From positions 1,736,001 through 1,800,000 of the forward strand of contig MCGE01000007.1 of NCBI GenBank assembly GCA_002105175.1: a DNA stretch of 64,000 nucleotides, given 5' to 3'. The number at the start of each line of letters is the position of its first letter. Position 1 is the first letter of the stretch. The translations under genes and the position numbers were made by a program. The notes beneath the pieces are model-generated. The model saw nothing but the letters and a program-made list of their open reading frames with translations. It was not told the origin of the DNA and did not search any database. Shown one piece after another: positions 1 to 64,000 of the stretch. Source of the DNA: Absidia repens (lineage: Eukaryota > Mucoromycota > Mucoromycetes > Mucorales > Cunninghamellaceae).

Positions 1-395
1 AGCAGCATGATTACAATGGTACTATCATCCCATCCTCCTCATCTCAATCGCATGAACACATACCACCGAAATTACAACCAACACTAACGAAACATACCAT
101 GGACTTACAGTTGAATCGTGCAATGGAAAATACCTCACCACATTCAACAATCCCCTTGTGTTCTTCTGATCACCACAGATACAAACAAAGCAACTCCTCT
201 AACGAAACCAACATTTGGACTCGAAAAGACGACAAACTTTTATTACAGCATGTCCTTACCCGTATGGGGCGCTGGGATGAACTGAATCAACTCTTTGACG
301 GAAGGCACTCAGGAATGGATTGTGTAGAAAGATGGGGCGTTTTACAACATTACTTATTCAAGCAATTGAATAAAAATGGAACCAATGGTTGGTGA
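1..395 (+). CDS. Myb/SANT-domain protein, 3' end only
   Basis: The reading frame is open from position 3 at the window edge to the stop at 393-395, so the gene begins upstream; the ATG at 99 need not be the true start. The visible ~130 residues are polar and low in complexity until a C-terminal segment with three tryptophans spaced 18-19 residues apart (IWTRKDDK..., GRWDELNQL, ERWGVL). That spacing is typical of a Myb/SANT DNA-binding repeat. By family knowledge such proteins are nuclear DNA- or chromatin-binding factors; no target can be inferred. The protein ends about 15 residues after the repeat. The next 1 kb on this strand is AT-rich with no further exon seen. Confidence 0.6.
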   Translation, partial: QHDYNGTIIPSSSSQSHEHIPPKLQPTLTKHTMDLQLNRAMENTSPHSTIPLCSSDHHRYKQSNSSNETNIWTRKDDKLLLQHVLTRMGRWDELNQLFDGRHSGMDCVERWGVLQHYLFKQLNKNGTNGW

Positions 396-792
396 TTTTC
401 TTGCTACTTTCCAAATTCCTGCTTATATCTTATCATATATCATATTTCATATCCCCACTCACCTCATTAGTTATTATAGTTATTCCCTTTAGTTCTGTTT
501 GTACTATCTGATCACTTCAATCCAATAAAATATATATCATTTTCTCATATTCATTATTATGCTCTTGTTTCGCCTTTTTGTCTCTTTTTATTTAAATTTG
601 TATATCGCTATCATCATTATTACTTTTTATAAAACAACTGGGCTATTACTTGTTTCGTTTTTTTATTTTTTTTTATTTTTATCTCAGTCCATGTAGTAGC
701 CATATAGCATAGCAATCGATCAGCCGATATATAGTTAAATATGGACGTTTTCTGCTGATAGCACAAATTTATGGTTATGAGACCAAATTCCT

Positions 793-827
<35 letters not shown>

Positions 828-1469
828 AACTGGCGTTGTTGTTCATCTAGCTTCCCAACACCACGCATTTACATCTAGGTACCGCTGAATGCATATGATT
901 TCTATAGAGCACAGGATTCGCCTTCCTTGCCCCTGGTTCAAGACGGCAGGAATATTAAAATGCCGTCTACCTGGAATTTTTCCGTCAACGTCAAGCTATG
1001 GTGCGAAAGTATTCCCCTCAAGGCCTCCTTATCTACCAAAAACCTCTCTCGGGCTCATCCTTATTCATAAAAGACATCGCTCATAAAATTCAAATATACT
1101 GTAGAAATTTACATATGAACGGTGGGTGGTTGTTATCATGAAAATAGAAAACTATCATGCCGCCGCTATTGAGAGACATTTCTTTCTCCAACAACAAAAA
1201 AGAAAAGATTAGAGTCACTTTTCTAACTGTTGCTATAAGAAGGGTGAGTCACTGTTGAATACAATATTCCCTCCAAAAATGATATCAACGGGAAATTAAT
1301 TTCACTGTCATTCTTATGTGTATATCCATGCTATACTTATCAATACAGTGGGTCTTTGCAGCTTTTTTTTTTTTTTTTTTGATCGAAATGAAAAAGGGTA
1401 TCGAAAAAAATCAGGGAAATGGTAAAAAATGTCTTTCCAACGGGTGACCACAAAAAAAAAAACAATTCA
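396..1469. other. Intergenic, AT-rich, no gene seen
   Basis: The stretch holds the likely 3' flank of the Myb gene (AATAAAAT near 525), a TC dinucleotide microsatellite at about 798-824 and an 18-base T tract at 1363-1380. Short ORFs here show no recognisable domain. Confidence 0.5.
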
Positions 1470-1900
1470 TTTCCCGCCCACGTGGATTTTTTTATTTACT
1501 CCTACCTCCCTTTTTTTTTTTTCTCTCTCTCTCTTTCTTTCCTTCTTTTTTTTCCCTTCACCATTTCAGCTTCTTCGAGGTTCTAATGATCTTAGATTAG
1601 TGTCAGGGCTAGTTGAGAAGGGGGTTTCAGCTCATGGATTACAAGAAGCATGAGGAAACCCTTTGATTTTGGATTTAGGATTTACGCCCATCATTTGGTT
1701 TTTTAAAACATTAGCTTACTTTAATGTTAGTTTGTCCATAGTTTGAATCAATACATGAATAAAATACATCTCTTTTTATTTGCTTCAATGAAATTGTTCC
1801 GGTTATTTTTCTCATGTTTGAACAGTATAAAAGATCCGTTTTTACCATCTTTCCTTTAAATTAGTGTAGACAGTTGTTATGCTTCAACAAAAGACATCCC
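1470..1900 (+). repeat. Dispersed repeat family, copy A
   Basis: This copy carries CACGTG at 1479-1484, a pyrimidine tract at about 1508-1560, the conserved core with the hairpin at about 1617-1664 (GGGTTTC pairing with GAAACCC) and AATAAA at 1758-1763. It is alignable by eye to copies B-F. Similarity fades beyond about 1765 but scattered blocks persist to about 1900. It contains no credible ORF. The family is not one I recognise. Confidence 0.75.
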
Positions 1901-3324
1901 ATCGCTCAATCTCATAACTTGTATAGTACATTATATTCCCCTTTTACAACCATGTTGATCATACTTCCGAATCCATAATAGTCTCCCTCAGGTTTTCTCC
2001 AAGGAATCCCTTGTCACAATGAATACCCACAGCTTCAGTTTTAGTATATACAAACTTCGAATAAATATACCATCCTCTCACCCGTCTCTTTGTGAGCAAT
2101 GTCGTTATTATAACTGTTTTGTGAATGTCTAAACAAAAAATTGCTTTCGAGTTCACTTACTATGAGTATTTTTCACATTAATGGTCAGCAGTTTTACATC
2201 ACATACTATCACAAAGAGGACCATAATCCTGCTTCAATGACCATTGAAATGAATTTAGATCAAAGTAGCCACTTGCCTAGAGCATTTTCTCCTGCAAATC
2301 CAGTAATTGTTTTTTTTCGGAAGTGCGGGAATGTCCAGATCTATCAACTTTTTTTTTTTTTTTTTTTTTTTTTGTAAATTTGAGAGTGCGAAGTGGGGAG
2401 TTTCCCAAGCCTTGTTCAAAAAAACCGGCCCACTATTTAGACCTGAAAATCATAGAGCAAATATATACGCCAAATTCGTGTATGACAGTTGCTTTGTTCA
2501 TATTTTAATAGTCATTCGGTTTGCCTTTGTCTTGAATACATATAAAATACAAGCACCTCGTTGATATCACTGTTAAAGGAGTGTCTCTTTTTATTCTGAT
2601 TATACCGGGAAAAACAAACACCGAGTCGTGTACCTGAATCTCAAAACTCGACAGTTTTTTTTCAGATGGCGATTATAGTAAAAAAAAAAAAAAAACTATA
2701 TGCTGCACCTGAACCATGAAGCTCCGACATTAATTTTTTTGGTAAAAAATGTCCGGTTTTTGCAGAACAATGAAGGTTACATTTCGATGGTGTTCGATTC
2801 TCGATCATTTTACAAAACATCGATCTAACTGTATCACAATTTGATAGACAGCATATGATATTTCGCTGGAAAAAAAAAAAAAAAAAAAGTTGGCAGAGGA
2901 CGATGCTCAATAATATAACCAACCATTGCAATACATATATACAAGACAAGATATACAAATGTCAATCAAACTGAAAAAATAATACATAAACATTTCATTT
3001 TGTAAAATTCTTGAAACCAAGATCAAGCACAATTTTCGCTAATTTTTTTATGCCAAGCGATCATATTATTTGGGTAACCCATTCAGGTACCACATCAAAA
3101 TTGAAGCGCATTCCCTCCCCCCAATTTATTCTTGTTCCGATTCAACTCATATATCCCCAGTCAACCAAAGCTGCAATAACCCTTTTCTGTCAATAAAATA
3201 TCATAACATATAAGAATAGAAAAAATAAAAATAATGAAGTAACGTTTTATAGTATAAAGATAACATGTTTTATTCTTGTCAAAGAAAAGAAATTCTATTC
3301 TATTCAATTCTAGTATAACCTAAT
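1901..3324. other. Intergenic, no supported gene
   Basis: The stretch contains a 25-base T tract at 2349-2373 and A tracts near 2680 and 2870. Small ORFs such as 2141-2377 run into the T tract and match nothing I know. Confidence 0.45.
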
Positions 3325-3662
3325 CTAAGCAAATATATTTTCTTCAGTGCTACTAGTTTCCCACTTTCGTTGATCTAACCCACAAGAATGCTTGAAATGC
3401 TTCGCTGGCCAAGCCCCTTCCCCACTGTAGTTGCCATCATATCTGTTTTGTGTCCTGTTGTAATGATCTATTAGGGGAATTCCAGTTAAAGGATTGCTGT
3501 GATTCGATCTTGATCAAGTTCCCAAAATATATGCCGTTCGTCTAAAATGTTTGATGTTGTTTGCTTGTTTATTTCACCATCTGACCAATAAGAGAAACGA
3601 ATGTGAAGTCAGTAAGTACCATTGCAATTTTTGTTCACCAAGATTATATTCATTGACATCCC
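3325..3662 (-). pseudogene. Disrupted coding fragment, family unknown
   Basis: On the minus strand this region reads as coding-like sequence in three successive frames: DVNEYNLGEQKLQW, then RFSYWSDGEINKQTT and DERHIFWELDQD, then IPLIDHYNRTQNRYDGNYSG and GAWPAKHFKHSCGLDQRKW before a stop at 3325-3327. The frame changes fall at about 3590 and at about 3500 (a short A run) and are not explained by introns. It lies just downstream of the PFKFB stop on the same strand, leaving no room for a 5' half. I infer a 3' relic of a gene, or a real gene with sequencing errors. No family was recognised. Confidence 0.3.
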
Positions 3663-3899
3663 TGAATTAAATTACCTAAGTACATAAATTGATATGCAGC
3701 GTACCTAACAAAATGGAGAAACAAGCGATATCTAAGGTATTGGAAAGGGACATGGATGCAACATAGACAAATAAGATTTTTGTAATGGAGATGTGGAGAA
3801 GTTGAGTATTTATAAATATCAATTTAAAATGAAATAATAATAATAAAAAAGAGTGGAGGCGGGACGAAACTAAATACAGTAATATAGGCAATGCCAATT

Positions 3900-6457
3900 C
3901 TAAAATTCTACAAATGTATCCTTTTCTTCATCATATTGCCATTTCTTCAGTTGCGATCCATAAGGTTTTGGTCGGAGTTCATACACGCTATGTTAAAAAA
4001 AAGGAGGTAGGTAGGTATCGTCAATGACATTCATGATATTTAAAAAAGAAAGCACAGTTTACTTACGCATGCAACGGTACCAGCATATGAGGCATTTCTT
4101 CGCGTGTCCAGTCCAAAAGATATCCAAGAATGATTCGTAGTGCCACTCGATGTGTAATAATTAGACATGATTGGCTCATCCGCTCTAATTCAATCACAAG
4201 GGGTTGTAACCTATGGATGACATCTTGTTTAAAAAGTAAACCATTAATGTCTATTGATTCATTTCATGCCATTCAACTTGCTTCCTTTCTTTACTTACCG
4301 ATATATGATTCGCCACCCATACCAGGATATCGATAGTATAATTTGTTTTCTTGACGTGCTTTGTATTCATCTGGGTACTGCTTTTTGATCTCTGCGTAGG
4401 TCATCCGCTCCCGATCCTAAATCAAAAAGTCGTACTTGAGTTTCTTTTTCTTTTTCTGTTTCTATTTCTGCTTTCTTTTGCTTTACCCCCGAGTTGATTT
4501 CATTTAAATATCGAATATGCTATAAAAGAAAAAGTGAGTTGAAGCAGCTGACGACTCCAAAGCGTAAATCAATGCATTTACCTTGATGTCATAGTCTTCG
4601 ACACTAAAATTCTGTGCTGATTCGGTAGATCGACGAAGCATACTTGTCCAAACGGTAAATTGAGAAGAGGTGATAGCCTGGGACTTTGAATTGATAAAAT
4701 CCTGAGTTGATTCTTTCCCCTTGTCCTTCAATGTGCCGTCCGTAAGATCCAAAGAGTCCAATCCATATTCTTCCCACTTTTTCTCTTGTTCAAATTTGCT
4801 TCTTGCCAACTCGATCGCAAATGATTTTCGTTGCTCACCAACAAACTTTTCCAACGCCTTTGCAAACTTCATGCCTAATGGTGTCAACTATAAAATAGAA
4901 CAGAATAGACCAGTAGCCGATTAACATAGGACACTCTACATACCCGTATAATGATTTGATTTTGCACTTACAGAAGCATCCCCTCCTATGCGATCCTCCA
5001 AATTGTCAGTGCTTTGGCCATGTCTTGTCACGAAGATTTGTCGCTCTATAATTCAATAACAAAGAACAATTTCTTAAGCTTCCAAATAGCTCCATCACCC
5101 TTTCTTTTTTGCCTCTTCTCAAGAATTTACCTGACAGGTTGAAATTCATCAAGTAGAATATACATTGCCCAGACAAAAAACCCGAAATGTTGTGAGCCAC
5201 CACCTTTTTCCCGACGTTGATCATTTTACAATATTGCAGGTCACGTTCTTCTTCCCAGTCACCCAGTGGTTCATAGGCACGTTCGTAGTTGGCTACTCTA
5301 GAGCGAAAGTCTTCCAGAGCACTGCAAGGATTTTTGTCTTTATAATCCGGTCCTAGGAGTTTCAGCCTAAAATTCCGTTCCAGTACCTAGATAAATATAA
5401 TCAGGTGCAAGTGTCTGTTATTTTCATGTTCGCATCTATCCCGTCCCTCCAACATACTCTGCTTACCTTTTGATCAGTGCATACAGATTCCAGTAGTAAT
5501 ATTTTGATATTCGGTTCCTTTTGTAAACGATCGATCAAAAGTTTTCTAAACAACGAAAGTACCGTTAATATATTATTGATACCACTGGTTCTAGTTCTCC
5601 TTATGGGGGGGGTTTGTTTACCTTCGATCTATAGTAGAGTTTGTTGCATCGTGAATAGCCACACATGATCTATGCCCACTTTTCAGCCAATCGATCAACT
5701 GTCCCAGTACATTCATTGCTAGATCATCCCGCATTTTCTTCATGTCTTTGTTGTCCGGATCAAAGAAGTTGGCCGATTGATTGATATCTGCTGTCTTTTG
5801 TTCACGTCGAGTGTTGCCCACGTTGAATACCCGTGTTTCATATTGTAGCCAGTTGAGATATCGTCGTAGTTTCTTGACAATATAACTTTTGCCTCGTGCC
5901 GGTAGCCCAACTAAAAATGTCAACCCATCCCCCAGAAAATAAAAATAAAAAGAACATTTCGTCAGTATAACTGAAATATATTTGCCTGAAGAGTTCTGAA
6001 TTACCCATAATGATTGCCAATTTGCTGTCTAACGGTCTTTCATTACTGCTTTCTACAAACAACAACAAAAAAGGGAGAGATATGAGATACATTGTGGTTC
6101 AAGCGCTGCATATTCTTCAAACTTACTACGAGGTTTCAAAGTGGTTACGACGCCTGGGATTTCTTCAAGACCAACACTGTGGCGGAAAAGATGATCAGAA
6201 TCATCATCCTCAGCGAGTTTGACCCAATGGCCTTGGGATGTCGATTGTTGCTGTAGTCGTTGCTGGTCATTTTGTTGTTGTTGTTGTTGCTGTAGTAACT
6301 CTTCTTGTTGCTGTTGCTGTTCTTGTTGTTCCAGGTTTTGGTGTATTTCAGTTGGCTCTTCATGATTTGGTTCATCGACAGGGTAAAAGCTATCTTTTTG
6401 ATTTTCAATGTCGTGATCCGTCTTAACAACAGGTAACGTTTTTCTTCTTCTATCCAT
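3900..6457 (-). CDS. PFKFB: 6-phosphofructo-2-kinase / fructose-2,6-bisphosphatase
   Basis: The gene makes and breaks fructose-2,6-bisphosphate, the cytosolic regulator of glycolysis versus gluconeogenesis. It has about ten exons with GT-AG introns. The start at 6457 opens a ~110-residue polar, Q-rich N-terminus. The kinase domain follows, with Walker A GLPARGKS, then [17 protein letters not shown] and a [11 protein letters not shown] segment. The phosphatase half has the phosphohistidine motif [23 protein letters not shown], the [11 protein letters not shown] acid segment and the second histidine in [10 protein letters not shown]. Both active sites look intact, so a bifunctional enzyme is predicted. 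The protein ends with [15 protein letters not shown]. It is divergent from the hexose transporter at 7844. Assignment to the family is secure; which activity dominates cannot be read from the sequence. Confidence 0.93.
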
Positions 6458-7843
6458 CTGAAAGCGTATAATGACGCGGATGAAACTTTGGGGAAATTTT
6501 GTTTTATGAAAGTGTTGATGATAATATTAAAGAAAAAAGATGTAAGAAAATAAAAAAAAATAAACGCACTTTGACCGGTGTTCAAAAATGTACAGGCTGT
6601 AGTCGTTGTTTTCATTCAACACCACCCCCCCTCGCATAAAAATTGCACGGTATGCAAGCGGGCATTGAAAACATCGATCCAATTTTTTCTACCATTACCC
6701 ATTTTTTTCCATAAAGACGAGATTTATACTGTTTTTGAGAGATTTACATTTCAATACTGAGAATATACCTGAATTGGTCAAATGACGTAAACTGGATCGA
6801 ATCTCCACATTTTGAAAAGAAGCCAGTATGTCTCACTGTTTCCATTCAATTAATGCATCTTCATTCTAATTGGATATATTCTCTGATACCTTACCATTGA
6901 GGAAGTCTAATAGCACACAACTTGGAAAATTTTACTGGTGTACCAAAGTTCTATATATTTTATTTTTCTTTCTTACTGCACCCTGCACCCCCCAAGGCGA
7001 CCATTGAAACTCCGTTTTTTTTTTTGTAGACTAAAAAAATCACCGCTAACGTAGAGATGGTATTGTACTGAGTCTACAGTTTGAAACGAGCTTGTTTAGT
7101 TTGATAAAATGGATGGTTTATATATAAAAATAATAATACTTATGATGCTGTTTTTGATGTTTTTCATTTGTGACATTATTTGGCTAGAAAAACTAGAAAA
7201 CGTACATTTCTAATTCCCTTTTTGCCTCGACGCTTTTTTTTCAATTCACAAGAGATTTGTTGCGTTTCCGATCGTGAAGAATATCACGGAAGCTTTTTTT
7301 TGTTCTACTTCTATTCTATTTTCTATTTTTCTGTTTTAAATCTGTATTAAAAAAAAAATTACAAGACAGATAAACCAGTAACATTATTAAAACGATGTCA
7401 TTGTTTACGGTGAAAAACTTTTTTTTTCTTTTGTAGAAGAGGCGGACTTTTTATAAATTCAGGGATACAGTAGTCTATGGACAGTGTTTCTCTGGTAAGA
7501 AATGGAAAGGAAAATCTCAGATACGATCCCGACGAATCAATTTTGCCTTTTCTCTGTACATGACGTTATGCTTCTCTCCTTCCCTGACTCAAATACTCTC
7601 CCTTTTTAGTGCATTTACCCTAAAATTGATCTGTGTGTGTGTTCAGGAAAAATTCAAAAATGGGGGGGGGGTGTGGAACATTTGTTGGTTTTTAAATTCC
7701 GACTGAGTTATATAAAAGTTGGGAGGTTCCTTATTTTTTCCGTTTTTCTTTCTTTTATTTATTTATTTTTTTGATCAACCTTTTTTTTTTCTTTCACTCT
7801 TCTTTTTCTTTTCTTTTACTTTTATATCCAACATCATCGATCA
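6458..7843. promoter_or_regulatory. Divergent intergenic region PFKFB / sugar transporter
   Basis: This 1.4 kb lies between two divergent genes and presumably holds both promoters. A TATAAAA box at 7711-7717 lies 133 bases upstream of the transporter ATG and is followed by a T/C-rich leader. A run of ten G occurs at 7662-7671. No gene is seen. Confidence 0.5.
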
Positions 7844-9713
7844 ATGACGTGGTTAAAAGGAAAAACTCTATTCAGAGCTTCAACTGGTCTTGCTGGTTGT
7901 GGTTTCTTGCTCTTTGGTTACGATCAAGTATGTATAATAAAATGATCAGTCATTTAATTGCCTTGACATACGATGTGTTATTTACTAATCGTTACTGTTA
8001 TTAGGGTGTCATGTCTGGTGTTATTGCTACTGAAGATTTCAAAGCAACTATGGGTTACCCAAATTCAGCTTTGATGGGTGCTATTGTCGCTTTATATGAA
8101 ATTGGTTGTATGTTTGGTGCTTTGTCTACTGGTAGAATTGGTGATATGCTTGGTCGTCGTAAAACAATTCGTTATGGTTGTCTCATTCTTATTATTGGTG
8201 CTATTCTTCAAACTGCTTCTGTCAATGTTGGTATGATGATCGCTGCCCGTATCATTACTGGTGTGGGTAACGGTATGAATACTGCAACTATCCCAGTGTA
8301 CCAGGTAAAATATACATATATATACATATAAAAGGAAACTTTTATAGCAAGGCAATCAGACTCATTTTATTTCATGTATTCATTAGGCTGAATTATCTCC
8401 TCCAGCTTCTAGAGGTGCGCACGTTGCTTTCGAGGCATCGATGTTGGCTGTTGGTGTTGCTGTTGCTTACTGGGTGGAATTTGGTCTTTACTTCGTTAAA
8501 AATGAAGTCGCCTGGCGTTTCCCTTTGGCTCTCCAAATGCTTTTCGCTATTATTCTTGGCTTAGCATCCTTTATCCTTCCTGAAACTCCCCGTTGGTTGC
8601 AAGCTCACGGTCAAGAAGAAGATGCCAAGATTGTTATTGCTCGTCTCTGGACTGATGAAGACACTACTCATCCTCGTTGTATTGCTGAATGGGAAGAAAT
8701 CCGTGATGGTATTGAATTGGAACGTCGTACTGGTATCTCTTCTTACAAGGAACTTTTCCAAAAGGGCAAATACAACAACCGCTACAGAGTCTGCCTTGCC
8801 ATGGGTGGTCAATTTATTCAACAACTTGGTGGTATTAACGTAAGTACCAACTTGAATTTAACATTTAAAAATAGTGAATGATACTTACTCTTCGGATTTT
8901 TTTTAGGCTATCTCTTACTATATGACTGATGTATTTATGAATGCTGGTATGTCTCAAAGTATGGCAATGATGATGGCTGGTGTGGACTCTATTGTTTATT
9001 TCCTCGGTGCTGTTACTCCCATTTATACTGTTGAACGCTGGGGTCGTCGTAAGCTGATGTATGCTGGTCTGATTATGCAATTGTTAACTCTACTCCTTAC
9101 TGGTGTCTGTCAATGGGGTGTGGAAAATGGTCATCCCAATGCTTCTCCTGGTGTGATTGTCGGCGTGTTCCTTTACAACTTCGCCTTCGGTGCTGCCTGG
9201 TTGGGTCTCGCATGGTTGTATCCATCTGAAATTTTCTCTACTGGTATGCGTGCTAAGGGTAACTCTATGAGTACTGGTGCCAACTGGCTTGGTAACTTTG
9301 TCGTTGCTGAAATCACCCCTGTCCTTTTCCAATACGCCAAATTCTGGACCTTTATCATGTTTGCCATCTTCAACGCTCTCTTCCTGATCCCTATCTACTT
9401 CTTCTACCCCGAAACCATGGGCAAGTCTCTGGAAGAAATCGAAGTGCTCTTTGCCAATGAAGAAGTCCAAGAAGATGCTCGCTCTCATGCTACCGGTATT
9501 GGTGGTACTTCCCTTTACGAATCCAAGCATGATGCTGAATCTCTTGCTCAACGTCCCCGCTCTCACTATAGTGGTCAACGTCCTGATTCTAAGCGTATGC
9601 CTTCAAACTTCTCCGGTGTGGCCCCTCATTCTGAAAAGCCTGAACAAGATACGGCTGCAGCTCAAATCAAACAAGATTACACTGACGAAAAGAAAGGTCC
9701 CAACTTCAAGTAA
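7844..9713 (+). CDS. MFS sugar (hexose) transporter
   Basis: This is a plasma-membrane proton/sugar symporter-type major facilitator. Exons are 7844-7927, 8005-8304, 8387-8839 and 8907-9713, giving 547 residues, normal for the family. The first exon ends in GYDQ and joins to GVMSGV, the TM1 signature. Family motifs follow: GRIGDMLGRRKT (loop 2-3), PETPRWLQAHG in the central loop, FIQQLGGINAISYY in TM7, VERWGRRKLMYAG, and PETMGKSLEEIE after TM12. The C-terminal ~90 residues are hydrophilic and Ser/His-rich, as expected for a cytosolic tail. The start was chosen because it gives a short N-terminus leading directly into TM1. Codon use is biased toward C/T-ending codons, suggesting strong expression. 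Substrate specificity cannot be determined. Confidence 0.93.
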
Positions 9714-11394
9714 ACGGAATACACGATGGAATAGGTGATCATCAGGCTCTATTGATTGGAACCATGGAATCGTTTATTATTATTACTCTTACTAGTTTAT
9801 TTCTTGTCATTTTGGCTCATATCATTTTAGTCTTTATTGCTTATACTTTTTAGTTTAGAACACATTCTCCTATATATTATATCCTTCTATTCGTATCTTT
9901 TAATCTGTATTTCTCACTTCCCTCATTTTATTATTGTATATTCTTTTTTGCAATTAGAAATAAATCATACTTAATCAAAAACTATTTTGAAGACTTTTTT
10001 TTTTTTTTGGTGGGGTTCATGATTGTGCTGGAACGATTGATAATGAGGATATATGATTGTGGGGATGATATGTACCAATGATGTTGATGATGTTTGTAGG
10101 GGTAAACTTCGTTCTTCCCATGGGGATAAATGGTGTGGGGATTGTTTCAGTTTATTCTCGTTTACAGTACATTCTCTGGATATTGTATAAAAAAAATATT
10201 GGGTACCTTTTAGCTGAGTAATAGCTCACTGAATATATACCCATGAATTTTCGGGGCTTTTTTTTTTTAAAGTGCTAACAATATGATATACTCTAAATGC
10301 AATATCCAATACTAAGCATAACAAAATTATGTGCACAACCTTTCTGTTTTGTGATAATCAACAGGGTTGCTTTTCACAGTGTTTGAAAAAAAATTACTCT
10401 GTTATGGTGTCAAAAAAGTTTTTTTTTTTTTTTTTTTTTTTTCTGTTCTATGGTTTTATGTAGAGACATTATTGTACTGAGTTGATGAAAAAAAAAAAAT
10501 CGGACAAGCAGCCTAAACCACAATAGCAATATTAAGGTTTGGTTTCCGCATAATTCCACGTTGTTCTGGTACATTGGCCTTCCGGTCTCCCCCCATTTTG
10601 TGTGCCACCATCGGATCTTCCATTTGATTCTTTTTTTGGCTATTTTTTTTGACAGCGGCCTTGTAAAACTAATTCATAGTTTGTATGCATCTTTATCATA
10701 TATAACCAAAACCAAAACCACCGCGATGATGATGATTATAACGGCTGGCGGTATGCAAGTAATAATAATATGGAGGTCCTCTGAATAATCTCGTATAAAG
10801 TTACAAAACATGCTAATATTGCGGAGAATTAATCACGGCATGAGATCTCCCGCTCCATTTTAGGTGCTTTCTTTAGTATCATAGACTATCTTTTTTTTTT
10901 TTTTTTTTTGTGATGAATAATCCTAATAAATACTGCTATGAATACATCAACACAAATATACAAGACAATGAAATTGTAGCGATGGTGATAAATATTTGTG
11001 TTTATTAAAAAAAAGTGGTAGTAGTATATATGTATATATCAAAGGCAAATAAAAGATATCAACATCTAAACTAAATCTATTCCAATCCAAACTAAATCCA
11101 GCATCACAGACAGGGATCATGAAGGCTTTCTTTCACCAGTTAAGTCAGTAACAACATTCATTTTGGGCACGTTCCAGGATCACACATATATACAGCCAAT
11201 CCAAGCGATGGCACTCAACACTAAGAATACTTTAACTGTCTTTGACCCGGTAATCCCCAAAATTCTTCAATAAATTCAAGTCCAGCAACCGCCAAAAAAA
11301 AAAAAAAAAAAAAAAAAGGCGGGGGCATTAATGAGTGACTTTTACATGAAGGTTTCGTTGTGCGTCCCTTTACCTGATGTCATTCGGAGGCAAG
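9714..11394. other. Intergenic, homopolymer-rich
   Basis: It holds the transporter 3' flank (AAATAAAT at about 9958), a 24-base T tract at 10419-10442, further T/A tracts near 10890 and 11295, and no supported gene. Confidence 0.5.
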
Positions 11395-12135
11395 CCATGT
11401 ACAAATCTGTGCATAGGCGCTCATCCATTCTTGATAAGATGTTCATCTTTTCCACATTGTATTGTAATCATCGCGTAGCTCTATGATAAGAGAAAAGTAA
11501 GTTAAACCCTACGCCACATACGTCCACCCCTTAATACCTCACTAACTTTCATTTTCATTTCCATCAATTACATTCTCCAGAGCATTACTTTATTGTATTC
11601 TAATGTTTCGACCAGTTTGATAAACCACCTATGAAAAGAGAAAAAGCAACGTATCAGTTCATCTAATTTGAATGAAACACAACTTGCTACGTTTTTGATA
11701 CCAACCCAAAAGGCGTAGGAGGACCCAAAAGCGTACATTATCTTGCATCGGTATATCTTCATCGGAGCATGCTTGAAAGTTCGCCACTAGTACTACTATC
11801 GCTGTTGTCATCGATAATCACCCAAATTTCGTTCTTGTCGAATATCTCAATCGAATGATCCGTTTGGTCGTATCTGATATACAAGGTTCACAGTTGATCC
11901 ATTTCTAAAATCAGAGTAGTTCCCACGTATATTCCACATCAATATCGAGATGTCAATGTGGTATTTCTTCTGGTTTTTGTCGATCCATCAAAGATTTAGA
12001 ATATATCGGATGGATTCTTATCGGTCGATCGTTGTTTACCCCATGTTATCGATCCCCACCTTGATAGTTGATTTTGCCCCTATCTCTGCTGTCATATGCC
12101 TTGGTCGCCGTTGTTGATTGATGAGTATAGAGATT
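11395..12135 (-). pseudogene. Multiply disrupted gene relic, family unknown
   Basis: On the minus strand several coding-like blocks occur in order but in shifting frames or broken by stops: GAKSTIKVGIDNM, RYDQTDHSIEIFDKNEIWV followed by IIDDNSDSSTSGELSSMLR and a TGA, DEDIPMQDNVRFWVLLRL, WFIKLVETLEYNKVMLW, and finally LRDDYNTMWK and EWMSAYAQICTWLASE separated by TGA. Acceptor-like TTTCATAG and TATCATAG sequences survive between blocks. This pattern fits a decayed intron-containing gene. I do not recognise the parent family. An alternative is a very error-prone stretch of assembly. Confidence 0.35.
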
Positions 12136-12901
12136 CAGTTTTCCTAAAAAAAAAAAAAAAAGGGGGAGTCAAAAAGAATCGCATACCTATCGATATTCTC
12201 CGCTATCGAACGCTATTTGCATACTTTATGTTCAGTTTGTCAAACAGTTTGGATTTAGTGCATGCATTATTTTCTTGCCATAAATGTACTTGACTGTAGC
12301 ATATAAGAGTCATGAGTATCGATCGATTCCTGTAAAGCGAATACATTGAGCACATACAGAACAAGATTTTTGGTTTTATTTTTCAGTACTGATATCCTTG
12401 TTTACCGTATATAAAAACGTAGTAGTGATTACTTCATTATAGATGCCAATTGTCTAGAGTCCAATGAGTAGTAATGTCGAATAGAAAATCGCCACTGCTG
12501 TTTCCATCGATCAGTCACTTTTGGTGGGCTTGGCGGCGAAAATATGTCAGGTCGAGGGACATTATGCATTCAGCTATCATGTGTTGCTGGCCTGTTAAGT
12601 TAAGATCTAGTTGATGGGATGTCAATGTAAAACGGTTGAAGATGCTGGAATTTGCCTGACAATCTTTGTATTTGTATATGAATATGAATGTTTAAGAGAG
12701 CAGGTCAAAAAAAAAAAAAAAGGATTAAGCATATTTCAAATACCGTCGAGAGCTGTCGGATTTTTTATTACTGTCAAGCAAAATCAAAAAAGAATTGAAT
12801 AAAATGAAAGGATATACTAAAACTAAATGTAGAATATAAGTGAGGGAGGAGAAAGAGACTAATGGATATGGTACGGTGATATGTAATAATGATTGGTATT
12901 T

Positions 12902-14448
12902 TTATTCTTGAGGTTTCAAGTCTTGAATCTGTTTTACTAAGAAGGCCTTTTCATCATTGAATTGTTCGTCATCTACATATAAAAAAAAATAAAAGTGAGT
13001 TTATGAAGTTCAAATGTTTTTTCTTCTTCTTTTACCTTGCCGGTCATTATGGAAGTTATTGAGGAATACTATCAATTTTTCTTGATTCTTGATCAATATA
13101 TCCAAAATCGACTTGTTTTTGTTTGGATTTGCAACAAAGACCTATCAACACAATAATAATATTAGTTTGCCTGCGCCCAGTCTCGCCTTATTCTTTATTA
13201 CCTTGAATACATGGAATGCCTCAAATTGTATATTTCGACTTTTATCCCTTAATAGATTCATCATCAGTTTCATATTGTCAGCATTACTGATATATCGAGT
13301 CATCACGTTGAAGTTTGATCGGTCCAGTAGTATTTCACCCAGTAGCTTTAGAGATTGTCTTTTGGTCACGTAGTTTTCCGAGGTCAATAATTGTTTGTAA
13401 TGGTCGAAGAACTAATGAACAAATATCAACTGAAAACTTGGTCATCTAAATCCACTTGACCTATTTTTTTTTTTTTTTTTTTGCCCTCTTACCTTATCAT
13501 AATTTGTGTCCAAGAAATCCGATGTCATTTGTTTGTGTTTAGTCAATACGTCTTTGAAAGAGGCAAAGGCATCGGATGCGATATCAAATGTGCTGACTTC
13601 GACGTAGCTGAAGAAAAGGTAGAATTGAGGAGAGTACAGGATAATCTTCGCCAGGGACTCATGCCGCAAGCATTCCCTAAGAATCAGACCACAGTTTAAA
13701 GCAACTTCCGGCTTTTCATATCCCTTCAACAAAGTAAACAGGATTTCTTCACGAGTGCAAATGTATTCCACGGTTGGTGATCGAGTTCCAATTGACCGTC
13801 GTAACAAAAAGTTAAATATCTGAGCAACATCCTTCTTGGCCTAAGATAAACAGAAACAAAATAAATTAGTCATGAGTTCATTCACACCATTTGATCAGTT
13901 TCATACTTACTTCAAATTCAAACTTCTGAATGTTCAAAATCATCAACTGCAGGAGGTCGTTGCTGTAAACTTCTTGAGCCATTTCTGCCACCAGATCACG
14001 GTTGGATTCATTTTCTAACAGAAATCATCAATCCAGTGAGTAATCTACCCTAAACCAATCGTCCCAAAATTTGATTTGTACCAACCCAGTAAAAAGTTCT
14101 TCATAAGTACCAGATATTTTGATATTTCTTCGCCAGCCTAAAAAGAGTAGAAAAAAGGAAGGGTCAATACCAATGGGATAAATATCAAGATTCAAAGAAT
14201 CATGATACTGCAACTGCAGGAGAGCTCATCACAAGCCCATCCATATCCATACGCAAACACATACACTACTTCTTACAACATCAATCGAGTACAAGCAATC
14301 CAACCCTCAGGGAGTTCTCTTTTTTTTTTCTGCCCTCAAACATTACCTTGCGTTTATCTGGTCCTTCCAGCCTATGTATTGAATCCTTAAGGTGCTTAGC
14401 AAGGTCATGAGGTGTTTTCTGTTTTGGCTTAAAGATGTTGAAATTCAT
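12902..14448 (-). CDS. MO25: Mo25/CAB39-like scaffold protein
   Basis: Mo25 is a helical-repeat scaffold that binds and activates STE20/GCK-type kinases and supports polarity and septation in fungi. The start at 14448 gives [13 protein letters not shown], matching the family's short N-terminus. Later exons encode [27 protein letters not shown], then [80 protein letters not shown] and [16 protein letters not shown]. These blocks are nearly identical to the conserved family core, ending at DLKPQE. The length of about 340 residues is usual. All introns are short GT-AG and the frame is intact. The identification is secure. Confidence 0.94.
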
Positions 14449-15604
14449 GATAAAACAGAAGGAAGAAAAAAAAAAAAAAGAAAAAAAAAAAGGAAGAAAA
14501 GGGGAGAAGCAAAAAATTGGACAGAGGAGAAGAAAGCAAAAAAAAAAAAAAAGGAGGGTAAAATTTCAACCCAGCCCTGAGCGCGAACAAGTTCCTATTG
14601 TAGCAAAGGTAAACAAATAATCATATACAGTCTATATTTTTATTGTTCTTGTAAAACGTATATATATATATAAATGCAACCCCAGAATTTACAAGCCGAA
14701 GATATTTATATCTTCATTTGAATACTGGTAACTGCATTGCTTGCCAAAAAGGAGGTTTACCAGAACTAATATAGAAGATGTGGCTAGGGATCCGTGCTGT
14801 TCAAGCTAGTTGCTGTTTAAGGGACCCAACAATGAATAAGGTTGCATGCTGTACATAGTGCATTTTATGGTCTTGATACCACAAAGAACCGAGATGGACA
14901 AAAACAGGCTCTTTTGGCTCAATTTCGCTTAGACTACTTCCGAGGATACAAAGAAAGCTATTCCTTAATAATTTCTCTTATGGTGCAGTTCTACAAGAAG
15001 TTAAAGTAAACCAAGACAGTATCACACCTGACCAAAATTGATCTACTGATTGTCAGAGTTATAAGTGTGATTTTTAAGGAAACCAGAACAGTACCAACCA
15101 TATTACACCTTTATAGGCGGTTCCCCTTGGAGCTCAACTACCTCCAGTATGGGCCTCATTTTTTATTATACCATATGCAACGTCCCCCCCCCTTAAACTA
15201 AAAAAATAGCAAGCTGGGTATGTACAGTATGGTTTGTCTAGCGGAAGTTACTACTAATAGTACGGTGTAGGATGATTAAGAAGAAAGGTGGAGCAGGAAA
15301 TGTACAGCCACGTTTCATATTAGTTGACCTGCAACTCTGAACTAGCAGTGTGATATGATCTAAAGCGGCAACTACACGCACAACACAACCCAGATACATT
15401 TATATTATTAATTGACCATAAATATGACTACTATCTACGACAGTGAGTGATCTAAGATCTACAACTAGTTTCTGGGGCTTTATGGAAGTGAAGTGATCCT
15501 ACTGGGTGAGCTAGAAAGTAAATGCTTGGTAGGGTGCTCTTAGTACAACGACAATAACAACGCTAGTTCGCTATACGACCAGAGACAATGGTTAATAATA
15601 ATAA
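14449..15604. other. Intergenic, purine-rich A tracts near Mo25 start
   Basis: A purine-rich stretch (mostly A and G) spans about 14459-14565 just upstream of the Mo25 ATG. The rest is AT-rich without a recognisable gene. Confidence 0.45.
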
Positions 15605-16115
15605 AAACGGTATATTTTATTGAAGGATAATGGTAGATGCTAAAATTTAAGGAATGAAGTTCATAGTAACAAGACATTCAATTGAAGATTGTATTTGGTG
15701 GAACAATGAGAGTGACTAAAGTGAGATGTGAAGGAAGGTCGAATGTAGTAAAAGTCGACGCTAATTTACAGAGATGATAACACAGACGGATCTCTTCCAC
15801 AAAATATGAAGGATACGAATGGGACATTTTTTATTCAAGCATGTAAAAGCAGATACAAACTAAGACAAACTAACACTAAACTTAGCTAATGATGACTCCA
15901 GAAAGCCAACTAATGGTGGCTCCAAAATCCTGAATCCCAAATGAAAGGGTTTCCCCATGCATCTTGTAATCCCTGAGCTGAAAACCCTTCTAAACTAGTC
16001 CTGATAAAATTCTAGGTCCAAATAACCCCATAGAAATTGAATGGTGAAGAAAAAAGAAGAAGAACAAAGAAGAAGAAAAAAAAATTGGGAGAAAATATAA
16101 AACTTCACGTGTGCG
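15605..16115 (-). repeat. Dispersed repeat family, copy B
   Basis: Read on the minus strand this copy has CACGTG (16106-16111), a pyrimidine tract, the conserved core with the hairpin at about 15943-15990, then downstream blocks ending near a TCAATAAAATATA box at about 15612-15624. It lacks the central AATAAA box found in copies C and E, apparently through a small deletion. The match to copy C extends over most of the unit, which makes B and C the best pair for defining element ends. Confidence 0.8.
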
Positions 16116-16674
16116 GGATTTGAAATGCTTTCTGTGAGATTCCGCAGATTTTTTTTTTTGGTCCATTACAAAAAAAAAAAAGAGGACCCGCTTTCTTTTT
16201 TATAATGTCATCAACACGGTGATTGTCTTCTCTTGGCAATGATCACCACCAATCGGCATCGGTAGCATGGTTCATCTCTTCTCTTCATGCCCTTGCAGAC
16301 CAGTTGTATCAGTTCGGCATAGTCAACTCTCTACACTAGAATAGTGTGTCAGTCACGGTAGGCTAGCTTCTCCCTTAGACTTACGTTACCTGACGTTATA
16401 TTCAACAAGATGCCCCCCACGACAACTATACTCAGCCCTAGGTGCCTCATATTTAGATAGGTGCTATCCATAGTATTGTCATTTGCCCCAGCTTCGTCTT
16501 ATATAGTCATCTTATTTGCATTACATCAATAAAATTATTACTTTATTCATAGTATTTGGATTTTTGATTTTGTATTACATATTAAAATTGGATGGGAGGA
16601 GGGATGGATGGTGGTGAAAAATCGTGATTGTCAGGAAAAAAAAAAAAAAAAAAAAACCATCATCATCTCTATTA
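16116..16674. other. Intergenic, nothing recognised
   Basis: AT-rich flank between repeat B and the Q-rich gene. It includes an A tract at about 16635-16656 beside the gene's stop. Confidence 0.4.
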
Positions 16675-17569
16675 TTACTTATTTCCAGAGTTTCTGCGGA
16701 ATATTCTACCAATAGATTCAGCCAAGCTGCTTCGACGACGACCTCCACTTGCAGGTGTTGATTGTTTCGCTGCTGCTGTTGCTGCAGCAGCTGCTGCAGC
16801 CTCGGGATCATTGACAGGAGAAAACCCATGATGTTGTTCATCAGCACCATGGAGACTGTAGCGGCGATTGGTAGCAGCCTGTTGTTGTCTGACGTCTTCG
16901 TACCGTGCTTCGTTATTTGCTCGGGCAGCTACACCTTGAGCATACGGAACATAGGATTGCAAAACGGGAAGCGCCGCCGCATATTCATGATCGGGGGTTG
17001 AACTTCTCTTTCTATATTTGCCTCTGCCGCCAAGAGGAGGTGAAACATTGCTTCGATTGCCTGATGCCAAAGGTGTATTACCTTGTTGTTGTTGTTGTTG
17101 TTGTTGTTGTTGGTTTATACCAGATGTATCCAATGGTCCTTTTCCATTCATATGGGTGGCGGCACCGACACCAGCGGCACCACCAGCTAAACCGGCAGCT
17201 GTAGCTGTAGGGGCAGCAGTATTGAAACCATGTTGTCCTTGTTCTGATCCAGTGGTGGTGGTGGGCATAGTATTCATATCATTTGCATTACTTTGTTGTT
17301 GCCCTTCTTTGTAGGTGGCAGGCATCGTTTCAGTCGTATGTTGTCCCGAGGAAGCTGGCTGAATATCATCCTCATCATCATGGTGACCGGATACCAGTGG
17401 TTGATTCATAATAGCACGGTTTGAATCCACACTCTCAGGAATGGAAGAGGGTCCAGTAGGGCCATCGGCTTTAGCTCCGGGGGTTGCCATTGGTTGGGGG
17501 ACGGTTTGAAACGCCGACCTTGTCGCAGGATCTGGGTCGTAGTCCAATTCACGTTGCTGTTGTTGTTGC

Positions 17570-17609
<40 letters not shown>

Positions 17610-18138
17610 GACTAGTTGCAGTTGCTCCAGGTCTATTTTCTGAATCCATTTTATCTGCAGTATTAGCGGTAGTAGAGGGAGGTTGCCCCTTTTGTTGATT
17701 CATGCGATTACCGGCAGAAGGGAATTGATCCTTAGCTCGAGAATAATTGTCAGCATTATCATCGATCCAAGATGACTGTTGTTTTTGAAAATCATCATGT
17801 TGGGTACCAACTACGCTGCGCTTAGGTTCTTGTGACAGAAATTTATCGTCTTCGGGTTGATTATTTTGTCCAGCTTGCCCATGATGTTGAGGGGTTTGGT
17901 CTTGAGAAGCGTATTTATCTCCTTGTGGGCTTCGATTGGTGGCAGCTTGTCTGGCAAAACAAATTTTATTTTTTTAATTTCTCTTAAATATATATATATA
18001 TATATTTACAAAATACCTGTTACTATTTTCACCACTGAGTACATGTGGCATCGTATGGTGATTTTCATTCATAAAAGATCCAGGAAGTCGATCTTGACTT
18101 GAGTGGATCCATTTGTCAGTAAAATTGTTTTGAGACAT
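16675..18138 (-). CDS. Low-complexity Q-rich protein, function unknown
   Basis: There are two exons (18017-18138 and 16675-17950), giving 465 residues. Exon 1 starts MSQNNFTDKWIHSSQDRLPG and joins in frame to QAATNRSPQGDK. The protein is largely disordered, with a ~23-residue polyglutamine tract encoded mainly by CAA near the middle, a second Q10 tract, and Gly/Ala-rich and A-rich segments. Two parts look less random: KYRKRSSTPDHEYAAALPVL...YVPYAQGVAARA, and a basic C-terminus GRRRSSLAESIGRIFRRNSG resembling a phosphorylatable amphipathic helix. I do not recognise the family. No membrane segment or signal peptide is seen. A regulatory or membrane-surface role is possible but speculative. Confidence 0.7.
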
Positions 18139-20214
18139 ATCTTTTGTTTATAGGGAATTCGAGAAAAGAAGAAAAAAATAAAAAAGAGAACGAATTATCA
18201 CTTGAACGGGGGATTGCTTTATATTGAGTATCATAGGATACTCGAATCGTGGGGTTTTAGATATTTTTGCATGAATTGCGTAGAAAAAACCCTCGGCGGT
18301 GATTGAATGTAAATCATACCCAACCACTTTGCTATTTTTTTTTTTTTTTGCTTTTTCCCAGAGGACGAGAAAACGTTAGAGCTTCTGTTATTGAAATATC
18401 ATGGTAAAGGATATTTGGGTATGTGAATGGCAAAGAACAACGACAATTTTAGCACAAAACTAATTTTTTTTTCTTCTTCTTGGTCATTCCATGCTAGAAT
18501 CTGGATCATCAAACAAATGAACATGTTGGCCTGTTACAGTACGTAAAAGGGAAACTGAAGAAAGGAACACAGGAGTGAATTTTAAAGTATTGTATTCATA
18601 ATAGTGGATGAATTATCATAATGAGAACTAAATGTTTTTATTTTACAAGTAGGACTAACGCGCTGGGCTCGAAATACCAGCAAACAACACTCATCATAAC
18701 GTGAAGCAACATGCAAACTGAATCACTCTGTCTCTGTAGTATGATGTTATTTTTTATTTACCATTTTTATCTTTCCCTTTTCCAGGTGCTCAAACATCAA
18801 TTTTGAAACTCATTTGGATGGAATTGGTGGTCGCAAAGCATTGTAGTGTGATGATGGAATTGAACCAATAAAAAATAGCATGATATCATTCGGACGTCAC
18901 AAGCAACGCCAATAGACAATTTGATGTAAAACTCGACAAACCACGCTTGGAAGGAATTAGGACGACACTAAGTTGCGAGGAATCAAATGACCTTTGTTGA
19001 CGCTTGACCCTGGATCAACAAAAGGAACTTCCCAGCTATCAATCACATTGACGTATTGCAGCAAATAGAATAACAATACAATGTGCATGATTCTATTATA
19101 CATTGGCATGGTATTGGCAATGGGATCGGATTTTTACTGAACTTGTTTAGCACTACGATTTACTCATACAGTTTTTTTTTTTTTTGTAGAATGGATTTAG
19201 TTTTGATTTTGGTAATGGGTATTTATCGTAGCTCAATCATTCTTTGATGGATTTGTGGGATACGCATTGGTTAGGCTAATATATGTAGATTACGTGTAGT
19301 TGGATAGATTAGCTATAGCATTGATACACCCTTTATTTGTTATATGATGGAAATAAAGTCAGTATTTTTTTTTTGATTTCTTTTACTACTGAATGATAGT
19401 CATATATCACACTCTTTGTGTGCGGACTCGCGGGTTTCTTCTTATATTGCCCAGCGCGTCGTCGCTCGAAAAGAAATGGTCGCAAAGAAAGTTACTCAAA
19501 ATCATTCGACAAGGGCATTATTACATTTTGTAGTTGTAGAAATCATCATGATACCCATACTCCCCCTTTTCTTTTGAATAAAGCTCTTTTATATCTGTCA
19601 CTCATTTAATTTGCCCCCTTTTGTTTGTTTTTCTGGCTTTAATAATCATTTTTAGGACCATTAAAAGCGTTTACTGAGGTCTTGATTATTTTAATGCCTT
19701 GGGGGAAACCCCAGATATAAGCTTCAAAGTTGGTCGATGTTTGGAATTTTGATCGGAGGTCTTGAAATTGAAATAATGGTAGACAGAGTAATTTCCCAAA
19801 AATAATAGGGGTTACTATAAAGCGGTGGTGACGGAATATTGATTATTACACAGTATTTATGAAGGATCTAGAAGCATTTGCATCGTTCATATTGCATTTG
19901 ATTGTCGGAACACATAAAAAAAAAAAATCAACACACGTGGTAGATAAACACTATTCATAGTTTTAATTCACCAGCGTTGACTATCAGACATTTTTATAAT
20001 GGATGTCGAAGGTACAGTACAGTACATTGAAACATTCCCGCAAGGCTTATCAACACAGGACGTGATGCTGGTTGTTTACCCAAGCGTCGCCGTATATGGC
20101 ATAATATTTAGTTCATCTGGTATCATACGCAAACAAAACAAAAAAAAATGAAAAAACAGGGATTGTCCAATATCCCATGTGTCTGATAGTAGAGATTGAT
20201 GGTTAAAAAAAGAG
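18139..20214. other. Long gene-free intergenic stretch
   Basis: About 2 kb between the Q-rich gene and repeat C with scattered T tracts (about 18332, 19171, 19363). Short ORFs such as 19418-19609 have no recognisable content. I see nothing else. Confidence 0.45.
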
Positions 20215-20830
20215 GATATATTTTATTGAGGCATAAGTATAAACTAAGGTCGACAGCAATCAAAGGATCTAAATAGAGTTAGCATGCGCGAGACTAATGG
20301 GTGCTCTGGAGAATGGTCAACACAAATCTAAAGGGTCGGTTGTAAGAGGAAAAATATTATGCCATGCAAAGCATAAGATTGACTTTAGAGAGATGTCTTT
20401 TTTGAAACATAATAATTGGCACTAATCTAAAGAGACGATAATATAGAGGGACCTCCAGCATCAGAAATGAAAGGGACTAATGTGACATTTTTCATTAAAG
20501 CATGTAAAAAGAGACATATTTTATTCATGTATTGATAAAAACTATGACGAACTAACACTGGACTAAACTAATGAAGTCTCCAATAAGACAATTCATGGTG
20601 GTCTCCAAATCCTGAATCCAAAATGAAAGGGGTTCCCCATGCATCTTGTAATCCCTGAGCTAAAACCCCTTCTAAACTAGTCCTGATACTAATCTAAGGC
20701 CAACATGATACCATAAATGTTGAATGGTGAAAAAAAAATGAAGGTAAAAAAAAAAGTAATCAAAAGAAAGAGAGCCGAAAAAATCAAAAAGAAAAAGATG
20801 GGACAAAATAATATAAGTTCCACGTGTGCG
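20215..20830 (-). repeat. Dispersed repeat family, copy C
   Basis: Minus-strand copy with CACGTG (20821-20826), a pyrimidine tract, a hairpin at about 20624-20672 with four G opposite four C, AATAAA at 20520-20525, and a terminal TCAATAAAATATA box near 20218-20230. It is the longest clean copy, about 615 bp from the CACGTG to the distal box. Confidence 0.8.
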
Positions 20831-21150
20831 GGATTTGAAATCTTTTCTGTGGTCTCTGGCAGAACTGAACTACCATGTAATCAATGACCTATTCCTATGG
20901 TTGCATGCAGTTTTTTGTTTAAAAAAAAAGACTACCATTTATTGTACGACTCAATATTCGTTTATTGACAATATTTGAGGAATCACATCAATGCGAGGCC
21001 TGCCCCACCCAGCTGCCTTACACAAAGCCCGTCAACCCAATTTGATCGAACGTCACTCTTTGCCCAGCAGGGAAAAACATTGTGAGCTTTGTACTCCGCT
21101 TTTCCACTCTTTTTTTTTTTTCTTCTCCCTTTTCACCCACAAAGTTGATC
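20831..21150. promoter_or_regulatory. Upstream flank of NDUFA13 gene
   Basis: A short flank with a CT-rich leader directly before the ATG (21109-21136), typical of core promoters in this window. No gene is seen. Confidence 0.35.
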
Positions 21151-21725
21151 ATGTCACAAAGAGGTACTCAAGATCTTCCCCCTAGTGGTGGATATGCTCA
21201 AGTCAAATACAAACGTTACTTACCTAAACGTGGTCCTTCTGGCGCCGTTATCTTTGCTGGTATTACTGCCATTTGTACTTATGGGTTCTATCAAGTTGCT
21301 CGAGGTAATCTCGAAAAAAAGTAAGTACATACCAAAAAAAAAAAAAAAGGAAAGCGCCCTACGGATGGATGGGTCTGGCGTGCTTACAGAATTGCAATGG
21401 CACCAACAAACGCTCGCTGTTCCTTTCTTTCTTTTTTTGGTGGGAACGGATACTGATCACCCTTCTTTGTTGTTGGTTTTGTTTTTTGTTGCAATATAGG
21501 GAACTTGCCCGCGAAAACTTGTGGTCTCGTATTCACCTTGTCCCCTTGTTGACTGCTGAAGCCGACCGTGATCTTTATCGACGCACTGAGGCTGCCAAGG
21601 CTCGTGAATCTGAAATCATGAAGGATGTACAAGGCTGGAAAGCTGGAGAGTCTGTCTACAACAACACCAAATACTACAACGCTCCCACCTACGTGATTGT
21701 CCCTGAACAACAAAAATTAGAGTAG
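21151..21725 (+). CDS. NDUFA13: NADH:ubiquinone oxidoreductase subunit NDUFA13 (GRIM-19 family)
   Basis: This is an accessory subunit of mitochondrial respiratory complex I. Two exons (21151-21320 and 21500-21725) give 131 residues, about the usual size. It begins MSQRGTQDLPPSGGYAQVKY, has KRGPSGAVIFAGITAICTYG as the single membrane segment, and after the intron reads ELARENLWSRIHLVPLLTAE, a hallmark of the family, then DRDLYRRTEAAKARESEIM and GWKAGESVYN. An in-frame ATG at 21082 exists, but the family N-terminus fits 21151. The frame is intact. The 3' flank has a C-rich run at about 21737 and AATAAA near 21981. Confidence 0.95.
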
Positions 21726-22341
21726 ATTTCTTGGCCCCCCCCCCCCTCGCCCCGCCTGGTCTCCTCTCACCCTTCCGATTCTCCCATGACGCCCTCCTCC
21801 CTGTTTTGTCCCTTCTTGTCCAAATTTTCCCCTCTTTCCTCCTCGTCTTTATTTATTTTATTATGTCCATTACCCTTTAGATAGGATACATATTTGATCA
21901 ATTACTACCCATTCCCTTTTTGCACTTCCCTTTGACATTTAGACCACTCTTTCTCCTTTTTTAATCCGCTTTTTACAATCAATAAAATTCAAACTATTTG
22001 TGATTTATTCTTCTAATTTTGCATATGTGTATCATTATGTATGGATGTTGAACAGGTTTGCTATTGTGGCATAACCCCAGTCTGTATATATCTATAACAT
22101 GTATATGAGACAAAGAAAGAAGTCTATACCAATCTAAAAAAAAAGACATAAAAGACATCAACTAACAATAAAAAACTTTGACAAATATAGCAGTAAATAA
22201 AGCGAAGGAATAATAAGCAGTGATAAAACGATGATGAATTTAATTTTTATTGTAATTGTAAAAGCTATTCAATTGTATACTATTTACTAATGGGAATGGG
22301 GGGGGTTGTGCAATTGTTAGAGTGAAGATGATGCTAATAAA
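21726..22341. other. Convergent 3' intergenic region
   Basis: 3' flanks of NDUFA13 and the SIZ-type gene. It contains a run of C at about 21737 and a polyadenylation-like AATAAA near 21981, and no gene. Confidence 0.45.
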
Positions 22342-24903
22342 CTAATATTTGGGGTAAGATGACGCAGTATCTGGCGCCATAAAATAAACATTAGTTGGTT
22401 GATTTGGTTGCACTTCTTGAGCAAAGTTGATGGTTGGTCCCTGGTTGTTGGTGATGTTTGAGGATGATGTTGGAATAGAGGGATGTTGTCTAGGTGAAGG
22501 CGGCCACGGTAGCCGGATCAGGTTTCTCGGTGGCGTTGTTGGTGATAATGTGCTATTCGTAGTTACTGTAGTTATTGGTGATGCGGCGCTATTTGGTGCG
22601 GTTTGATTGGTTGTTGTTGGCTGTCTTACTGGAATAAACACATCTGTGGCAGTAGATGGTGATAATGATACTGATGATGATGATAGCATTGTTGCATTTG
22701 GATGGGGTGAGGCGCTGTGGACATTCGATGTTTCAGTTTCATTATCGTTAATAATTTGGCCAATATCGCTCCTACCGCTGACTATCGTACCGTTGTTGCT
22801 GTCATTGCTATTGTCGTTGTTGTTGTCGTTTGCAGCCTCATCAACATGGTCGTCGTCATCGTCATCGCTATCGAGTGTAAGGTCAATCACCTGGTTATTC
22901 ACAGTGTTTGCTGGTTGTTCCGAAGGTCGCGGGGATGCTGTTGTCGTTTTGTATCGCTTAGCCAAAGGTATATCGTCAGGGTCCTGGAGATCGTCAAGTT
23001 CGTGATCGTCATCCAATATGGTCACTGAATCTATCGTGTTTTCATTGTCATTATTGTCATCGCTAGTTGAAGCGTCCCGGCTGCGGTTCCTTTTTGTATG
23101 TTCACCATCCCCATCAGAATCACAATCCGCATCATCAGAATCGAGTACATTGAATCTTCCACCTCCTTCGATACGAATAGAATCAACAGAGTCGGCTACT
23201 TGAGCCAAGATATCCTGAAAATATTCATCCACACCTACTTCTTCCCAAGATTCCATTTTCCTGTTGCAGATAGGACAAGACCAAGTCGGAGTCTGTTGAT
23301 TCATCAGTAAAAATGTGGTGGCGTCGAAGCATTGTAAGTGTTGACAGTTTCTTGATCGCGATGGTGTTTTAATTCGTGTAAATCCAAGCTATAAAGAATT
23401 GAAGAAAAAAGGTGGGCATGTTAGTCACCTACTCAATTTCCTTTTTTAAACATATATACAGTATTCTAGGTTCTTACGGGACATTTTGTAGATATAGTTT
23501 CAGATTCCAACACAATATCACTGTCTGCTTCACGCTGTTGCACTAATAATATAGAAATGTGATTAAAAATAAATTTCATAAATTCGGAATCATTCATAAC
23601 TTACATCGTTGTAGGGTTTCCTGTTTTGAGATAATACTTGTGGCTTTAAGCTTCTTGACGATTTCGGGTACAGGGAATCGTTTCACTAATTCAATCGTTC
23701 CAATATATGGCTAAAACGTATATGACATATAGCATAAAAAGCGGATGAGAGGCTGAGGGACCCTGATAAATTCATTCCTGTAAATAAACATACCTTTACT
23801 GTGTGTGCGTATACAAATTCAACCGCATTCCGCCTTGAAGATAGATGGCAGCAATGCGTAAGGTCGGCTGGGTTGGCAGTTCCTGGCTTGTTTTTCATTC
23901 CACGTACAGCCTGACAGAGTAAACACAAAAACACCGTCAGTCCTCAGTATATTGAATTGCCCTTTTTTTTTTTAGCCACCTGTTTTACTTACACTTCCAT
24001 TAATAGTGTGATTTGTATTCACCTTGATTTCACATATTGCAGGGAATTCAATATCTTTAGGGCGAGAAGCGACTTGTGTATCATATCCAGTACAGAAGAA
24101 TCGAATTTCGTATAAAGGGCGTCCATCATCCGGATATCGGTCTTCAAAGAATCGTTGTTGTTCTGGAGTCATTTCAAATGAAAAAAACCTGCTGGCCCTT
24201 GTGTTCATACTCGCTAAATATATATATATATATATACAAGATAATAGTCAGTATATGAAAACATAAACTGGTCTATCCTACAGTATTTTTTCTTCTTCTT
24301 ACAAGTACAAATTTTTGGTGGTGCTAATCTTGATTCAATTGTATAAAAGGGACTCGTCTTGTAATCGATGTTGTATTGAGAAGATGTTGGAGCAGATATC
24401 CTTGGTGTATTCGAGTAGATGCTTGAATTTAGACTAGACCGCGTGTTCACCCCCGCCCCCACCATTTCAATATGATCATCAATGCGTTGGAAGGCTTGCC
24501 TATAAAAAAACACACACACATCAGGTGAGAATCGATCTGGGCACGGCCAACTTGGCTAATTCTCGCCCACATACTGTCTACTTACGACATTTTCAGTTCG
24601 TTCATAATTTCCACCAATACATCCAATATCCTTCTATTGTTATTTGCTATTGATTGAACGACTTCCGTTACAATCAATGATATGAGGACGCCTTTCCGTT
24701 GACCCCTTGAGATTCTGATCGACATGCGGTCATTCAGATAGCCAATGATCTTTTTGATATCGGATAAGAGGAACCCATTTAAATAGCTATCCAGTGCAAG
24801 CTTCTACAATATAACCAAGAAAAAATATATAAATAAAAGATTGACAAGTTAGTTTCAACTTGAATGTTTTCATATTAACAATACGTACCTTACTTTCATC
24901 CAT
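22342..24903 (-). CDS. SIZ/PIAS-type E3 SUMO-protein ligase
   Basis: This enzyme transfers SUMO from Ubc9 to nuclear targets. The short first exon MDESK joins to a SAP-like N-terminal helix segment (KLALDSYLNGFLLSDIKKII). Then comes a linker, the PINIT domain (SSMNTRASRFFSFEMTPEQQRFFEDRYPDDGR..., EIRFFCTGYD, PAICEIKVN), a PYIGTIELVKRFPVPEIV segment, and the SP-RING: CPLGFTRIKTPSRSRNCQHLQCFDATTFL with SCPICNRKMESWEEVGVDEYF. The metal-binding Cys/His pattern of SP-RING is present. The ~290-residue C-terminus is acidic and Ser/Thr/Asn-rich, with VIDLTLDSDDDDD resembling a SUMO-interacting motif. About eight exons, all in frame. A 31-codon ORF at 25121-25216 upstream on the same strand could be a uORF. 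Confidence 0.92.
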
Positions 24904-25648
24904 AGTTTGATGTTGTTTGTTTGAAACGAAGAAACAAGGAAATAAAAATCTAAAAAAGAAATTCAAATGAATAACTAATGGTTAGTATAATTACTCTATG
25001 GTATATTTTAGTTTGATCATACATACTCAAATTTCAGGAAGAAAGGATGTGTTTATATGTATATATCAAAAAGAAAAAAAAAAAGAGAAAGGGAGGAAAA
25101 AAAGGAAGAAATTTAACCTCTTAGTGGCCAGCAAATGTGGATTTTTGAAACGCCGAATTTAAGAGTGACTCGTCAAAAGCTGTTGGTCCTGCCAATAACC
25201 AGCGCACAGTAGGCATCGTTCTAAATATATGGTATTATTATTGATATTGGTAATTGCTTTATAATAGTATACAATTTATTTGGATTCAGTTTTTATTCTG
25301 TAGGCTGTTTAAATTCAGTGATATTAATGATTTTATGCTTCTTTATAAGCTCAAGCAGTAGATTAACTAAAATCATGCTTTTCTGGTCTTAAAAAATTGT
25401 TGGCGGTTATTTTTATTTCCTCATTTATATTTTCCTTCCTTTTACTTTCCTTTTCTCTCTATCTATATTTTCTCAACCCTTTTTTTTTTTTTTGTATTTG
25501 CACGGGTTAAGACTTTTATTCTTTTTATTCGGCAACACTTTTGAATCTCTTTATCCTTCTTCCTTCCACCTTCTTTCACCGAACCCTCCTTCTCCTTCTT
25601 CTCCACCTCAGTATTGTATATATCACTTCTCAAACCCAAACAAATACC
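24904..25648. promoter_or_regulatory. Divergent region between SUMO ligase and G-beta gene
   Basis: It holds both 5' flanks. A 31-codon minus-strand ORF at 25121-25216 (MPTVRWLLAGPTAFDESLLN...) lies in the probable leader of the SUMO ligase gene; it has no recognised homology. A CT-rich tract at about 25430-25600 precedes the G-beta ATG. Confidence 0.4.
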
Positions 25649-26994
25649 ATGAGCCGAAACGATGATAATATTGCCGATCGTATCTCTCTTGCCCGCCAAG
25701 AGGCTGAATCTCTGAAAGAGCGAATCAAACAAAAGAAGGAATGTCTGGCTGACACAACACGTAAAGAAACACCCACTCGCTCCGAAACAACAAGAATAAC
25801 CATGAACGTTGTACTAACCCTCACCTTTTTGTTCTACTTTTAGTGATTCAAGCCTCACAGCAAGTGGAAAGTATACCAAGACTTACAATCAGGGTGCGAC
25901 GTACATTGAAAGGTCATTTGGCCAAGATCTATGCAATGAGCTGGGCGAATGATCGGCGGCACTTGGTCTCAGCTTCACAAGACGGAAAACTATTAGTGTG
26001 GGATGCTTATACTACAAACAAAATTTTTGCTATTACATTACGATCGTCATGGGTGATGACTTGCTCTTATTCCCTTCTGGCAACTTTGTGGCGTCGGGTG
26101 GGTTGGACAACATATGCTCGGTATTTCGACTCAACAGTTCCAGCAATTATCAATACCAAATCGACAACAATAATGCAGACGTCTCCAAACCTGCACGGGA
26201 ATTGGCTGCGCATGCGGGTTATCTAAGCTGTTGTCGATTCCTTAGTGACAGCCAAATCTTGACCTCGAGCGGTGATACCACTTGCATACTTTGGGATATT
26301 GATGCCAATGCCAAAATTAAGGAATTTGTCGATCATACGGGGATGTGATGAGGTAAGTGATATATATATATATGAGCAATTAGCATGAAATGGTTTGAAA
26401 CACACAACTGAAATGATCGAATTTACTACTTTTATCATAGCCTATCAATATCACCAAATCCAAACGTATTTGTTTCTGGGGCTTGTGATGCGACTGCAAA
26501 AATATGGGATATTCGTGACGGAAAATGTGTACAAACCTTCAGTGGCCATGAATCAGATGTCAATGCAGTTCAATTCTTCCCAAATGGCAATGCTATCGGC
26601 ACGGGGTCCGACGATGCAAGCTGTCGGTTATTCGATTTGCGGGCGGATCGTGAACTCAATATCTTTGCCAGCGAACAAATTTTCTGTGGGATTACTTCGG
26701 TGGCATTCTCTGTTTCTGGACGACTTTTGTTTGGTGGGTACGATGACTACCAATGCCATGTATGGGATACACTACGGCTGAACGGGTGGGTGTATTACGT
26801 GCTCACGAAAATCGTGTGTCTTGCCTTGGTGTATCAAATGACGGGATGGGACTGTGTACCGGAAGCTGGGATAGTTTATTGAAGGTAAGCATACAAATAG
26901 TATATAGATATAATATACCTTCACTCATTACTTTAACTGATGTACTATTATTTATCGGTTGGGTAACCAATCACTTGTTTAGATATGGGCTTAA
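25649..26994 (+). pseudogene. Heterotrimeric G-protein beta subunit, three apparent frameshifts
   Basis: This WD-repeat subunit pairs with G-gamma and regulates G-alpha signalling at the membrane. Exons are 25649-25760, 25844-26352, 26441-26884 and 26983-26994, ending LLK|IWA as in the family. The N-terminal coiled coil (IADRISLARQEAESLKERIK) and seven blades are recognisable: [61 protein letters not shown] and others. The frame breaks by one missing base at each of three sites: about 26072-26074 (CCC), 26339-26342 (GGGG) and 26776-26777 (GG). All splice sites are intact. Either this is a recently inactivated paralog (Mucorales carry several G-beta genes) or the assembly lost homopolymer bases. 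If the bases exist, it is an ordinary ~345-residue G-beta. Confidence 0.85.
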
Positions 26995-27892
26995 TGTCAC
27001 TTTGGCTCACTTACTTACCCCTTATTGGATATCTTTGTCTGGAACTCTTATATGCGATACATTATGTTGTTTTATTTCCCCATTTTTACTCGTTTTAGCA
27101 TCCCATAATAGTTAGTATTATATTCTATTTTATTTTTGTCTCAAATAAACCATCATATATTGTTTATTCCATTATTGAAAACTATGATTATCGAAAAAAA
27201 AGTGCACTGACCGGTGTTTGAATGTGATGTGAACTGAACGATTTCATCTGTCAACAGCTGAATGATTATCAATATGACAGACGCATCTACAATAGAGCAA
27301 AATACAATATTGAGCAAGAGCAAGTCATTAACGCATGAATGATAGGTTATCAGATAGAAAAAATTTTCAACTATTTGAGTGAAAAAGGCAGATTGTTTTG
27401 TTTCAGAAATATTTCAGAACACATGTGGGACATTTTTGTATAGCTAATGCTCTTACGACAAATTCTGACTCAAACATATCAAAAGTAATCAGCCTAGCCC
27501 AACTATCTTTTTGCATAGCGTCCCAATGGTCTGACTAAAATATCATAGACACCTCATACTGACATCATAACTAACACATATATATTCATAAGTCGTAAAA
27601 TCATCAAATATCCCGTACTCCACAAAAAAAACCAAACTAACCCCCAAAGTGTCCTTAATACTTTATTGTTTTCCACAGTAATATACAACTTGTCGTTTGA
27701 GACGACTTTATTTCACATAAACCTCATATTTCTAAAAAAAGCTTTGACTTCGAATCAGAGAGTTTATTATATAAAAAAATAAAAAAATAAAAATAAGCAG
27801 TATTTATATAGCTATACTACATAACTATCATAGTCATATTCACTACATCCACTCTACTCCTGCAACGGTCATCTTGATGTCTTGAGATATTT
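26995..27892. other. Intergenic, AT-rich, nothing recognised
   Basis: 3' flank of the G-beta gene with AAATAAAC near 27142; no gene, RNA or repeat copy seen. Confidence 0.45.
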
Positions 27893-28600
27893 TCAGGGAT
27901 TGCTTAGGGAAATGAGATCCAAGACTTTATTGATGCCAACTTTAAACCATGCTTTTCAAATCCCTCGTAGCGCCATTGTTCTATTTACAATACACAAAAA
28001 ACAGGCGACCTCTTTAGCTGATCTGTTTCAACACAAATTTGTTTTTTATTTATTCAAATATTACCTTGTTATAAAACATCATCGTCGTTTTATAAAAGCA
28101 CCTAGTTCCCAAGCAAAGAACCAGTTCACATAGACATTCAGATAGATGGACAATGTTGTTGGATATGAAGATCCATCGGCTGTCTATCAAACAAAACTCC
28201 AAAGAAAGAAAAAAAAAAGGGGGGCTTGGGTTAGTGTCAGAAAAATAATCAAATGCTACTTTCAAGTATATTCTTACCATGTTTAAGGTAGGGGGTAAGA
28301 AGCAGAAAAACGATGGACAGAGGAGAAGATAGATTTGGTGAGGGGTAAAGAAATACAAGACCGTCCTATTGAAGTCATCGATATGCTTCCTATTGTAAAG
28401 AAAAAAGCGATCAGGAGAGTAAAGGGAATGGCGAATATGTCATAGTACCTTGCTATATTTCCTATATGAAGTAAGACCAGTTGCATAACTACCCGTTGAA
28501 TGACACCAGGGGTACGTTATTTGGCGCTAGTTGTTGGTTGAAAAGAAAAAGGAGCCCTAAAAAGCTGTTAATAATCTGCAAGTATGATCATCAGAATGCC
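27893..28600 (-). pseudogene. Possible decayed membrane-protein gene
   Basis: The minus strand shows coding-like, splice-compatible blocks: VIQRVVMQLVLLHIGNIAR joined at a GT-AG pair to KHIDDFNRTVLYFFTPHQIY, LLLCPSFFCFLPPTLNM, then after a second acceptor TADGSSYPTTLSIYLNVYVN and WFFAWELGAFIKRR, and further on EQWRYEGFEKHGLKLASIKS. Stops and frame changes interrupt the chain and no start region is evident. The composition suggests one or two membrane segments. No family was recognised, so this could also be chance ORFs in AT-rich DNA. Confidence 0.22.
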
Positions 28601-29766
28601 ATTACCATTCTCGAGTTAAATCGTTCTGCGTTTACCATAGACTAAAAAGGTCAAACAAGGAGAGGTGCAATGTACAATTTTTGCAATCCATAGTCTATCT
28701 ACATTGTGTAATAAAAAAACAGGTAAGTGAAAAGGGACAAAGACATACACCAAAAAAAGGAGCGGATTTTAAAAAGGTGGGCCTATTTCAAAAATACTAA
28801 AAAGTGGAATGAGGGGTGACTCCCCCATAAAAAAAAAAAAGAAAAAAAGGTGGGTGGGTTGATTCCGTTGATTCTGATTTTGACTTCGGTGATTAAAAAG
28901 CAGGGCACATAATCAAAAAAAACCCGGCAAACTCTATATTCTGGAGATTCCCTTTTTCGATTTAAACATATAGCAATATCTAAATAAAGCAACGCTTTGT
29001 GCAACATTTTATTTCTGACTTGATTCTTTTTCCAATTGGCAACTGGCTAATAAAGAAAAAAAGAAGAAAAAGCTAATTTCTAAATTGACATTTACAAAAA
29101 AAGAAAGTCGACGAAGAAAAGGAGGAAGAGGGATGGTTTCAACATGAATTGAACTGAGACATTGTATGATCACTCCTGAAGGAAAAGAAAAAGGAAACAT
29201 TGCTCATACTGTAGGTTCATGATACAAAAAAATAGCATAAGCGAAAATCTATCATATATTGTATTTTCGCACGCACAAAAAAGAAAATAGCATCGATTCT
29301 TATTTAGCTTAATAGGAAGAAGAGTATGAAGAATTCCTTTTTTTTTATTGCTTCTACGTTAACTTGGATACACGTGATGGCAAATGGTCTCAGAAAAAGA
29401 GTGCTGTGTAGCCAAAAATACGACGTGGACAAAAATATAAAAAACCCAATGATCATAAATGGGGAAACATATAACATGTCAACTTAAGAATACTATGATG
29501 AAGTGCATTATTGTGCTATACATCTTGCCATATTCTATTGATAAACTAAAAATATAACACAACTCACATCTACTTTTGGTATTCTTTCCCTAAATCTATA
29601 CCTGGAAAAGCTTATCAAAATAGCCAGCCAGGTTGGATTTTTTTTAAAATGCCGCTTTTTTTTTGGAGAATAAAAATTAAACATTCTCCTGTTTTCGGTT
29701 TTTCTCTTTTTCTTTTTGTTTTACAATTTCTTTTATTTTTATTTTCTCTTCTTCATCTTTATCACT
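28601..29766. other. Upstream flank of CotH gene, gene-free
   Basis: AT-rich stretch with many short A tracts. The 110 bases before the CotH ATG are T/C-rich, as for other genes here. No gene is seen. Confidence 0.4.
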
Positions 29767-31974
29767 ATGAAACATTCACTTACGTATATAGCGTTTGCAT
29801 GTATGGTGGCAATGACCAATGCCGCTACTGTCACATTTAACGTTATCGCTCCCGGTGCTTCTGATGTCCAAGTGTCAGTAAATGGTCAACAAACAAAATT
29901 GAATGCCAAAGACGCCGATGTGCCTTTATTCTCTGGTCAAATGGATGCTCCTGATGATGCTAAATACAAGGTAAATGCACTAACTTTTTTTTACAGAAAA
30001 AAAAAAGAAGGTTTAATCAATGTCCGCCTTTATTATTACATAGTACGTTGTTGGAGGAACTGCTGAAGAATTTGATCGTAGTTTAGAAAAGGGTCGTACA
30101 GCCACAAGAAACGATTTTTATAATCGTCCTGTCACTTATGCTAATATTCCTCAATTACCTTGGCCCATCAAGACAAACGTAAGTAGTGGAACAAAAACAA
30201 CAAAAAGTATAATCCTAGTTACTAACCGGCTTTTTATTGTTTGTTGTTTCGTTTTACGACCGGCTTTGTGTCTCCTTTTTTTTTTTTTTTTTTTTTTTAG
30301 CCCCAATGGACTCGTGGTGGTGACCCTGTTCCTCTCTTTGACTCCAATTATATTCCTAGCGTCTTTATTACTGGTGATGCTGCTGAACTTGATAATCTTG
30401 TCAAGAATGTCCCCAAGGATAATGTCAAAGCTAAGTTCACTCTCATCGAAGCTGAAAACGTACATACATTCAACGTAAGTGAAAAGCAAACAAAATTAGA
30501 ACCCCGTTGTTATTTTCAATATGTCGAATTTCTTTATACCTTTTTTGATTTATCGATTTATTTTAATGTCTTTCTTTTTTATATTATAATTACAACCAAT
30601 AGGATGTCAAATTCGCTATTCACGGTGCTGGAAAGAAGAAAAACGTAAATGACTAGGATCTACTCTCATCAATCATGTACATGCTTATACTCATTCATTT
30701 CTCTTCTTTATTTATTTTAGAATGCCAAACAAAGCTGGAAGTGGGAATTGAATGGCTCCGACACTTTATACAACCGAAACTTCTTCAAGATTCGACATAT
30801 GGAAGAAGACCCTACTCAAATGCGTGAAAAACTCTATGCTGATGTCTTGGAAGCCATGGGTTCCTATGCCAACAAAGCTAACATGGTGCGTCTCTTTATT
30901 AACGGTGAAGGCTTTGGTACATTCAATCTTTTGGACGATGTCACCAAGTACTCGTACTTCAATGCTCTCTTTTACAATGGCAAACCACCCGCGGAAAAAG
31001 GACCTCTTTATGATGGTGCTTCCGGTGCTTCTTTTGCTTACTCTCCTACTGGTGACTACTATTCTTTCAAGCCCAACAAGGAAGGTCCTGCTGGTTATGA
31101 TGGTCTCAACGAAGTCTGCAAGGAATTCAGCGAACTCAACTACGCCGATGATAAAGCTGTTGGCCAATTTGGCAAAGACAAATTTGATACTGATCAATTC
31201 ATTCGTTTCATGGTCATGGAATATCTTACTGGCTCTTGGGATGGCTATTGGATGGAACAAACAAATGACGGTGCCTATCAAGATCCTACTGACAAGAAAT
31301 GGTACTACTTGGGTCAAGATTATGATGCTACTTTTGGTGTCAACTTGGATGTGCCTGAAGGAAAAGAATTCCCCAAGGTCTCCTACACAGCTTTCCCTGA
31401 ACGCTACCCTAAAGCTGTCCTGATCAACAACTTGCTTAAGAACCCCGCATCAAAGAACACATTTGAAACTTACCTCAAGGATACCGTGCAAGTGCTCTTC
31501 AACAATGTGACCCTCACCAACCGTGTCTTGGCCTATCATGACTTTATTTTGCCTGATTTGAAATGGGATCGTAGCATCAAACAACTATCTCCTGGTACAA
31601 ACTTTGGCTGGACTTATGAACAAACAACCCAAAACCTCTTTGAAGGTGTTTCTGCTGCTATGCCCGGCGTTGGAGGCGCCGAATACGGATTGATTGAATG
31701 GATTGTTGCAAAATCGCAAGCCGTTGCTACTGAATTCAAGATTGCTATTACTGAAAAGCCTGTAGGTCCTCCAACAAATGGTACTAAACCGAACCCTTCT
31801 GCTTCCTCAAATGCCTCTGGATCATCCTCTGGATCAACATCGTCCACTGGTGGTGGCTCTGCTGGATCTTCGAATTCTGCTCAAGAAGATTCAACAACAT
31901 CTGGTGCTTCTGCTGTGATGGTACCATCTGCCTTGGTACTTGGTGCTCTCTCTCTTGTGTCTACCTTGATGTAA
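29767..31974 (+). CDS. CotH-family protein, secreted and probably GPI-anchored
   Basis: CotH proteins resemble bacterial spore-coat kinase CotH; in Mucorales they are cell-surface proteins and some act as host-binding invasins. Exons are 29767-29970, 30044-30178, 30301-30474, 30603-30644 and 30721-31974, giving 602 residues. The start chosen gives a signal peptide (MKHSLTYIAFACMVAMTNA). An N-terminal beta-rich part is followed by the CotH domain: FFKIRHMEEDPTQMREKLYA, NMVRLFINGEGFGTFNLLDD, FMVMEYLTGSWDGYW, TNDGAYQDPTDKKWYYLGQD and DYDATFG. The last two blocks are characteristic of Mucoralean CotH proteins. The C-terminus is Ser/Gly/Thr-rich and ends in a hydrophobic tail (VMVPSALVLGALSLVSTLM), fitting a GPI signal. 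The frame is intact. Whether it is a host-binding member cannot be told from this sequence. Confidence 0.93.
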
Positions 31975-33149
31975 AAAGTATGATGATGGCTTTATGCAAT
32001 TATTTAGTAGTAGTATTCCCCCCCTCTCTCTCTCCTCTTAAACATTGTCTCTTCCTCCTCTTAATTTACTTTTTCAAGTAGTTTAATTAGTTTATTTATT
32101 TTTGTATTATTATATAGTTTTATTGTGTTTGAAAAAATCAATACTATGTATTGTCTCTAAAGACATCTTTATTTATTTATCCTTGATGATCCCCTATCTA
32201 TTATTTTAAATCGAATTCAATAAAAAAGAACAAAATTACAATTCTCGCTATGAAATTATTGCAACTGATTGTTCCAATTGATGATCCTCCTACTCCAGGA
32301 TGAATATCTTTTTTGTTTAATTACAGTGCCTCGTATATTAAAGTGTTCGGTGCTACGAAATTTGACTTGTTTTGGCTTTAGTTAGGTTTTCTTTTTTGGA
32401 AATTGTTACTACAAGGATCATATTGTTAGCGTCATGATACATAGAAGAGATGCTGCATTATTCATTTCCTGCTTTTCCATTCAATATTAATTGATCGAAG
32501 GTGTGGAGAGGCAAATCATGGAAAAAAGATCATGTCGAAAACTCCGCTTCCACATACACTAAAAAAGTTTTGTGTAAAAGTATGTATCACCGATTTTTTT
32601 TTTTTTTTTTTTTTGGTGTGAACTTAATGAAGTAGACCGTTCACATTTTCGCTTCCCATTAATAGATGATTGAACAGCTATTGTTTCCTACATTTCTTAT
32701 ATAAAAAATCAGAAGATCGGTGTACAGTGGTTTGTGACGCACTGACACTCATATACACACACACACACACATTATATATATGTATATAAATACAGGAACT
32801 GATGGATCAAATGTCTATCTCATTTAAAATCACAATTCAAAATGTAAATATCTAAAGTGGAGGACGGGGAAATATACTATTTGAAAGACCTATCTGCTAT
32901 CATAATTCCTCTATTTCTATTGTAGGACTTCGTGTCATAAGGATAACGTAAAATAAACAACGAGGGTAACTAGTTCTGCCGTAAATAACAAATTATTCTA
33001 GGTGTGCGGCAAACTATTTTCAATAACAGTGAATTTTGAAGGCCCCCATTCCTTAGATGAATTATTTTCTTCCCTGTATTCAATTTAGTCTACATACATT
33101 CAGTTTATATTAATCTGTTGCCACTCTACGATGCGCTGCTTAAAACTCC
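31975..33149. other. Intergenic between CotH and repeat D
   Basis: CotH 3' flank with AATAAAAAAG near 32219, a T tract at 32596-32614, a CA/TA microsatellite near 32755-32785 and no gene. Confidence 0.45.
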
Positions 33150-33500
33150 GCAATAAAATTACTATTTATTGCCCTAAAAAATATATTCGTCTCTCTTTCT
33201 TTTTTTCCCTTCATTTTTCATTTGTTTCTTCTCCATTCAACTTATATAGGGTTATGGTGGACTTAGATTAGTGTCAGGTCTAGTTTAGAAGGTTTCAGCT
33301 CAGGGATTACAACATGCATGGGGAAACCTTTTCATTTTGAATTTCAGGATCTGAGGACACCATTATATGACTTTATTAGTTTAGCTCAGTGTTGGTTTGT
33401 CTATATTTTCTATCTATATTTGAATAAAATATGCATTTTTCACTTGACTCAATGAATTATGTCCCATTAGTCTCTCATGTTTGCACAATAGACTTTTTTT
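33150..33500 (+). repeat. Dispersed repeat family, copy D
   Basis: This copy has a degenerate start (CTCCGCAATAAA where other copies have CCCGCACACGTG), a pyrimidine tract at about 33190-33230, the conserved core with the hairpin at about 33287-33333 (GG opposite CC), and AATAAA at 33423-33428 followed by a CATTAGTCTCTCATGTTT block shared in part with copy A. No credible ORF. Confidence 0.75.
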
Positions 33501-35072
33501 TTTTACTAGCAATCAATCACGTTCGATTAGTGGTGACCGATGTTGCGTTTCAACAACAAAGATACCCTTCAGCCTTTCTCTTGTCTTGCACAGTATATTT
33601 GTTCCCGTTTTATATTTGTTTCGTTAGATTAGTGTTGAACATTCTCCAGATCCCCGACTAGTGTATCTTCTGCTAGCTCCATTAGATCCCTTGATTGCTG
33701 CTGACCTTGGCGGTTTACGCTTATACCTCAATAAAATATATCACTTTTTTCCAACTCTTAGACCCACAGGGATTGAACAATTCCCATCTTTGTGTGTATG
33801 TGTGTGTATGTGTGTTTATGTGTGTGTGCGTGTTGACAGGGTGTGAATTAAAATATTATGCCATATACGGTTCTGCTTGGGGGGGGAGAGAGAATTTCTG
33901 AACGATCCGCATCGCTTTGTCGCTTGAGGAGCTCATAGTGAGTTTACTTCATTATATTTCATTGTAATTCCAATATATATTGCAAACATGTCTGATAGTC
34001 AACGGTAGAAAATTAGAAATAATAATACTGTCTAGTTTATCAGTCCTTGTGATGTTTTTCTTATATTTCTGACGATCAAAGACCTTTGACAGGAGCTATA
34101 CAGAACAAGATCACTATGCCTTTATCATTTTCTAGCAGTGGTGTTCACATAAACTCTATCATTTTTGAAAAACTCGCCTATCTAGCATCACCTCAATTTC
34201 AAGACTCCCCTGCCAAAATTTCCAAACATGAACTGATATCGAATGCTTGTATTGTTGGTCTTTTTTTTTTTTTTTTTTTTTTTTTTTTGTAAGACTTAGA
34301 AACAATCTCAACTTCAATAAACGTTTCTAATGATCCTAATAAATGAAGACTACAATGTTTTGTATTGATGTTTTTATTTATCACAAAGGTATGAGACTTC
34401 AAACTGGGTCTAAATTATGATTTTCCTGGCTGAAGGGCGCCATCAAGTTGTTAGTGCTCGTATATGGTGTATTGTTCTATGTCGTCAATAAGAGGTAGGT
34501 GTTTTTTGGGAATTGTCTATGATGGTGAGTATTCTTTTTTTCAGCCATAATGTCTCTTATCGCTTACTTTTCCAATGACTTAACATCATCTTTAAAGGCA
34601 TCATAAAGCCGGCTTAATCCACCGTCAGCAACAAACTTAAAACTAGCCAAAAAGTATGATCGCGAAAAAACAGAAAAAAATAAAGTCAGTTAGTCGAGCT
34701 CACAGTATAATATATATATATATATATATATCCGGAAAAAAACAAAAAGACAATGACAACAATTACAAGCAAAAGCAAATGAGTGATACACAATGTGGTT
34801 TTTATTCAAAAAAAAAAAAAAAATGAAAAAAAATGAATATCCTAATAGCTTCTAAACTACAAAACGGAATAAAATCCTTTTAAGGTGATTTTATGTGATT
34901 TTATTTGCGAACATTCCCTTCGGGCGATGACGCACAGATCAATGCAGGTTGCGCCCTAGAGATCGCGCACCTCGAATGTGACAATATGGCCATCGTATTG
35001 ATCATAAAAAAAAAAGAAGGTAGCAATGCATTTTCTAACACAGATCACTTTTTATTATTATTATTCACCTAC
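33501..35072. other. Intergenic with microsatellites and a possible terminal exon
   Basis: Contains a TG/TATG-rich run at about 33789-33834, a 28-base T tract at 34261-34288 and a TA microsatellite at 34707-34731. On the minus strand at about 34570-34655 the reading FKFVADGGLSRLYDAFKDD ending VKSLEK-stop follows an acceptor-like TTTTTGGCTAG. It looks like a coding relic but its family is unknown. Confidence 0.35.
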
Positions 35073-35152
35073 CTTGTAGAATCTTGAATGCAACATTGAA
35101 ATCAAATCCATCGCTTCGTTCTTGGAATCCCTTATCAATAAATACGAGCCCG
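35073..35152 (-). pseudogene. Isolated NECAP-like exon (relic)
   Basis: An 80-base open segment flanked by an acceptor (TTATAAG) and a donor (GTAGGTG) encodes GLVFIDKGFQERSDGFDFNV followed by AFKILQ. This resembles the NECAP (adaptin-ear-binding coat-associated) core, where a GxGFxxRxDxFDFNVALQDH-like stretch is conserved. No other NECAP block is seen: upstream lies the end of AMMECR1, downstream is AT-rich DNA. NECAP proteins take part in clathrin-mediated endocytosis. I infer a truncated copy rather than a working gene. It could instead be a divergent extra exon of an unrecognised gene. Confidence 0.35.
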
Positions 35153-35283
35153 CTTATAATAAGGTAAAAGTGTCAAAGCGGATAAGATAAAAAGCATATC
35201 GTGAATGGGAGAAAAGATGTTTATTTCAAAAGAATAAAAAAAGTAATCTGACAGGTTTGAAAGGAGGGGGGAATAAAACTAAA

Positions 35284-36124
35284 CTATATACCAAGGGCGC
35301 AATGAGTACGATAGACAGCATAACTGCGGGTCATTTTTTGAGATTGATATCTGGTCAAAGTAATTGATTGTCGTTTGGCTTTGGTGATGTGACCTATGTA
35401 TCCACCTTTCCGTAAGAGTGAGTCAATGGCTTCTTCCTTGGTCCAGCCTTGTTCTTCCATGACTTCCGGTAAGTAGGTTGCAGTGGTTTTTGTTTTGTTT
35501 GATAAGGAAGTTCGTCGTCGTCGAGCGATGAGACCGTTATCCTTATCATCGTTATCATCATCATCAGTCAGTGAGAATTCAATCCATATACCATGTGTTC
35601 CAATATCCCAGTCCAAATAATCCTTTGCTTCTTCAAAATCCGTCAACAGTGATACTGCGCAATCCAAATAAGGCACTTCCGCCAATTTGATGGGTGAGAA
35701 TCGCCTATCATGTATAGCACTAAAAAAAAGGAAGGATAATAGAATGAGTAAGATATATTCGTAGAGGAAGTATAACCAAAAACGTTGAAGTGCTGCGGGG
35801 TGGGGGATTTACCTAGTCAAAGCATACTGCTGAAGACCTTTTCTTAAGGCCATGGGATTAAAGTTGCCGATACATCCACGTAGTTCACGAGGACCATGCA
35901 TTTCAGTATGCCAAGTAACAAATAAAGGACTAGAAGAAGAAGAAGAGAAGCAGGTGAATAAAACGTAAGCAAAGTTTCTTTTCAAAATGTAAACGAAATT
36001 TGAGAGTGACTTACTAAGCATCATCTGCAAAAGTAGCTTTGGGAAGTTGTTTGTTTTCCAAATGGGCTAACAATACATCGAAGCAGTAGAAGCAGTGGTC
36101 TTGGTTAATAGCTGATTTTGTCAT
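35284..36124 (-). CDS. AMMECR1: AMMECR1-domain protein
   Basis: A conserved single-domain protein of uncertain biochemical role found from archaea to humans. Three exons from the ATG at 36124 encode MTKSAINQDHCFYCFDVLLA, then YPLFVTWHTEMHGPRELRGC with GCIGNFNPMALRKGLQQYAL, then SAIHDRRFSPIKLAEVPYLD, CAVSLLTDFEEAKDYLDW, GTHGIWIEF, ATYLPEVMEEQGWTKEEAID, SLLRKGGYIGHIT and LTRYQSQKMTRSYAVYRTH. LRGCIGNF is the family's hallmark motif. A 20-residue acidic insert (DDDDNDDKDN...) precedes ATYLPEV. The stop at 35284 comes soon after the conserved SYAxY, giving about 220 residues. Identification is firm; function remains open. Confidence 0.92.
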
Positions 36125-36852
36125 TAGCAACAAGTATAGAAGAAGAAGAAGGAAAAAAAAAGGGAAGAGAAAAGAAGGGGAACTACTTTGTTGAAGTAGT
36201 AAAAAAATAAAATGAAAATGACTGACTGGGTTTCAAAAAAAGGAACAAAGGAAAAAAAAAAAGTGAGACAAAAACGGCTCCCGCCCCTGATACTCAATCA
36301 TTAGATGATTGGTTATTTGTTTTGCTTGCCTTTTCCAGTTTTTATAACGCACCCGTACATTATAACCTATATATTGTACACAAACACATTAACCACAATT
36401 GATACGAACATAAACTTTATGTCATGTGCCACTTTGGTAAATTGAGTCATACACTACCTTCATGCATGCCGTAAAGAGGCTCAAGGAATTTGAAATACCG
36501 CTCAAGTTTCATGCAATTCTGTCTTGTTATGTTTCCATTTAATAGACATTAAAAAAAAAAAAACTTTGGTTGGGTGAGTGTTAAAAAAAATACATTTCAT
36601 TGCTAATAGGTTCAGGGGAAGGGGCGAATAGCCAATAAAAAAAAAGAGAGAGATGAAGAATGATAACCCATATTTCAGTTGATCACATCAAAGACAAGTA
36701 TGTTTTATTTCAATATTTTGCAAAAGATTCAAATGAATAAATTATATAAAAAAAAAAACACCAAAAAAAAAAACAAAAAAAAAACTAGTACTTAATAATA
36801 ATAATAATCTACTGTCTAATGAGGAGGGGGAGGAGGGGCAGAATTTTCTAAT
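36125..36852. other. Intergenic between AMMECR1 and GDA1
   Basis: AMMECR1 promoter side and GDA1 3' side. Dense short A tracts, AATAAATT near 36736, no gene. Confidence 0.4.
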
Positions 36853-38587
36853 CTATGCTTTACATAATTGATTGCCATCAAGCATAGCAATGGAAGCACC
36901 AAGACACCAACCAGTTTCCACACCACCAATTTTCTGGGCGGTCTTGACTAAACGTTCAGGTGCCATGTCGTAGCCAGTTTTCAATAAGCTGTAAGCATAA
37001 GTCAAATCCAAGCAGGTATCAGGGGCTGATTGCAGCGAGGTCCATGCACCAGGCACATGTTTCAATAAATCATCGGCCGTGCCATCACAGACATGGCTGG
37101 TCAAAGCACCAAATTCAGCTACCGAGAATTCCAAAGGCATACCCAAAGGTTGAGTGAGGTCAAAGAAATACGAGAAAACATAGAGGTCGCGCAACTTGAA
37201 TGTATCAGTCAAGGGAGGTTGATAGACACCGTCAAAGGCACATGGGGATGTAGGACAGGGACGATCCTTGCCGAACAATTTCTCGATCACAGCGCGACAT
37301 TGCGTGGCACCGGCGCCAGTACCAATGAGTTGAATATCGATGGGTTCAGGTTGGCTATTGGTGGTGGTGGTGGCCTTGCTGGTATAGGAGATCGTTTCGT
37401 TATGGTTGGCAGGTAAACATGGGTGATATACTCGTCCAGTTTTGATAGCATCGTCCATCCATTGGTCGACCATTCTTTCTTTGATGTGTTTCCTTGCTTC
37501 GTTCAAACCAAATCCAAGATAAGAATGTTGATACAGTGAATAAGGATCGCCTTTGCCGTAATCTAGTCGGTAGTGATGATCCCCGTCCGACATTTTTTCC
37601 GAGGGTGTTGAGAAAACAGGTTCAAAGACAATTTGTGTTGATGCACCACCCAAGTCGAAAATAGCAGCAGAGTTTCCACGTTGTGAAGGTTTCAATTTTC
37701 CAAGAAGGTAGTTCACTGTGATCCATGCATAAACACCTACAATATTGTTTTTTTTAAAAGGATTTTCAGTTTCAATTCGATACCCCAGCTAAAGCCTGTT
37801 CTTACCTTCATCACTTCCTTCCATAATTTGGATACCATCATTTGCAGATATAGGGAAGGGGTAATTTTCAGTCAAATGAGACCTAACTTGATTCAAGATT
37901 TTGTCGCTGAGATCTTTTCCTAAAAGTCGTAATCCCGCGGTTGCCTTCACAGCGATAGGTGTACAATATTGAAGTTCTTCAGGGACCATTTTCACCGCAC
38001 GAGTCATCAAATCATCCAAAGAATGAGCAGCAGCGACAGGATCATCTTTGTAACTTGAGAGACCAGGTTTAATCATATGGAATAGGACTTCTTCTTCTAG
38101 TTGAGGCTCTTCTTTACAATAATTGAATCGATAAACATGTACACGAGAGCCTGACGATCCAGCATCAATCATCACAGCGTACTGTTTCATGGGCTTTCCT
38201 GGATAAGGTCGAGTGCATTCATTGCTGTTATTGTTTCCATTGTTTTCGAGGTTGCTGCTGTGATTTAGATCCGTTTGGGCTTGTCCTGTATGTAAAAATA
38301 TATGTATCAGAGGTTAGTCTACAATGTTACTAAATATAGATTTCCTTAGCTTCAATTTTTCTTTTTTTAATACCTAAATCTAACGGTGACCGACTTGGAA
38401 TCATTATCCATACCAGGAATAAAAGAACAGAGCAGGCAAGCACTGACTTTATCAATACGTTTTTGCGAGTCTTTACAGAAGTCATCATGTGAGTTGTCCA
38501 AGTTCTATGACGATCAGGTTGGATGACGATGGTAGGGGGTCGATATGATCCGATAGGGATGGAGACTTGATGAGTTGAGGGAGCCAC
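36853..38587 (-). CDS. GDA1: Golgi guanosine diphosphatase (GDA1/CD39 family)
   Basis: It hydrolyses GDP to GMP in the Golgi lumen, driving GDP-sugar import for glycosylation. Three exons begin at 38587. The N-terminal ~45 residues are cytosolic, followed by one membrane anchor (KSVLACSVLLFLVWIM), giving type II topology. The apyrase conserved regions are all present: DAGSSGSRVHVYRF (ACR1), KATAGLRLL (ACR2), GSDEGVYAW across an intron (ACR3) and FDLGGASTQIVFE (ACR4). Additional family blocks include YQHSYLGFGLNEARK, GPSPCAFDG-like CPTSPCAFDGVYQPPL and a C-terminal ETGWCLGAS. The frame is intact and the length normal. It is divergent from the GSK3 gene with only 304 bases between the ATGs. Confidence 0.93.
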
Positions 38588-38891
38588 CTTGGTAATATTG
38601 GGTTGTGGTAGTGGTTATGGTCGGTTGTTGTAGAAGAAGAATGATCAAAAGTGAAGGAATACCGGCAAAGAGATGATCCAAATTGACGATAAAATGATGA
38701 AGAAGAAAGAAAAGTATGTCAACAAAAAAAAAAAAAAAAAAAAGAAAAATCGAGGAGGTCAAAAATAGGAAATTGAATCCCCGCTTTTTTTGGAATATCA
38801 TTTCCAATTGACGAGAATTTACCCCCCTTCTCTTTCCTTTTCTTTTTTTTTTTTTTTTTTTTTTTTTTCTTATTTAAAATATACCCATATT
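38588..38891. promoter_or_regulatory. Bidirectional promoter region GDA1 / GSK3
   Basis: A 304-base shared upstream region with a 20-base A tract at about 38724-38743 and a ~24-base T tract at 38846-38868, just before the GSK3 start. Poly(dA:dT) tracts of this sort are known to exclude nucleosomes in fungi. No further motif is claimed. Confidence 0.5.
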
Positions 38892-40643
38892 ATGTCTTTA
38901 TCTGCTTTAAGTCAATTCAAATTGTCCTCTAGTAAGTTTTTATAAACATAGTGCGGAACCTGTTTGCAATTAGTCTTACTCAATCTTCTCTTTTTTAAAG
39001 TGAGCGGTGATAACGCCCGGGCCGTACGAGTTTCAGCTCAAGATAGGTCTACTGGTCAAGACATACAACTCGAGTATCTCAAACAGAAAACGGTTGGGTC
39101 TGGTACATTTGGAGTTGTTTATAAAGCGAAGCTGATTCCATCCAATGAAGTGGTCGCCATCAAAGAAGTATTACAAGATAACCGTTACAAGGCAAGTAGT
39201 CTGTGAGGAAAGGCTGGAAGTTTGAATTTATTCTCACCAATATATTCTTCTTTTCAACAATAGAATCGCGAGCTCCAAATTCTGCGAAGTTTGGATCATC
39301 CTAATATATGCGTATTGCGGGCTCACTTTTATAGATATGAAGACGATGCAAAGGTAATTGAAATATAAATATATATATATATATATATATATCAATCATC
39401 TGAATACAACAACTCACGTGGTTTACTGATTATTATTTTTTATTATTATTGTTATTATTATTATTCTCACAATAACAATCCCACACATACATATACAAAC
39501 ATACATACACACTCCCGTTCCTGTTAGAAGTTCTCTAAGCGATCCAAGAAGGATAAAACATATCTCAATTTGGTAATGGATTACATGCCCGAAACAATGT
39601 ATTCTGTGTGTCAGCGCTATTCGAAATCAAAGCAACGAATGCCCATGTTAGCTATCAAATTATACATGTATCAGCTCTTCCGATCTCTTGCTTACTGCCA
39701 TCATCTTGGGATTTGTCACCGGGATATCAAGCTTTACAATATATTAGTCGATCCTAATACAGGTGTATTGAAACTATGTGATTTTGGAAGGTAAAGAAAA
39801 AAAAAAAAAAAAGGGAATGATGTGATGCTAATCAATTTTTTTAATGTCTATCAATAGTGCAAAACCACTCGTTGAAGGAGAATCCAATGTAGCCTACATT
39901 TGCTCGCGATATTATCGAGCACCGGAGCTCATATTTGGTGCAACCATGTATACAACGACGATTGATATTTGGTCAGCTGGCTGTGTCATGGGCGAATTAT
40001 TGTCAGGTCGCCCTCTTTTTCCTGGGAAATCGTCGATTGATCAACTGGTGGAAATCATCAAAGTCTTGGGGACGCCGACAAAACTTCAAATTGAAAGAAT
40101 GAATCCTAGTTATATCGCGCAAAAATTACCTAAAGTCGATCCAAAACCGCTCTCAAAAGTAAATACATACATACATATTACATACATATTTCGAGAAGAA
40201 TAGAGTGTTTGATTATTTTTTTTTTTTTTTTTTTTTTTTTTTGCTTATTTTAGTTATTTCGATCCTCAACACCACAGGATGCACTGGATTTATTGACACA
40301 GTTACTTCAATATGACCCTGACAAACGATTGACCGCCATTGAAGCCATGACACATCCCTTTTTCAACGAACTCCGATCCTCACCAGGTGCTGTCTCCTCA
40401 TCATCATCATCATCGTCGTCGTCGTCCACATCCACATCGCCTTCTATTCCAACACCTACAACATCAAAACTATCAACAAAAGCGATCACCGATGTCAATG
40501 GCCTTCCAGTCTCTACTCCCACCGACACAACACAACACCCTTGGCCTCCATTATTTAATTTTACCAAAGAAGAGCTGATGATCAGACCTGATTTGAAATC
40601 GAAATTGGTACCACACGACAATTATTTTACTCTAGACTCCTAG
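38892..40643 (+). CDS. GSK3: Glycogen synthase kinase-3-like protein kinase
   Basis: A CMGC Ser/Thr kinase of the GSK3/Shaggy branch. Six exons (38892-38931, 39001-39191, 39264-39353, 39528-39790, 39858-40158, 40254-40643) give 424 residues. Motifs in order: [14 protein letters not shown] (P-loop), [10 protein letters not shown] (catalytic Lys), [15 protein letters not shown] (holding the primed-phosphate Arg), [20 protein letters not shown] (catalytic loop), [32 protein letters not shown] with the activation-loop Tyr, [13 protein letters not shown] and [13 protein letters not shown]. Intron 2 uses a GC donor. The usual HRDIKPQN reads HRDIKLYN here. The C-terminus has a Ser/Thr/Pro-rich insert after HPFFNELR. 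Confidence 0.93.
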
Positions 40644-41282
40644 GACACTCTCAACAAATGGTCAACCCATTCGCATATCACACAAACGAATAATACCACA
40701 CTATCGAGCATTCAACCATGACTATTTGGAATATATATTATATTAGTATTTGCTGTTGAGGTGGAATAGGGGGGATAAACGGCACCATTAGTTTACTTTT
40801 ATTATTATTTACGTTTACGCTCTGTATCACACTTCAAATAAACTTTTATATATTTTTATCTCTGCAAATGATGATGATGCTGTGCATTGATGAGGGGAGG
40901 GAGGGGGATGACTATAGTTTTTGTGTGCGTGTAATGAAGGGAAAAAGTGGATGGATGGGGTGTATATGTACATTACAAAAATAGATGATACAAAAATAAA
41001 AATAAAAAATAAAAAAATACAAAAACGTGTGAAAAACAAAAATTTTGATTCGATCAAGAAGGATCTCCAAAAAGAAAAAAAAGAAAAACCTAAATAACAG
41101 GCAGTTCATGCATTTGTCTAATATGGTTTTTATTGGATGATTTTGTGTATAAATGGGAATAAAACAGGGGGGTAAAAGAAAAAAAAGGCAGTAAAAGGAG
41201 AAATCATTGTCAATATGGGGACAGTGTGAAAGAAGGGGAAAGGTTAGCTATACTAGATGGATGGATATAAATATCTACACTG
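40644..41282. other. Convergent 3' intergenic region
   Basis: 3' flanks of GSK3 (CAAATAAAC at about 40835) and the GT2 gene. No gene is seen. Confidence 0.45.
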
Positions 41283-42780
41283 CTATTGCCGCTGACTATG
41301 ATTACTGCTATTGCTATTGCTATTGCTATTGCTGTTTGTATTGAGTGTATCCATTTCGATTTTGGTATCATGTTGTCCTTGATGTTGTTGATTATTTTTT
41401 TCGTTCACCGTCATCGGTGGTTCCTGAGCCGCATTCAAATTTCGTGTCCCCCAGCCAACTTCGTGAAGTGTCAATAGGGCATAGAGTTTCATAATTGCAA
41501 AATAATAGTTGAATACAAGCCAGCAAGGAAGTACCCAGATATCTTGCGGACGTTTGACAAAGTGGGGAAAGAGTTTGAGGAAGCGAGTCACCAACAACCA
41601 CACTATATAAGACGCAGCAATATTCCATCCAGGCAAGGGATCGTTTGTCGGATGATGTTCTTGCGATAGAGCAAACTTGAGTACAAGAAGTGGGCCAGCC
41701 AGTAAGGTAAATGGGTTGAAGATTTTGTCAATCATTGTGAAAGCCACATATGGGTGCCTCCGCCAAATAAATCGTTCTTTAAACAGGGACCGAAAGTCAC
41801 TTCGCCACGTATTCCTTGTCCACCGTAGCACTTGCTTCAAAAAACGCCAATTGTTTTTAAAGGTAGAGAATAATTCGGCCTCCTTGCATACTTGAGCGTA
41901 CGTGTTCCAACCATGAGAATGCATCCATCGCGTCAAGAACTTGTCATCACCAGAATTGAGAGGGTACTTGCCACGCCACAGATCATTCGTAAAGCAATGT
42001 TGAAACGCAGGATCCTTCAAAATCAATGTACGGTAGGCGGCGGTTCGACCAGAGAGGCAACATATCCCACCATCAATGTGAGTCGATGCTGCAATTTCAA
42101 TGTTTCGACTTGTCAATCGATACCCCGCCAAGATTTCCCACATCGTTTGGTGACCGCTGGGATCCACAGCATGAACTATTGGTATTTTTTTTTTTTTTTG
42201 TCAAGCGTCAGTTAACCATATTTTCATTCATCAATAAAATAAAATAAAAAACCCCTCCATTTTTCTTTATTCTCTTACCAGTTTGTGATGTACCACATCC
42301 TCCCATCTGCAGGTCTTCAAAGCAGGCCAATATGTACCTGAGCATTGTTGGTTTCCAAATGGCATCGTCGTCCGCAAATACAAGGATTTCTGTTGACGTT
42401 GCATTCACACCTTCCACCATTTGTAGTCGTTTGTTGGCTTTCGGCACGGTTCGTACTCTGATTTTTGTTGGATCCACATCGTTCGCCAGTTGCTGAAGAG
42501 GTCCAAGCATCGACGTCTCGGTGATAATGATGATTTCTTTGGGACGACACGCCAGCCAACTTTTTGCGGCAATCTTGAATTCTTCGCCTGCATCAATTGT
42601 AGGTACAACAATCGTGACATCCCGTTCTGGTAAATAAGCTGGTCGTTCTTTTGGTAGCCTTGGTTTATATACGATCCATGCTGCGATTTTAATAAAAAAC
42701 CATAAATATCGATAAAACCCAATGATGCCAAATGGTAAAAAGAAGGGCAATAGCCCTAAGTCATCGGTGAGATAGAGCAT
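41283..42780 (-). CDS. Family 2 glycosyltransferase (polysaccharide-synthase-like)
   Basis: A membrane-embedded processive-type GT2. Two exons (42279-42780 and 41283-42175) give 464 residues. An N-terminal membrane segment (LLPFFLPFGIIGFYRYLWFF) precedes the catalytic domain: RDVTIVVPTIDAGEEF, a VFADDDAIW block with the nucleotide-sugar Asp residues, GGICCLSGRTAAYR, LNSGDDKFLTRWM (acceptor-site Asp) and KQVLRWTRNTWRS, the family's (Q/R)xxRW-type site. Several C-terminal membrane segments follow, then a polar N/S/Q-rich tail. This arrangement resembles fungal Cps1/hyaluronan-synthase-like enzymes. The product polysaccharide cannot be named from sequence. It lies tail to tail with GSK3. Confidence 0.88.
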
Positions 42781-42794
42781 AATAAGTAATCAAA

Positions 42795-42832
<38 letters not shown>

Positions 42833-43120
42833 AGAGAGAAGAAGGATGTGATATAAGAAGTAAAAAAAAATATAAATAAAAAACAAAAGAGAAGAAAAAG
42901 GTTAAAAGGAGAAAAATGCCCTTAATTTTATAATGACATTTCAAAGAGCGAACCCGAATAGTAAAAAGACCCAATTTCGTCCACCCCTCTCTCCACAAAT
43001 ACTATAAATGTTGCAAGTAGCCAATTTAGTTTATTTCATGCAAAAAAAAAAAAAAAGGGTCTAAGCTAATATGAAGATATGTTCTAAAACTAAGCATGTC
43101 TATATAAATATAAAAGCATC
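42781..43120. other. Intergenic, A-tract rich
   Basis: Upstream flank of the GT2 gene with a 29-base A-rich tract at about 42801-42829; downstream flank of the NIF-type gene. No gene. Confidence 0.45.
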
Positions 43121-44035
43121 CTAAAACCGAGTGTGTGTATTCTTCTTCAGCTTGTCCACGTTGTCGGTTTCCACCTGATCGTCAACCTTCACCGTCGTGT
43201 TATTGGAGAAATCATGTTTTGTGTGTACCAGATCATCATAAAATCCATAATAGTGGCACACCTTACTTTCCTCTGCCAATGCCGTGTCCAAGTGACTAGG
43301 TGATATTGAAGCATAAGGTGTGTTCCGCATAAAGTTGGGTATGTTGGTTTGAAGTTGTAGTTGTTTGAGGTAGTCCATGACTGACAAAAGTTCATGATCC
43401 CCATGCGTCAAAAATTCGGTCGAATTGTGATTAAAGGTATGCAGATGAATGCTGTTGTAAGGCTGGAGGACGGATTTCGAAGGGGAGTCGTCCAAAATCA
43501 CCGTATTGTGTGCGCTGTATTTCTTGAACTTTCCCCATACTCTTGTCAAGTCCTTGATGGTGGGTGTTTTTCTCTGAATATCCAACGAAGATAGTCCAAA
43601 ATGAGATCGACTCCATGTCTTCACCAACTGGGCCTTGTGTTTTTCACCAAAGAGAGAGACCATGTGACAGACCGACGGTGCCTGAGCAGACGACCATACC
43701 ATCACCTTGAAATGATCGAAGATGTAATTCAGGAAGGCATCGATATGAGGTCGTACGAACATGCCGGTACGTCGATTCGTTCTGGAAAGAAGAGTGCCGT
43801 TGAGATCGAGGATCAGCAAATGTTTTTTTCGAAGAGCGGCTTCCTTGGGATCAAGACGTACAGATTGTGGAGAATCGACAGACTCGAGGTATGCTGGGGT
43901 TGGTGCACGGGGTATCGATAAAACCGGCGTAGGTGTTGGAGTTGTTTTAGATAGATTTTGGTGCTGTTTCAAGAGAGCTTTCGTTCGGTTGTATCTCGAC
44001 ATGCATTTCGTAGTTTTATTGATGGCGGGTGACAT
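43121..44035 (-). CDS. FCP1/NIF-type phosphatase-like protein
   Basis: A single-exon gene of 304 residues. The HAD-like FCP1-homology domain spans roughly residues 70-235: HLLILDLNGTLLSRTNRR (motif I), FVRPHIDAFLNYIFDHFKVM, VWSSAQAPSV (motif II), SSLDIQRKTPTIKDLTRVWG and NTVILDDSPSK (motif III). Family members dephosphorylate RNA polymerase II CTD or other phosphoserine targets. Motif I reads DLNGT, so the second aspartate of the DxDx(T/V) signature is Asn. This may reduce or abolish activity, though DLNGT-type members are not unknown among fungi. The N-terminus is Thr/Pro-rich. The start at 44035 is the first ATG; MSRYNRTK at residue 12 is an alternative. Confidence 0.85.
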   Translation of the reverse strand: MSPAINKTTKCMSRYNRTKALLKQHQNLSKTTPTPTPVLSIPRAPTPAYLESVDSPQSVRLDPKEAALRKKHLLILDLNGTLLSRTNRRTGMFVRPHIDAFLNYIFDHFKVMVWSSAQAPSVCHMVSLFGEKHKAQLVKTWSRSHFGLSSLDIQRKTPTIKDLTRVWGKFKKYSAHNTVILDDSPSKSVLQPYNSIHLHTFNHNSTEFLTHGDHELLSVMDYLKQLQLQTNIPNFMRNTPYASISPSHLDTALAEESKVCHYYGFYDDLVHTKHDFSNNTTVKVDDQVETDNVDKLKKNTHTRF

Positions 44036-44237
44036 GAGGTGGAAAAAAAAAAAAAAAAAAAAAAATACAGAGACGAAAGAGCGAAGTTTTTTCTGATTGT
44101 TTCAATGGTTCATTTTTATTTGTTAGGTGTTCAAACAATAACAACTCCGATCATGGTTTTTAAAAAAAGGAGTGTCCCAAATTTTATGCCCGAGGAATAA
44201 GCTATTGCCTTGGCCAAAACCATATAACAGAAAATAC
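44036..44237. other. Short flank with A tract
   Basis: An A tract of about 23 bases at 44043-44065 lies immediately upstream of the NIF-type gene. Confidence 0.4.
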
Positions 44238-44435
44238 CTAAACTAGTATAGTGTTCAGACACATGCCCGGAATTATTTTGATATTGTTTTTATGAATACA
44301 GTCTCCGTCTCCCAGTAGTATTTTTAACTCGATTGCAAAAATCAGTCGTTCAGCTTTGGTTTGAAGGCTTAACCCGTCCTTTTTCCCTATTAACATGGCG
44401 CAGCTCAGCATGAACGCCAAAACGTTTAACCACAT
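44238..44435 (-). pseudogene. ORF fragment, possible mobile-element relic
   Basis: A 65-codon open stretch (MWLNVLAFMLSCAML..., GLSLQTKAERLIFAIELKIL, LGDGDCIHKNNIKIIPGMCL) reads like part of a longer protein. The overlapping frame also has a coding look (LLSYYVVKRFGVHAELRHVN). There is no promoter-like leader and no further exon, and the surroundings are repeat-rich. It could derive from a transposon ORF; that is only a guess. Confidence 0.2.
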
Positions 44436-45054
44436 AATATGACAGTAACTCTGAAAGCAACAACGTTCCGTGACTGGTTGTTGGATGTGAAGTATGATAA
44501 TTCGAGTAACAGTTTCTTCTCAGACACTCCTAGACATCGTCCATCGTGTCGAGAACGGGATGAGGTTAGGTGAAAACCTGAGCGGATACCCTTTATATAG
44601 GTGGAGATCTAGCGCATTGAGCAATTAATATAAAAGATAGATTAGATCCAGAAAGAGCATACAGTGAATAGGGGTTCAGTAAGGTCTAGGATGTGTACAG
44701 AGTCATTCTACAGCATAAATGATAAAAAAGCAAATACACTTTATATAGATAGCTAGCCCACTTGAGAGCAATCATTTTTAGTATAATACCGAGTAGTCAT
44801 ACTCCGTGACAATAATATAAAAATAGAGGCTGGAAGTTTTTATTTTAGCCTATACCGTTGGTCAGGGGTTTCCTAGATACTAGCAAAACACATTAAAAAC
44901 AATGAAATTACCTAACGGAATAATCCCAGTGTAACCCAGCAAGCAAAACACGCATCAAAGACACTATACAAAGGAACTATTGGAGGGAGCGAGAGGGACA
45001 CGATTTGGGTTCGAGAGAATGGTCAATTTTAATTTAAATAGGACGAGGTAAAAC
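44436..45054. other. Intergenic, nothing recognised
   Basis: AT-rich sequence leading into repeat copy E; no gene, RNA gene or clear repeat boundary seen. Confidence 0.4.
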
Positions 45055-45581
45055 GAATATAATATACTGCACAAAAGCAGATAAGACATTATAAAGATTA
45101 TAATCGGATATCTTTTATTGAAGCATAACAATTGTGAACACTAATTCAAAAAGGCAATTTTAAAATGGCATATAATATATTGTACAAGGCAAAAGACACG
45201 AGAAAGACTATAAATGGATATATTTTATTGAAGTATAACACTCATCCCCATTCATGTAAGGAGGTGAATGGTAAGAAAGGATCTATTGTACAAGACGAGA
45301 AAAAGTAATGGGACGTATTTTTCATTGAAGCAAACAAAAAGAGACATACTTTATTTAGTTGTAATACAACCTATGGAAACTAACACTAAACTGAACTAAG
45401 AAAGTCATGTAATGGTTCTCATAATCCTGAATCCAAAATGAAAGGGTTTCCCCATGCATCTTGTAATTCCTGAGTTGAAAACCCTTCTAAACTAGTCATG
45501 ATACTAATCTAAGTCCAAAATAACCCCATAGAAGTTGAATGGTGAAGAGAAAAATGAAGGGAAAAGAAAGAAAGAAAGAAA

Positions 45582-45613
<32 letters not shown>

Positions 45614-45655
45614 GGAAATAAAAGTGGATCAAAATAAAACATTTCACGTGGTCGG
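45055..45655 (-). repeat. Dispersed repeat family, copy E, with internal tandem units
   Basis: Minus-strand copy with CACGTG (45645-45650), a pyrimidine tract that has become a GAAA tetranucleotide microsatellite (about 45563-45613), the hairpin at about 45440-45487 and AATAAA at 45350-45355. The distal part consists of three degenerate tandem units spaced about 110 bases apart (starting near 45058, 45171 and 45281). Each ends with a TATTTTATTGAAG-like box. Confidence 0.8.
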
Positions 45656-46420
45656 AATTTTAAATCTTTTCTGTGTCCTCTCGCTGAACTGCAGTTCTGA
45701 TTCTAAAGGCACAAAAGGAGCTCCAGAAGCTCGCTGTCTTGATATATATAGCAAGCTACATACATATGAATAACAACATTACCCACAATATTGCCATACA
45801 ACTTTGTTTTTCCATTAATATTTTTATTGTGTGTTCTTATGAATTGTATTAAAGTCAAAAAAAAAAAAAGGCTGTCGTCTTTAGATCCTTACCGTATATG
45901 ATAGTAAGGCTAGCACCTCAAAGATAGAAAACGTTGTCATCGGGTGCATGTATGTACGAGCAACCAACAAGTCAAATGGTATGTAAGAGTCGAGTCGAAG
46001 TAGCACAGTTTTTAGAAAGGTACAGTAAAACCATCGTTTTAACCAGTGGACAACCGATAAGAATGCGTGTTAATGATTTGAGGAGACTAGCTGTATTTAC
46101 TATCCATACTAATGTACAGATCTATAAAAAATAAAATAAAAATAAAACCTGTCAAGGGTCATTCTAAAGTACTGTACAATGAATAATAGACAAATAAGAT
46201 GGCTTTGCTTGTTGTTTACTTGGCGCATTTCTAAAAATTGTTTATGTGTAACTGTTTTTTATTTCCAAAAATAGGCTTGGGAGCGAACTGTCCCAACCTT
46301 TTTGAAGAATGATTTCTTTTTTTCCTTGGCTCTTTGTTCTCTTCTTAATTTTTTTTTCTTTCTTAAAAAAAAACAAAAAACAAACGTATATCTCTTTATT
46401 CGCTTTTTTAACAATTCACA
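45656..46420. other. Upstream flank of MARVEL gene
   Basis: AT-rich with A/T tracts and a T/C-rich leader at about 46313-46362. The ORF at 45934-46134 has no recognisable content. Confidence 0.4.
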
Positions 46421-47554
46421 ATGGGCAAAGGATTTACTCTCGAAGTGCCAGTTAACGTACCAGCTAACATGCCATGGCTTTCACGGGTCAAGATCGGCTT
46501 TCACTGTGGACAATTCATATTGACCTTCTTGACGATATGTATCATAGCTCCACTTATTTCAACTGAAAACAAATATTATGTAAGTGCTTTTATTAAATCA
46601 AAATCTAGAGTAGGAAATCGTAGATGTCAATTGCTTTAACCACTAACGTCTTTGTGTTATACTATTTGGGTAAATAGGGCGGCAGTCAACCTGGCCCTAA
46701 CTACACCTTGGTCATGTCGATTTTCTCCATTGGCATACCCGTTATACTTCTATTTTTTCCTTGGGCTTACGAACACCAAAACAAATTCAAGAAACTGGGG
46801 AAGTTTGCTTTAAAGCCACGAACCAACATGATCTTTACAAGCTTCAACTCGGTAGTTTGGATAACTTGTGGTATTGCTATGAGTGTCCACTCTAACAACG
46901 CCTCTCATTGTGCCTTGGATGGCGCTCTTCAAAAAGAATATGGTGATGATTATACGAGTGCTTGGGCTACTCAGGTAAGTGAGAGAAAGAAAAAAGGAAG
47001 GAGGGTATGATGTTGATAAAAGACAGCAGTTTGATTAATCAAGATTCTTCCTTTATCATAAAAATATGTAGTGTAATTTAGGTAAGGCTGGGGCTGCCTT
47101 TGCTTGGCTAACATGTATTATGTGGATTGGATCATGGATTTGCACAATGATCATCTTTTGGAATGAAAAGCAACTTATTCAAGAAAACATCAAGGAAAGC
47201 AAGCAAAATCGTTTATCAGCAATAGAACAGCAACAAAATGATTATAAGGAACAGGATGATTATGGTGATGTAGAAGATGGCATGGGTGGAACTCGACCTC
47301 AATCCTTTGAACAAGCAAGACCTCTACATTCCGCCACTCCTCCTCAGCATCATACTCCTTCGCCTTTTCCTCAACAGCATATGTCACCTCATCATTATGA
47401 AGCATCACCATTTAATGATCCATCCTACTATCAACCACCCCCTCCTCCCTCTGGTACCTTTAATCATCAAATGCCCTATGATCCTCCGGTTGGTGGTGGT
47501 TTTGCTATGCCTCAACCTACTCATTCTCCAGCACCCCCAGAACACCGATTTTAG
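46421..47554 (+). CDS. MARVEL-type tetraspan membrane protein
   Basis: Three exons (46421-46579, 46678-46974, 47072-47554) give 312 residues. Four membrane segments are visible: GQFILTFLTICIIAPLI, NYTLVMSIFSIGIPVILLFF, MIFTSFNSVVWITCGIAMSV and FAWLTCIMWIGSWICTMIIF, with short loops, followed by a ~140-residue cytosolic tail rich in Q, P, H and Y. This layout fits fungal MARVEL-domain proteins, which organise membrane domains and vesicle traffic. The first and third membrane segments each end close to a splice junction. The specific function is unknown. The frame is intact. Confidence 0.72.
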
Positions 47555-47910
47555 ATAGTATTCCCATCCCACTCTCCCACTTAGTATTTGTATTATTCCC
47601 CATTCACTCAATTTGCATCACATATTACATATGTCGGCCTTTTTTTCTTCTTCTTATTCTACTTTTTTATGTGTATATTTCATTGTATAAATAAATAATA
47701 GTACGGATGTCTCATCAGTCCTTTTCTTTTTTTTTTTTTTTTTGATTCACCGCCCACCTGATTGCTCTTTTTTTCATTGGGCGCGGACCTCTTTTTTTTT
47801 TTTTGGTGCATCTTCCTCACCCTCTTTTTTTCTTTTATACTTCTTTTTTTATCAATTACTCTATATACCCATACTTTCCTTTATTATAGACATACAATAT
47901 CATATATACC

Positions 47911-50160
47911 ATGAAGATATTCTTGTGGTATTTTTGTTTGTGTATGATCCACGTCTTATTCGTTACAGCGCAACCCCCTCTTGAACTCGAAAACGACGAA
48001 CGAAAACTGATTGAAGTAGCAGAGTTTGGATATTTGGAAGGTGGCCAACTGACTTTGACTGTTGAAAACTACAAAGTAAGAAACGCATCACTTCAAAATG
48101 ATATACGCTGATGCTATTATGTTTTATATTCATTTCCTTATTTATTAGCTGACCAACGAGTCTGCACCAGGCACTGTTGCATTCTATGTTCGAAAAGGAC
48201 ATGCAGTGGGTAACATTTTGAATGACGAAGAACACTCCCGGTCACCCATCATCACCAGCGCTTGCTTTTTGGAAAACAGCTTTGTCAAAGATGAACAAAA
48301 TGACCAGGTGGCTGTCTTACGTGAAATCCCCTTTCCTTTTACCGAACCGTAAGTTAAAGCACATGTACACACATGCATGCACATTATTCCTATGCGTTTA
48401 CTAGCTACTGATATTATTATTTTTTATATTGTCTCTCCGTAGCTGGACAACTAGTTTTACAGTGGAAAATCAAGAAGACGGCGTATGGCAAGTCCTATTC
48501 GTGAACTGCAAAGATACTTCAGTTTCTTTCAAAGTAAGTTGGAGAAAACGTGTTGTGGTGGATCATCACACTCATCTAAATCCTCGATATTATTCCTTTC
48601 TTTCACTATAGTTGACAGTGGAAGAAGTCAATCCTGGAAACAACCATCTCTCTGCGGGTGATTCGCCACTGCCTTGGGTCTATGGACTTTCTTCCTTTGC
48701 TTACCTTTTAGCAGCACTCTATTGGATCAGTTTGTTAGTGGTACGGAAAGATACAAAAGTGTTTCGTGCACATTGGCTCATGTATGTTAATGTTGGTAAA
48801 GAAAGAAATATGGATGGAAGGGGGGGGGCGGAGGAGGGAGAGAAGGTCAGCGCAACAGGAAGAAAGTGGAAAGCACTGACAAACTGACTCTTTGGTACTC
48901 GTCCTCTGTCTCTTAGGTTTGTTTTGATGGTGATTATTGTGATCAATAAAGCCCTACAATCGGTAAGCGAGCCCCTTACACACACACCTCCTGTCATTAC
49001 ACTATATTCAACCAAGTAAACCTGGAGCTCATATCTCTTCTCTTAGGCAAAGTATCACTTTATGAAAATTGGAATGCTATCTGAAGGCTGGAGTATCGGC
49101 TTTTATGTCTTCGCATCGTAAGTAGTTGTGGGAAGAAAAAAAAAAGAGTTAGGGTCAATGTCGATATCTAATTCAATTACTTTTTTATTTTAGGATCAAG
49201 GGTCTTTTGAGCATACTGATTATTAGTAAGGAAAAAATAAAATGGGAATGGGAAGAGAACACAATGACTACTCTGCTATTGAAAAGGATTGTTTATTAAA
49301 ATTGTATATTTATTTTTGCTCTAGTTCTACTGGCATCAGGTTGGATGTTCATCAAGCCATTCTTGTCATCAAGAGATAAAAGTGTGATATCAATTGTGGT
49401 GCCTTTACAGATATTAGCGAATGTAGCTTCAGCGATCGGCGGGGAAGCAGCAATTGGATCTGCTGATTGGCCCTTTTGGGTAAGTAATGGAACAAAAAAA
49501 AAAAAAAAAGGAGGTGATTTAAATAGACAAAAGATACTAATTCAATACAATAGAACATGATTTTTCCTATTATTGATTTGGTGGCATGTGGTATTATTCT
49601 ATGGACCATCCTCCAAACACGTAAAAACTTGGGCGCGGGATCTTCTGCAGATGGAAAAGGTAACTCTCCCCCGTCGTTAAAAATCAATCAAAACAAGGAT
49701 AATGCAATTGAACCATTATATTTGTACATACTTGTAGAAACGGATGTGCTAGAAAAATACAAACTATGGTCTTCTTTTTATGTCGTTACACTGATTTACA
49801 TCTACATCACCCGGATCATTGTCCAATTACTCCAAGCAACTCTTCCATTTCAGTATGTCACTTGGTTTGGCGAAGCTGTTAACGAATTTGCGACCTTATC
49901 TTTCTATATTTTTATCGGGTAAATATTAGAAAAGACGATTAGAGTTTGGGAGATCATCAACATTGGTATGACATGTTCACTCATTGACTTTTTTCTTCCC
50001 CTCTTGTTATCATGATAGGTTGAAATTCAGACCATATGCCAACAATCCTTACATGCAAGTCAGCACTGATCTGGACGACGAAGAAGAGAACTTTGGTGAT
50101 TCTTCTCAGTCTCATCAAAATAACGCCATTAGATTACAATCTGTACATCGAAGGGACTGA
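47911..50160 (+). CDS. Seven-transmembrane protein of the GPR107/LUSTR (GOST) family
   Basis: Proteins of this family (GPR107/108, TMEM87, yeast PTM1) sit in the Golgi/endosome system and act in membrane trafficking. About ten exons run from the ATG at 47911 to the TGA at 50158. A signal peptide (MKIFLWYFCLCMIHVLFVTA) leads to a lumenal beta-rich domain, with GQLTLTVENYKLTNESAPGT and DGVWQVLFVNCKDTSVSFKL. Seven membrane segments follow, including LPWVYGLSSFAYLLAALYWI, LMVIIVINKALQSAKYH, ILLASGWMFIKPFLS, IIDLVACGIILWTIL and YVVTLIYIYITRIIV. The C-terminal tail is short and acidic. All junctions keep the frame. The subgroup (GPR107 versus PTM1/TMEM87) is uncertain. Confidence 0.85.
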
Positions 50161-51248
50161 TTCATTAGATTACTCTAGTCACCTTCCACTGCATTATATC
50201 TCTTAGTACTCTTCTTCCACTCATCCCCATTTATATACTGTACATTAGTTTTATCATCTCAAATAAAAGTCTATTACCTTATGATGTGTCTTGAAAATTC
50301 GATAGCTTTATTTTATACCAAATCCATCATCAATGCGTTTACGTACTATTATACTTGACTTTACTCAATAAAAACCGTGCTTTTACCGCATTCCCCGTTT
50401 CAATTTGATATGTGTTGTGCTTTTCTGTTTTTGCTGTTATGGAGAGTGTCTATTTTATATCATTAGTACAAAACTGGGCAGGAAAAAGAAAACCAGATAG
50501 AACAAATCAAAAGCTAGGCGAAGTACATGAGCATGCGTCGGGAAGTCTTGGATGCGGATTACAAAATAATAGAGAATTGATTGGAAGTTACTGCGCATCA
50601 GAGGACCGAGGAGCTACAGAAAAAGAAAAAACATAAATTCGTTGGATAACTGTAATGCATATTGATAGAATAAACACAAATTATGCTTACACCTAAAAAA
50701 TGATGCAAGTTGTTTGTAGACAGTCTGATGAGGCACTGGTATGATATGAGAAATATCAATTTTACATTTTAAGCGTGGACATCCGGCGCAATCTCTCCTG
50801 AAAACTCTTGGGGTAGCTACCTGGTTGTATTTTTCCTGTGCGAAAAAAAAAGCAAATGCTCGTTTCAGTATCATATTCTATTGTTTTCTCACTTAGTTTC
50901 ATTGCTGTGACCGTCCCCCGTCCCCTCCATTGAGCCTTTTTAATATCATCCAATACAGTATTTTATAAAATACATGTGCTTCCAGAGTGACCTAGATAAC
51001 ATGATAAAGATGTGTAATAGATAAAAATTGCAATTCAGTAGTATGTATGATGCTGTGTTGGACGTAGCTTTGGAATTTACTGAAACTAAATTTATTACAA
51101 CTGCACAAATGTTCTTTATTTTTTGCGCAATAAACGTGTGTGCGGAGATTGTATTGTTCAGCAGTAAAAAAAAAATTACTTAAAAGGTAAAACGGCTTTT
51201 TTCTTCTTTTTTTCTTTCTCTTTTTTTTTTTTTTTTACTTTTTCCACC
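50161..51248. other. Intergenic, with weak ORF remnants
   Basis: 3' flank of the LUSTR gene (AAATAAAAG near 50260). On the minus strand at about 50750-50953 overlapping frames (RTGKIQPGSYPKSFQERLRR; CAGCPRLKCKIDISHIIPVP) look mildly coding-like but show no family. The formin leader at 51198-51245 is T/C-rich. Confidence 0.35.
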
Positions 51249-53204
51249 ATGCCTGATCTCCTCAATCGATTTTGGAAAAAAGGTGTAAAGCCATACGATC
51301 CCCCTCCACGCATTACTACAGTCTTCTGCTATTGTCGCCGATCTACATGCACGAAACAGCATTCGATCCCCTTTATAAAAACTCAAACAGGTAATAAAAA
51401 ATAAAGGATCAATTTCAGTTTTCATAGAGGCTCATGTCTTTTTATATTATCAAGTAGATAAAAACATTCACTCTCAACAAAGACTGTGCCACTTATACCA
51501 TTCGTCAATCAATTCCAACAACCCCAAAATATCAACTACCATCACTACTCACCTCTTGTCGGAGGACGATGAAGTGGATGAATTATTTGACCAAGAAATG
51601 GTATGTATGACAAAACACCATGCGTATTGAAACAATGATCCTGTTTTTAGTTCAAATTACTGACTACTTCTTTTTGTATATGATAACAATAGAAACAACG
51701 AAAAATTGGTGATACACAGCTACCCACCACCATGAAACCCTTGCCACTTCCCCCATTCGATGCACCTCCACATGAGCATAGAAATGATCTCCGGCAAACA
51801 CCCTCTTCAACGAAATACAGCCATAGAAGTGGTAATACACTCCTCAACCCTTCTATTTACCTGTCCAATATCCTACAACGTGGTAGCTCTATCTTCTCTG
51901 CATTACATCAAAAACGGGATAACCACGACTTGCCTGAATACTTTATTCAAAAGTTTATGGGAGCCAATCTGCGGACGGTGTCTGTATCTGATGCTTCCAG
52001 TCTGGAATCCAGCCTCCGAACTCGTCCCCTCATGTAAGGGTGAAAAAAAAAAACAAGAAAAGCATACATTCTATATACTAAGCATTTTATTTTCTTTAAT
52101 AGATGGCTTGAAAAATTCATTGATCTCAAGGGTATGCATATTCTAATGCTCTGTTTGCGTCGAATCAATCATCAGAAGGATAGGTATTGTAATAAACATA
52201 TGTCATATTAGCCACTACTTTCTCATCGTTAGTTTTTATTCCATCTCGTACATAGGACCAGAAAAAAACCTCTTGATATTGAATTCGAAGTCATCAAGTG
52301 TATCAAAATCATAATCAACACTAGAGTAAGTAGAAACAAAATATTATATCATGACGACCTGTGAAACTAACAAAATTAGCATCCTTAGATAGGCGGAATA
52401 GAAATCACCAATCATCCAAATTATATTCACACAATTGTCTTCTCATTACTGTGTCCTCGGTGGCAAACACGAAAGCTGGTGTGCGACAGCTTGGTCTCTA
52501 TTTGTTACAATAAAGCTGGAAATGGCGAACAAGATACTAATCTTGGACACCAACACATTATCCGAGGATTTGAATTACTGCAGCAAACTACAAACGATAA
52601 GACACTCTTCGATACATGGATGAAACAACTGGAGCACCCTTGGGATGGCTATGACCGAATGGGACCTTTTGTGGCTACTCGTAATGATTTGAAGAAACAT
52701 GGTGTATTAAAATTACCTAGCAAACAACTCATGATGGAATATGTGGTAAGCCAATAAAAAAAAATGAAGGGTGGAGGGGATAATTTATAGAGTTTTTTTT
52801 TCTATGGTAATATACTCATTCGTAATATTTATTTATTCTTAGACCTCTAACATGCTCCTTATCAATGCTCTGACAAATGTACCTAAGACGGAATCTCAAC
52901 GTATGGTCATCAGATATCAACTCAACACTTCTGGTATGGAAGCACGTGTTTTGCCAAAATTTCGCTGCGTAGAATACCTTCCCCTCAAAAGTCAAGTAAC
53001 TGCGTATGAAAAAGCTGCTGCGAACGACCTGAAGACGATACTCAATGATGAATCGAGACTATACTATGGAAATAACGACACTGAAAAACTTTTGGAACCT
53101 CTAGTCAATGGCATGGAATTATCATCAAAATCGGCGGATGATCTTTTGGACAACATGAAAAGCTTAATGGTTACAAAAGGCTCTTTGGAAACAAAGTAAT
53201 TTTG

Positions 53205-53235
<31 letters not shown>

Positions 53236-56071
53236 GAAACAAGACAGGGAACTGATCATTTAATTTCATAGGGAATATTATAGTCTCGTCATACATGCTT
53301 TGATGCATCAACTTGCTGCGGGCCGCTGGGCTATTACGAAGGATCAAGATGTTACTGCTCTTTTTGGTGTACCTGCAAAAGATATCATTCAACATTATAG
53401 AAACTTGGATCGGCTTCGTCAATTGAAATCCAGAACAATACACAACGAAACAAGGAAATCACAAGTTATCAATGACAATGAAACTATGGATAATCCTGTT
53501 GACACTGAAGCTAAACATGTACAAGTTGTAGCGGACTCAAATAGGGGACTCAAGGTGCAACTTGAAGAACGCAAAATCAATTCGACACCAGATCGATCTC
53601 ATAGTCGAGAAAACATATCTACAGTGGCAAAAGGTAATGTTTGAAAATGCATAGAAAAGGCGGTATATTTACTTACAGTTGTTTGGTTCTTACTAGAAAA
53701 ATCATCAATTGCGTCACAGTCACTCCTAGTTCCACCACCACCTCCTCCTCCCCCTCCTCCGTCCTCAATCTTAGGTAAATTGACGATACCGCTTCTTTTT
53801 CCCAGATTTTCTAATAGAATTATATTTTGCTTAGAAATGGACTCATCTCATACTGTAGCTTCGGATACCCTGTCACCACCACCTCCTCCACCAAGATTGT
53901 CACCAATAGCATCACACGAACATTCTCGCCAATACATTACTCCTACCACACCCATCAAAAAAATGCAGCACCAGTCAATGATAAAACTCAAAAATCTCCA
54001 GTGGCAAAAACTCAACTCGAATAGCATGGAAAAACGATATGGACCTTGGAGGACGGGAATGAGACCGATCTTGAAATAAAATTATCGCAAGCTGGGGTCT
54101 TCCGAAGCATTGACACCATGTTTCCTGCAAAATCCAACACCACTTTTGATCGCAAACTCAAGGCAATTACTGATGAAAAGATGGATGTCGTCAAATTTTT
54201 ATCCGGGAACAAAAGTCGAGGTCTTAGTAAGTTAAAATTGCTGGAACCCCGAAAAAGAAAAAATTTGATTCGACTAATTGCAAATCTTTTCTTTTGATAG
54301 ACATTGCTGTCCTACCAAAGCTCAAACATTTTGGCAACTATGCCTTAGCGCGACAGACGATTATGCACATGGACCCTGATTTTTGCACAGAAAATATGTT
54401 GAACAACCTGATTATGTATGCGCCTTCCAGAGAAGATGATTTGATTACCATGGATAAGTATACCAAAGCAACCGCCAAACAATGTCTCTCTTTGGATCTA
54501 CCCGAACAATTTACTATCGAGGTAGGTCTATTTCTTGAAAAAAAAAAAAAAAAAAGTAGTAGAGAACAAAAATGATAACTTTGTTTCTGTTTTTGCATTT
54601 GAATGGTTAGATGACCAAAATATATAGGTATCCTCAACGCCTCCATTTTATGCTATTTCGGGTCCAATTTTGGGAAAAACTCGATCGATTATATGAAGTA
54701 AGTTTTTGTGATTTTTATTTGTCTTACATAATACGTCTCAAGTTAACCGAATTCGATTTTTATTTTACCCAACAGAATGTCACCACTGTTGTCAAGGCAT
54801 CGGAATCGTTGCGTGAATCAACTAGCCTGAAGGAGCTTCTCAACGTAAGTAAAGCAGTATATACAAAATATAAATTTGTAATCACTTACTTTTTTTCTTC
54901 TTTTTGTATTTAACAGATTATTCTCTTGATGGGAAATTACATGAATGGCTCAAGTTTACAAGGAGGTGCCGTTGGAATTAGAATTGCTAGCTTGAACAAG
55001 GTAATGTGGTATTATTGTGTTTTCTACCAACTTTGTTATCAAGTTAAATCAATTTTAACGGCCTTTATATATATCTTTTATTTTTCTAGTTGATAGATAC
55101 TAAAGCTTCTGTCAAAACATCTTTGACACTTCTCCATGTGCTGGCAGGTACTGTTCGCCAAGAATTCCCTTCTATCTTGGCATTCGTAGACGACCTCAAA
55201 GATACTGGAAGGGCAGCAAGAAGTAAGTACCAACCGGTCTAAGCAAACGTAATTGACACGCAGACTGACCTTTCTATTGTTGTAGTTATGGCAAGTTTTA
55301 ACGACATTGTGCATGAATATACTGATATGCGGCAAAAGCTGAATCAACTGAATGACGAACTGAAAACTCACTGGAAACCTGAAAATGTGGAACAAGGTGA
55401 CCAATTCTCTCATGTGATGTCAGAATACTACAATTCAGCCGTTAGCCAATTTGAAAACTTGGAAACGCTCTACCTCAATATGGATGTTAAATGGAAAGAT
55501 ACGATGTTATTTTACGGCGAAAACCCCAAAGATATGCGCCCTGATGACTTTTTCTCAATTTTTTCAACATTCTTGGGCCATTGGAAGGTAATAAAGACAT
55601 CTTTCTAATAACTTAACTTATATGGACTCATCCTCTGCATTTTTTTTTTAGGTGGCTTCTATTGAAGAACAGCAATACAGTGATCGGATGGAACGAAAAC
55701 TGTGGCAAAAGCGGCACCAATGTATTCCGTCAAAAAAGTATACTACAATGAATAGTTGCAACAGTAGCAGCAATGACAACAGTAACTCCGATTTCACTGG
55801 TTCTGAAACACCTGATGGAAATCAACGTCGGATGGACGACTTGGTGAATAGACTTCGAACCGGAAAAAGTTTACACGAATCAAGACGACTGCGGCATAGA
55901 AATCATCAAAATTCGAATCATGCGCTACAACTTTCTGCTTCTTTGTCTGCTCCTGTGTCTTCTTCGATCACGCACTCTTCGTCATCAGCTCATTTGGATT
56001 GTAGCAATAGTGACGATGGTTGCTCCTTATCGGCCGAAGATTTGCTCCGTGACTTACAAAACGGCGACTGA
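51249..56071 (+). CDS. Diaphanous-related formin, one apparent frameshift
   Basis: Formins nucleate and elongate unbranched actin filaments under Rho-GTPase control, driving polar growth and cytokinesis. The gene has about 16 exons. Domains in order: N-terminal polar region; GBD/FH3 (LPEYFIQKFMGANLRTVSV, SSLESSLRTRPL, IWLEKFIDLKGMHILMLCLR, PRWQTRKLVCDSLVSICYNK); FH1 proline runs (P10 at about 53733-53762 and P6 at about 53877-53894); FH2 (LKNLQWQKL, PKLKHFGNYALARQTI, LLMGNYMNGSSLQGGAVGIR, RQEFPSILAFVDDLK); and a C-terminal DAD-like RMDDLVNRLRTGKSLHESRR. At the FH1/FH2 border the frame breaks: the A5 run at 54030-54034 is one base short for the expected TIW continuation. If the base exists the protein is complete and autoinhibitable. 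Confidence 0.9.
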
Positions 56072-56391
56072 CAAACAACTCTAGTATCTTACAAATTCAC
56101 GATCCCATTTATTAGATTATGTATATATCCTCCCTCATTAGAATAGCCATTATCAAATTATTTACACGGCTATTTCTTTATATTATTTACTCCCGCTCCC
56201 CTTCCTACTTTTTTATAATACTGTATCTTTATATCCATTTTTACTCATAATTATTGTCCATTGAAAATAAATAAAAACATTTGTGTATCATATATCTACT
56301 ATATCGTTGATTTGAAAATCTTGATGGATCATTCATCCTTTAAAAATGCTTTTTATGTCTCATTAGCCTCCTCTTGTTCTTCCTTTGAATT

Positions 56392-56456
<65 letters not shown>

Positions 56457-56644
56457 TTGGATAGTGTACGTTTTTTGAGCGTTAACATTAATGAACTGTG
56501 TCGTAGTAACAGCAGTGATACTGTCAGGAACGATCAAAGTCGGTCTCGGAATGATGACGACTGCAATCATGAAGAGAGCATCACCATGTTGCCTGGTGTT
56601 CACGATGTAAAAAAAATCCCCAGCCATTTGAGGGTATTTCAAAT
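56072..56644. other. Formin 3' flank with a 60-base T tract
   Basis: AATAAATAAA near 56266-56275 probably ends the formin transcript. An uninterrupted run of 60 T occupies 56394-56453. ORFs across it encode only polyphenylalanine or polylysine and are rejected. Confidence 0.6.
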
Positions 56645-56980
56645 GCCGCCCACGTGAATATTATTCTCTCAGTTTTGTTTTTCCCTCGCTTTCTTTCCAT
56701 TTTTTTTTTCCTTCCCATTTTTTCTTCACCAATCGACTTATTTGAGAATATGATGATCTTAGATTAGTGCCAGGACTAGTTTAGAAGGGTTTTCAGATCA
56801 GGGATTACAAGATGCATGGGGAAACCCTTTCATCTTGGATTCAAGATTTGTAACCACCATTAGTTGACTTTTTGGTGCCTCCATTAGCTTAGCTTGGTAT
56901 TAGTTTGTCAATATTTGTATCTAAATTTGAATAAAATATGTTTTTTTTTTTTTGGTATCTACTTTAATAAATAATGCCAC
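56645..56980 (+). repeat. Dispersed repeat family, copy F
   Basis: Plus-strand copy with CACGTG (56651-56656), a pyrimidine tract, core and hairpin (about 56784-56831, GGGTTTTC opposite GGGGAAACCC), and AATAAA at 56930-56935. Weak similarity to distal blocks of other copies may continue to about 57300 (CTTAAATAAAACACGTC near 57269). Confidence 0.8.
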
Positions 56981-57889
56981 TTTTATCTTTCTTATGCCTT
57001 GTGCAATTTATCCCTATATTTTTACTACTGTCTCCCTTTTTGATAAGTTTGATCGTTGTCGTGAATCAGTAGCTGATGTCTCATTTGTTTTTCTCATGTC
57101 TTGAATAATATATTATCTCACATTTTACAATTGTCTCTTTATATTAATTTTGACAATTTGTCACATCCCACATTAGTCTCCATTCTGCTGCCTCCATATA
57201 TCTCTTCTATCACATCTTTTGTTAACCCCGTCCCCTTCGTATTTAGTTTTTAGTATCTACCAATATGCTTAAATAAAACACGTCTTCTCATTAACCGTAC
57301 TCTGACTCATCTGATAGTAAACAATGTCATAGTTATAGCTATTTTGTGAGAGCTCCACCAATTTTTCTGTTCATCCACCAAGACCCCCCCCCCTAAAACC
57401 CAGGAATTGGTTAGTAGTCTTAGATCATTTACTGTCAAAGATTCTATTCATATTCCTGCTCAACCAATAATATCATATTTCACTGCATTCCAGTCTCTCT
57501 ATGTATACAGTAGGGACCCACATTAACGATACACTCAATAGCAATAAATTTCCAAATAACAGTATTTTTTTTTGGAAAATATTGCTTGTGAACTGTGAGA
57601 CAGCCCGAATAAAACCCATCAGCTTTGTTTTTCAACACTGCGCCATTCACATCGTTCAATCTCTCATATCCAGCCGTCATACTATCCCAACCTCCCTGAA
57701 ATCAGATTCATCAACATTAAGCATTTGTTTTGGCAATAGATTACATATTTTATTCAAGAAGTTAAATAATCAAAAAAAAAAAAAAACCAATCAACCTAAT
57801 AAATCAACTAAAAAAAAAAAAAGAGCTATTCAGCAAACGACAAAACTAGACAAGTTATAAAAAAAAAAGCACCAAAACGTTCATTGATT
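56981..57889. other. Intergenic, nothing recognised
   Basis: AT-rich sequence between repeat F and the SND1 stop, with A tracts at about 57771 and 57810 and a C run near 57385. No gene. Confidence 0.45.
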
Positions 57890-58471
57890 TCAAAGTTCTT
57901 CGTCTGCAACAGCAATATCCCCGTACTCAAACATTCCAAGCTATGATAAATAAAGATTAAATAAAGAGGAAAAAAAAAAGTTTAGAAAACAAGCAGTCTT
58001 CATTGCTAGCCCCCCCCCAAGAAAAAAAAAAAACTTACGCGATCTCTTCTAGCAGCACCTTCTGCTTCTTGTAAGGACTTGACAATATCAGGATAAGCAG
58101 ACGCGTATCGTACCTTCGGAGTCACCGCGGCCAGACCATCGCGTACCATTTCCAAATTGATACTTGCTTCAGCACTTGTAGAATGGGAGGGATCGTAGAC
58201 AGTCAAACACAACACACCGTTTTCCTTGGCATCCACATTGGCGACCAATTGCTTGCCAGCAGTCAAGTCTTGGAATCGCTCCATACATTCAATACCATAA
58301 TCGGATTCCTTTTGAGGACATTTGACAAAGGACAACACGGCTTCTTGAGCTTGAGGCTTGAGTGATTTGAATTGACTGGCCAAAGGTTGAATACGGTGGG
58401 ATGGAATGGTTTCGCTCTAGATAAAAATAAAAAAACGAGGAGGCGTTAGTTGACCATTATTTACACATACA

Positions 58472-58510
<39 letters not shown>

Positions 58511-61500
58511 AAAATGGGACTTACATTTCCGAAATCAATGTAAAGGACTTCAATGCCTTCAGAAGATACACGACGGACCTTGGCACGATACCAGCAGTCA
58601 TCTTCGGTGAACTTGGCGCTGACAATGTCACCGACGCGGGGTCTTGGGGCAGGTTCCGATCGGGTCTTATTGTAATGGAGTGTCAAATCCTTCATCAGTG
58701 TTTCCAATTGTTTGATTTCAGCAGGGTTGATGATTTGAATGAAAAAGTGAGATCCACTGAGCATGTCTGAGATGACCATATCAATGTATTCGTGACGAGG
58801 TTGTGCGACGGCTGCTGCTGCCTGGGCATCCTTGGTTTCAGAGACGGCAGATGGTTGGGCTTCCCCTTGGTATCCGTGCCATAATCCTTGTTGTGCTTCC
58901 TTTGCGTTGCGTTCAGCCGTGAAGAAATGGTTGGCATAGCGAGATTCATTTGCTGAGAATTCATGTACACTGGCATATCCTTTGTTCAATAAAGCCACCG
59001 CCAAATTGTCTCCCTTGACAAAAAGATTGCCGATAAAAGCACCAGTTTTGTCTACATTTTCAATTTCGATTTCCACCTAAAAAAAAGGAACCCCATCCCC
59101 CAATTGGTGAGTAACTTTTTCATCTACCATATCTTTTTTTTTTTTTTTTTGTGGATCATTACATCATGTTGGAGGCATTGGTCAACTACATAGGCCAAGG
59201 CTTCAGGTCCAAAAGGTTCGGACTTTTCGCTGGCATTGCGGCCAACACGTGGAGCACGGATCCCAGCCAGGACAAATGATAAGCGGCAGTTTTCCTTGGG
59301 CACCCACAAAAACAAACGAGACCCATTAGCTACATGGTCCACCACAGCATTTTGGCGTTGATTTCGTTTTAATGACGTCAAAAATTGTCTGGCTTTGGTC
59401 ATATTCTACCCAACCGAACCCAACAAAACAAATTATGAGCAGAAGTTCGTAAACATATTCACATGTCATGATGTAGATCACTTACCTCTGATGCATCCAC
59501 AAGTCGCACAATTGGTTGCTCCTTTGGACTGTGTACACCTTTTTGTTGTTCTTGCGCTCTATGATGTTTTTTTTAAAAAAAAGAGAGAGGAGATATATAG
59601 TAAGTATTTAGAAAGCAAAGATGTATTGTAACCAAGACCACTTACTTTGTTTCGGCAATTAAGAGTTGATCGTAATGGTGGGATCGGTTATCATCATCCT
59701 TGCGGTGGCGAATGGCAGTAGCGAGACCCTTTTCAAGAAGCTGTTGAGCAACATCGCTATAAAAAAACAAAACAATATATCATCAATATCACAGAATTGA
59801 CATCCAGTATCCTTCTCAAAGGAGCATCTGCATCGCTCTTAACTTACTTGTTTCCAACCATGATGGTGGCACAGTCTTTGGCTTCAAACCCATCTTGGGC
59901 TGGTTTCTTGTAATCCACAACAACATGCACCTAATGATGAATAAAACGAATGATGACTTGTCAGAAAAATCTCACCTCTCTCTCTCTGCTCCCCTCCCCC
60001 CTCCTCTCGTAGATTAAAAATGAATTGACTTACTTGTTTACCGACCAACTTTTTGCGCAAGAATTCCCTGGCTTCAAATTGATAACCGACTTCCTTCACA
60101 TCCCTTGATTTGGCACTGCCACCAGGAGCAGTACTACCTACACCTCTAAGTTCAGAGGAGAACCATTTTTTAAGAAAAAAAAGAAGTCAGTGTTCAATCC
60201 CTAAAATAGCTTTTCATTCAACTTTTATTGACTTACCTAGGGGCTTGCTTGACACTTGCAAGTTGAAGTTTTCTTTCCACGCCTTCTTTTGTCTTCACAA
60301 TCAAAGTGTCGCCGGTCACAATTTTGATGACTTGAGCATCGAATGTGGCGTCATTGGTCTTTTGTTTGGCCACAAAGTCTTTCCAGACACGTAATTTCTT
60401 ATCCTTGGCAGCCCTAATTCAAACAAAAAAAAAAAGAAGTTGGAAGCATGAATATTGAATGATTTGGTCATTGTCAATTTTCCCAGTTCTCTTCTGACTC
60501 CTTACTTTTCAGCATTGCGTAAAGGTAAAGGACCACCGGTGGCCATGGTGATGCTCCAATCGACACACTTAGCCATACCATTTGACAATAATAATTCAGA
60601 GATGTTGCCAGCAGGATGTTGAATGGATCCCACAAAGTTTTGGTTGCCGCCTTGACTCATGCCTTCCAAGATTACCTTGACCCCCCGTTGAAGGAGACGC
60701 ACTTCGACAAAGAATTTGGCTTCTTCTCCAAAAGGTTCGCTGGGCGTGGCATCGACTTGATCTGAGGGTAAGTTATCCCGTTTGCAACTGGGGGCTTTGA
60801 TGCCGGACAGGAATAAAGTCACGATTTGTTGAGTTTGGTCTGGGAGGAGGAGTAAAATACGATAGGTAGAGGCATCACGCACTTGTTCGATGATAGCTAT
60901 CCTCAGAAGAAAGGAGAAGAAAAAAAGAAAAATAAGATCAGTCAACAAAAGATACATAATTCAATTTGCCCTCCGTAATCCACTTACCATCTAATGGTTT
61001 TCCTTTGTAGGTATTTAAAAAGTTACGACCATCTTGTTCCATAGTATAGGCCACTTGACGAGATCCCTAGCAACCATAAATATATATATATAGATATATA
61101 TACGTGTATAAACAAAATAAACGAGTGAGTAGAGAGCGACAGGCATAAAAAGGATAAAAACGGGATCTACTTACGTCAGATTTTGTTGACCATTGTCCAC
61201 GTTCAGCAGCCTGGGCCTCTTCTTCCAATGAGCGTAATTGATCAAGTTCTTGTTCATGGGCTTCGTCATCTTGACTTGCTTTCGATTTGCCTTCACGCAC
61301 CTTGAGCCAGCCTTGTTGCACACCGAGATGGGCCACGTTATCACCATTGGCGAGCAAAATAGAGCCGTATTCACGAGGGGGAGTAGTGGTGGTGATAGTG
61401 TATTCAGGAACAAACATCACTTCCTTGCCTACCAGCAGTTTACGAAGATATTCTCTTGCACCAAACGCAAATCGCTATTGAAAAAAAAAGGTGGGCAGGT

Positions 61501-61748
61501 AAGTAAATGGCATTTGATGCTCTGTGTGTGTGTGTGTGTGTGTAGGTGTGTGTGTCTGTGTGTTATTGCGTGTGTGTGTTTTTTTTTACCTCGTCATCGC
61601 GGGTAGTGTTGCCCAATCTGGGAGCTTGCACATTAGAAAGAGCCAACAATCGTTCAGCAGGAGGACCATTCGCTCTTGGTTTACCGCGTAGAATAACAGT
61701 ATCGCCAGATAATACACTTTTCACTGCTGCTTTGTGATGTTGAGTCAT
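57890..61748 (-). CDS. SND1: Tudor staphylococcal nuclease (Tudor-SN / SND1)
   Basis: A multidomain RNA-binding nuclease/scaffold linked to RNA silencing, mRNA stability and stress granules in other eukaryotes. More than ten exons run from the ATG at 61748 to the stop at 57890-57892. Four SN repeats are visible: [20 protein letters not shown] with [11 protein letters not shown] and [35 protein letters not shown] with [11 protein letters not shown] and [29 protein letters not shown] with [36 protein letters not shown] with [14 protein letters not shown] Tudor domain follows ([32 protein letters not shown]) set within a split fifth SN. The C-terminus is [16 protein letters not shown]. An in-frame ATG at 61880 was rejected as start because the family N-terminus fits 61748. 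Introns carry TA and TG microsatellites. Confidence 0.94.
58474..58508. repeat. TA microsatellite in SND1 intron
   Basis: About 35 bases of alternating A and T lie inside an SND1 intron just upstream of the final Tudor/SN exons. Confidence 0.9.
61523..61580. repeat. TG microsatellite in SND1 first intron
   Basis: An imperfect TG repeat on the plus strand (CA on the coding strand) adjoins a T tract at the 5' end of the first SND1 intron. Confidence 0.9.
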
Positions 61749-62497
61749 AGTGGAGGATATATTGAAAATAAAAAATAAAAATAAAAGAAAAAGAAAAAAG
61801 CGTGTTCTCCATTCAATATTCATTTTGACTGGAGCGGTGTTTAAAGTCTGCCGAAAGAACCGACATTTTGTATCGACCAACAGATTTGCTCCTCGTCAGT
61901 AGCAGTGGTCTCATTTTGCAGCGGGTGCGGTGGTTCAATCAAGTATGATGCTTTTTTTTCTTTTCTCTTTTTTTTTTTCTACTAGAAATAAGGGATTCGT
62001 GTGCAACCTGTCTAGTTGGTAAAAAAAAAAAAAATACTCTTTCTAATAGTAAAGCAATACCATGTTATTCAATAAATTCATAATACACTAGCACCATCAA
62101 TAGGCGCAATTCCAATTGTCGTAACGGTGGTTACAGGCTTTGATTTGAAAAATGGAAAATCAATCAGTTCTTTGTTCTTTTTATTCTATTTTATTTTGCA
62201 ATAATCATATCTTCGGGAGAAGAAGTGGGGGGATCAGTCAGGGAAGAGTGTCAATGTAGAAAAAGTAGAGCGGTATTTCATTTAACATGATTATGTAATA
62301 GCAACATCCAATGAAATGACGTTATTGGAGAACCCTGGGCTTAAGTAATCCGCTTATGATATTTTTTTTTTTCAAAAAAAATAATCATATATAAGGTCCC
62401 TTTTTTTTCTTTCTTTCCTTTTTATTCTCTCTCCTCTCTATTACCTTTTATTAAAACAAAACATCCACATTTTTAACTACTATTAACTTCACACGCT
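61749..62497. promoter_or_regulatory. Divergent region SND1 / GlcNAc-6-P deacetylase
   Basis: Shared upstream region of two divergent genes. TATATAA at 62388-62394 lies 104 bases before the deacetylase ATG and is followed by a long CT-rich leader at about 62401-62450. No gene is seen. Confidence 0.5.
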
Positions 62498-64000
62498 ATG
62501 TCTGATAAAATTTACAAAATCATCAATGCTCGACTATTAATCGATCATCAAATTGTGGAAAACGAATACCTCTGGTTCCAACATGGCAAGATCATCCATC
62601 CTCAGACTATCTTTTTTGATGAACGCCGAGACGCAGATGAAATCATTGATGCCCAGGGCTTGTTGGTGGCACCGGGATTTATCGATACTCAAATCAATGG
62701 TGGTTATGGAATTGATTTTGCTGATTATGAAGCACCCGTGGAAAAGATTCAGCAAGACATCGACACTGTGGCGAAAGGGTTACTTCAATATGGCTGTACT
62801 GCTTTCTGTCCTACCGTCGTCAGTTCAGAACCCGCTGTCTATGAAAAAGTAAAACAAAAAAAAAACTCAGGAGTAATTTTTTTAGTATTGACTTTTTTTT
62901 CTGTTTGGCGTAGGTTTTACCGCTACTCAATCATCGCAAAGGGTCGGCAGAAGGTGGCTCTGAAATTCTTGGTGCACATATCGAAGGACCATTCATCTCT
63001 ACAGAAAAGAAGGGTGCTCACAAACAACAAGTATTCCGGAATGCGAAGAATGGCATTGCTGATTTTGACTTGGCCTATGGCTCTGAACTGAAGAAAGGGA
63101 ATAAGGCGGTTAGCATCATCACCATGGCACCCGAAATCGAAGGTGTTACTGATGCCATTCCGGATCTGGTCGCACGAGGTATCACTGTGGCTATGGGTCA
63201 TACGGACTGTCGAATTGCTGAAGCTGAACTTGCTGTGACTAAAGGTGCTACTAGTATTACTCATCTCTTCAACGCTATGCAAGCCGTAAGTGTATTCCTT
63301 CTTTTTTTTGGCCCCCCCCAACGCTATTTTAACATGATAATGACCCTCTTTTTTGAAAAATAATAATAATATATAGTTCCACCATCGTGACCCTGGATTA
63401 GTGGGTGTGCTTGGTGCAGCTGATTTGCCACTTCCAGAAACAGCTCAACGACATCCCGAACCTTCTTCTACTTCTCCCTGTCGACATAAGCCCGATCCTC
63501 GTCCTTTCTATGGTATTATTTGTGACGGTGTCCATGTTCATCCCAATTCTATTCGTATTGCCTATTATTCCCATCCTCGTGGTGCCGTTCTTGTAACAGT
63601 AAGTCTCTATTTGTTTTATATGATGATAGATGGATGCTAGTATTCACACTGGTTTATTTTTTTTTCTACTTCTAGGACGCTTTGTCCGCTATGGGCTTAC
63701 CAAAAGGGACATACACGCTGGGTGGACGTGACGTAGAAGTTGATGCCAGTGGAGCTTGCTACATCAAAGGAACTCGAACGTTGGCAGGAAGGTAAGAACA
63801 ATGTTTTTATTATTTTCTTCTGGCAATGGACAGCTCAATTCTTTTTCGTTTTTGGTATATTTAGTACTGTGACCATAGATGAATGTGTTCGTAATTTCCA
63901 ACGATTCACCAACTGTACTATTGTTGAAGCTCTGGAAGCCGCCACTCTTCATCCTGCTCGACTTCTTGGTATTGATGACCGAAAGGGAACTCTTAATGCC
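62498..64000 (+). CDS. N-acetylglucosamine-6-phosphate deacetylase, 3' end beyond window
   Basis: It deacetylates GlcNAc-6-phosphate in the cytosol, the committed step of GlcNAc (chitin-derived) catabolism and amino-sugar recycling. The start at 62498 follows a TATA box and CT leader. Visible exons encode VAPGFIDTQINGGYGIDFAD, CTAFCPTVVSSEPAVYEK, then GAHIEGPFISTEKKGAH (metal-binding Glu), VAMGHTDCRIAEAELA and ITHLFNAMQAFHHRDPGLVG (metal His residues), FYGIICDGVHVHPNSIRIAY, DALSAMGLPKGTYTLGG (catalytic Asp region) and EALEAATLHPARLLGIDDRK. The amidohydrolase frame is intact through four introns and continues past 64000; only the last ~40 residues are missing. No other GlcNAc-pathway gene is visible next to it. 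Confidence 0.93.

Follow-up and report, generated by a model that had tools for sequence, protein, structure and literature searches.

The window analysed here is a stretch of 64,000 nucleotides of Absidia repens DNA (C67:1,736,001-1,800,000; genome of 47.4 Mb in 79 contigs), in which six copies of a non-coding repeat, A to F, lie between genes. All six were found at or near the places given for them in an earlier note, with A, D and F on the plus strand and B, C and E on the minus strand (Table 1). Their intergenic position was also confirmed: overlap with open reading frames of at least 110 amino acids never exceeded 3 bases, an overlap of 3 bases being present at the end of copy F, and Pfam matches of the open reading frames flanking the copies correspond to ordinary genes. 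Of the parts said to be common to all copies, CACGTG occurs in only five of the six, D being without it, and TTAGATTAGT is absent from copy B even when one mismatch is allowed. The unit is also larger than was earlier described, its real extent being about 1.1 kb. The earlier note was right to suppose a member of the Mucorales. Several features described below go beyond it: the layout as a transcription unit, how old the common branch is, the young branch that points to a mobile origin, and the spacing of the copies.

When the window was searched with sequence parts of the repeat, GATTACAAGATGCATGGGG was found six times at up to 3 mismatches, versus a shuffle mean of 0.01, and CTAGTTTAGAAGG six times at up to 1 mismatch, versus 0.06 in shuffles. 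CACGTG by itself was not enriched in the window (10 found versus 6.9 expected).

Table 1. Copies of the repeat and their parts in the window (positions are those of the window).
Feature	Position	Strand	Basis
Copy A, promoter-like block to tail	1466..2295	+	profile matches 1466-1967, tail 2092-2295
CACGTG, copy A	1479..1484	+	motif search
Core 19-mer, copy A, 2 mismatches	1637..1655	+	motif search
Copy B, promoter block to tail end	15202..16125	-	profile matches
CACGTG, copy B (palindrome; strand is that of the copy)	16106..16111	-	motif search
Core 19-mer, copy B, exact	15953..15971	-	motif search
Copy C; tail aligns with tail of D to about +939	19714..20839	-	profile, alignment
CACGTG, copy C	20821..20826	-	motif search
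Core 19-mer, copy C, exact	20635..20653	-	motif search
Copy D; without CACGTG, promoter block not recognisable	33181..34253	+	profile, alignment
Core 19-mer, copy D, 1 mismatch	33305..33323	+	motif search
Copy E; tail with extra repeated unit 45007-45150	45007..45663	-	profile matches
CACGTG, copy E	45645..45650	-	motif search
Core 19-mer, copy E, 1 mismatch	45450..45468	-	motif search
Copy F, promoter block to tail	56638..57473	+	profile matches
CACGTG, copy F	56651..56656	+	motif search
Pyrimidine-rich tract, copy F, before putative transcription start	56664..56727	+	by eye
Conserved core, copy F	56759..56850	+	profile, site comparison
Core 19-mer, copy F, exact	56803..56821	+	motif search
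First AATAAA, copy F (+127)	56930..56935	+	by eye; position conserved across C1 copies

Copy Number and Anatomy of the Repeat

The expectation that six copies in one window imply very many genome-wide was borne out, and the core is enriched elsewhere in the genome. Exact matches to the core 19-mer number 1,072 in the genome, rising to 2,299 when one mismatch is allowed and to 3,884 when three are; the corresponding numbers for reversed-pattern controls were 0, 0 and 2. Exact searches with three further core motifs gave 1,787, 1,898 and 1,916 matches genome-wide (reversed controls 2, 5 and 0). Copies were surveyed in the first 1.37 Mb of contig C1, where they were picked by core motifs, so that their core is favoured; 110 copies were seen and about 121 were estimated from motif overlap. 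Copy density is about one per 11-12 kb, and the genome total would be about 4,200 copies if the C1 density holds.

From 5' to 3', the unit is made up of CACGTG, a pyrimidine tract, a core of about 75 nt, AATAAA near +120 and degenerate tail units. An A-rich stretch lies upstream (A6 within 60 bases in 43 of 69 copies versus 11 of 69 in a control stretch). The 5' block consists of TTTCAAATCCCGCCCACGTGA together with a TATA-like stretch; an exact CACGTG was found in 57 of 81 C1 copies, and the pyrimidine tract has a mean pyrimidine content of 0.89 (68 C1 copies). We infer a transcription start at CTTCACCATTC, near CTTCACC. AATAAA is present in the sense orientation in 78 of 81 C1 copies (one overlapping copy of the 82 was left out), mostly at +120 to +139, and in the antisense orientation in 37 of 81; between +80 and +159 there are 86 occurrences in sense as against 12 in antisense. 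ATTAAA and TATAAA, in the same C1 copies, are commoner in antisense than in sense. The tail, extending to about +930, consists of degenerate units, several of which carry AATAAA, and copies C and D can be aligned to about +940, the unit length being about 1.1 kb.

Definition of the ends from aligned flanks, as proposed in the earlier note, succeeded in part: the 5' edge is reasonably well defined, and in some pairs a lower level of similarity extends upstream of it, but the 3' end fades and no target-site duplication was identified. Homology beyond +1,000 in L047 and L063 was considered as a sign of a longer unit, and this was rejected, as the homology actually ends in a second, convergent copy. 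Reading frames, judged by eye, are open in the sense direction for 20-35 codons with a stop in a common variant; on this inspection a coding role seems unlikely, the most peptide-like frame gaining a stop in the common CT variant.

Conservation of the Core

Site comparison was carried out in a 100-kb sample, which consists of the window and the adjoining 36 kb and was not picked by core motifs; it does include the window, itself picked for its copies. Ten copies are present in this sample. The proportion of differing sites was 69/738 (9.3%) in the core, 233/1,157 (20%) in the flanking blocks and 483/1,771 (27%) in the tail, which bears out the claim that the core is more conserved than its flanks (Fisher P of 1.4e-10 for core versus flanks and 1.3e-25 for core versus tail, values to be taken as a guide because sites inside one copy are not independent). 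Nine of the ten copies, all from the main branch, keep the core, with 3-7 core differences each; the tenth copy, L066 on the minus strand, is a member of a variant branch or close to it. Without the tenth copy, the values are 44/664 (6.6%) for the core, 196/1,051 (18.6%) for the flanks and 26.2% for the tail. Differing sites make up 23% of the promoter block, at least as many as in the flanks, and 12% of the poly(A) block. In the C1 set, which is biased by the core-motif choice, the core is less diverged than the tail in 81 of 82 copies. Conservation drops gradually with distance from the core, with separate peaks at the promoter motif and the poly(A) signal.

No tail or promoter match at E < 0.01 was found in the 100-kb sample away from a core-bearing copy. 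Weaker matches of this kind are present, at E 0.014 and 0.11 in L066 and at up to E 2.4 in the window. A tail-only search of the genome placed two of its 40 listed matches in the surveyed C1 stretch, and both adjoin a known core.

Some neighbouring copies share nearly identical tracts. The L010 copy and its neighbour at a distance of 13.5 kb (C1:406664 and C1:420182) match at 96% over the 526 bases that begin at the 5' edge, and at 81% over 86 bases near the 3' end. In an inverted C1 pair separated by 694 bases, identity reaches 98% along 411 bases. Both pairs fit presumptive gene conversion between neighbours. A recent jump from C1:406664 to C1:420182 was considered and set aside, since the drop to 81% identity near the 3' end is more in keeping with conversion, though it is no proof of it. 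No near-identical tract common to dispersed main-branch copies was seen in the listed relatives of F, C and L010, and comparison of the fetched loci at 86% identity or above revealed no conversion tract between dispersed main-branch copies. The other matches at this level came from the variant branch (L025/L104 and L078/L100), from a tandem pair in L043 and from a coreless stretch of L030/L044.

An Old Main Branch and a Young Variant Branch

Dispersed relatives of copy F gave main alignments of 71-78% identity (best 40 of 3,413 candidates), and those of copy C of 72-84% (best 40 of 3,285). For the tail of L067, dispersed relatives reached at most 74% (best 40 of 1,799 candidates), and for the L010 copy at most 83% (best 40 of 3,287), one relative of 93% being 13.5 kb away. 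None of these four main-branch copies had a dispersed relative above 84% among the matches listed, limits that leave out short pieces of 30-90 bases with up to 94% identity. The median nearest-neighbour identity outside the core was 0.74 for 82 C1 copies, and the tips hold 87% of the length of their tree; the identity of 1.0 between entries 1,013,669 and 1,013,956 of this tree is an artefact of their overlap.

The view that there are no young copies at all was overturned by the relatives of a variant copy, L104 (C1:619595-620195). At least 39 further copies, on 24 contigs, are 88-97% identical to it over about 600 bases among the best 40 of 1,118 candidates, and L104 and five relatives, from six contigs, are nearly identical for about 60 bases farther upstream than the searched stretch. 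L104 is without CACGTG and has a pyrimidine tract of its own. It differs from the majority at 24 of 74 core sites, 20 of 51 sites of the preceding block and 13 of 56 of the following block, and shows about 68-82% identity to the main branch over 90-260 bases, with homology in the core and the poly(A) block. The L066 copy, in which 25 of 74 core sites differ, was considered as a decayed main-branch copy; it resembles L104 (79% over 259 bases) and is better regarded as a variant-branch relative. Same-strand doublets about 1.17 kb apart were observed at C1:97644/98825, C1:519097/520260 and C21:54264/55436.

The young-branch copies at 88-97% identity indicate that the family is of mobile origin and that part of it moved recently; the common branch, judged by the copies tested, is old. 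As the young branch moves without keeping the core, mobility alone does not explain the constancy of the core in the old branch.

Spacing of the Copies

The 109 gaps between copies in the 0-1.37 Mb stretch of C1, a set in which about 10% of the C1 copies are missed, have a coefficient of variation (CV) of 0.71 versus 0.99 for random placement, and none of 20,000 simulations was as low. An intergenic-slot null, with an assumed gene spacing, gave P = 0.0007. Gaps of 3-5 kb are rare (3 versus 12.7 expected), gaps of 10-20 kb are frequent (51 versus about 27 expected), and 16 of the 109 gaps are shorter than 3 kb (23.5 expected). After doublets closer than 3 kb were merged, an exclusion zone of 3 kb was insufficient to account for the evenness (0 of 5,000 simulations), and a 5-kb zone sufficed (P = 0.15). 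With motif 1 alone, the CV was 0.61 (0 of 20,000 simulations as low); with motifs 2 and 3 alone, it was 0.85 and 0.83, and evenness was not significant (P = 0.10 and 0.08). Copies carrying one motif only look randomly spaced, and the strands of neighbours are unordered, 58 of 109 being alike. For nine copies of the 100-kb sample, the tenth not being in this count, the CV was 0.37 (P = 0.003).

Structure of a Candidate Core RNA

In the sense strand, a candidate hairpin whose loop is GAAA is predicted to be more stable than shuffled sequences (z = -2.7; 12 of 500 shuffles as low), an advantage that is not seen in the antisense strand (z = -0.5; 145 of 500). Covariation was analysed in 121 copies, a set that left out seven near-duplicate or overlapping C1 rows, two other rows, short rows, duplicates and those L001-L024 rows that were already in the C1 set. 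Four column pairs scored above the largest value of 15 shuffled alignments; none of these pairs is separated by more than 9 columns, their pairability does not exceed 47%, and they mark subfamilies. Among the couplings above shuffles in these 121 copies, there was no helix. Stem changes preserved pairs in 143 of 246 cases versus 119 expected, the excess coming through one TC/CT dinucleotide only; without this dinucleotide, the result was 45 of 131 versus 56.6 expected. Unpaired sites of the hairpin differ less often than paired ones (4.7% versus 7.5%), i.e., the unpaired sites are more conserved. A structured RNA was therefore rejected: the sense hairpin is attractive, yet covariation and the stem test gave it no support.

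Comparison with Known Repeat and RNA Classes

Terminal repeats above chance, whether inverted, as in a MITE, or direct, were not found in 71 copies (-450 to -120 and +600 to +1150), where the test returned 15 scattered matches of 11-19 bases, in both orientations and at no common place. Nor was there a match to Rfam at the gathering score in the window, and within these tests the earlier note's failure to recognise a known transposon class holds. In the main branch, an A-rich stretch leads into TTTCAAATCC at the 5' edge, and there is no TG. In a check for TG...CA ends, similarity continued at a lower level upstream of the main-branch edge, the 3' edge was fading and the young-branch ends lay beyond the compared stretch. 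Target-site duplications were sought at blurred ends, and the one pair compared at both sides fits conversion rather than insertion. In an RVT_1 search that scored 150 of 213 candidates, four matches fell on C1 below 1.37 Mb, and one of these has a listed copy no more than 5 kb away on one side and none within 20 kb on the other; for the young branch, one of 40 listed matches (C24:475857) lies, by eye, within 5 kb of a listed RVT_1 match.

A tRNA-like identity, or a SINE with a head derived from tRNA, 7SL or 5S RNA, was rejected, as no tRNA was found in the window and there was no Rfam match. Relaxed Rfam searches of one window stretch and five loci gave nothing above chance (ToxI at E 4.3 and IRES_Kv1_4 at E 0.26, both far below the gathering score). 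Resemblances to U6 and to spliced leaders were considered and dropped. Two bacterial matches of the core 19-mer equal the chance expectation in 257 billion bases, and viral contigs contained no match to it.

The SINE superfamilies CORE, V and Deu have a conserved central domain. The A. repens repeat is like them in its many dispersed non-coding copies, with a central domain of tens of bases being the most conserved; in contrast to SINEs with their polymerase III promoter, it is laid out as a putative polymerase II unit, and there is no tRNA in the window. It resembles LTRs of the solo or TRIM-like kind in combining a promoter, a start and a poly(A) signal within a single unit several hundred bases long, in its same-strand doublets spaced about 1.17 kb and in its young branch, but its main-branch 5' edge is without TG, no target-site duplication was identified, and there is no clear link to reverse transcriptase genes. 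With the Caenorhabditis 21U-RNA (piRNA) loci and their upstream motif, it shares thousands of dispersed small units with one constrained motif in diverged surroundings; the constrained part of the A. repens repeat would, however, lie inside the transcript. As with yeast insulators (tRNA genes and extra TFIIIC sites), the copies are dispersed between genes, and TTCAAATCC resembles a B box, but no tRNA-like arrangement was found, and the A. repens unit is longer and far more numerous. In the literature covered, with subscription journals mostly outside it, no description of this repeat was recognised, including the available portions of PMC7928374 and PMC4133162; the latter portion cites a figure of 35% repeats for Absidia glauca.

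Discussion

Each copy may be a short RNA polymerase II unit, in which CACGTG, a TATA-like stretch and a pyrimidine tract would precede a start near CTTCACC, with the core of about 75 nt just downstream of the start. A poly(A) signal near +120 would then yield an RNA of about 200 nt, and the tail, with further poly(A)-like units, would follow this first signal. The main-branch copies tested are old and keep the core; selection in place may be responsible, and each copy may act on its own neighbourhood, in cis, perhaps as a transcribed boundary between gene groups. We lean to a transcribed, locally acting element because of the transcription-unit layout and the exclusion zone; a cis role is suggested by the consideration that selection on one of about 4,000 copies is easier if it acts locally than via a shared RNA pool. 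The data show the anatomy, the copy number, how old the tested main-branch copies are, that the related branch is mobile, the constraint on the core and the spacing; from these we infer transcription, in-place selection, the cis role and the boundary role. The reading that we prefer, and hold only tentatively, is that the old, common branch of a mobile-element family has been retained because its copies act in cis, most likely by forming transcribed boundaries that separate groups of genes.

Several observations count against this reading. Conservation of the promoter block does not exceed that of the flanks (23% of its sites differ), and CACGTG is lost in copy D. The fall-off of conservation is gradual, as gene conversion could also give, and there are near-identical tracts between neighbouring copies. 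The exclusion zone of about 5 kb explains the spacing, and insertion habits could produce such a zone; in addition, 16 of the 109 gaps are shorter than 3 kb, and evenness is not significant with two of the three core motifs taken singly.

A mobile-element family without host function, made up of an old relic branch and a young, recently moving branch, is also a possible account, to which we would give less than an even chance. The promoter, start and poly(A) signal would have served the element, and the core would have been homogenised by conversion, which would be strongest where copies are most alike. A purely selfish history suggests itself for a family in which one branch is a young mobile element; L104 with its at least 39 copies at 88-97% on 24 contigs, its homology to the main branch in the core and poly(A) block, the recurring same-strand doublets about 1.17 kb apart, the LTR-like order of parts, the neighbour pair with 96% identity over 526 bases and then 81%, and the inverted pair with 98% over 411 bases all argue for it. 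However, no terminal repeats above chance were found in 71 copies, nor were ends and target-site duplications found. The tested dispersed main-branch copies share no near-identical tract of the kind expected from global conversion, and the core stands out from its immediate flanks, with separate promoter-motif and poly(A) peaks, rather than topping a smooth slope. Relics homogenised by conversion are about as likely as a transcribed local element.

We consider it unlikely that the copies form a very large gene family whose members all encode a single small non-coding RNA acting in trans, or precursors of that RNA, the core being its functional part. The transcription-unit layout, the sense-strand AATAAA and the hairpin, whose predicted stability relative to shuffled sequences is greater in sense (z = -2.7) than in antisense (z = -0.5), agree with such a family, but thousands of redundant genes should relax selection on each. 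The covariation couplings, moreover, are short-range and mark subfamilies, with no helix; the stem test is negative once the TC/CT dinucleotide is left out; unpaired hairpin sites are the more conserved ones (4.7% versus 7.5%); and there is no Rfam match. Conservation of the core with no support for a structure is the behaviour of a long protein-binding site, and a DNA-level chromosome element needing no transcription, i.e., a replication origin, an attachment site or a dispersed kinetochore site, would be consistent with this as well as with the more even than random spacing and the A-rich stretch just upstream. The conserved sense AATAAA and the pyrimidine tract are nevertheless unexpected for a DNA-only site, and close doublets occur; we regard this account as very improbable.

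Taken furthest, the preferred reading of a branch retained for a cis role would make the old copies transcribed, cis-acting chromosomal addresses, one per 11-12 kb, which divide the genome into small domains and are singly selected, with a sister branch still transposing; we regard this as rather doubtful. Some 4,000 old copies would normally be relics, yet the nine sampled ones keep the core at 6.6% differing sites, with tails at 26%. If gene conversion is responsible, the repeat would clearly exemplify homogenisation that focuses on a single short part of an old transposon. If selection acts on individual copies, much of the intergenic space of A. repens would share a function that is absent from the gene annotation.

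Paired copies and neighboring features

Three same-strand doublets of the repeat were located in the Absidia repens genome. They may be pairs of direct terminal repeats, or else form a tandem unit. Two divergent copies at ca. 148.3-149.4 kb of contig C1 (locus L004, 1316-2394) form an inverted repeat, with arms of 411 bases each, 98% identical and separated by ca. 264 bases. In most of the family copies read, TTCAAATCC, which is similar to the consensus of the polymerase III B box, lies immediately 5' of CACGTG. Genes in the window include one with a CotH kinase domain, CotH being a family of spore-coat proteins and invasins in Mucorales.

Coordinates of doublets and window features
Feature	Sequence	Position
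Same-strand doublet, copies ~1.17 kb apart	C1	97644/98825
Same-strand doublet, copies ~1.17 kb apart	C1	519097/520260
Same-strand doublet, copies ~1.17 kb apart	C21	54264/55436
Gene with CotH kinase domain	window	30721-31974
T tract, ~60 bases, upstream of copy F	window	56393-56453
Tudor-SN-like ORFs (staphylococcal nuclease domains, Tudor domains)	window	58417-60960

Mobile elements in the genome

A 341-base stretch, 93% identical between two fetched loci (L030, 1-330; L044, 3015-3355), lacks the core and is probably a different repeat. Reverse transcriptase gave at least 150 scored matches genome-wide (150 of 213 candidates were scored); these elements are probably young, because many matches have equal scores and long open frames. 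Two of them lie at 364-407 kb of C1, where no repeat-family copies are listed.

The young-branch copy read (L104, C1:619595-620195), in which CACGTG is absent, is 88-97% identical to at least 39 further places on 24 contigs (best 40 of 1,118 candidates), and the ends of this branch fall beyond the stretch read. The young branch is a recently mobile element.
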